From: Oscillospiraceae bacterium
GTDB lineage: Bacteria; Bacillota; Clostridia; Oscillospirales; Ruminococcaceae
DNA length: 33,853 bases
Reading direction: 5' to 3'
NCBI GenBank assembly: GCA_017436125.1
Contig: JAFSDS010000041.1
Coordinates: forward strand, 1-33,853
Both the position numbers and the translations under genes were made by a program. The number at the start of each line of letters is the position of its first letter. Within the stretch, counting starts at the first letter, position 1. Below the pieces are notes generated by a model. That model did no database searches. It was not told the DNA's origin and saw only the letters and a program-made list of their open reading frames with translations. Of this stretch, positions 1 to 33,853 are shown in pieces.

Positions 1-752
1 ATGATCTCGCGTACTTTATCGGTGGGCATATCAAGCTCTGCGGCGATCTCTTCTGCGGTGGGTTCGTGGCCGTTCTGATGAAGAAGCTGGGAGCTTACCT
101 TTTTAACTTTGTTGATGGTTTCTACCATGTGAACGGGGATACGGATGGTTCTTGCCTGGTCGGCAATGGCTCTGGTGATAGCCTGACGGATCCACCAGGT
201 TGCGTAGGTGGAGAACTTGAATCCCTTGGTATGGTCAAATTTTTCAACTGCTTTGATAAGGCCGAGGTTGCCTTCCTGGATAAGGTCAAGGAACTGCATT
301 CCTCTTCCGACATAGCGTTTTGCAATACTTACAACAAGACGAAGGTTTGCTTCGGAAAGGCGTTTTCTTGCCTTTGCGGCAATTCCGGGTTCGCCGCTGT
401 TCATCTGTTCGGCAAGTTCGATTTCTTCATCCGGAGTAAGAAGCGGAACGCGGCCGATTTCTTTAAGATAAACTTTTACCGGGTCGTCGATGTTGATGCC
501 TTCGATGATGGTGCCGTCCTCATCCATGGTATCGGCTTCGATATCGGAAAGGTCAAAGTCAAGATCCGCCGGTGCGGAAAAGTCTTCGATAATTTCGATG
601 TTGTTGTTTTCAAGAAGATCATAGAGTTTATCGACCTGTTCAACTTCAAAGTCCATCTCTTCGATAAAATCGGTGATCTCTTTGGTAGTAAGTTTGCCTT
701 TTGCTTTTCCGTTTTCAACAAGTTCGGAAAGAGTCATTTTCTTTTCTGCCAT
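1..752 (-). CDS. rpoD: RNA polymerase primary sigma factor, N-terminal 250 residues (3' end outside window)
   Basis: Housekeeping sigma-70 factor that directs RNA polymerase to -10/-35 promoters. The minus-strand frame opens with ATG at 752 after a GGGGGA ribosome binding site, and runs off the window without a stop. Visible parts in order: an acidic region 1.1 (about residues 1-75), region 1.2 ([12 protein letters not shown]), region 2 with the core-binding and -10-recognition helices ([47 protein letters not shown]) and the start of region 3 ([11 protein letters not shown] onward). Region 4 is not in the window. It lies downstream of dnaG on the same strand, as in the bacterial macromolecular-synthesis operon, but a DUF559 cassette separates the two. 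Region 2 leaves little doubt about the family; the complete region 1.2 and context favour the primary sigma over an alternative one. Confidence 0.96.
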
Positions 753-808
753 TTTAAAATTCCCCCTGAAAATCTATGGTGGTTGAAATAACTGATTGTT
801 TTATGGCG

Positions 809-1277
809 GCCTTCCCAGAGGGGAAGGTGCCGAGTGAAACGAGGCGGAAGAGGGATTTTACCCAATTCTCTGTTTCACATTTAAGTCAATATAAGCGCAG
901 GAATTTTCAAAATTGCGGTCTATATCTTTGTTGAGAAAACGAAGAACTTTTATTCCGCAGCTTTCAAGATATTCCGTGCGTTTTTTGTCATATTCAATGG
1001 AGTCCGGGATATAATGCTGAGAACCGTCGATTTCAACAGCAAGTTTTGCATTTCTGCAGTAAAAATCAACAATATAATTTCCGATAACTACCTGCCTGCG
1101 GAATGATATTTCGTAAGAATTGAGAAAATCATACCAAAGATGCCGCTCCTGCGGAGTCATATTTTTTCGCAGTTGGTGTGATATGCTGCGCAGATTTGGG
1201 TTTGGCTGATAGTTTTTCGGCATTGCTGTCCCTCTTTCGTCACGCCTTCGGCGTGCCACCTTCCCCTCTGGGAAGGC
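809..1277 (-). mobile_element. DUF559 cassette A with hairpin ends (469 bp)
   Basis: A 469-bp unit bounded by inverted copies of a GCC-hairpin: CCTTCCC-AGAG-GGGAAGG at 810-827 and its counterpart at 1259-1276. Each end is itself a perfect 7-bp stem with a 4-nt loop. Inside the gene-proximal end is a second perfect hairpin (CACGCC-ttc-GGCGTG, 1241-1255), and then a GAGGGACAGC segment that serves as the nuclease ribosome binding site. The far end has the matching TCCCTC just after the stop codon. The unit sits exactly between dnaG and rpoD, and its first base completes the dnaG TAG stop. I see no clear target-site duplication. A second unit of the same design is at 18763-19229. Calling it mobile is an inference from two diverged copies with shared ends in unrelated loci. 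Confidence 0.75.
858..1223 (-). CDS. DUF559-family VSR-like endonuclease (cassette A)
   Basis: A 121-residue protein of the DUF559 family, a small PD-(D/E)XK/VSR-like fold. Visible family signatures: LRKNMTPQERHLWYDFL near the N terminus, IGNYIVDFYCR mid-protein with the presumed catalytic Asp, then VEIDGSQHY with acidic and His positions typical of this fold, and a closing GIKVLRFLNKDI. I place the start at ATG 1223 (MPKN) because it aligns with the GTG start of the second copy and follows GAGGGACAGC; the frame is open up to 1259, but that would translate the terminal hairpin. By hand alignment it is about two-thirds identical (80 of 121) to the copy at 18819-19184. Substrate is unknown; the cassette ends are an obvious candidate, by inference only. 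Confidence 0.88.
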   Translation of the reverse strand: MPKNYQPNPNLRSISHQLRKNMTPQERHLWYDFLNSYEISFRRQVVIGNYIVDFYCRNAKLAVEIDGSQHYIPDSIEYDKKRTEYLESCGIKVLRFLNKDIDRNFENSCAYIDLNVKQRIG

Positions 1278-3031
1278 TATTTTTTTGCCTTGCGCATTCT
1301 TTCGATATATGCCGCAAGTTCATCGCCGGAAAGTTCGCCGATTTCCTTATCGGTTTTCTTTTCTTTAAGGCGGAGAATATTCTTTGCCGCCTCGGCGGCA
1401 TCCTCTGCGGAATACCTGTGCTCACGGGCAAGGTTGGTCAGCTTTGCGATGATGCCCTGCTGCTCAAGAGTAAAATCTTCGCCGAAAAGCGTAAGAGAAA
1501 CCTCTGTTCCCGTGCTCAAAGTGCTCAAAAGCTTTTCATAGAACCTTCCGTAAAGCTCACAGACAAAATCATTCGGCGAAACAACGGTGCTTACGGTGCT
1601 CAAAGCCTCGGGGCTGCGCATCAATGCGCCCAAAAGCCTTTCTTCCGCCGCTGCGGAAGCGGGATTCCGGAGTTTTTCCGGAACAGCGCCGCCAAAGGTC
1701 GTTGTCTGGGCACTCTGGCCGGAAATAGCCCTTGCGCCTTCGGCTCTTGCCCGGCGTTTTATTTTTGTCTGCACCTGGGAAAGTATGCCTTCCTTTGTGG
1801 TGCCGTAATCCCTTGCAAGCTTTGCGGCCCAGACTTCTCTTTCAAGAGGATTTTTCATCCCGGCAAGAAGGTTTACCGCGTCTTTAAGAGCGGAAATTTT
1901 GCCCTCCGGCGTTGCAACGTCATACTTCGCGCTGATTTTTGAAAGTTCATATTCAGTGGAACCGGCGCTTTGCTCGATAAGCTTTTTAAAACGCGTTCCG
2001 CCGAATTTTTTGATATATTCATCAGGGTCCTTTGCGTCCGGAATTGAAAGCACCTTTGAACGTATTCCCACTTCGTCGAGAAGCGAGATAGCCCTTTTTG
2101 TCGCTTTCTGGCCAGCCTCGTCCGAATCGTATGCAAGCACCGCCTCTTCAACATAGGAAGAAGCAAGGCGGCATTGGTCGGAGGTAAGCGATGTTCCCAG
2201 GGAAGCTACCGCTTCTGTGAAACCGGCCTGATGCATGGCGATAACGTCCATATATCCTTCGCAAAGGATAAGCCGTTCAAGCTTTTGTTTTTTTGCAAAG
2301 TTAAGGGCAAAAAGGTTTTTTGTCTTTTTAAAAACCGGAGTATCCGGAGAGTTGTAATACTTCGGTCCGTCGCCGCTCATTTTTCTTCCGCCAAAGCCGA
2401 TGACGTTGCCTCGAAGGTCGATGATGGGGAACATGACCCTGTCACGAAAAACGTCATAATAGCGGCCGCTTTTATTGCTTTTTCGCGAAAGCTGGGCGGC
2501 TTCCATATCCTCATAGCGATAGCCTTTTGATGCCAGAAGATCCGTAAGGCTCGTCCATTCGTTTGGTGCATATCCAAGACCGAAATGTTTTATGGTCTTT
2601 GGTTCAAGGCCCCTTCCAAGAAGGTAATCCAGGGCGGCTTTTCCGCTTGGCTTCGTAAGCTCGGAAAAATAGAATCGGGCGGCTTCCCGGTTCATTTCAA
2701 GTATTTTTGTTTTTAAAAGAGCCGTTTTATCCTCCGCCGCATCCTCCGGAACATTCATTCCGGCTCTTTGGGCAAGGAATTTTATGGCTTCAACATATTC
2801 AAGGTTTTCAATGCGGCGGATAAATCCGATAACGTCGCCGCCGGCACCGCATCCGAAGCAGTAAAAAGACTGGCTTTCGGGATAGACGGTAAAAGAACCG
2901 GTTTTTTCTGAATGGAACGGGCAAAGCCCGGTGGATATCCTTCCGCGCTTGCGAAGCTGAACATAGCTTGAAACAACCGATTCGATATCGCAGTTCATTT
3001 TAAGTTCTTCAATAAAGCTTTGCGGGATCAA
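1277..3031 (-). CDS. dnaG: DNA primase
   Basis: Makes RNA primers for lagging-strand and initiation synthesis, working with the replicative helicase at the fork. 584 residues, close to the usual ~600. The N-terminal CHC2 zinc finger is clear (CPFH at about residue 38, then CFGC). The core follows (GFGGRKM), then the TOPRIM domain (LILCEGYMDVIAMHQAGF with the metal-binding Glu, and AYDSDEAG). The helicase-interaction C-terminal domain ends in KAKK. The start is TTG at 3031, supported by AGGAGG eight bases upstream; no ATG fits as well. It follows dgt by 48 bp and precedes rpoD. The TAG stop overlaps the outermost base of cassette A, so the insertion may have reset the last codons. Confidence 0.97.
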   Translation of the reverse strand: MIPQSFIEELKMNCDIESVVSSYVQLRKRGRISTGLCPFHSEKTGSFTVYPESQSFYCFGCGAGGDVIGFIRRIENLEYVEAIKFLAQRAGMNVPEDAAEDKTALLKTKILEMNREAARFYFSELTKPSGKAALDYLLGRGLEPKTIKHFGLGYAPNEWTSLTDLLASKGYRYEDMEAAQLSRKSNKSGRYYDVFRDRVMFPIIDLRGNVIGFGGRKMSGDGPKYYNSPDTPVFKKTKNLFALNFAKKQKLERLILCEGYMDVIAMHQAGFTEAVASLGTSLTSDQCRLASSYVEEAVLAYDSDEAGQKATKRAISLLDEVGIRSKVLSIPDAKDPDEYIKKFGGTRFKKLIEQSAGSTEYELSKISAKYDVATPEGKISALKDAVNLLAGMKNPLEREVWAAKLARDYGTTKEGILSQVQTKIKRRARAEGARAISGQSAQTTTFGGAVPEKLRNPASAAAEERLLGALMRSPEALSTVSTVVSPNDFVCELYGRFYEKLLSTLSTGTEVSLTLFGEDFTLEQQGIIAKLTNLAREHRYSAEDAAEAAKNILRLKEKKTDKEIGELSGDELAAYIERMRKAKK

Positions 3032-3079
3032 AGGCTCTGCCTCCTTTCTGTGATTTAGGCCCTCATGGGGGAAATCATA

Positions 3080-4078
3080 TCATTCTCTGTTCCAGCCTTT
3101 TGGAACAAAATAATCGTTATAGAGCTTTATCGCATAGCGGTCGCTCATACCGCTGATATAGTCACAAACAGCTCTGTCAAGGCCGTCGCGCATGGCAATA
3201 GCCTGATACTCCGCCGGAAGAGCATTGGCATTTTCAAGGAAAAATTCATAAAGCGCCTTAACAAGGGCTTCGGCTTTATGCTCCTGGGATTTTGCAACAG
3301 GGTTTGTATATACTGCGGCAAACATGAATTCTTCAAGAAGCTTGCTCGCAGCGGCAACTTCCGGTGCCATGCAGATATCTTCCTTTGAATTTTCGATTAC
3401 GGAAGTTATCATTTTTGCAAGGCGGGGGGTCGCGCCGATTCCAAGGATCTCTTTAACTTCTGCCGGAACGGATTCTTCCGTAAGAACTCCGGCTCTGACG
3501 GCATCCTCATAATCGTGGTGTGCATAGGCAAAATGGTCCGCAAGTTTTACTATGCGTCCTTCGGGAGTATCCGCTTCTTTTCCCTTGGTATGGCAAACTA
3601 TGCCGTCCCTCACTTCATAAGTGAGATTAAGGCCGTTTCCGTCCCGTTCAAGGATATCAACAACGCGAAGGCTCTGTTCATAGTGGCGGAATCCGCCGGG
3701 AGCGACTTCATTAAGAGCCCTTTCGCCTGCATGACCAAAGGGCGTGTGGCCAAGGTCATGGCCAAGGGCAATGGCTTCGGTAAGGTTTTCGTTAAGTCTT
3801 AACGCAACCGCCATGGTTCTTGCTATTTGAGCAACCTCAAGGGTATGGGTAAGGCGGGTGCGGTAATGGTCCCCCTCCGGGCTGAGGAAAACCTGAGTTT
3901 TATGCATAAGGCGGCGGAAGGCTTTGCAATGGATTATTCTGTCCCTGTCGCGCTGAAAATCCGTTCTGATGCCGTCGGATTCCAAAGGGCGAAGTCTTCC
4001 CTTTGTTTCTGCGGAAAGGGTTGCCATGGAAGAAAGGTTTTCTTTTTCAAGCTGTTCGGTCATTTCGCGGACTGTCAT
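3080..4078 (-). CDS. dgt: dGTP triphosphohydrolase-like HD-domain protein
   Basis: A dNTP triphosphohydrolase-family protein that splits dNTPs into nucleoside and triphosphate and so limits the dNTP pool. 332 residues. The HD metal site is visible: H in RLTHTLEVAQIAR, then HD in ALGHDLGHTPFGHAGE, and the later Asp in KLADHFAYAHHDYEDA. The N-terminal RTDFQRDRDRIIHCKAFRRLMHKTQV is characteristic of the Dgt family. ATG at 4078 follows AGGAGG. It heads the dgt-dnaG-rpoD series on the minus strand, an arrangement common in Clostridia. Whether dGTP is truly the preferred substrate cannot be told from sequence. Confidence 0.93.
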   Translation of the reverse strand: MTVREMTEQLEKENLSSMATLSAETKGRLRPLESDGIRTDFQRDRDRIIHCKAFRRLMHKTQVFLSPEGDHYRTRLTHTLEVAQIARTMAVALRLNENLTEAIALGHDLGHTPFGHAGERALNEVAPGGFRHYEQSLRVVDILERDGNGLNLTYEVRDGIVCHTKGKEADTPEGRIVKLADHFAYAHHDYEDAVRAGVLTEESVPAEVKEILGIGATPRLAKMITSVIENSKEDICMAPEVAAASKLLEEFMFAAVYTNPVAKSQEHKAEALVKALYEFFLENANALPAEYQAIAMRDGLDRAVCDYISGMSDRYAIKLYNDYFVPKGWNRE

Positions 4079-4112
4079 TTTCTGCCGCCTCCTTTTTCAA
4101 AAAATTGTTCTC

Positions 4113-4141
4113 TATATACTATATATGCCGAAATTTGCGAA
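4113..4141 (-). promoter_or_regulatory. Possible promoter for dgt-dnaG-rpoD
   Basis: On the minus strand TTCGCA (4141-4136) and TATATA (4118-4113) are 17 bp apart, about 35 bp before the dgt start. Both match the consensus in only 4 of 6 positions, and the AT-rich stretch offers other choices. Confidence 0.3.
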
Positions 4142-4193
4142 AAACCTCTTTTTTTATAAATAAAAAGTGAATTATTCGCAAAAAAGTGCCATA

Positions 4194-5999
4194 TCAGTCA
4201 TCATCCAGCTTGAGCACCGCCATAAAGGCTTCCTTCGGAAGCTCAACTGAGCCTATGCGGCGCATTTTCTTTTTACCTTCCTTCTGTTTTTCAAGAAGCT
4301 TTTTCTTACGGGTGATATCGCCGCCGTAGCATTTTGCAAGAACGTCCTTGCGCAGCGCCTTGATGGTTTCACGGGCGATGATCTTTCCGCCGATGGCTGC
4401 CTGGACCGGAACTTCGAAAAGCTGGCGGCTGATGTTGTCGCGAAGACGCTCGACCATTCTTCTTGCTCTGGGGTATGCGTTATCCGCAAAGACCATCATG
4501 GAAAGAGCATCGACCATATCGCCGTTGAGAAGGATATCAAGTTTTACAAGCTTGCTGGGCTTATAGCCGCAGGGTTCATAGTCAAAGGATGCGTAACCGC
4601 GGGTGCGGCTTTTAAGTGCGTCAAAAAAGTCATAAATGATTTCGCCGAGGGGAAGTTCATAATGGACTTCGCAGCGGTCCGCTTCAAGATAGTGGGTATC
4701 TTTATAAACTCCGCGGCGTTCCTGACAAAGCTCCATAATGCTTCCGATATACTGGGTGGGAGTGAAAATGGAAGCTCTTACATAAGGTTCCTCGGTGGAA
4801 TCAATGGTTGCGGGATCAGGATAGTTTGTGGGGTTATCAAGTTCAATAGTGCGTCCGTCGTTAAGGTGGAGCTTATAAACAACGCTGGGCGCGGTGGTGA
4901 TAAGGTCAAGGTTATATTCCCTTTCAAGGCGCTCAAGAATAACTTCCATATGAAGAAGTCCGAGGAATCCGCAGCGGAAGCCAAAGCCAAGGGCGGCAGA
5001 AGTTTCCGGCTCAAAGCTGAGGGATGCGTCGTTGAGGGTAAGTTTTTCAAGGGCGTCACGAAGGTCGCCGTATTTTGCGCCGTCAAGGGGATAAATACCG
5101 GCATAGACCATGGGGTTTACCTTTTTATAACCCGGAAGAGCTTCTTCCGCAGGGTTTTCCGCAAGGGTTACGGTATCGCCCACGGCGGTATCCGCAACGG
5201 TTTTGATGGAAGCGGTGATATAGCCGACTTCGCCGGCCTTGAGCACGTCGCTGGGAACAAGCCTTGTTGCGCCCATATAGCCGACTTCAACAACATCAAA
5301 TTCCGCGCCGGTGGACATCATTCTGATGCGGTCGCCGGAATGGAGTTCGCCGTCAACAACGCGGACATAAACTATAACGCCGCGGTAGCTGTCATAAATA
5401 GAGTCGAAGATAAGGGCTTTAAGGGGCGCATTATCGTTGCCCTTCGGTGCGGGAATACCTTCAACGATCGCCTCAAGAACGGCGTGGATATTTTCGCCGG
5501 TTTTGGCGGAGATCCTTGGGGAATCAAGAGCGGGGATGCCGATGATGTCCTCGATCTCATGGGCAACTCTTTCCGGATCCGCCGCAGGAAGGTCGATTTT
5601 ATTTATTACGGGAACTATCTCAAGGTTGTGGTCAACCGCAAGATAGGTGTTTGCAAGGGTCTGTGCCTCAACGCCCTGTGATGCGTCAACGATGAGAACG
5701 GCGCCTTCGCATGCGGCAAGGGAGCGGGATACTTCATAGTTGAAGTCAACATGTCCGGGGGTGTCGATAAGGTTAAAAACATAGCTGTTTCCGTCATCAG
5801 CGGTATAATCAAGGCGAACTGCGCGGGATTTTATGGTGATTCCGCGTTCACGCTCGATATCCATGTTATCGAGAAGCTGTTCTTCCATTTCGCGGGGAGT
5901 TACCGCCTGTGTATTTTCAAGAATTCTGTCGGCAAGGGTGGATTTGCCGTGGTCGATATGAGCGATTATACAGAAGTTTCTTATGTTGTCATTCGGCAT
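4194..5999 (-). CDS. lepA: Translation elongation factor 4
   Basis: Ribosomal GTPase EF4, which back-translocates or remodels stalled ribosomes. 601 residues, the normal length. G motifs are intact: G1 [10 protein letters not shown]2 RGITIK, G3 DTPGHVDF, G4 NKIDLP, G5 ISAKTG. The LepA-specific C-terminal domain is present ([51 protein letters not shown]). ATG at 5999 follows AGGAGGTG. It is transcribed alone or into dgt; I see no strong terminator in the 115 bp between lepA and dgt. Confidence 0.98.
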
Positions 6000-6024
6000 T
6001 GTTAAAAAAGCACCTCCTGTGCAA

Positions 6025-6033
6025 ATTATACCA
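6025..6033 (-). promoter_or_regulatory. Extended -10 promoter for lepA
   Basis: Minus-strand TGGTATAAT (extended -10, TGn plus perfect TATAAT at 6030-6025). The -35 region is poor. Transcription would start near 6018, right at the ribosome binding site, giving a very short leader of about 18 nt. Confidence 0.6.
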
Positions 6034-6130
6034 GTTTATATTTTACCACCCTTTATTATAGATTACAAATATTTTTTATATATATTAAAGAAAAATTTAA
6101 AAATTTTTGCAAAAAAAGGCAATAAAAAAA

Positions 6131-6148
6131 GCCGCCCTTTCGGGCGGC
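6131..6148 (-). terminator. Intrinsic terminator after the zinc-ribbon gene
   Basis: Perfect 7-bp stem GCCGCCC/GGGCGGC with a 4-nt loop, followed on the minus strand by seven T residues. It lies just past the stop of the gene at 6168-6602. Confidence 0.9.
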
Positions 6149-6167
6149 CTTCTTATTGGCTTATGTA

Positions 6168-6602
6168 TCAGTCGTATCTGACAACAATGTGTTTTCCTAT
6201 GAGGGGAAGATCGATCGCCTGGCCTTTTACCGCATGGATGATGCCCATAACGGTGAATACGATGCAGGCAACTGCACCGACTACGGATGCGATCCAGCCA
6301 ATGAAAGGAATGATTGCAACAAGGCCGCAGAGAATACCGAAAACATAAAGAACAACGGCCTGATTGATGTGGTAACGGATGAATTTGGAGTTTGGCTCAA
6401 GAAGAAGCGCAAGGATCACGAAGAGAACGCTGAAATAGCAAAAACCTGCAAGATAGCGGCTTCTTTCAATGTCTTCCGGCTCAAACATGGCGGTGTGGTC
6501 GGTTTCAGCGGGTGCTTTTGCAGCGGTTCCAACGGGTTCGCCGCAGGTGGGGCAGTAATGGTCATTTTCCGGAATCTGGGTTCCGCATTTGGGACAGAAC
6601 AT
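6168..6602 (-). CDS. Zinc-ribbon plus DUF4870-like small membrane protein
   Basis: 144 residues. The N terminus is a zinc ribbon (CPKCG at residues 3-7 and CPTCG around 17-21) followed by a short linker. The C-terminal part has three hydrophobic segments: around ARYLAGFCYFSVLFVILALL, then VVLYVFGILCGLVAIIPFIGWI, and VVGAVACIVFTVMGIIHAV. The phrase FIRYHINQAVVLYVFG resembles DUF4870-type proteins, in which a charged loop precedes paired helices. ATG at 6602 follows AGGAGG. It is a single gene with its own terminator. Its biochemical role is unknown; a membrane-anchored zinc ribbon could be a protein-interaction module. Confidence 0.85.
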   Translation of the reverse strand: MFCPKCGTQIPENDHYCPTCGEPVGTAAKAPAETDHTAMFEPEDIERSRYLAGFCYFSVLFVILALLLEPNSKFIRYHINQAVVLYVFGILCGLVAIIPFIGWIASVVGAVACIVFTVMGIIHAVKGQAIDLPLIGKHIVVRYD

Positions 6603-6695
6603 AGTAAAATCCTCCTTTTATCCTTTTAAAAAAATTTTATCATGGCAAAAATTTTTGTTCAATATAAAAAAGCGAAAGTTAAGAAAAATTTAAGA

Positions 6696-6727
6696 AACGG
6701 GCAGAAAATAAAAGCTTTCCGCCCGTT
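6696..6727 (-). terminator. Terminator after the aldolase-like gene
   Basis: Stem AACGGGC/GCCCGTT with further pairing inside the 18-nt loop (GGAAAGC region). The minus-strand tail is T-rich (TTTCTTAAATTTTTC). It lies 17 bp past the aldolase-like stop. Confidence 0.7.
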
Positions 6728-6743
6728 TTTTTACAAGATTTTT

Positions 6744-7838
6744 TTATTTCTTGATGTAATCTTTTATAATGCCCGCGCAAAACTGTGCAAGGAACCAGCC
6801 GCAGATGGAATCAACAGCTTCGTCGGTGGTTGCCCAGGAGGTTACTATGCGGACTGCACAGCGGTCCTTGGTAAGGCGGGATTCAATAAAGCATCCGTAT
6901 TTTGCGGCAGCTTCTTCCGCAAGTTTGGTGGGAAGAATTACGAAGATCTGGTTAGTCTGCCATTTTGTATAAAGCTCAAATCCGCAGCGGCGAAGAGTTT
7001 CAACAATTTTTTCTGCGCATTCGTTTTCGTGTTTTGCCATTTTGAAGAAAAGTCCGTCGCGGAACGCTTCCTCAAACTGCATGCCGACAACGTAGCCTTT
7101 TGCAAGCATAAATCCATGCTGTTTAATAAGCCAGCGGAGATGATCCGTTGCGTTAAGGCCGGAACCGGTGAAAACAAGTGCCTCGCCGAAGAGAAGACCA
7201 TTTTTGGTGCCGCCGATATAGAATGCGTCCGTAAGAGCGGCAATGTCCGGAAGGGTAAGGTCGTTTTCTTTTGCCATAAGTGCGCTTCCAAGGCGGGCAC
7301 CGTCAAGGAAGAGATAAAGATCGTGGCTGCGGCAGTATTCGGAAATTGCGGTAAGCTCCGCCTTGCTGTAAATAGTTCCAAGTTCGGTGGACTGGGAAAC
7401 ATAAACAAGCTTCGGGATAAGCATATGTTCGCTGTTGTGGTATTCAACAGCGGATGCAATAAGCTCCGGAGTAAGCTTTCCGGTAAGACCGGAGGGAACG
7501 TCGATGACCTTATGGCCGGTATATTCAACAGCGCCGGTTTCGTGAACGTTAACATGGCCGGAAACAGCGGTGATAACGGCTTCATAGCTGTTGCGGAGAA
7601 ATGCATTTATGGCAAGAACATTTGTGGGGGTTCCGCCGGCAATAAAAGCAACTTCCGCCTTGGGGTCCTTACAAAGGCCGCGGATCATATCTGCGGCGGT
7701 GTCGGAATGTTTATCTGCGCCATAGGGAAGGTTTACTTCGGTGCAGCGGGTAAAGAGGGACTGAATAATAAAAGGATGTGCGCCCTCAGAATAATCGTTT
7801 CTGAAACTGTATTTTTCAACTTCGGTTGCGGTATACAA
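6744..7838 (-). CDS. Threonine aldolase / beta-eliminating lyase family PLP enzyme
   Basis: Fold-type I PLP enzyme of the Beta_elim_lyase family; the closest relatives are low-specificity L-threonine aldolases, which cleave threonine to glycine and acetaldehyde. 364 residues. Visible landmarks: FRNDYSEGAHP at the N terminus, AGGTPTNVLA, HVNVHETGAVE, the Asp of LFLDGARLGSA that contacts the PLP nitrogen, and FYIGGTKNG with the Schiff-base Lys. I choose TTG at 7838 because GGAGG lies eight bases upstream; the frame opens at 7853, but that start falls within the ribosome binding site. Monocistronic, with promoter and terminator. The substrate could be another beta-hydroxy amino acid or a tryptophanase-like one. 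Confidence 0.88.
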   Translation of the reverse strand: MYTATEVEKYSFRNDYSEGAHPFIIQSLFTRCTEVNLPYGADKHSDTAADMIRGLCKDPKAEVAFIAGGTPTNVLAINAFLRNSYEAVITAVSGHVNVHETGAVEYTGHKVIDVPSGLTGKLTPELIASAVEYHNSEHMLIPKLVYVSQSTELGTIYSKAELTAISEYCRSHDLYLFLDGARLGSALMAKENDLTLPDIAALTDAFYIGGTKNGLLFGEALVFTGSGLNATDHLRWLIKQHGFMLAKGYVVGMQFEEAFRDGLFFKMAKHENECAEKIVETLRRCGFELYTKWQTNQIFVILPTKLAEEAAAKYGCFIESRLTKDRCAVRIVTSWATTDEAVDSICGWFLAQFCAGIIKDYIKK

Positions 7839-7871
7839 ATGAAAAACCTCCAAAAATCAGTTTATAAATGC

Positions 7872-7880
7872 AGTATATCA
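7872..7880 (-). promoter_or_regulatory. Extended -10 promoter for the aldolase-like gene
   Basis: Minus-strand TGATATACT: TATACT at 7877-7872 with the TGn extension. The -35 candidate TTTAAA is weak at 17 bp. The implied leader is about 27 nt. Confidence 0.5.
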
Positions 7881-7975
7881 CAAGATGTGTTCGATTTAAA
7901 GACAGTTTTGCAAAAAAATTAGGTTCTTTGGGCAATTTAGCACAAAATAGCTTTGTTATTTCGTCACCTTCGGCA

Positions 7976-8005
7976 TTGAAAAATGCTCTTAAAAGGTGAT
8001 ACAAT
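7976..8005 (+). promoter_or_regulatory. Promoter of the glycogen operon
   Basis: TTGAAA (7976-7981), an 18-bp spacer, then TACAAT (8000-8005) preceded by TG for an extended -10. The predicted start near 8012 leaves a leader of about 105 nt before glgB. Confidence 0.7.
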
Positions 8006-8028
8006 GATATATGTATAAGTAGATAATA

Positions 8029-8086
8029 AAAACATTATCTTCAGATAAGAGTTTTATACCCATAAAAACGGGCATACTCCGTTTTT
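8029..8086 (+). promoter_or_regulatory. Two hairpins in the glgB leader
   Basis: Hairpin 1: AAAAC-a-TTATC / GATAA-ga-GTTTT with a 4-nt loop (8029-8055). Hairpin 2: AAAAACGG / CCGTTTTT (8064-8086) with a 7-nt loop and T residues at its 3' side, which looks like a weak intrinsic terminator. An attenuation role is inferred; no known riboswitch class is recognised. Confidence 0.4.
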
Positions 8087-8116
8087 TGAAGGGTGAACCC
8101 CCGAAAGGAGAAATCT

Positions 8117-9994
8117 ATGACCAAAAAGCAAAATCCCCTTGAACTTCCCGTATATCTTTTCCACCAGGGAACAAACTATCGCGCATATGAATTTCTTGGC
8201 GCACACAGGATAAGAGGCAGCCGCAAAAAAGGCGTTATGTTCAGAACATGGGCGCCAAATGCAAAAGCCGTTTCCGTAGTAGGCGACTGGAACTTCTGGT
8301 CTGCCGGTGCGGATCCCATGCATAAGATAAGCGACGGCGTATGGGAATGCCGTGTTGACGGGCTTGAAGATTATGCCCGCTATAAATTTGCGATCGAAAC
8401 CCCCTATGGCGAAACGGTGCTCCGCGCCGACCCCTATGCCTTCCATACGGAAACAAGACCAAACACCGCTTCCATGCTCTGTTCCCCGAAGTATAAATGG
8501 GGCGACAAAAAATGGCTTGAGCATCGCGAAAAATGGGATATGTATCACAGCCCCGTAAATATTTATGAAGTACATATCGGCTCCTGGAGAAAATATCACG
8601 ATGGAAACTATTTCGATTACAGAAAAACCGCCGATGAGCTTGCCGCCTACGCAAAGGAAATGAACTATACCCACATCGAACTTCTTCCGATAACGGAACA
8701 TCCCTTCGACGGTTCCTGGGGATATCAGTGCCTTGGATATTTTGCACCGACAAGCCGCTACGGAAAGCCGGAAGATTTTATGTACTTTGTGGATACCATG
8801 CATAAAAACGGCATCGGCGTAATTATGGACTGGGTCCCGGCCCACTTCCCAAAAGACGAGGGCGGACTTCGGGAATTTGACGGCGCACCCTGCTATGAAT
8901 ATAAAAACCCGCTTATGGGCGAAAGGGAAGACTGGGGAACGAAGGTCTTTGACTTCGGCAGAAACGAAGTCCGCTGCTTCCTTGCTTCCTCCGCCATGTA
9001 CTGGATCGAAAAATATCATATCGACGGAATCCGTGTTGACGCTGTTTCTTCCATGCTTTACCGCGACTACGGAAAAAGCGGAAACGAATGGGAGCGCAAC
9101 CAGTTCGGCGGAAGAGAGAATATTGAAGCCATCGGCATGATCCGCGATATCAACACCGCAGTAAATAAGGAATATCCCGGCGTTATGATGGTTGCGGAAG
9201 AATCCACATCTTTCCCGATGGTTTCCCGTCCCGCTGCGGACGGCGGCCTTGGTTTTAACTTTAAGTGGAACATGGGCTGGATGAACGACACCCTTTCCTA
9301 TATGTCCCTTGATCCGATTTACCGCCAGCACCACCATAACAAACTTACCTTCGGAATGATGTATGCATTTTCCGAAAACTTTGTGCTTCCTTTCTCCCAT
9401 GACGAAGTTGTTCACGGAAAATGCTCCCTTATCAATAAAATGCCCGGTGAATATGACCAGAAGTTTGCCGGACTTCGCGCCCTTTTCGCATATATGACAG
9501 GATTCCCGGGCAAAAAACTTCTCTTTATGGGACAGGAATTCGGCCACTTTATCGAATGGGACGAAAAGAGAGAACTTGATTGGTTCCTTCTCGAATATGA
9601 AAGCCACAGAAAACTCCAGCAGCTTTCCAAAGAGCTTAACAAGCTTTATAAAACCCATCCGGAATGCTGGGAAAACGACGAAAACTGGGAGGGTTTCCAG
9701 TGGGCAAGCTGTAACGAAGCAAGCCGCAACGCCCTTGCGTTCCGCCGCATAGCAAAAGACGGAAGCCAGCTTCTTTTCGCCTTCAACTTCTGTCCAAACG
9801 AATACCGCGGCTTCCATGTTGAAGTTCCCAAGGACAGCAAATGGGAAGAGATACTTTCCACCGATGAGCCCCGCTTCGGCGGAAGCGGCTGGTTCCCGAA
9901 CGGAACAAGAGAGAGCTGGCATGAGGGCGAAAGTGCCTATGCTGCCGTTGATCTTGCTCCTCACTCCGCAGTTGTTTTCAAAATGCTCCCCTAA
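8117..9994 (+). CDS. glgB: 1,4-alpha-glucan branching enzyme
   Basis: Glycoside hydrolase family 13 enzyme that moves a segment of an alpha-1,4 chain to an alpha-1,6 position, creating glycogen branches. 625 residues, with an N-terminal CBM48-like domain (MFRTWAPNAKAVSVVGDWNFW) and the catalytic barrel. The four GH13 regions are visible: DWVPAHFPKDE, GIRVDAVSSMLYRDY (nucleophile Asp about 308), VAEESTSFP (acid/base Glu about 361) and PFSHDEVVHGK. ATG at 8117 follows AAAGGAG; the frame opens at GTG 8093, but that start has no ribosome binding site. First gene of the glycogen operon. Confidence 0.97.
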   Translation: MTKKQNPLELPVYLFHQGTNYRAYEFLGAHRIRGSRKKGVMFRTWAPNAKAVSVVGDWNFWSAGADPMHKISDGVWECRVDGLEDYARYKFAIETPYGETVLRADPYAFHTETRPNTASMLCSPKYKWGDKKWLEHREKWDMYHSPVNIYEVHIGSWRKYHDGNYFDYRKTADELAAYAKEMNYTHIELLPITEHPFDGSWGYQCLGYFAPTSRYGKPEDFMYFVDTMHKNGIGVIMDWVPAHFPKDEGGLREFDGAPCYEYKNPLMGEREDWGTKVFDFGRNEVRCFLASSAMYWIEKYHIDGIRVDAVSSMLYRDYGKSGNEWERNQFGGRENIEAIGMIRDINTAVNKEYPGVMMVAEESTSFPMVSRPAADGGLGFNFKWNMGWMNDTLSYMSLDPIYRQHHHNKLTFGMMYAFSENFVLPFSHDEVVHGKCSLINKMPGEYDQKFAGLRALFAYMTGFPGKKLLFMGQEFGHFIEWDEKRELDWFLLEYESHRKLQQLSKELNKLYKTHPECWENDENWEGFQWASCNEASRNALAFRRIAKDGSQLLFAFNFCPNEYRGFHVEVPKDSKWEEILSTDEPRFGGSGWFPNGTRESWHEGESAYAAVDLAPHSAVVFKMLP

Positions 9995-10040
9995 AAAAGG
10001 AGCTTTGGCCCGTTAAATAATCCAAGGAGGTTGATATATC

Positions 10041-11222
10041 TTGCAGAAAAAAATGATCGCAATGCTTTTGGCCGGCGGCCAGGGCAGCAGACTCTATGTC
10101 CTTACAAAGGACCTTGCCAAACCGGCGGTTCCCTTTGGCGGAAAATACAGAATCATTGATTTTCCCCTTTCAAACTGCGTAAACTCCGGTATCGATACCG
10201 TAGGTATCCTTACGCAGTATGAGCCTTTTGAACTTTCCGAATATATCGGAAACGGCCAGCCCTGGGACCTTGACCGTATGGGAGGCGGCGCTTATGTTCT
10301 TCCGCCATATCAGCGCAACACCGGCCGCGACTGGTATAAAGGCACCGCAAACGCAATTTATCAGAACCTCCGCTTCATCGAGCGCTATAACCCGGATTAT
10401 GTCGTCATTCTTTCCGGCGACCATATCTATAAAATGGATTATTCCAAAATGCTCGAAGTCCATGAGGAAAAAGGCGCAGCGGTTACCGTTGCGGCACTTA
10501 AAGTTCCGCTTTCGGAAGCATCCCGTTTCGGCGTAATTATCGCAGACGAAGAGGGATATATCACCGAATTTGAGGAAAAACCCAAGAACCCCAGAAGCGA
10601 CCTTGCCTCCATGGGTATCTATATTTTCTCCGCAGACAAACTTAAAAAATATCTTACCGAAGACGAAGCGGACCCCACTTCCGAAAACGATTTTGGCAAA
10701 AACGTTCTTCCCAAGATGCTTGAAGCGGGCGAAAAAATGGCCGTTTATGCTTTCGAAGGATACTGGAAGGACGTCGGCACAGTCGATTCCCTTTGGGAAG
10801 CTCATATGGACCTTCTTGACGGAAGCGACCTCAATCTTTATGAAAAAGACTGGAGAATTTACAGCCGCAACCCGGTAATGCCTCCTCATATGGTTTCCGA
10901 AGGCGCAAAAGTAACCGGCTCCATGGTAACCGAAGGCTGTGAAGTTGCAGGTGAAGTTGAAAAATCCGTTCTTTTCGCGGGCGTAACCGTTGAAAAAGGT
11001 GCGGAAATAAAAGAAAGTATCGTAATGCCCGGCGCAGTTATCAAAGCCGGCGCAAAAGTTCTTAAAACTATCGTAGGCGAAAAAGCCGTAATCGGTGAAA
11101 ACGCAAAAGTCGGCTGCGGCTGCGCTGATGCGAAAATCACCCTCATCGGTCCGGAAGCAAATGTTAAAGCGGAAGAAACCGTTGAACCCGGTGCTATCTT
11201 TGGAAAGGAGGCCGTAAAATGA
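10041..11222 (+). CDS. glgC: Glucose-1-phosphate adenylyltransferase, catalytic subunit
   Basis: Makes ADP-glucose from ATP and glucose-1-phosphate, the committed step of bacterial glycogen synthesis. 393 residues. The nucleotidyltransferase signature is intact ([10 protein letters not shown], then [20 protein letters not shown]), with [10 protein letters not shown] and FEEKPKNP in the active site. The C-terminal part is a left-handed beta-helix of hexapeptide repeats. The start is TTG at 10041, ten bases after AGGAGG; an ATG four codons later is the alternative. It ends in a 4-bp ATGA overlap with glgD, so the two subunits are translationally coupled. Confidence 0.96.
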
Positions 11223-12331
11223 AAAACGACATTCTCGGAATCATAGTTTGCAATATGCATGACGACCTTATTCCCCAGCTTACCGCAAACAGAACTCTCG
11301 GCTCCATTCCCTTCGGCGGAAGATACCGCATGATCGACTTTGCCCTTTCCAACATGACAAACTCCGGAATTTATGATGTTGGCCTTGTTCCCAGCAAAAA
11401 TTACCAGAGCCTTATGAACCATGTGGGTAACGGACAGGAATGGGATATGTCCAGAAAGAACGGCGGCCTTTCAATTCTTCCTCCCTATGCGGGCGAAAGA
11501 GGCGTTTACCGCGGAAGAATGGAAGCTCTTTACGGCGTTCGTGAATACATAAAAGCCAGCAGTGCCGCCCATGTTGTTCTCAGCGACAGCGACGTTGTTG
11601 CAAATATCGATCTTCGCCCGGTTATCAAACAGCACGAGGAAAGCGGCGCGGATATCACCCTTGTTTATAAACGCAGCGAAGTTTTCCGCGAGAAAAAACA
11701 GTGCGCGGCACTTTTCTTTGACGAATGCGGAAAGCTGCTTGATCTTTATCTTAATCCGGAACTTGAAGGCACCCAGAATATCTATCTTGATATCGCAATA
11801 ATCAAGAAACCTCTTCTTGATGAACTTATCGCAGAATGCGCAAGCAAAGATGAGCACAGCTTTGTTCACAGCGTGCTCATGGAGAAAAAAGGCGTGCTCA
11901 ACATCCGCGGCTACCTTTTCGACGGCTGGTGCAACAAGCTTACCGGACTTCGCAATTATCTTGATGCCTCCCTCGCTCTTCTCGATCCGGCAGTAAGAAA
12001 ATCTCTCTTCCCGGCAGAAAGACCGATTTATACCCGTGTTCGCGATGAAGTTTCCGCAAAATACGGCGAGAACGCAAAGGTATCCGAAACCCTCGTAACC
12101 GACGGCTGCCATATTGACGGTGAAGTTGAAAAATCCGTTCTTTTCCGCAGCGCAACCGTTGAAAAAGATGCGAAGGTAAAAGGCTGTGTGCTTATGCACA
12201 ACACCTTTGTAGGCGAAGGCTCCACTCTTGAATGGGTCATCACCGATAAAAATGTTGTTATCCCCGCCGGAACCCATCTTGCCGGTTCCGAAAAATATCC
12301 GCTCTATATCCCCAAGGATACGGTGCTTTAA
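11219..12331 (+). CDS. glgD: GlgD, regulatory subunit/paralogue of ADP-glucose pyrophosphorylase
   Basis: Paralogue of GlgC found in Firmicutes, where GlgC and GlgD form a hetero-oligomer and GlgD is largely non-catalytic but activating. 370 residues. The N terminus lacks the GGxGxRL nucleotide loop (here [15 protein letters not shown]), while the neighbouring [21 protein letters not shown] is kept, which is the usual GlgD pattern. The C terminus has a shortened beta-helix with [17 protein letters not shown], very like the GlgC phrase [17 protein letters not shown]. Its start overlaps the glgC stop by 4 bp. Confidence 0.94.
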
Positions 12332-12337
12332 AAAATA

Positions 12338-12437
12338 GGCCCCCTTGTCAAAGGGGGCTGTCAGCGAAGCTGACTGGGGGATTAATAATAATCAACCTGT
12401 ATGTTTCGCGGTATCAATCCCTTTAAAAGGGGAAGCC
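12338..12437 (+). repeat. Non-coding hairpin element C between glgD and glgA
   Basis: A 100-bp unit bounded by GGC and GCC. Left end: an 8-bp stem GCCCCCTT/AAGGGGGC (12339-12358), then hairpin GTCAGC-gaa-GCTGAC (12360-12374), then GGGGGATT. Right end: AATCCC with a small CCCTT/AAGGG hairpin. The design (GC-rich hairpin, GAA-loop hairpin, G-run plus ATT, inverted AATCCC end) copies the DUF559 cassettes without sharing the exact sequence or carrying a gene. It starts seven bases after the glgD stop codon. No U-tract follows, so a terminator role is unlikely. Confidence 0.65.
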
Positions 12438-12460
12438 TTTGAATTGAGGAGGGAAATTTA

Positions 12461-13888
12461 ATGAACGTTCTTTTTGCGGCAAGCGAAGCAAGACCTTTTA
12501 TTGCTTCCGGCGGCCTTGCGGACGTAATCGGCGCACTGCCGAAGGCTCTGCTCGGAGCGGGATGCGACTGCAGAGTTATTCTTCCGCTTTATTCCGATAT
12601 CCCGGATAAATTCCGCGAAGAGCTCCACCGCATTGCCGAAGTCAATGTAAGGCTTGGCTGGCGCGATCTTTACTGCGGACTTTATGAAACCGTTTATAAC
12701 GGCGTTACTTTCTATTTTATTGATAATGAATATTATTTCAAACGTTCCGGAATTTACGGACATTTTGATGACGGCGAGCGTTTTGCATATTTTTCCAAAG
12801 CTGTTCTCGAATGCGTAAAAGTTATGGATTTTGAACCGGAGATAATCCATTGCCACGACTGGCAGACCGGCATGATCCCGACTTTCCTTCGCCTTTTCTA
12901 TCACGACGAACCTAAGCTTGCAAACGTAAAAACCATATTCACCATCCATAATATCCAGTATCAGGGCAACTATGATATGTATTTTGCCGGAGATGTTCTC
13001 GGAATTTCCGAAAGCAGAAAAGGCATGGTCGAATACGACGGCCGCTGCAACTATATGAAAGCCGGCATCGACCAGTGCGATGCTATTTCCACCGTAAGCC
13101 CCACCTATGCCGAGGAGATCCAGGATCCCTGGTTCGCATGGGGACTTGACCGCCTTCTCCGGGAAAGAAGATATAAGCTTGCAGGTATTCTCAACGGTAT
13201 CGATACCGAGAGCTATGACCCTTCCACCGACCCCGAAATCCCTGCAACTTTCTCCAAATATGATCTTTCCGGAAAAGCAAAATGCAAGGCGGAACTTCAG
13301 AAGGAGCTGGGCCTTAACGTGGATCCTTCCGCAATGCTCATCGGCATGGTTGGAAGACTTGTTTCCCATAAGGGCCTTGACCTTGTTCGCGCCGTTTGCG
13401 ACAGAGTTATGGAAGGAAACGTCCAGATAGCTATTCTTGGCAGCGGAGAATCCGCTTTTGAGGGCTTCTTCCGCTATATGCAGGATAAATATCCGGGCCG
13501 CATCAGCTTTGTATGCGGATTTATCCCGGCCCTTGCAAGAAGGATTTATGCCGGTTCCGATGTTTTCCTTATGCCCAGCAAGAGCGAACCCTGCGGCCTT
13601 GCCCAGATGATCGCGCTTCGCTACGGAACAGTTCCGATAGTCCGCGAAACCGGCGGTCTTAAGGATTCCATCAAGGACCTTGGCGGCATTAAAGGCAACG
13701 GTTTTACTTTCCAGACTTATAATGCGGACGATATGCTCGACGCTATCCACCGCGCCCAGATGCTTTATTACAAAAGCGAAAAATGGAAAGAGGCTGTTCT
13801 CAATGCTCTTTCCTGTGATTTCAGCTGGAACAAAAGCGCCCACGCATATACCCGCCTTTATGAATCCGTAACGGGTAAAAAAGGATAA
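12461..13888 (+). CDS. glgA: Glycogen synthase (ADP-glucose)
   Basis: Family GT5 glucosyltransferase that extends alpha-1,4 glucan from ADP-glucose. 475 residues, normal length. N-terminal Rossmann domain: MNVLFAASEARPFIASGGLADVIGALPKAL; C-terminal domain: GMVGRLVSHKGLDLV and SEPCGLAQMIALRYGTVPIV with the conserved Glu. HCHDWQTG and NGIDTESYDP are also family hallmarks. The usual KxGG of the donor site reads ASGG here, so the Lys seen in the E. coli enzyme is Ala; I believe similar variants occur in other Clostridia. ATG at 12461 follows GGAGGG. Last gene of the glg operon, with a strong terminator. Confidence 0.96.
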   Translation: MNVLFAASEARPFIASGGLADVIGALPKALLGAGCDCRVILPLYSDIPDKFREELHRIAEVNVRLGWRDLYCGLYETVYNGVTFYFIDNEYYFKRSGIYGHFDDGERFAYFSKAVLECVKVMDFEPEIIHCHDWQTGMIPTFLRLFYHDEPKLANVKTIFTIHNIQYQGNYDMYFAGDVLGISESRKGMVEYDGRCNYMKAGIDQCDAISTVSPTYAEEIQDPWFAWGLDRLLRERRYKLAGILNGIDTESYDPSTDPEIPATFSKYDLSGKAKCKAELQKELGLNVDPSAMLIGMVGRLVSHKGLDLVRAVCDRVMEGNVQIAILGSGESAFEGFFRYMQDKYPGRISFVCGFIPALARRIYAGSDVFLMPSKSEPCGLAQMIALRYGTVPIVRETGGLKDSIKDLGGIKGNGFTFQTYNADDMLDAIHRAQMLYYKSEKWKEAVLNALSCDFSWNKSAHAYTRLYESVTGKKG

Positions 13889-13900
13889 TAAAAATAAATA

Positions 13901-13924
13901 AGCGGCGGGAAATTTCCCGCCGCT
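13901..13924. terminator. Bidirectional terminator between glgA and the M23 gene
   Basis: Perfect 24-nt palindrome of two 12-nt arms (AGCGGCGGGAAA and its complement), T-rich on both sides: TTTTTATTTT on plus and TTATTTATTTTTATT on minus. It serves both convergent genes. Confidence 0.92.
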
Positions 13925-13926
13925 TT

Positions 13927-14640
13927 TTATTTTATCTTTGTTTTCGGATCGATAAATTTTCCGTTTTCCTTCATGGCAAAATGGAGGTGGGAGTTTTTGT
14001 CGATTTCCGCAAGATTGGTGTCCCCAAGGGTCCCGATAACGTCGCCGGATTTAACTTCGTCCCCGGCTTTTACGGAAGGTTCTTCCGCAAGGCCGCTGTA
14101 AATACTGGTGATGCCCTTATCATGGGTGATTTCGATAACTGTACCCCAAAGAGGGTCGTTTGTTACGGATTTTACTTTTCCGTCCGCGGCGGCTTTGATC
14201 TCTGTTCCCGCTTCGGCGGCAATATCAATGCCGTCATGGGTGCGCCATTCGTTCAGGGCTTCGTATTTTACAAGTTCGCCGGCGCTGTGATTTCCGATGA
14301 TCTCACCATCAAGAGGCATGACGTATGCGGTACCTTTATTGACAAAATTAAAAGTGCTTTCCTCTTTTTTCTCCTCGGGTTTTTCCTCGATTTCAACGTT
14401 TTCCTTGGGTTTTCCAACCTCTTCAGAAGCAAAAATGGAATCGTTCGGGTTATAGTTTTCTTCGATTACAACGCGGTTTTCCGTTTTGGGAACGTCATCT
14501 TTTTCTTTGACGGAATCTATAACGCTGTCTGCGGTTGCCCATGCAGCGGCAACGGCACCGAGAATACAAACCGCCATTGCGGCATAAAATCCGCGGCCGG
14601 AAAGAAAGCCCGAAAGGCCGCCTTTTCTATTGTTTTTCAT
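13927..14640 (-). CDS. Membrane-anchored M23/LytM-domain protein, SpoIIQ-like
   Basis: 237 residues: a short basic N terminus, one membrane segment (about residues 15-37, FYAAMAVCILGAVAAAWATA), an acidic Glu/Lys-rich linker (about 45-98) and a LytM/M23 domain (about 105-237). The zinc ligand motifs are present: HDGID (H135, D139) and HLH (about 218-220). The usual YxHL active-site His reads IYSGL, so the catalytic His is Gly. This mix of kept and lost residues, the single N-terminal anchor and the size resemble SpoIIQ, the forespore protein that pairs with SpoIIIAH in the engulfment channel. No other sporulation gene is in the window, so the role is an inference; a divisome or cell-wall LytM factor is the alternative. 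ATG at 14640 follows AAGGTGG. Confidence 0.8.
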   Translation of the reverse strand: MKNNRKGGLSGFLSGRGFYAAMAVCILGAVAAAWATADSVIDSVKEKDDVPKTENRVVIEENYNPNDSIFASEEVGKPKENVEIEEKPEEKKEESTFNFVNKGTAYVMPLDGEIIGNHSAGELVKYEALNEWRTHDGIDIAAEAGTEIKAAADGKVKSVTNDPLWGTVIEITHDKGITSIYSGLAEEPSVKAGDEVKSGDVIGTLGDTNLAEIDKNSHLHFAMKENGKFIDPKTKIK

Positions 14641-14643
14641 TCG

Positions 14644-14682
14644 ATATGACCACCTTTTTATAAAATAATCCTTTGGTCATAT
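14644..14682 (-). promoter_or_regulatory. Inverted repeat around the M23 gene promoter region
   Basis: Perfect 8-bp arms ATATGACC (14644-14651) and GGTCATAT (14675-14682) are 23 bp apart. The gene-proximal arm ends three bases before the ATG and abuts the ribosome binding site; the loop holds an AT-rich -10-like stretch (TTATTTTATAA). It could be a pair of operator half-sites or an RNA hairpin that hides the ribosome binding site. Confidence 0.45.
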
Positions 14683-14766
14683 TTTTGCCGAAGAGGAATT
14701 TTTTATGCGGAAGAAAAAATGAAAAATATGGTGAAAAATAAAAAATCCGCCGAAGAGGTTTTTGTA

Positions 14767-14795
14767 TTGCCTAAAAAACATAAAAATGATATTCT
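14767..14795 (+). promoter_or_regulatory. Possible promoter for tgt
   Basis: TTGCCT (14767-14772), 17-bp spacer, TATTCT (14790-14795) with TGA just before it (extended -10). Each hexamer matches 4 of 6 positions. Confidence 0.4.
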
Positions 14796-14826
14796 TTTAT
14801 AAGAAATATTTTTCCCGGAGGAAAAG

Positions 14827-15960
14827 ATGTATAAAATTATAAAAACCTGCGGCAAGGCACGCAGAGCAAGGCTTGAAACTCCCCACGGCGTTATTGAAAC
14901 GCCGGTTTTTATGAACGTTGGAACAGCGGCGGCCATCCGCGGCGGCGCTTCCACCGATGATTTGAGGGAGATAGGTACCCTTGTTGAACTTTCAAACACA
15001 TATCATCTCCATATGCAGCCCGGCGAGGAACTTATTGCAAGGCTTGGGGGACTTCATAAATTTATGAACTGGGATAAACCGATACTTACGGATTCCGGCG
15101 GTTTTCAGGTTTTTTCGCTCCATAATCTTCGCCGTATAAAAGAGGAGGGCGCATATTTTACCTCCTATATCGACGGAAGAAAAATTTTTATGGGCCCGGA
15201 AGAATCAATGCAGATACAGTCAAAACTGGGAAGCGATATTGCCATGGCCTTTGATGAATGCATCGAAAACCCTGCGCCAAGGGATTATGTTGAAAAATCC
15301 GTTGCAAGAACGACCCGCTGGCTTCACCGCTGTATTGCGGAACACGAAAAGCTTGCAAAAGTTTCGGACAACGTAAATCCCGGCCAGCTGCTTTTCGGAA
15401 TAAACCAGGGCGGAACCTATGACGATATCCGCATTGAGCATATGAAAGAAATAGCAAAGATAGAGGGCCTTGACGGCTATGCCATCGGAGGACTTTCCGT
15501 CGGCGAAAGTGCAGAGGAGATGTACCGCATCATAGACGCCGTTGAACCCTATATGCCGAAGGATAAGCCAAGATATCTTATGGGCGTCGGAACTCCCCTC
15601 AATATCCTTGAGGGAGTTCACAGAGGGGTTGATTTTTTCGACTGTGTTCTTCCTCTTCGCAACGCCCAGCACGGAAACGTTTTTACCTGGAACGGAAAAG
15701 TCCGCATCCTTGCGGAAAAATTCAAATATGACGGAACACCTATTGACGAAAACTGTCACTGCCCCGCCTGCAGAAGCTACAGCAAGGGATATATCCGCCA
15801 CCTTCTTAAAGCGGATGAGCGCCTTGGAATGCGTCTTTGTGTTCTTCATAATCTCTGGTTCTATAACGAAATGATGGCGGAAATAAGAAAACAGATCGAA
15901 AACGGAACCTTTGAAGAATTTTATCAAAAATACAGAGATATACTTGATAAACAGGTATAA
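14827..15960 (+). CDS. tgt: tRNA-guanine transglycosylase
   Basis: Exchanges guanine-34 for the queuosine precursor in GUN-anticodon tRNAs. 377 residues, the standard bacterial length. Visible: LTDSGGFQVFS with the proton-acceptor Asp, GINQGGTYDDIR, GGLSVGE, the nucleophile Asp in HRGVDFFDCVLPLRNAQHG, and the zinc site CHCPAC plus the later His in LCVLHNLWFYNEM. ATG at 14827 follows GGAGG. No queA or queuosine-biosynthesis gene is adjacent. Confidence 0.97.
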   Translation: MYKIIKTCGKARRARLETPHGVIETPVFMNVGTAAAIRGGASTDDLREIGTLVELSNTYHLHMQPGEELIARLGGLHKFMNWDKPILTDSGGFQVFSLHNLRRIKEEGAYFTSYIDGRKIFMGPEESMQIQSKLGSDIAMAFDECIENPAPRDYVEKSVARTTRWLHRCIAEHEKLAKVSDNVNPGQLLFGINQGGTYDDIRIEHMKEIAKIEGLDGYAIGGLSVGESAEEMYRIIDAVEPYMPKDKPRYLMGVGTPLNILEGVHRGVDFFDCVLPLRNAQHGNVFTWNGKVRILAEKFKYDGTPIDENCHCPACRSYSKGYIRHLLKADERLGMRLCVLHNLWFYNEMMAEIRKQIENGTFEEFYQKYRDILDKQV

Positions 15961-15968
15961 AGAAAAAA

Positions 15969-15987
15969 GCCTCCCGAAAAGGGAGGC
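15969..15987. terminator. Bidirectional terminator between tgt and the DUF378 gene
   Basis: Stem GCCTCCC/GGGAGGC with a 5-nt loop, flanked by AAAAAA on the left and TTTTTT on the right, so it works for both convergent genes. Confidence 0.93.
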
Positions 15988-15994
15988 TTTTTTA

Positions 15995-16219
15995 TCAGGT
16001 TGCACGTTCTTCCCTCGGACGGAAAAGCAGTGTGATCCCCCAAACAGCCCCAAGACCCACAAGGGTATAGACAATGCGGCTGAAAATATCTTCGGATCCT
16101 CCGAAAAGCCATGCAACAGCATCAAAATCAAGAAGGCCAACAAGCCCCCAGTTGATACCGCCGATAACGATAAGCGCAAGGGCGATTCTGTCCGCCCAGG
16201 TAATGGCGCTCATATCCAT
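15995..16219 (-). CDS. DUF378-family small membrane protein
   Basis: 74 residues with two membrane helices: IALALIVIGGINWGLVGLL and RIVYTLVGLGAVWGITLLF. The phrase GGINWGLVGL with a following FD and an invariant Gly in the second helix is typical of DUF378 (YuzA-like) proteins, whose function is unknown. I start at ATG 16219 because AAGGAG lies nine bases upstream; the ATG at 16228 directly abuts that site and is too close. Single gene. Confidence 0.87.
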   Translation of the reverse strand: MDMSAITWADRIALALIVIGGINWGLVGLLDFDAVAWLFGGSEDIFSRIVYTLVGLGAVWGITLLFRPREERAT

Positions 16220-16287
16220 AAAAAACATCTCCTTTATTGTTTTGAACCTATTTTTCCCGCTTTTTGAAAAAATATGCCGAAAAGGAT

Positions 16288-16317
16288 TTTACATTTTATG
16301 TGTTTGTATGGTATGAT
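16288..16317 (+). promoter_or_regulatory. Promoter of the D,D-carboxypeptidase gene
   Basis: TTTACA (16288-16293), 18-bp spacer, TATGAT (16312-16317). Both hexamers match 5 of 6 positions. The leader would be about 45 nt. Confidence 0.55.
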
Positions 16318-16369
16318 TATATAAATAACGCTTTTGCAAAAAAATAAAATCCCCGGCAAGGAGTTTTAA

Positions 16370-17692
16370 ATGTTAAAAAAAATTATTTCTGTTGTTCTTT
16401 GCATCATAACGGTGCTTTCAATATCTGTTCCCGCCTTTGCGGCGGTTCCCTCATCCGAAATCATTTCCGAAACCTGGTGCGTAATGGACGCAAAAACCGG
16501 CCAGATACTCATCGGCGGAAACGAAAATGCAAAAAGAGAACCCGCTTCCATCACAAAAATACTTACCTGTGCCATGGCATTGGAGCGCCTTGACCCAAAG
16601 GCTTCCTATACTTTTTCAAAAGAAGCCGCAAGCTATGACTATGCAAGCACCCATCTTGCTTTTACCGAGGGAGAAACCTGCACCATTGAGGATCTTCTTT
16701 ACGGCGCAATGGTGGAATCCGCAAACGACTGCGCCATGGGCCTTGCGGATGCCGCCGCAGGCAGCCAGCTTGCGTTTGTTCGCCTTATGAACGAAAAACT
16801 TGCGGAACTTGGATGCACCGGCTCCCATTTTTCAAATGTCACCGGCATGCCGGAAATGAACCATTACTCCACTGCAAGGGATATGGCCGTTATTACAAAA
16901 TACGCCCTTTCCGTTCCCGGATTCATGACCTATTTTTCCGCCTGGGAATGGACTATTCCCGAAACAAATAAAAACGCCGCAAGAACTTTTGGAACCCACC
17001 ACGCCATGATAGTCGGCAGCGAATATAACAAAACTTTCGGCTATGACTATGCCACCGGCGGAAAACTCGGCTGGACGGAAGAAGCCCTGCATACCGCCGT
17101 TACCACCGCTGATAACGGCGAAATGGAACTTATCTGCGTTGTTATGAAAAGCAAGCACAAAAACGCAAAGTATAAGGATTCCACACTTCTTCTCGATTAC
17201 TGCTTCGATAATTTCAAAACCGTCGAGATTCCCGTTTCCGTAAAGAAATCGGAGCTTTCCGTCTATGAGGGCGAAGAACTTTACGGAAAAATGACCGTTT
17301 ATCCCATGGCATCCGTAAACATCCTTCTTACGGATGACCTTTCTGCCTCGGATGTTTCCGTAAAAACAAATATTCCGGAAAGCTGCCTTCTTTCCGAAGT
17401 AAGCAGTGTTGCTCTTGAAATAAGCATTGACAAAACAAGCGCAAATATGTCCACCGGAAAATTTTCCGTTTCTCCTGAGTATCATATCGTAAAGGAATCC
17501 TCAGTTGTTTCCTCCGATGCGGAACTTGGAAATGAGGGAAGTACCTTTAAATGGTGGGTATTCATCCTAATTCCCCTCGGCGTTTTCGGAACTCTTGTTG
17601 TAATCGTTCTCATAATCCGCGCATATAATATAAGAAAATATAAAAAGCTTCGCCGCCACCAGCATTACAGAAGACTTGGCCACGATAAATAA
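16370..17692 (+). CDS. D-alanyl-D-alanine carboxypeptidase (S11 family)
   Basis: Low-molecular-weight penicillin-binding protein that trims the terminal D-Ala of peptidoglycan stem peptides outside the membrane. 440 residues: signal peptide (about 1-24, ending PAFA), catalytic domain with SITK (Ser60-Lys63) and SAN in VESANDCAM. The third motif, normally KTG, reads KLG in GGKLGWT. A beta-rich C-terminal domain follows, then a membrane segment (WWVFILIPLGVFGTLVVIVL) and a basic cytoplasmic tail. The C-terminal helix is a true transmembrane anchor rather than the amphipathic helix of DacA. ATG follows AAGGAG. DacF/DacB-type naming cannot be settled. Confidence 0.92.
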   Translation: MLKKIISVVLCIITVLSISVPAFAAVPSSEIISETWCVMDAKTGQILIGGNENAKREPASITKILTCAMALERLDPKASYTFSKEAASYDYASTHLAFTEGETCTIEDLLYGAMVESANDCAMGLADAAAGSQLAFVRLMNEKLAELGCTGSHFSNVTGMPEMNHYSTARDMAVITKYALSVPGFMTYFSAWEWTIPETNKNAARTFGTHHAMIVGSEYNKTFGYDYATGGKLGWTEEALHTAVTTADNGEMELICVVMKSKHKNAKYKDSTLLLDYCFDNFKTVEIPVSVKKSELSVYEGEELYGKMTVYPMASVNILLTDDLSASDVSVKTNIPESCLLSEVSSVALEISIDKTSANMSTGKFSVSPEYHIVKESSVVSSDAELGNEGSTFKWWVFILIPLGVFGTLVVIVLIIRAYNIRKYKKLRRHQHYRRLGHDK

Positions 17693-17711
17693 TTGCAAAC
17701 GTAAAAAAAAC

Positions 17712-17740
17712 TTGCATTCCGCTTTTTATTATGATATATT
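17712..17740 (+). promoter_or_regulatory. Promoter of the cysE-cysS operon
   Basis: TTGCAT (17712-17717), 17-bp spacer, TATATT (17735-17740) with TGA before it (extended -10). The transcript would start near 17747, just before T-box stem I. Confidence 0.7.
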
Positions 17741-17756
17741 AAATTCAATATTATAA

Positions 17757-18037
17757 ATGCGATGACCGGGAGAAGTAACCGTATCACTTGAGCACCAGAG
17801 AGGTGAACAGAAAGCTGAAAGTTCACTTGTTTGAGCACGGAGAAATGCACCCGATGAGCACAAAACGGGAAAGCTTGTTTCTTGAGCACGGCGAGTATCG
17901 TTTTGCGGAGCGCCACCGTTAAAAGGCAGCGGGTTTTTATGACTCGGCAAAGGGATAAACCGGAGTGGAACCGCGATAATTTCTGTATTTTTACCGCCTC
18001 CGTCACAAGAAAATTGTGGCGGAGGCTTTTTTATTTT
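17757..18037 (+). promoter_or_regulatory. T-box riboswitch, cysteine-specific
   Basis: Senses uncharged tRNA-Cys and prevents termination when cysteine is scarce. The stem I start shows the AGTA motif (AGAAGTAACC). The specifier TGC (17846-17848) lies in AGAAATGCACC, as expected for the specifier loop. The T-box sequence TGGAACCGCG is at 17966-17975; its TGGA pairs with an acceptor end UCCA, which fits the U73 discriminator of tRNA-Cys, whereas most T-boxes carry TGGT. The terminator is a GCCTCCGTCAC/GTGGCGGAGGC stem at 17996-18026 with a T-tract to 18037. Downstream genes are cysE and cysS, which agrees with the specifier. Confidence 0.93.
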
Positions 18038-18056
18038 TTGCTTATTCTTCCCGCAG

Positions 18057-18096
18057 GGGCGGCTGTCAGCCGCCCGCGGGCGCATAGTATGCGCCC
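18057..18096 (+). repeat. Two tandem perfect hairpins between T-box and cysE
   Basis: GGGCGGCT-gtc-AGCCGCCC (18057-18075) and GGGCGCAT-agt-ATGCGCCC (18078-18096): two 8-bp perfect stems with 3-nt loops, two bases apart, GC-rich against an AT-rich leader. No U-tract follows. It resembles the repetitive GC-rich palindromes scattered through clostridial genomes rather than part of the T-box. Confidence 0.7.
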
Positions 18097-18122
18097 ATAC
18101 AGCAAGGAAAGGAGATAATTTT

Positions 18123-18809
18123 ATGTTTTCCGGCCTTAAAAAAGATATAGATGCCGTTCGTGAAAGGGACCCGGCGGCCCCTTCTGCATTAAAAGTTCTT
18201 ATTATGTATTCCGGTCTTCATGCCATTATGTGGCACAGACCCGCATACTGGCTTTGGAACCACGGCTTTAAGTTCATAGCCCGCGCCCTTTCACAGATAG
18301 TCCGCTTTTTTACCGGAGTTGAGATACACCCGGCGGCAAAGCTCGGAAGGGGAATCCTTATTGACCACGGCGCCGGCGTTGTTATAGGCGAAACCGCCGA
18401 AGTGGGCGATGGCTGCACAATTTATCAGGGAGTTACCCTCGGCGGTACCGGCAAGGAAACCGGAAAACGCCATCCGACCCTTGAAAAAAACGTGATAGTC
18501 GGCTGCGGTGCAAAGGTTCTTGGTCCGTTCACCGTTGGAGAAGGATCAAAAATTGCCGCAAACGCCGTTGTTCTCAACACAATTCCGGAATATTCCACCG
18601 CCGTGGGCGTTCCCGCAAGGGTTGTTCGCCAGCACGGAAAAAAGGTGATCCCTGCGGAAAAACTTGACCAGGTCCATATTCCTGACCCGGTTTCCCAGGA
18701 AATCTGCAAGCTCTATATGGAAATCGACCGCCTTAAAGCGGAACTTGCGGAGATGAAAAACAGCCTTCCCGGAGGGGAAGGTGGCATTTCCGAAGGAAAT
18801 GACGGATGA
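18123..18809 (+). CDS. cysE: Serine O-acetyltransferase
   Basis: Acetylates serine to O-acetylserine, the first committed step of cysteine synthesis. 228 residues. The N-terminal helical part holds RPAYWLWNHGFKFIARALSQ. The left-handed beta-helix has HPAAKLGRGILIDHGAGVVIGE with the catalytic His, then GVTLGGTG, KRHPTLEKNVIVG and GVPARVV. A C-terminal helix follows (EICKLYMEIDRLKAELAEMKN). The last 15 residues (214-228, SLPGGEGGISEGNDG) are encoded by the end of DUF559 cassette B, so they are not ancestral. ATG follows GGAAAGGAG. Under T-box control, co-directional with cysS. Confidence 0.96.
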   Translation: MFSGLKKDIDAVRERDPAAPSALKVLIMYSGLHAIMWHRPAYWLWNHGFKFIARALSQIVRFFTGVEIHPAAKLGRGILIDHGAGVVIGETAEVGDGCTIYQGVTLGGTGKETGKRHPTLEKNVIVGCGAKVLGPFTVGEGSKIAANAVVLNTIPEYSTAVGVPARVVRQHGKKVIPAEKLDQVHIPDPVSQEICKLYMEIDRLKAELAEMKNSLPGGEGGISEGNDG

Positions 18810-19229
18810 GGGACAGCCGTGCCTAAAAATTTTGAACCAAACTCAAAGTTAAGCGAAAAAGCCAAAGACTTACGCAAAAATATGACACCGGAAGAAAGAC
18901 ATCTTTGGTATGATTTTTTAAGATTATATCCGATACAATTCAACTGCCAGCGTATCATCGGCAACTATATCGTTGATTTTTATTGCAGAAAAGCAAATCT
19001 TGTAATAGAGATTGACGGAAAGCAGCACTATATTCCGGATGGTATCAGTTATGACAAAGAACGGACCGATTACTTGAACAGCATAGGAATTGAAGTGGTC
19101 CGCTTTTTAAATAAAGATATAAATGACAATTTTCAAAATGTCTGCGCACACATTGATATGACCGTAAAGCGACGAATGGGATAATCCCTCATCCGTCCGC
19201 TTCGCGGCCACCTTCCCCTCTGGGAAGGC
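18763..19229 (+). mobile_element. DUF559 cassette B with hairpin ends (467 bp)
   Basis: Same plan as the unit at 809-1277. Left end: hairpin CCTTCCC-ggag-GGGAAGG (18764-18781), then CATTTCC-gaa-GGAAATG (18785-18801), then GAGGGACAGC ahead of the nuclease start. Right end: TCCCTC after the stop codon, a CCGC-ttc-GCGG hairpin (19197-19207) and CCTTCCC-ctct-GGGAAGG (19211-19228). It lies between cysE and cysS, in their orientation, and overlaps the 3' end of the cysE reading frame. Outer hairpins and the GAGGGA blocks match cassette A, while the inner hairpins keep their shape but change sequence. I see no target-site duplication. Confidence 0.75.
18819..19184 (+). CDS. DUF559-family VSR-like endonuclease (cassette B)
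   Basis: 121 residues, the same length as the copy at 858-1223 and about two-thirds identical. Family signatures: LRKNMTPEERHLWYDFL, IIGNYIVDFYCRKANL, IEIDGKQHYIPD, and IEVVRFLNKDI. The start is GTG at 18819, which aligns exactly with the ATG of the other copy and follows GAGGGACAGC inside the cassette end. Its start codon lies 10 bp past the cysE stop, and it is read from the cysteine T-box transcript, so it should be expressed most during cysteine starvation. Catalytic residues look intact, so an active nuclease is plausible. Its target is unknown. Confidence 0.88.
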   Translation: MPKNFEPNSKLSEKAKDLRKNMTPEERHLWYDFLRLYPIQFNCQRIIGNYIVDFYCRKANLVIEIDGKQHYIPDGISYDKERTDYLNSIGIEVVRFLNKDINDNFQNVCAHIDMTVKRRMG

Positions 19230-19255
19230 TATTTCAACATAAAGGAGAACCCAAA

Positions 19256-20653
19256 ATGAAAGTTTTCAACACCATGACAAGACAGAAGGAGGAACTTGTT
19301 CCTCTTGTTCCGGGCGAATATAAAATTTATGCCTGCGGACCCACTGTTTATAATTTCATCCATATCGGAAACGCAAGACCTATCTGCGTTTTTGATGTAC
19401 TTCGCCGCTATCTTGAATTCCTCGGTAACAAGGTAACCTTTGTTCAGAACTTTACCGACGTTGACGATAAAATCATCAAGCGCGCAAACGAAGAGGGCAT
19501 CACCTCCGCGGAAGTTGCTGAAAAATATATCGCGGAATATAAAAAGGATGCGGAGGGCCTTGGCGTAAAAGCGGCAACCGTTCATCCCAAGGCAACCGAA
19601 AACATGGAAAAGATCATCGAGATCGTTGAATCCCTTGTTGAAAAAGGATTTGCATATCCTCTTTCCGACGGTTCCGTTTATTTCCGCGTCCGCAAATTTG
19701 ATGAATACGGAAAACTTTCCCATCAGGATGTTTCCGACCTTGAATCCGGTGCAAGAATCGAAGCGGATACCGAAAAAGAAGATCCCCTCGACTTCTGCCT
19801 TTGGAAGGCCGCAAAACCCGGCGAGCCCAGCTGGTCCTCTCCCTGGGGAGAAGGAAGACCCGGCTGGCATATCGAATGCACCGCAATGATCAAAAATCAC
19901 CTTGGTGAAACCATCGATATCCACTGCGGCGGCCAGGACCTTATCTTCCCCCATCATGAAAACGAAATTGCCCAGGGCGAATGCTGCACCGGCCATGAAT
20001 ATGCCCGCTACTGGATGCATAACGGTTACATCAACATTGATAACGTAAAAATGTCCAAATCCCTCGGAAACTTCTTTACCGTTCGCGACGTTGCGGAAAA
20101 ATACGGCTATGAGCCCATCAAATATATGATGATCCAGGCCCATTACCGTATGCCCCTCAACTATACTCTTACCGTTATCGAATCCGCAAAAGCTTCTCTT
20201 GAAAGAATGTATACCTGCCGCGACAACCTTGACTTTGCCATCGAAAACGCACCGGCAGAAATGCAGGGCGGAGAAGAGGAGTTTATTGCAATGCTTGCGG
20301 AGAAAAAACAGGCATTCATCACCGCCATGGATGACGACCTTAACACCGCAGACGCTGTTGCCGTTATCTTTGACCTTGTTCGCGAGATAAACACCTTCAT
20401 CACTGCTCCTCATGCAAAAGAAACTCTTGAAAAAGGCGCGGAGCTTTTTGACGCACTTACCAATGTTCTCGGTATTCTCTATAACCGCAAAAAAGAGAGC
20501 CTTGAGGAAGAGGTAGAGCAGCTTATCGCTGCACGCCAGGCCGCAAGAAAAGAGCGCAACTGGGCAGAGGCAGACCGCATCCGCGACGAGCTTAAAGCCA
20601 TGGGCATTGTTCTCGAAGATACCCCCCAGGGCGTAAAATGGAAAAAAGCATAA
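19256..20653 (+). CDS. cysS: Cysteinyl-tRNA synthetase
   Basis: Charges tRNA-Cys. 465 residues, the usual length. Class I signatures: CGPTVYNFIHIGNARP with the HIGH motif, and KMSKSLGNFFTVRD. Zinc-site residues are visible as Cys in ACGPTVYN, Cys in GWHIECTAM and HHENE. The C-terminal ARQAARKERNWAEADRIRDELKAMGI is the conserved anticodon-domain segment. ATG follows AAAGGAG, which lies just outside the cassette end, so the insertion left its ribosome binding site intact. Regulated by the upstream cysteine T-box. Confidence 0.97.
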   Translation: MKVFNTMTRQKEELVPLVPGEYKIYACGPTVYNFIHIGNARPICVFDVLRRYLEFLGNKVTFVQNFTDVDDKIIKRANEEGITSAEVAEKYIAEYKKDAEGLGVKAATVHPKATENMEKIIEIVESLVEKGFAYPLSDGSVYFRVRKFDEYGKLSHQDVSDLESGARIEADTEKEDPLDFCLWKAAKPGEPSWSSPWGEGRPGWHIECTAMIKNHLGETIDIHCGGQDLIFPHHENEIAQGECCTGHEYARYWMHNGYINIDNVKMSKSLGNFFTVRDVAEKYGYEPIKYMMIQAHYRMPLNYTLTVIESAKASLERMYTCRDNLDFAIENAPAEMQGGEEEFIAMLAEKKQAFITAMDDDLNTADAVAVIFDLVREINTFITAPHAKETLEKGAELFDALTNVLGILYNRKKESLEEEVEQLIAARQAARKERNWAEADRIRDELKAMGIVLEDTPQGVKWKKA

Positions 20654-20709
20654 ACAAGAGTTGAGCTTTATTTCATAAAATTTTAAAAACCCTGTGCTAA
20701 ACTTATGGA

Positions 20710-20715
20710 TATAAT
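20710..20715 (+). promoter_or_regulatory. Possible -10 for the thioesterase gene
   Basis: Perfect TATAAT 31 bp before the start codon in an AT-rich gap after cysS. No convincing -35 or extended -10. Read-through from cysS is also possible, as I see no terminator between them. Confidence 0.35.
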
Positions 20716-20745
20716 TTATATTCATAATTAAGGATTTTAACAATA

Positions 20746-21483
20746 ATGGAACTTGAAAAAACCTATCATTTCCGCGTGGATACCGCCGCGCAGAATGAAA
20801 ACAAAGCACTCACTCTTTCGGCGCTGCAGCGGATAATCGTTACCGTTTCGGAAGAACATCTTAAAAATATCGGAATGGACGTTCCGGCCCTTATGGAAAG
20901 ATACGGCGTTTCATGGATCCTGCTCACCCTTTCCGCAAGGATAAAAAGCCCCGTTGTTCCGGGAGAAAACCTTTCTGTAAGAACCTGGCATACCAATAAA
21001 AAAGGCCTTTATTACCGCAGAGATATCGAAATATGTCATGAGGACGGAACCCTTGCCGCCGTTGCGGCAACCTTTTCCTCGATTTTCGATATGAATACCC
21101 GCCGCCTTTGCACGAATGAAGAGGTCCTTGCTGCGGTGGATGCCCTTGGAGAAGGAAAGGAACTTTTTCCTGCGGAAAGCCGCCTTCGTATAAAACCGGA
21201 GGATTTTTCCGTTGTTATGACACAAAACGTTATGCCAAGCTGGATAGACGCCCTTGGCCATGTAAATAACTTCCGCTACGGCGACCTTATTACTGACGCC
21301 CTTTCGGAAGAAACAAGGGGAAAACTTAAAGAACTTTCGGGTTTTGATATTGGATTTACCGGCGAACTTCGCCTTGGCGAAAGCGTTGAGCTTTGCATAA
21401 AAGAAGAGGAAAACACCGTTTTTGCCGCAGGAATCCGTTCTTCTGACGGAAAACCTGCCTTTGTATCAAAACTTATATTCTGA
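20746..21483 (+). CDS. Acyl-ACP thioesterase family protein
   Basis: FatA/FatB-type double hotdog protein that would hydrolyse acyl-ACP to free fatty acid in the cytoplasm. 245 residues. First hotdog: GVSWILLTLSARIKSPVVPGE and VRTWHTNKKGLYYRRDIEI. Second hotdog: PSWIDALGHVNNFRYGDLI, with the Asp and the HVNN segment that carry the family catalytic site. The start ATG has only a weak AAGGA about 12 bases upstream. It may use its own -10 or extend the cys operon. Acyl-chain specificity cannot be read from the sequence. Confidence 0.88.
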   Translation: MELEKTYHFRVDTAAQNENKALTLSALQRIIVTVSEEHLKNIGMDVPALMERYGVSWILLTLSARIKSPVVPGENLSVRTWHTNKKGLYYRRDIEICHEDGTLAAVAATFSSIFDMNTRRLCTNEEVLAAVDALGEGKELFPAESRLRIKPEDFSVVMTQNVMPSWIDALGHVNNFRYGDLITDALSEETRGKLKELSGFDIGFTGELRLGESVELCIKEEENTVFAAGIRSSDGKPAFVSKLIF

Positions 21484-21489
21484 TATGAT

Positions 21490-21518
21490 AAAACGCACGC
21501 TTTAAAGGCGTGCGTTTT
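21490..21518 (+). terminator. Terminator after the thioesterase gene
   Basis: Perfect 11-bp stem AAAACGCACGC/GCGTGCGTTTT with a 7-nt loop; the T residues are partly inside the stem. It lies 7 bp after the stop codon. Confidence 0.85.
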
Positions 21519-21566
21519 ATGTTTTTAAAACAATTTATGTTTGGACTGTTATTTTCCTATTAAATA

Positions 21567-21575
21567 TGTTATAAT
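21567..21575 (+). promoter_or_regulatory. Extended -10 promoter for the copper ATPase
   Basis: TGTTATAAT: TGn plus a perfect TATAAT (21570-21575). The -35 is poor; a TTGGAC at 21541 is too far away at 23 bp. No copper-repressor operator is recognised. Confidence 0.55.
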
Positions 21576-21625
21576 AACTTAAAATGGGTTAAAAGCGAAT
21601 TCTTTTAGTTGAAAGGATAAAATAA

Positions 21626-24256
21626 ATGGAACAATATAACGTAACCGGCATGAGCTGTGCCGCATGCTCCGCAAGGGTTGAAAAGGCTGTTTCTGCGGTG
21701 GAGGGCGTAACCTCCTGCTCCGTAAGCCTTCTTACAAACTCCATGGGAGTTGAAGGAACAGCTTCGCCGGAAAATATAATCGCCGCTGTTGAAGCGGCGG
21801 GCTACGGTGCTTCGGTAAAAAGTGCCGAGGCAAAAGAAAATCCGGTAAAAAAATCCGATGCCCTCGAGGATAAGGAAACGCCCGTCCTTAAAAAAAGGCT
21901 CATAGCTTCCGTTGGCTTTCTTCTTGTTCTTATGTATATCTCCATGGGCCATACCATGTGGGGCTGGCCTCTTCCGGCATTTCTTGAGGACAACTGCATA
22001 GCCATCGGCATTGCGCAGATGCTTCTTGCCGGTATCGTAATGGTAATAAACCAGAAGTTCTTCATCAGCGGTTTTAAGGGCCTTATGCATAAGGCGCCGA
22101 ATATGGATACCCTTGTTGCTCTCGGTTCCGGCGCTTCCTTTGTTTACAGCGTATATGCCCTTTATTCCATGACCGAGGAGGTCATAGCCGGAAACATAGC
22201 CGGAGCACATCATTATCTTCATGAGTTCTATTTTGAATCCGCAGCGATGATTCTTGCGCTTATAACAGTTGGAAAAATGCTCGAGGCACGTTCAAAAGGA
22301 AAAACTACCGATGCCCTTCGTTCCCTTATGGATCTTGCGCCGAAAACCGCAAACGTAATCCGTGACGGAAGCGAAGTTACCGTTGGCATTGAGGAAGTGC
22401 GCAAAGGTGATATCTTTGTTGTTCGTCCGGGAGAAAGCATTCCCGTTGACGGAATCATCCTTGAGGGAGAAACCGCAGTCAACGAAGCGGCTCTTACCGG
22501 CGAAAGCATTCCTGTGGATAAAACTGTCGGCTCCTTTGTTTCTGCCGCAACCATGAACCAGAGCGGATTTATAAAATGCGAAGCATCCCGCGTCGGCGAG
22601 GATACCACCCTTTCCCAGATAATCAAAATGGTCGAAGGGGCCGCCGCAACAAAAGCTCCCATAGCAAAAGTTGCGGATAAAGTTTCCGGCGTTTTTGTCC
22701 CGGTGGTAATTACCATTGCGCTCATCACCGCCGCAGTATGGCTCTTTCTTGGCGAAACGGTCGGCTTTGCTGTTGCAAGAGGAATTTCCGTCCTGGTAAT
22801 AAGCTGTCCCTGTGCTCTCGGCCTTGCAACTCCCGTTGCTATAATGGTCGGAAGCGGAGTTGGCGCAAAAAACGGCATACTTTTCAAAACCGCCGCATCT
22901 CTTGAGGAAGCGGGAAGAATCGATATCGTTATCATGGACAAAACCGGAACCATCACAAAAGGCGAACCGGCCGTTACCGATATCATAACCCCGGAGGACG
23001 TTAAAGAAAGCGCCCTTATGAAAATCGCCGTTGCCCTTGAATGCAAAAGCGAACATCCCCTTGCAAAAGCAATCGTCAGAAGAGGCGAGGAACTTGAGAT
23101 CCAGTCCTCCGGCGTTCAGAGTTTCTATGCCCTTCCGGGCAACGGAGTTACCGGCGTTCTGGGCGGAATTTCCGTTTTCGGCGGAAATCTTGACTTTATA
23201 AAAAATACCGCGCCCGTTCCGGAAGAGATGATAACCGCCGCGGAAGAACTTGCAAACGAGGGAAAAACCCCTCTCTTTTTCAGCGGAAACGGAATGTTCC
23301 TCGGAATCATCGCCGTTGCGGATGTTATCAAGGAAGAAAGCCCCGATGCGGTTGCGCGCCTTAAAAATATGGGCATAAAAACCGTTATGCTTACCGGTGA
23401 CAACGAACGCACCGCAAAAGCCATTGCGGAAAAAGTCGGTGTTGATGAAGTTATAGCCGGAGTTCTTCCGGAAGGAAAGGAAGAAGCAGTCCGCCGCTTT
23501 AAAGAGGAAGGCAAGGTCGTTATGGTGGGCGACGGAATAAACGACGCCCCGGCTCTTACTTCTGCTGATATCGGCATCGCCATAGGCGCCGGAACGGATG
23601 TCGCCATCGACTGTGCGGACATTGTTCTTATGCAGAGCCGCCTTTCCGACGTGCCGGCGGCAGTTTCCCTTGGAAGAGCTACCCTCCGCAACATCCGCCA
23701 GAACCTTTTCTGGGCATTCATCTATAACAGCATCGGCATTCCCCTTGCGGCAGGCGCATTTGTTGCTTTCGGCATAGAACTCAACCCAATGTTCGGTGCC
23801 GCCGCCATGAGCCTTTCCAGCTTCTGTGTTGTTACAAACGCCCTTCGCCTCAACTTTGTTGATATTTTTAATCCGAAGCACGACAAAAAGCGTAAACATA
23901 AGGCAAAAAACGTTACCGAAGCCAAAGCGGTTTTGGAAGAAACCGAAAAACCAAAAGCTGAAGCAGAAGAAGCTCCCGTAATTTTGGAAGAACAGCCTGC
24001 GGAAGAAGTTAAGGCTGAAGAAGTTTTGGAAACTGCAGAAGCTCCTGCTGAAATCACCGAAAAGATCTATAAAGTCACCGGAATGATGTGCGGCCACTGT
24101 GAAGCACATGTAAAAGAGGCTCTTGAAGCCATTGATGGCATTGCCGAAGCAAGCCCTTCATTCCTTTATGACTCCGTTACCGTAAAAATGACAAAAGAAG
24201 TTTCCGATGATGCGATAAAAGAAGCGGTTGAAAACGCGGGTTACAAAATGGGATGA
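21626..24256 (+). CDS. copA: Copper-translocating P1B-type ATPase with N- and C-terminal HMA domains
   Basis: Membrane pump that exports Cu(I). 876 residues, longer than the usual 740-820. Order: N-terminal HMA domain (GMSCAAC), membrane segments, actuator domain (LTGESIPVDK), the CPC metal channel in VISCPCALGLATP, phosphorylation site DKTGTITKGEP, HP-type SEHPLAKAIV, GDGINDAPAL, and the last membrane pair. An unusual tail follows: a Lys-rich stretch, an Ala/Glu/Pro-rich linker of about 60 residues, and a second HMA domain at the extreme C terminus (GMMCGHC). ATG follows GAAAGGA. No csoR or separate copZ is adjacent, so the C-terminal HMA may replace a free chaperone. Confidence 0.95.
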   Translation: MEQYNVTGMSCAACSARVEKAVSAVEGVTSCSVSLLTNSMGVEGTASPENIIAAVEAAGYGASVKSAEAKENPVKKSDALEDKETPVLKKRLIASVGFLLVLMYISMGHTMWGWPLPAFLEDNCIAIGIAQMLLAGIVMVINQKFFISGFKGLMHKAPNMDTLVALGSGASFVYSVYALYSMTEEVIAGNIAGAHHYLHEFYFESAAMILALITVGKMLEARSKGKTTDALRSLMDLAPKTANVIRDGSEVTVGIEEVRKGDIFVVRPGESIPVDGIILEGETAVNEAALTGESIPVDKTVGSFVSAATMNQSGFIKCEASRVGEDTTLSQIIKMVEGAAATKAPIAKVADKVSGVFVPVVITIALITAAVWLFLGETVGFAVARGISVLVISCPCALGLATPVAIMVGSGVGAKNGILFKTAASLEEAGRIDIVIMDKTGTITKGEPAVTDIITPEDVKESALMKIAVALECKSEHPLAKAIVRRGEELEIQSSGVQSFYALPGNGVTGVLGGISVFGGNLDFIKNTAPVPEEMITAAEELANEGKTPLFFSGNGMFLGIIAVADVIKEESPDAVARLKNMGIKTVMLTGDNERTAKAIAEKVGVDEVIAGVLPEGKEEAVRRFKEEGKVVMVGDGINDAPALTSADIGIAIGAGTDVAIDCADIVLMQSRLSDVPAAVSLGRATLRNIRQNLFWAFIYNSIGIPLAAGAFVAFGIELNPMFGAAAMSLSSFCVVTNALRLNFVDIFNPKHDKKRKHKAKNVTEAKAVLEETEKPKAEAEEAPVILEEQPAEEVKAEEVLETAEAPAEITEKIYKVTGMMCGHCEAHVKEALEAIDGIAEASPSFLYDSVTVKMTKEVSDDAIKEAVENAGYKMG

Positions 24257-24349
24257 TTTTCCTCAAAAGATTAACCGTTTATTAAAAAATCGGAAAAAAC
24301 AAATTCAATTTAAAAGGTTATTATGTGTCAAGCGGCAAAATACTGAAAA

Positions 24350-24370
24350 ATTTCAAAAAATTTTTGAAAT
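24350..24370. repeat. AT-rich inverted repeat in the copA-lipoprotein gap
   Basis: ATTTCAAAAA and TTTTTGAAAT flank one central A. It lies 94 bp after copA and 138 bp before the lipoprotein gene. It could be an operator or a weak terminator; nothing else is recognised in this 251-bp gap. Confidence 0.4.
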
Positions 24371-24507
24371 CCATGCAATACTTTTGCTGTTTTTAAGCAC
24401 TTAATATATACTGCGCTTTTTTGCGCCGTATCAAAACACAAAAAATGCAAACAATATTGCCGGAAAAACCGGCAAAAAGTTTTAAAAAAAGAAAGGAATT
24501 ATTAAAA

Positions 24508-25050
24508 ATGAAAAAAATTCTTGCACTTATCCTTGCTATGATGATGGTTCTCTCCTTTGCTGCATGCGGCGGCGAACAGGCAGAAGAAAATAACGGTGAC
24601 GAAACTGCTGTTAACCCCGTTGAAGGCACTCCCGAAGAGATCATCGACAAAATCTATGCAGAATTTGCTGCACAGCCCGAATTTCCCATTATGTCCATGA
24701 ACCTTGCTGACATGGATGCAGAAGCATTCCCCATGTACACCGGCCTTGCAGATAACTCCAAAGTTAAAGAAGCTGCATTCTCCGAAGCAATGATGGGTTC
24801 CCAGGCATATTCCATGGTAATTGTTCGTCTTAACGACGCAGCAGATTCCGAAGCAGTTGCAACCGAAATGGTAAACGGCATCGACACCAGAAAATGGATC
24901 TGTGTTGAAGCAGACGACCTTGTTGTTGCAGCATACGGCGATGTTGTTATGCTCTACATGGTAGACAGCACCTTCGGTCTTCCTTCTTCCAATGCTGTTG
25001 AAGCATTCAACACCGTTTGCGGCGGCGAAGCAACCGTTTACACCAGATAA
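24508..25050 (+). CDS. Small secreted lipoprotein of unknown function
   Basis: 180 residues. The N terminus is a lipoprotein signal (MKKILALILAMMMVLSFAACG) with lipobox FAAC, so Cys about 20 would be lipidated and the protein held on the outer face of the membrane. An acidic spacer (EQAEENNGDE) follows, then a globular part with TPEEIIDKIYAEF, YTGLADNSKVKEAAFSEAMMGSQAYSMVIVRL and GIDTRKWICVEADDL. It resembles the small DUF4358-type lipoproteins of Clostridia, but this is a low-confidence match from memory. ATG 24508 is preferred over the longer open frame because GAAAGGA precedes it and the signal peptide starts there. Confidence 0.85.
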   Translation: MKKILALILAMMMVLSFAACGGEQAEENNGDETAVNPVEGTPEEIIDKIYAEFAAQPEFPIMSMNLADMDAEAFPMYTGLADNSKVKEAAFSEAMMGSQAYSMVIVRLNDAADSEAVATEMVNGIDTRKWICVEADDLVVAAYGDVVMLYMVDSTFGLPSSNAVEAFNTVCGGEATVYTR

Positions 25051-25071
25051 TCGGATTTTTTAAAACAGAAT

Positions 25072-25090
25072 GGGCGCAATTTTTGCGCCC
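25072..25090 (+). terminator. Terminator after the lipoprotein gene
   Basis: Stem GGGCGCAA/TTGCGCCC with a TTT loop, extended by an outer AT pair on each side. The tail ATCTTATAAAAA is only moderately T-rich. Confidence 0.7.
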
Positions 25091-25101
25091 ATCTTATAAA
25101 A

Positions 25102-25176
25102 ACGGCGTATAAAAGCAGAAAACGCCGTCCCGGGGGCTTTGCATAAGAACAAAACCTTGGGGACAGCGTTTTCTGC
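25102..25176 (+). promoter_or_regulatory. Candidate leader with mutually exclusive hairpins before the MBOAT gene
   Basis: Two structures compete for the same bases. Hairpin 1 pairs ACGGCGT (25102-25108) with ACGCCGT (25122-25128). Hairpin 2 pairs GCAGAAAACGC (25115-25125) with GCGTTTTCTGC (25166-25176), extended by GTCCC/GGGAC inside, and is followed at 25183 by a run of six T. This is the layout of an antiterminator/terminator switch. No known riboswitch family is recognised. Confidence 0.45.
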
Positions 25177-25211
25177 ATTATGATTTTTTGAGGATTTTGG
25201 AGGTGAACGAT

Positions 25212-26615
25212 TTGCTCTTTTCGAGCATACCATTCCTTTATTATTTTCTTCCGGCGGTAATGCTTTGTTATTTTGCAGTGCCGAAAAAGCTTAAAAATGC
25301 AGTTCTTTTTGTGTTCAGCCTTGTTTTTTATGCCTGGGGCGAGCCGGTTTATGTTTTTCTTATGGCGGCTTCCATAACCTTTGCATGGGGCTTTGCGCTT
25401 TTGATGGAAAAAGCAAAAACACAGAAGATTAAAAAGATATTTATGATAGTGTCGGTCTGCATAAGTTTTGCATTCCTCTGCTATTTTAAATATGCGGACT
25501 TTTTTATTTCAAACTTCAATGCCGCAACGGGACTTTCTGTTCCGCTTTTAAGGATAGCTCTTCCGGTGGGTATAAGCTTTTATACTTTCCAGATAGCAAG
25601 CTATACCATTGACATTTACCGCGGCGACGCAAAGGCAAAACGCAATATCGTTGATTTCGGAACCTACGTCGTGCTGTTCCCCCAGCTTATTGCGGGACCC
25701 ATTGTTCGCTATGTTGACATTGCGGAGCAGCTTGAGCACCGTGAGCACAGCCTTGAAAAAGCCGCTTACGGAATCCAGCGTTTTTGCATCGGACTCGGCA
25801 AAAAAGTTCTTTTTGCAAATGCCTTCGGCGAACTTTGCTCCATCTTTAGGGAAAGCAGCGAGCAGACGGTGCTCTTTTACTGGATGTATGCGGCGGCCTT
25901 TATGCTCCAGATATATTTTGACTTCTCCGGTTATTCCGATATGGCCATAGGTCTTGGAAGAATCTTTGGATTTACCTTCCTTGAAAACTTTGATTTTCCC
26001 TATATTTCAAAAAGCATCACCGAATTCTGGCGCAGATGGCATATGTCCCTCGGAAGCTGGTTCCGTGATTACGTATATATTCCCCTTGGCGGAAACCGCG
26101 TGAGCACGCCCCGCTGGCTTTTCAACATTTTTGTTGTATGGTTCCTTACGGGCTTTTGGCACGGGGCCGACTGGCAGTTTATCGCATGGGGACTTTTCTA
26201 TGGAACTCTCCTTGTTATTGAAAAAATCTGGCTTAAAAAATGGCTTGATAAAGCCCCTTCCTTTGTAAGCCATATCTATGTGCTCTTCTTTACTGCCATT
26301 GGATTTGTTATATTCAACTCCGTGAGCATCGGCGGCGCACTCGAGGATCTTAAAGGTATGTTCGGCCTTTCGGATATACCCCTTTCCGGAACTGAAACGC
26401 TCTATTATCTCAAGAGCTACGGTCTTATGTTTATCGCCGGTTCTCTTCTTGCAACACCGGTTATCAAGAACGTGCTCAAAAAGATCAATGCAACCTCTTT
26501 GGGCGGAAAAATCATCGCTTTTGCAAAACCCATTGGCTTTGCGGCGGTGCTCATAATCGTTACGGGATACCTTGTTGACGGTTCCTTTAACCCGTTCCTC
26601 TATTTCAGATTTTAA
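25212..26615 (+). CDS. MBOAT-family O-acyltransferase (AlgI/DltB-like)
   Basis: Polytopic membrane acyltransferase that passes acyl groups across the membrane to an extracytoplasmic polymer. 467 residues with about ten hydrophobic segments. Family landmarks: SIPFLYYFLPAVMLCYF at the start, YTFQIASYTIDIYRG, QLIAGPIVRY, YFDFSGYSDMAIG, SITEFWRRWHMSLGSWFRDYVYIPLGG, and the catalytic His in TGFWHGADWQFIAWG. I start at TTG 25212, eight bases after GGAGG, giving the typical MLFSS-like N terminus. Followed after 14 bp by a DHHW protein, the usual AlgI-AlgJ/X-like pairing. The acetylated polymer is unknown. Confidence 0.94.
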   Translation: MLFSSIPFLYYFLPAVMLCYFAVPKKLKNAVLFVFSLVFYAWGEPVYVFLMAASITFAWGFALLMEKAKTQKIKKIFMIVSVCISFAFLCYFKYADFFISNFNAATGLSVPLLRIALPVGISFYTFQIASYTIDIYRGDAKAKRNIVDFGTYVVLFPQLIAGPIVRYVDIAEQLEHREHSLEKAAYGIQRFCIGLGKKVLFANAFGELCSIFRESSEQTVLFYWMYAAAFMLQIYFDFSGYSDMAIGLGRIFGFTFLENFDFPYISKSITEFWRRWHMSLGSWFRDYVYIPLGGNRVSTPRWLFNIFVVWFLTGFWHGADWQFIAWGLFYGTLLVIEKIWLKKWLDKAPSFVSHIYVLFFTAIGFVIFNSVSIGGALEDLKGMFGLSDIPLSGTETLYYLKSYGLMFIAGSLLATPVIKNVLKKINATSLGGKIIAFAKPIGFAAVLIIVTGYLVDGSFNPFLYFRF

Positions 26616-26629
26616 AAGGCGGTGGATAT

Positions 26630-27733
26630 ATGAAAAAGAAAACAGAATATATCTATACCGTCGTGCTCGTGGCGGTTATAATCTTCGGTCTTTTTGCATG
26701 GGCGGTGCTCAAGCCTATGGATGATTTTTCCGAAAGCGAAAGAAGACCCCTCGAAAAGTTCCCGGAGCTTTCCGTAAAAACTATTTTAAACGGCGATTTT
26801 ATGGAAAACTTTGAAGATTATACAAATGATCAGTTTCCTCTGCGCGATGGATTCCGCAGCGTAAAGGCGCTGGCTCAGTATTATCTTTTCGGCCTTTCCG
26901 ATAACAACGATCTTTACTATACCGAAGGCCAGATCGCAAAACTTGATTTTCCGCTGGACGAAAAATCCCTCGAATATGCAAAGGACCGTTTTACCGAGCT
27001 TTATGAAACCTATATGGACGGCAAGGTAAATAAAGTCGTTTTCTCCGTTGTTCCGGATAAGGGTTTTTATCTTGGCGCAGCAAACGGTTATCCTGTTATG
27101 GATCACGCCGCCATGGAAAAATATTTTGAGGAAAACCTTGGCTTTGCGGAATATGTTAAGATAAGCGGCCTTCTTGATAAAAACGATTACTATGCCGCAG
27201 ATACCCATTGGCGTCAGCAGGATATAACCGAAGCGGCAGATGCGCTTCTTTCCGCTCTTGACGCAAGACCTTTTGAAAATCTTGAGGAAACTCTTGCAAC
27301 GGATAAATTCCACGGCGTTTATTACGGCCAGAGCGCCCTTCCTCTTCCGGCGGAAGAGATAATCTATCTTCATAACCCGGAACTTGATTCCATGACCGTT
27401 ATGAATTTTGAAACCGGAAAAGAAACCGGGGTTTATGATTTTGATAAGCTTGAGAGCAAGGATCCTTATGAATTTTATCTTTCCGGAGCGGCTGCTCTTC
27501 TTGAGGTAAATAACCCCTCTGCGGAAAGCGACCGCCATCTTATCATTTTCCGTGATTCATTCGGTTCTTCCATAGCTCCCCTTCTTATGCGCGACTATGC
27601 AAAGATAACCATTGTCGATACCCGCTATATCGCTCCGGCGATGCTCGGCGATTATGTTGATTTTGAGGATGCGGACGTTCTCATGCTTTACAGCAGTCTT
27701 ATTCTTAACGACAGCTATATTTTTAAAAAATAA
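26630..27733 (+). CDS. DHHW/AlgX-like membrane-anchored acetyltransferase partner
   Basis: 367 residues with one N-terminal membrane anchor (YIYTVVLVAVIIFGLFAWAVL) and a large extracytoplasmic SGNH-like domain. Visible: YTNDQFPLRDGFRSVKA near the start, YYAADTHWRQQD corresponding to the DHHW-type signature (here DTHW), and IIFRDSFGSSIAPLL carrying the presumed nucleophile Ser. In alginate-type systems this class takes the acetyl group from the MBOAT protein and transfers it to the polysaccharide. ATG follows GGCGG. Closed by a terminator, so this is a two-gene operon. Confidence 0.88.
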   Translation: MKKKTEYIYTVVLVAVIIFGLFAWAVLKPMDDFSESERRPLEKFPELSVKTILNGDFMENFEDYTNDQFPLRDGFRSVKALAQYYLFGLSDNNDLYYTEGQIAKLDFPLDEKSLEYAKDRFTELYETYMDGKVNKVVFSVVPDKGFYLGAANGYPVMDHAAMEKYFEENLGFAEYVKISGLLDKNDYYAADTHWRQQDITEAADALLSALDARPFENLEETLATDKFHGVYYGQSALPLPAEEIIYLHNPELDSMTVMNFETGKETGVYDFDKLESKDPYEFYLSGAAALLEVNNPSAESDRHLIIFRDSFGSSIAPLLMRDYAKITIVDTRYIAPAMLGDYVDFEDADVLMLYSSLILNDSYIFKK

Positions 27734-27740
27734 TAAAAAA

Positions 27741-27773
27741 GGTACGCTTTTTTTACAAAGCGTGCCTTTTTTT
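27741..27773 (+). terminator. Terminator of the MBOAT-DHHW operon
   Basis: 10-bp stem GGTACGCTTT/AAAGCGTGCC (one T-G wobble) followed by seven T. Confidence 0.9.
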
Positions 27774-27821
27774 ATATATTTGTCAGTATGGTAAACAGCT
27801 CACAAAATCATCACAAAAGGG

Positions 27822-27830
27822 TGATATAAA
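27822..27830 (+). promoter_or_regulatory. Possible extended -10 for the hypA cluster
   Basis: TGATATAAA (TATAAA at 27825-27830 with TGn). A short inverted repeat ATCAC-aaaagg-GTGAT overlaps it (27811-27825 region). No NikR-type site is recognised. Confidence 0.35.
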
Positions 27831-27862
27831 ATTTTCCATATATTATATAAAGGGGAATTTTG

Positions 27863-28105
27863 ATGCACGAACTGGGCGTTCTTTGCCGGGCGGTTAAAAA
27901 GGTAAGCGAAATTGCAGAAAAAAACAATATATCCGCAGTAAAGCATATGACGCTTGAGGTTGGGGAGGAATCTACCTTTGTTCCGATTTTTTTTGAAAAG
28001 CTTTTTCCGGTGGCAATAGAAAATCTTCCGGTAATGAAAAACGCTGTTCTTAAAATCGAAACAGTGCCCGGAAAAAACCTTGTGATAAAGGAAATCGGAT
28101 ATTAA
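27863..28105 (+). CDS. HypA-like nickel chaperone lacking the zinc-finger domain
   Basis: 80 residues, against about 113 for ordinary HypA. The N-terminal nickel-binding start MHEL is exact, and the alpha/beta domain follows (VKKVSEIAEKNN, VKHMTLEVGEESTFVPIFFEKLFPVAIE). After LKIETVPG the sequence goes straight to KNLVIKEIGY, which corresponds to the last strand of HypA (GxELxIxxIE); the CxxC-CxxC zinc loop between them is absent and no Cys remains in that part. The reading frame is intact, so this looks like a clean domain loss rather than decay. Start ATG 27863 follows AAGGGGA. First of three tightly spaced genes with the Fe-S protein and hypB. Confidence 0.82.
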   Translation: MHELGVLCRAVKKVSEIAEKNNISAVKHMTLEVGEESTFVPIFFEKLFPVAIENLPVMKNAVLKIETVPGKNLVIKEIGY

Positions 28106-28122
28106 CATACTAAGGGGAAAAT

Positions 28123-29142
28123 ATGGAAGAGATCAAAAAACAGGCAAGCAACATAGACGAGGAAGGAAACGTTCTTTATCTTGATAACGAGCGTCTTGAC
28201 AGAAAGGAAGTTCCTTTCCCTCCGTATAAAAACAAGGGCAACGGTCTTGGAATATATAACTGGCTCAAGGAGCATGTTATCTATATGAGCGATACCCGCT
28301 GGCCGCTGGCACTTAAACTTTACAAGATGTTCGTAAAGTTTTCCGTATGGATGAAGGAAGGCGGATTAAAGGCAAAAATCTATAAAAAAGGAATAATGCT
28401 TTCTCCGGATATGGAAACCCATACTTCCACGGTTGTTATGCCCCTCAACGTTGACATAACCGAGGAGAGTCAAAAAGTTGTTGTTCCGATGGATATCATC
28501 AAGGAATCCCTTAAAAACGCAACTTTCATCGGAGGAATGGATTCCTGCCTTTGCCGCGAGGCAAACGACTGTAAAGATTTTCCCCATGATATCGGCTGCC
28601 TTTTCCTTGGCGAAGCGGGAAAAATAATTGAAAAACACGGCCTTGGAAGACAGCTTACATACGAAGAGGCCTGCGCAAGAGTTGATAAAGCCGCGGAATA
28701 CGGCCTTATGGGCCAGGCGGTTTGGGTCGAAGTTGAACAGCTTCTTTGGGGCATACGCAACGACCAGATGGATAAATTTCTTGAGATATGCTTCTGCTGT
28801 CCCTGCTGCTGCATCGCGGTAAGACTTGCCCGCAATGCAACATCTAAGGAACGTCACCGCTTCCATCCCGCTGGCTGGACTGCTGTTCCGGACAGAACAA
28901 AATGCGTCGGCTGCAAAAAGTGTATAACCGCAAAAAACGGCTGTCCGGTCGAGGCAATAAGCTTTGGTGATGACGGAAAAGTTATTATAAATCAGGAGAT
29001 ATGTGTCGGCTGCGGAATATGCAAAAACCGCTGCAATGTCGGCGCGATCCAGATAAAACAGACCATGCCCATGAGAAAGGACCTTCACGAATATTTCATG
29101 AAGGACTATAATATGGACCTTAAAATCTGGGAGGAAAACTGA
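28123..29142 (+). CDS. Cysteine-rich protein with double-cluster ferredoxin domain, function unknown
   Basis: 339 residues, cytoplasmic by appearance. Three Cys regions: SCLCREANDC...GC at residues 142-160, the dense CFCCPCCC at 223-230, and a C-terminal ferredoxin domain with CVGCKKC-x6-CP from 261 and CVGCGICKNRCN from 294. The first ferredoxin motif has a longer gap before its fourth Cys than the classical CxxCxxCxxxCP. The N-terminal 130 residues have no recognised domain. It sits between hypA (17-bp gap) and hypB (stop TGA directly abuts the hypB ATG), so it very likely works with them, perhaps as redox partner, metal scaffold or target. I do not recognise a named family. Confidence 0.85.
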   Translation: MEEIKKQASNIDEEGNVLYLDNERLDRKEVPFPPYKNKGNGLGIYNWLKEHVIYMSDTRWPLALKLYKMFVKFSVWMKEGGLKAKIYKKGIMLSPDMETHTSTVVMPLNVDITEESQKVVVPMDIIKESLKNATFIGGMDSCLCREANDCKDFPHDIGCLFLGEAGKIIEKHGLGRQLTYEEACARVDKAAEYGLMGQAVWVEVEQLLWGIRNDQMDKFLEICFCCPCCCIAVRLARNATSKERHRFHPAGWTAVPDRTKCVGCKKCITAKNGCPVEAISFGDDGKVIINQEICVGCGICKNRCNVGAIQIKQTMPMRKDLHEYFMKDYNMDLKIWEEN

Positions 29143-29811
29143 ATGGATGAAATAAGGATAATCGAAGTTAAACAAAGCGTTTTTGAAGATAATAATAAAG
29201 ACGCAGAGGAACTTCGCGCACAGCTTAAAACAGAAAAAACATTTCTTCTCAACCTTATGTCCTCTCCCGGTTCCGGAAAAACAACAACCCTCAAGGCTCT
29301 TGCAAAAGAACTTTCCGGAAAGGTAAACTGGGCGGTAATGGAAGCGGATATCGATTCCGCCGTTGATGCAGAAGCTATGCAGAAAGAGGGCGTTTGCTCC
29401 ATCCAGATACATACCGGAGGAATGTGCCATCTTGATGCGGATATGACCCGTCAGGGCCTTTGCGAGCTTGGAACCGAGGGGCTTGACCTTGTTGTTCTTG
29501 AAAACGTTGGCAACCTTGTATGCCCGGCGGAATTTGATACCGGCGCATCAAAAAACATGACAATTCTTTCCGTTCCGGAGGGCCACGATAAGCCTCTTAA
29601 ATATCCCCTTATGTATGAAACCTGCGACCTTCTTGTAATAAACAAAATCGACGTTCTGGATTATTTTGACTTTGATAAGGAAAAAGTTGTGCAGTATGCA
29701 AAAATGCGCAACCCGGATATAGATATTATTTTTATTTCCGCAAAAACCGGGGAGGGCATCCCGGAGCTTTGTGAATGGATACTTAAAAACGTTTCGGAAT
29801 GGAACAGCTAA
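29143..29811 (+). CDS. hypB: HypB-like nickel-insertion GTPase
   Basis: SIMIBI-class GTPase that delivers nickel to metalloenzyme sites. 222 residues. P-loop SPGSGKTT (41-48), MEADIDSAVDAE, the metal site Cys95-His96 in GGMCHLDADM, Cys127 in ENVGNLVCPAEFD, and guanine-specificity NKID. The His-rich stretch and the N-terminal CCxxC-type high-affinity nickel site of E. coli HypB are absent; only the G-domain metal site remains. ATG directly follows the stop of the Fe-S gene, with GAGG overlapping that gene. No hypC, hypD, hypE, hypF or hydrogenase subunit is in the window. Confidence 0.93.
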   Translation: MDEIRIIEVKQSVFEDNNKDAEELRAQLKTEKTFLLNLMSSPGSGKTTTLKALAKELSGKVNWAVMEADIDSAVDAEAMQKEGVCSIQIHTGGMCHLDADMTRQGLCELGTEGLDLVVLENVGNLVCPAEFDTGASKNMTILSVPEGHDKPLKYPLMYETCDLLVINKIDVLDYFDFDKEKVVQYAKMRNPDIDIIFISAKTGEGIPELCEWILKNVSEWNS

Positions 29812-29827
29812 AAAACGCAATAAAAAA

Positions 29828-29851
29828 ACGGCAGGTTTTTATACCTGCCGT
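29828..29851. terminator. Bidirectional terminator between hypB and RNase J
   Basis: Perfect 9-bp stem ACGGCAGGT/ACCTGCCGT with a 6-nt loop, seven A before it and ATTTTTT after it, so it serves both convergent genes. Confidence 0.93.
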
Positions 29852-29859
29852 ATTTTTTA

Positions 29860-31839
29860 TCAGTCGTTATCCGATTTGTTTAAATCTTTTTCTTTAAGTT
29901 CGTTTATGATAGGAAGGATCATGGGCGAACGCTGGGTAACGGTATAGAGATATCCGCCGAGAGAATCGCGGATCTTTGTTTTAAGGTTCTGCCAATCGCG
30001 CTTGTTTTCGGAAATTCCGGAAAGAACGGCTGTTTCAACAACGGCCTTTGCGGCGGTTATAAGCTCTTCGGAATCCTTGACGTAAACAAATCCGCGGGAA
30101 AGGATATCCGGTCCGGAAAGTATGGTGCCCTTGTCGCTGAGGGTTACGGAAACGACCATGATTCCGTCCTCGCCAAGGTGTTTTCTGTCCCTAAGAACAA
30201 CGTTGCCGACATCGCCGACGCCAAGACCGTCAACAAGAACGGCCCCTGCGGTAACGGTGGAAGCATCGTTTATTCCGTTTACGGAAACTTCGATAACCCT
30301 TCCAAGTTCCGGAATAACAACGTTGTCCTCGCTCATGCCCATCTGAACAGCAAGTTCGCTGTGTTTTTTAAGGTGTTTATATTCGCCGTGAACGGGGATG
30401 AAATACTGGGGTTTTGTAAGAGCGAGCATAAGTTTCTGCTCGTCCTGACAGGCGTGTCCGGAAACATGGATCTGGCTGTAGCGCTCATAAACAACTTCCG
30501 CTCCGAGCTTCATAAGCTCGTTAACAACTTTGCCGACATATTTTTCGTTGCCCGGAATGGGGTATGCGGAAATGATAACAAGGTCGCGGGAAGTGATGTT
30601 AACTTTTCTGTGGTCGCCGGTGGACATTCTTGTAAGGGCGGACATGGGCTCGCCCTGGCTGCCGGTGGTGACTATGCAGACTTCTTCCTCGGGCATTTTG
30701 TTTATCGCATCGAGGGAAACAACAGTACCCTCCGGTGCTTCAAGATAGCCGAGTTCAAGAGCTTTTGCAACAACCTGTTCCATGCTTCTTCCGGAAACAG
30801 CAACTTTTCTTCCGAATTTGACGGCGGAATCTATGACCATCTGTACTCTGTGTACGTTGGAGGAGAAGGTTGCAACGATTATGCGTTTATCCGCGCCGTT
30901 TTTGAAAAGAACGTCAAAGCTTTCGCCGACTACTCTTTCGCTGGGGGTACTGCCGGGGCGCTCCGCGTTGGTGGAATCCGAAAGAAGGGCAAGAACGCCT
31001 TTGTTTCCAAGTTCGCCAAAGCGGGCAAGGTCAATGATGCCGCCGCGGGTGGGAGTGTAATCGACCTTATAGTCGCCGGTCTGGATAACAACGCCCGCCG
31101 GGGTATGGATCGCAAGGGCGCAGGAATCCGGAATGGAATGGTTGACATAGATAAATTCAACGCTCATAATGCCTGCAGCAACGATATCGCCGGGTTTTAC
31201 GATGTTGAGTTTTGCAGAATTGAGAAGGTTTTTTTCCGCAAGCTTGTTTTCAATAAGCGCCATGGAAAAACGGGTTGCAAAAACCGGAATATTGAGCTTC
31301 TGAAGAAGATAGGGAACGGCGCCGATATGGTCCTCGTGGCCGTGGGTGATAAAAAGGCCCTTTATCTTCTCCTTGTTTTCTTCAAGATAGGTAAAATCCG
31401 GAATAACAAGGTCAATGCCGAGCATTTCCTCATCCGGGAAGGCCATTCCGCAGTCAACGATTATGATTTCGTTTTCGTATTCATAAACCGTAAGGTTTTT
31501 TCCGATTTCGCCAAGTCCGCCAAGGGGAATGATTTTAAGGGGCGGATTTTTGGATGCGGCGGTGGGGCGGCCGCGTTTTTTCTTGTTCCAGTTCCAGCCG
31601 GAATTTTTCTTTTCGATATTTTCGGTTTTTTGGGTTTCTTTTTTGTTTTTTGCTGCCTGTTTCTTTGCGGGAGCCTGTTTTTTTAAAATTTCTGCGGCGC
31701 TTTTTTTCGGGCGGCCGCGTTTTTTTTCGTTTTTTTCTTCTTCGTCGTGGTCATACTGGGCTTCCGGAAGGCTTGCAAGAATTTTATCAAGTTTATCAAG
31801 ATTTGATTTCTGCTGTTTTGCTCTTTGGGTATGGTTCAA
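29860..31839 (-). CDS. rnj: Ribonuclease J with basic AT-hook-like N-terminal extension
   Basis: Metallo-beta-lactamase-fold RNase with 5'-3' exo- and endonuclease activity, central to mRNA decay and rRNA maturation in Gram-positives. 659 residues, about 100 longer than B. subtilis RNase J1. The core starts at residue 101 (LKIIPLGGLGEIGKN). Zinc site THGHEDHIG, then beta-CASP motifs STNAERPGSTPSE, SGRSMEQVV, TTGSQGEPMSAL and SGHACQDE, and the family C-terminal domain. The extension is highly charged and carries two KRGRP motifs (around residues 40-44 and 88-92) like AT-hooks. Start TTG 31839 follows AGGAGG by seven bases. Confidence 0.95.
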   Translation of the reverse strand: MNHTQRAKQQKSNLDKLDKILASLPEAQYDHDEEEKNEKKRGRPKKSAAEILKKQAPAKKQAAKNKKETQKTENIEKKNSGWNWNKKKRGRPTAASKNPPLKIIPLGGLGEIGKNLTVYEYENEIIIVDCGMAFPDEEMLGIDLVIPDFTYLEENKEKIKGLFITHGHEDHIGAVPYLLQKLNIPVFATRFSMALIENKLAEKNLLNSAKLNIVKPGDIVAAGIMSVEFIYVNHSIPDSCALAIHTPAGVVIQTGDYKVDYTPTRGGIIDLARFGELGNKGVLALLSDSTNAERPGSTPSERVVGESFDVLFKNGADKRIIVATFSSNVHRVQMVIDSAVKFGRKVAVSGRSMEQVVAKALELGYLEAPEGTVVSLDAINKMPEEEVCIVTTGSQGEPMSALTRMSTGDHRKVNITSRDLVIISAYPIPGNEKYVGKVVNELMKLGAEVVYERYSQIHVSGHACQDEQKLMLALTKPQYFIPVHGEYKHLKKHSELAVQMGMSEDNVVIPELGRVIEVSVNGINDASTVTAGAVLVDGLGVGDVGNVVLRDRKHLGEDGIMVVSVTLSDKGTILSGPDILSRGFVYVKDSEELITAAKAVVETAVLSGISENKRDWQNLKTKIRDSLGGYLYTVTQRSPMILPIINELKEKDLNKSDND

Positions 31840-32054
31840 ATTTTTGCCTCCTTTTTTGTTGTTTTTAAAGTTTTATGTATTTTCCGAATTAAGTTCAATT
31901 TAATTTGCCCCAAAATGGGCGATTTTTATATTTAATTACGCAAAAATCCCGTTTTTTTGCGATTTTTTCAATATTTAACATACAAAAATACTCCAAACCG
32001 GCTTTTCGATTTGGAAAAACATGAATTATTCAATTATTCCGGACACATTTGTTA
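31840..32054 (-). promoter_or_regulatory. Long AT-rich leader of the RNase J transcript
   Basis: About 215 nt separate the strong promoter from the start codon. Two visible hairpins: CGCAAAAA/TTTTTGCG at 31939-31961 and TCCAAA/TTTGGA with inner CG pairs at 31992-32015; a weaker GCCC/GGGC lies at 31907-31920. No gene is seen here on either strand. RNase transcripts often carry leaders for self-regulation, so this is a candidate by inference. Confidence 0.45.
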
Positions 32055-32060
32055 TTTATT

Positions 32061-32089
32061 ATTGTAATTATTTTGAATGAAATTGTCAA
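32061..32089 (-). promoter_or_regulatory. Strong promoter of RNase J
   Basis: Minus-strand TTGACA (32089-32084), exactly 17 bp, TACAAT (32066-32061). The -35 is perfect and the -10 matches 5 of 6. Confidence 0.8.
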
Positions 32090-32125
32090 TAAAAATTCAA
32101 TCTGTTAAAAATAAATTCAAAAAAC

Positions 32126-32154
32126 TTGCTTTTTTCTTAATATGCCGCTATGAT
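32126..32154 (+). promoter_or_regulatory. Promoter of rnhA
   Basis: TTGCTT (32126-32131), 17-bp spacer, TATGAT (32149-32154), 35 bp before the start codon. Confidence 0.7.
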
Positions 32155-32189
32155 ATTTTTCAGAACAGGAAAGAGAGGTGACCCCCGTT

Positions 32190-32627
32190 TTGAAAGAGGT
32201 CATGATTTATACCGACGGCGCCTGCTCCGGAAATCCCGGCCCCGGAGGCTGGGGAACTATCCTTCGCTTTGGCGAACATGAAAAGGAAATTTCCGGCGGA
32301 GAGGCCGAAACAACAAATAACCGCATGGAGCTTATGGCTGTTATAAGCGGCCTTGAGGCCCTTAAAGAACCCTGCAGGGTCACCGTTGTTACGGATTCAA
32401 AATATGTTTCCGATGCGGTTACCCTTGGCTGGGCAGAGGGCTGGCGCAAAAAAGGATGGAAGAGAAGCGGAGGTTCCCCTGCGCTGAACCCGGATCTTTG
32501 GGAAAGACTTTTGAATCTTCTTGCTGTGCATGAAGTAAAATTCCAATGGATAAAGGGCCACGCAGGCCACCCGGAAAACGAACGCTGTGACGCAATGGCC
32601 GTTTCGGAATGGCATAAATTCAGATGA
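32190..32627 (+). CDS. rnhA: Ribonuclease HI
   Basis: Cuts the RNA strand of RNA-DNA hybrids. 145 residues. The catalytic set is visible: Asp in [17 protein letters not shown], Glu in [13 protein letters not shown], Asp in [10 protein letters not shown], His in [10 protein letters not shown] and Asp in RCDAMA. I prefer TTG 32190 ([10 protein letters not shown]), about ten bases after AGAGAGGTG; the frame opens at GTG 32178, which is part of that ribosome binding site, and ATG 32202 would be too short at the N terminus. Single gene with promoter and terminator. Confidence 0.94.
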
Positions 32628-32636
32628 AAACAAAAG

Positions 32637-32667
32637 GCGGAAGAGTTTTTTTCTCTTCCGCTTTTTT
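32637..32667 (+). terminator. Terminator after rnhA
   Basis: 9-bp stem GCGGAAGAG/CTCTTCCGC with a loop of seven T, followed by six T. Confidence 0.92.
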
Positions 32668-32692
32668 GCAATGTTGAAAAAACGGACTTTCA

Positions 32693-32721
32693 TTGACTTA
32701 AAGCGTAAAAGTTGTTATTAT
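32693..32721 (+). promoter_or_regulatory. Promoter of the M3 peptidase gene
   Basis: TTGACT (32693-32698), 17-bp spacer, TATTAT (32716-32721) with a TG extension. Both boxes match 5 of 6. Confidence 0.75.
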
Positions 32722-32760
32722 AGCCTTGTAAAATTGTTTTGTGAAAGGAACGGTTTTTAT

Positions 32761-33853
32761 ATGGAAAATTTCAGATTTGATACTATCGAATACGTTCGCC
32801 CGGACGTTGACAAAATGGAGGAAACCTGCAAGGAATATACCGCAAAACTTCGTGCAGCAAAAACCTATGAAGAAGTAAAACAGGTTATCCTTGAATATGA
32901 CAAGGCAAGCGAAGAAGCAGAAACCATGTTCGTTGTTGCCCATATCCGCAACACCCTCAACACCACCGATAAATTCTATGAGGATGAAATGGCATTTCTT
33001 CACCAGCGTCTTCCCGTTGCCCAGGCAACTTTTACCGAATATTCCAAAGCCCTTCTCGAAAGCCCCTTTGCAAAGGATATCGACGAGGACTTTGGCCCGG
33101 AATTTCTCGAAAAGATCCGCCGCGACGTAAACTCCTTTAAGCCGGAACTTATTCCTTATCTTCAGGAACAGTCCATGCTCACAACCGAATATCAGAAACT
33201 TATGGCAACCGCAAACATCGAGTTTGACGGAAAAGTTCTTAACCTTTACGGTATCCAGAGCTACTTCGGCAATCCGGACCGCGAAGTAAGAAAAGCCGCC
33301 TTTGCAAAATATTCCGAATTCTATGCTTCCAACGAAGAAAAAATGGAAGAAATTTTTGATAAGCTCGTAAAATGCCGCACCGCCATGGGCAAAGCCCTCG
33401 GCTATGAAACTTTTACCCCCCTCGGCTATATCAACCAGGGCAGAAGCGACTATGGCCAGAAGGAAGTTGCCGCATTCCGCGAGCAGGTTAAAAACGACCT
33501 TGTTCCCCTTTGCGAAGAACTTTATAAAGCACAGGCAAAACGCATCGGCGTTGATAAGATCATGGCTTATGATGAAAAATTCATCTTCCCGGACGGCAAC
33601 GCAGAGCCTATCGGCGACGCAAAATTCCTTGTTGAACAGGCAAGAAAAATGTATCATGAACTCAGCCCCGAAACCGGCGAATTTATCGATTTCATGATCG
33701 GCCATAACCTTATGGACCTTGAAAACAAACCGGGAAAAGCTTCCACCGGTTATATGACCAGCCTTAAAAAATATAAAGCTCCCTTTGTTTTCAGCTGCTT
33801 TAACCATACCATTTTTGATATGCAGGTACTTTCTCATGAACTCGGCCATGCAT
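32761..33853 (+). CDS. M3-family oligoendopeptidase, N-terminal 364 residues (3' end outside window)
   Basis: Zinc metallopeptidase of the M3 (PepF/thimet) group that degrades oligopeptides in the cytoplasm. The frame begins MENFRFDTIEYVRPD at ATG 32761 and continues to the window edge. The helical N-terminal part is complete (EEKMEEIFDKLVKCRTAMGKALGY is typical), and the window ends exactly inside the zinc motif SHELGHA (HExxH), so the rest of the catalytic domain lies beyond. GNPDREVRKAAF and FNHTIFDMQVLSHE support an M3 oligoendopeptidase of about 560 residues. The ribosome binding site AAAGGA is about 12 bases from the ATG, slightly far. Confidence 0.92.
   Translation, partial: MENFRFDTIEYVRPDVDKMEETCKEYTAKLRAAKTYEEVKQVILEYDKASEEAETMFVVAHIRNTLNTTDKFYEDEMAFLHQRLPVAQATFTEYSKALLESPFAKDIDEDFGPEFLEKIRRDVNSFKPELIPYLQEQSMLTTEYQKLMATANIEFDGKVLNLYGIQSYFGNPDREVRKAAFAKYSEFYASNEEKMEEIFDKLVKCRTAMGKALGYETFTPLGYINQGRSDYGQKEVAAFREQVKNDLVPLCEELYKAQAKRIGVDKIMAYDEKFIFPDGNAEPIGDAKFLVEQARKMYHELSPETGEFIDFMIGHNLMDLENKPGKASTGYMTSLKKYKAPFVFSCFNHTIFDMQVLSHELGHA

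What the first reader, a model, noticed from the sequence alone, without database searches (positions are those of the whole stretch)
809..19229. Two hairpin-ended DUF559 nuclease cassettes: a candidate mobile or homing system
Units of 469 bp (809-1277) and 467 bp (18763-19229) each hold one 121-residue VSR-like nuclease between inverted GCC-hairpin ends. The nucleases are only about two-thirds identical, yet the outer hairpin CCTTCCC-N4-GGGAAGG and the GAGGGA blocks are nearly unchanged, while the inner hairpins keep their shape and vary in sequence. Conserved ends on diverged genes suggest the ends are functional DNA or RNA sites. There is no transposase, so either the nuclease itself drives homing by cutting empty or solo palindromes, or a transposase acts in trans, comparable to REP/RAYT systems.
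Basis: partly seen in the sequence, partly recalled or inferred. Interest (0 to 1): 0.85.

Follow-up and report, generated by a model that had tools for sequence, protein, structure and literature searches.

The report
Nuclease genes inside mobile palindromic repeats
Two small genes for a likely DNA-cutting enzyme in this bacterium sit between folded repeat ends that have spread to many chromosome sites, and similar ends flank related genes in distant bacteria, suggesting an overlooked kind of mobile repeat that carries its own nuclease.

Summary
In detail: 809-1277 and 18763-19229 each hold a 121-aa DUF559 (PF04480) nuclease between inverted hairpin ends. It is also general. In 15 genomes of the genus there are 0 to 12 DUF559 matches per genome, and 49 of 57 uncut loci have paired ends (controls 0 of 106). 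Orthologous sites are empty in some species and filled in others. Copies at different sites of one genome reach 97% DNA identity. So it moves, or did recently. The ends are more than hairpins: the 'GAGGGA' block mirrors the outer stem and co-varies with it. That is the layout of the intrastrand-triplex repeats (BoxC/PIT/TM), published without any mobility gene. Such motifs also flank DUF559 genes on replicons of alphaproteobacteria, Deinococcus and cyanobacteria. Over 197 genomes of the order, palindromes are enriched where DUF559 is present (median excess 11.5 versus 0; within-genus permutation p = 0.0016 on the mean, 0.057 on the count of genera). REP-type tyrosine transposases (RAYT) occupy several of the same sites in relatives; none was found in the window's genome. 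Best reading: REP-like mobile elements whose own enzyme is a Vsr-like nuclease. That it drives movement is inferred; no cutting of the ends is shown.

The parts
809..1277 (-). Cassette 1 (469 bp) between dnaG and rpoD, nuclease in the same direction as both
   Evidence: gap comparison
861..1223 (-). DUF559/PF04480 nuclease, 121 aa (stop 858-860)
1259..1276 (.). outer palindrome on the nuclease 5' side
1241..1255 (.). inner hairpin CACGCC-TTC-GGCGTG, next to CGTC
1229..1238 (-). purine block on the nuclease strand, imperfect mirror of the outer stem; also at SD distance from the nuclease start
   Evidence: by eye; mirror test on the whole set
810..827 (.). outer palindrome on the nuclease 3' side
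829..845 (.). weak inner hairpin (GCC...GGC), no CGTC tag here
846..855 (+). purine block GGAAGAGGGA, imperfect mirror of outer stem GGGAAGG
   Evidence: by eye
18763..19229 (+). Cassette 2 (467 bp) between cysE and cysS, same direction
   Evidence: gap comparison
18764..18781 (.). outer palindrome, nuclease 5' side
18785..18801 (.). inner hairpin CATTTCC-GAA-GGAAATG
18804..18813 (+). purine block GGATGAGGGA
18819..19184 (+). DUF559/PF04480 nuclease, 121 aa (GTG start)
19185..19194 (+). pyrimidine block TCCCTCATCC, running into CGTC
19197..19207 (.). inner hairpin CCGC-TTC-GCGG
19211..19228 (.). outer palindrome, nuclease 3' side
18123..18809 (+). cysE frame that runs into the cassette: its last codons come from the element, whereas the three relatives with an empty site reach a stop 21 nt after the same point (18755)

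Best explanation
The cassettes are autonomous-looking copies of a REP-like mobile element. Each end is a structured motif: a purine/pyrimidine hairpin, a spacer hairpin and a mirror block, the layout of the published intrastrand-triplex repeats. The gene inside, a Vsr-like DUF559 nuclease, is the element's own enzyme. Nuclease-less palindromes in the same genomes are its shortened or passive copies. Shown by comparison: the paired ends, site occupancy that differs between species, near-identical copies at different sites of one genome, mirror co-variation within the ends, ends that track the nuclease lineage, and more palindromes where DUF559 is present. Inferred: the nuclease recognises the folded ends (most likely in single-stranded or supercoiled DNA), cuts at or beside such a motif, and the break is repaired by copying a resident element, so the cassette spreads into palindromes and neighbouring sites without a target-site duplication.
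For: Paired ends: genus 49 of 57 uncut loci with inverted-repeat score >=14, offset controls 0 of 106, maximum 11; 48 of 80 named loci, 143 controls with mean 8.0 and maximum 15. 0-12 matches in 15 genomes of the genus. Empty versus filled: cysE-cysS, dnaG-rpoD and dgt-dnaG, pcrA-mscS. Copies at different sites of one genome: 96.2-97.0% over 438-469 nt in G012, 97.2% over 356 nt in G004. Triplex-type motif in flank windows: genus 66 of 112 vs 8 of 262; named loci 91 of 158 vs 8 of 424; plasmid-collection loci from several phyla 29 of 50 vs 2 of 46. Mirror co-variation: own block 0.791 vs swapped 0.710, maximum of 200 swaps 0.725, 237 ends. Nuclease identity tracks outer-hairpin identity, rho 0.48, permutation maximum 0.27, n = 37. 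197 genomes of the order: palindrome excess median 11.5 with DUF559 (48) and 0 without (149), p = 1.8e-11, within-genus permutation p = 0.0016; after subtracting two palindromes per DUF559 copy the median is still 8. Catalytic-type residues invariant in the 30 aligned proteins (E26, D53, E64, D66, H70). Solved sequences: 3hrl 'Endonuclease-Like Protein' 1.4e-20 and 3r3p 'Mobile intron protein' 0.007.
Against: No cleavage or transposition has been observed. Nuclease and ends are physically linked, so their co-variation could be plain co-inheritance. RAYT-like genes share several sites, so another enzyme may be involved. By count of genera the within-genus link is weak: DUF559+ higher in 12 of 17, lower in 5, p = 0.057. 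The palindrome pattern covers only some end families. Motifs on both sides pass the strict test at only 21 of 56, 33 of 79 and 10 of 25 loci, and 6 of the 25 plasmid-collection loci (Neisseria, two E. coli, Geobacillus, Picosynechococcus, Novosphingobium) have none. 32 of 80 named loci lack paired ends at the threshold, and at least one of the 143 controls reaches it. No target-site duplication was seen. The window's own blocks are imperfect mirrors. No structure model could be made.
Confidence: 0.55

Rival explanations
1. A REP-associated tyrosine transposase (RAYT) moves the elements in trans; DUF559 is cargo or a competitor using the same ends.
For: 23 RAYT-like genes in the genus lie in 5 site clusters, 4 of them shared with DUF559; the two proteins tested match NF047646 REP-associated tyrosine transposase at 5e-17 and 6e-22, below its cut-off (62 and 78 bits against 80). 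In G009 a RAYT gene lies against the right end of a DUF559 cassette. The inner hairpins resemble CGTC-tagged REPs (PMC3733652, abstract and passages).
Against: No PF01797 hit in the window's genome or in G004 (9 DUF559 matches), and only an IS200-type one in G012 (12 DUF559 matches, 98% complete). Palindrome number follows DUF559 (rho 0.58) rather than RAYT (rho 0.21) in 15 genomes. By eye the RAYT genes mostly lack a left hairpin. RAYT was not counted in the 197-genome set.
Confidence: 0.2
2. The palindromes spread by replication slippage, template switching or recombination at structured DNA; the nuclease is a passenger or a repair enzyme kept near them.
For: Holder 2015 (PMC4666352) links such motifs to rearrangement without a mobility gene; palindromes also occur in genomes with no strong DUF559 match (12 of 149 have an excess >=10). 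A Caulobacter DUF559 protein, VsrA, is predicted to be a mismatch-repair endonuclease (PMC12907096, passages).
Against: Would not explain whole cassettes at 96-97% identity at new sites, nor the association of this gene family with the motifs in several phyla.
Confidence: 0.15
3. Classical homing: each nuclease cuts one empty intergenic site and is copied there from a relative.
For: The same sites are used repeatedly in different species, and a chimaeric cassette at dnaG-rpoD in G004 shows exchange between resident types.
Against: Near-identical copies occupy several unrelated sites in one genome; different families occupy one site in different species.
Confidence: 0.07
4. Ordinary terminators or mRNA-stabilising hairpins round a resident gene.
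For: Hairpins often lie right after stop codons and next to A/T-rich sequence (by eye).
Against: Polymorphic occupancy, nuclease-specific association and mirror co-variation.
Confidence: 0.03

Closest known systems
REP/RAYT 'REPtrons' and REPINs
   Same: short palindromes, inverted doublets, many per genome, an enzyme gene beside or between them
   Different: the enzyme here is a PF04480 nuclease, not a Y1 HUH transposase; outer stems carry mirror blocks
Intrastrand triplex repeats BoxC / PIT / TM (Holder 2015)
   Same: purine hairpin plus mirror block, many genomes; in Sinorhizobium and Deinococcus loci the ends have the same layout with a 3-nt spacer
   Different: published as having no associated mobility gene; here a nuclease gene sits between two inverted motifs, and in Clostridia the spacer is a hairpin
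CGTC-tagged REPs (Di Nocera 2013)
   Same: CGTC next to a stem-loop, CCA-like tail, head-to-head pairs (CGTC at 3 of the window's 4 ends, by eye)
   Different: published as lacking a dedicated transposase; the words clostridi and firmicutes do not occur in that main text
EDxHD / Vsr-like homing endonucleases (I-Bth0305I)
   Same: related nuclease domain (3r3p, E 0.007); one paper assigns a cyanobacterial DUF559 gene to this family (PMC9403480, passages)
   Different: 121 aa, no further domain found by Pfam, no Rfam intron match in the window, many sites per genome

Membership tests
REP/RAYT REPtron | high-copy palindromes in inverted pairs | tested here: met
   30-249 palindromes in 13 of 15 genus genomes (4 and 1 in the other two), reversed-pattern controls 1-9; paired ends
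REP/RAYT REPtron | Y1 HUH (RAYT) gene in the element | tested here: not met
   no PF01797 match in G000; gene is PF04480
CGTC-tagged REP | unpaired CGTC beside a stem-loop with CCA tail | tested here: inconclusive
   CGTC at 3 of the window's 4 ends by eye; no formal count on the whole set
Intrastrand triplex repeat (BoxC/PIT/TM) | hairpin with purine strand and a nearby mirror copy of it | tested here: met
   for the family: flanks far above control; mirror co-variation; the window's own blocks match imperfectly
Intrastrand triplex repeat (BoxC/PIT/TM) | forms a triplex physically | not testable with these tools
   needs CD, NMR or footprinting
MITE of a DDE transposon | terminal inverted repeats with target-site duplication | tested here: not met
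   inverted arms yes; filled/empty comparison between species shows about 13 nt replaced and no duplication at two sites
EDxHD homing endonuclease | related catalytic domain | tested here: met
   3r3p at E 0.007 and weak homing-endonuclease profiles
EDxHD homing endonuclease | separate DNA-binding region | tested here: not met
   only PF04480 and sub-threshold PF18741 in a 121-aa protein
EDxHD homing endonuclease | cuts an allele that lacks the element | not testable with these tools
   needs a cleavage assay

The most novel reading that the evidence does not exclude
DUF559 (YcjD-like) nucleases are the missing mobility enzymes of the widespread triplex-type palindromic repeats (BoxC/PIT/TM, and perhaps CGTC REPs) across bacterial phyla: a class of mobile DNA that spreads by a nuclease recognising unusual DNA structure rather than by a transposase, with most copies reduced to bare palindromes.
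Probability: 0.4. Interest if true: 0.92.

Novelty: new variant of a known kind. Interest (0 to 1): 0.8.

Why it matters
Two published puzzles would gain a common answer: triplex-type repeats in more than 260 genomes with no mobility gene found (PMC4666352), and CGTC REPs that 'apparently lack a dedicated transposase' (PMC3733652). Pfam still calls DUF559 a family of unknown function; a role in moving structured repeats would give it a testable function and explain why such nucleases turn up between operon genes such as dnaG-rpoD or sufB-sufC.

Tried and rejected
Structure prediction of the nuclease (alignment A2) was asked for ten times and the queue was always full, so fold comparison is missing. 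Rfam found nothing in the window at gathering thresholds. A phylum-wide sample mostly returned other DUF559 subfamilies, many in frames of about 1,100-1,900 aa; of its 29 fetched loci two had flank scores >=11 (13.0 and 25.5) and one could not be scored. E. coli ycjD was tried as a filled/empty test: by eye, triplex-type motifs lie on its right side, but the two partial-match strains I viewed carry an efflux operon between sapF and fabI (also PMC12817139, passages), so it gives no clean empty site. Two phage records encode relatives; one has paired ends (score 28), one does not (9). Target-site duplications were looked for and not found.

Rows left out: 3 short fragment rows of the 64; the unrelated G011:C79 match is counted in the 57 but dropped from later tests; 18 of 29 phylum loci used as the weak-family control (4 strong hits and 7 long multi-domain frames left out; gene ends there set approximately); 25 of 35 plasmid records fetched, and the 2 phage loci not counted. 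Gene names (dnaG, rpoD, dgt, lepA, cysE, cysS, pcrA, mscS, ftsK, ftsY, glg genes) were recognised from sequence, not family-scanned, except where a fetched record was annotated. That 3r3p is I-Bth0305I is recalled. Literature searches: in an open-access library only. Of the 14 papers that hold 'DUF559' I saw passages of three (PMC12907096, PMC8836110, PMC9403480) and only the listing of the other eleven; nothing seen links DUF559 to these repeats, but subscription papers are not covered. PMC3116915 and PMC3943268: passages; PMC8266576: outline only.
Full report
OBSERVATION. Both cassettes are as described. Four exact CCTTCCC-N4-GGGAAGG sites bound them, the arms of cassette 1 are perfect over 21 nt, and the two 121-residue proteins are 66% identical and both PF04480. 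The ends fold well as single-stranded DNA, one of them less clearly. In the rest of the genome (1.75 Mb, 83 contigs, 86.8% complete) there is one more DUF559 gene, also with such ends, and two copies of the exact palindrome with no DUF559 gene found beside them.

THE GENUS. Fifteen genomes of the genus hold 0 to 12 PF04480 matches each; 14 of 15 have at least one. I examined the flanks of 61 of the 64 matches. Of 57 loci not cut by a contig end (one of them an unrelated weak match), 49 have left and right flanks that are inverted repeats of each other (score >=14); windows moved 350 or 600 nt outward give 0 of 106 (maximum 11). Several end families exist, for example CCTTCCC, CCTCCCTT and CTCTCCC types. 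In the flanks I read, the nuclease commonly lies just after a stop codon and in the direction of its neighbours; I made no formal count of this.

MOVEMENT. At cysE-cysS, four genomes hold a DUF559 cassette, three a RAYT-like gene, three a nuclease-less element, and three are empty with a 39-nt gap (G013 unresolved, and G005 has no cysE hit). In the window's genome the cysE frame runs into the cassette. At dnaG-rpoD seven genomes hold a cassette of one or another family and others hold short elements, remnants or none. At pcrA-mscS, G012 and G014 are filled while G004 and G006 are empty: GGAATAATA[TCTTTACTCCAAA]AAGGAGG against GGAATAATA[AAAATAGCC...element...GGCTTTTG]AAGGAGG. About 13 native nucleotides are replaced and there is no duplication; these are comparisons between species, so later change cannot be excluded. 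Within G012, copies at three sites are 96.2-97.0% identical. In G004 the dnaG-rpoD cassette is a chimaera: left end and nuclease start of one family, remainder of another, frame intact.

RAYT AT THE SAME SITES. A PF01797 search gave 31 matches in 12 of 15 genomes of the genus: by inspection 5 IS200-type, 3 fragments and 23 RAYT-like genes. Clustering of flanks gives 19 DUF559 site clusters, 5 RAYT clusters and 4 shared; one cluster merges lepA-dgt and dgt-dnaG, both shared. If about 1,000 co-directional gaps are available (my assumption), such overlap by chance is negligible. The two proteins tested match the NCBIfam REP-associated tyrosine transposase model below its cut-off. No RAYT was found in G000, G004 and G013, nor in G012 apart from an IS200-type gene; G000 and G004 are only 87-88% complete. 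Palindrome numbers follow DUF559 copies (rho 0.58, p 0.023) rather than RAYT copies (rho 0.21, p 0.45) (n = 15, not corrected for relatedness).

WHAT THE ENDS ARE. From the outside each end has a purine/pyrimidine hairpin, a spacer with an inner hairpin, and a purine block. The block is a mirror, not a complement, of the outer stem, as in AGGGAGG/GGAGGGA or GGGAGAG/GAGAGGG. Over 237 ends with 32 distinct stem cores, the own-block mirror match is 0.791; swapped between loci it is 0.710 (maximum of 200 swaps 0.725) and with shuffled stems 0.699. This is the design of the intrastrand-triplex motifs of Holder 2015 (PMC4666352; abstract, sections 15 and 18, section 20 part 1 of 2 and passages read), found in more than 260 genomes and tied to rearrangement, where 'activities that provide genetic mobility' were never found. 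The inner hairpin with its CGTC recalls the CGTC REPs of Di Nocera 2013 (PMC3733652; abstract and passages read), described as lacking a dedicated transposase.

BEYOND THE GENUS. Of 80 named loci, mainly Oscillospiraceae and other Clostridia MAGs, 48 have paired ends; controls average 8.0 but reach 15 once or more. tblastn against plasmid records gave 35 records; I fetched 25. Triplex-type motifs occur in 29 of 50 flank windows against 2 of 46 controls, with motifs on both sides at 10 loci in Sphingomonas, Sinorhizobium, Qipengyuania, Deinococcus and Pseudanabaena. Annotated records show DUF559 between a GatB/YqeY-domain gene and dnaG, between sufB and sufC, and among transhydrogenase genes in Sphingomonas. 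In 18 other DUF559 loci of weaker subfamilies the motif is in 1 of 36 windows (approximate coordinates). Not all fit: Neisseria, two E. coli, Geobacillus, Picosynechococcus and Novosphingobium loci fail the strict test, although by eye Neisseria and E. coli have imperfect motifs nearby.

GENOME-WIDE LINK. In 197 genomes of the order, 48 have a strong PF04480 match (E <= 1e-15). Palindrome counts minus the reversed-pattern control are 11.5 (median) with DUF559 and 0 without (p 1.8e-11); the control pattern itself does not differ clearly (p 0.07). An excess >=10 is seen in 25 of 48 against 12 of 149. Within 17 genera that have both states the difference is positive in 12 and negative in 5; permutation p is 0.0016 for the mean and 0.057 for the count of genera. 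Subtracting two palindromes per DUF559 copy leaves a median of 8, so the palindromes are not just the ends of the cassettes. The pattern covers only some end families, and RAYT was not counted in this set.

MECHANISM. Committed view: the nuclease is the element's enzyme and acts on structured ends, with recombinational copying after a cut. The comparative steps are shown; recognition, cutting and copying are inferred. The protein family fits a nuclease (30 of 30 aligned sequences keep E26, D53, E64, D66 and H70; best solved sequences 3hrl and 3r3p). Its link with the ends in several phyla is the strongest argument that it is more than cargo. The sites shared with RAYT are the strongest argument that another enzyme may take part. 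In Caulobacter a DNA damage response in cells lacking a cytosine methylase is reported to depend on a DUF559 protein, VsrA (PMC12907096, passages), which suggests that members can damage chromosomes.

VERDICT. A real, mobile, cross-phylum association that I did not find in the literature I could search, which is open-access text only. I file it as a new variant of REP-like mobile DNA, not as a RAYT REPtron, because that family's enzyme is missing.

Noticed in passing
L136 (G009:C12:26470-28315), L124, L128: Several RAYT genes overlap the upstream stop codon (ATGA overlap) and some keep a half hairpin of a former palindrome on their 3' side, as if RAYT genes had replaced the left part of resident palindromes.
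   Followed up: partly
window 25112-25179: A 30-nt, 80% complementary inverted repeat, unlike the cassette ends; possibly another repeat family.
   Followed up: no
L062 (G012:C17) and L067 (G009:C81): A different repeat (...CGCCGCAGAATATTTTGGGCACCGCAAGAGTTGGG) seems to replace or interrupt an outer hairpin of two DUF559 elements.
   Followed up: no
L264, L229, L291, L292: E. coli ycjD overlaps a triplex-type motif at its stop codon; the two strains viewed with only a partial match carry an efflux operon between sapF and fabI (the 1,709-bp region is at least 80% present in 3,362 of 5,426 genomes).
   Followed up: partly
L058 (G004:C37:47975-48286): Natural in-frame chimaera of two nuclease families at dnaG-rpoD, with one end from each family.
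   Followed up: partly
G007 and G013: Palindromes of this pattern are nearly absent (4 and 1); G007 has one DUF559 cassette of another end type and two RAYT genes, and neither was found in G013.
   Followed up: no
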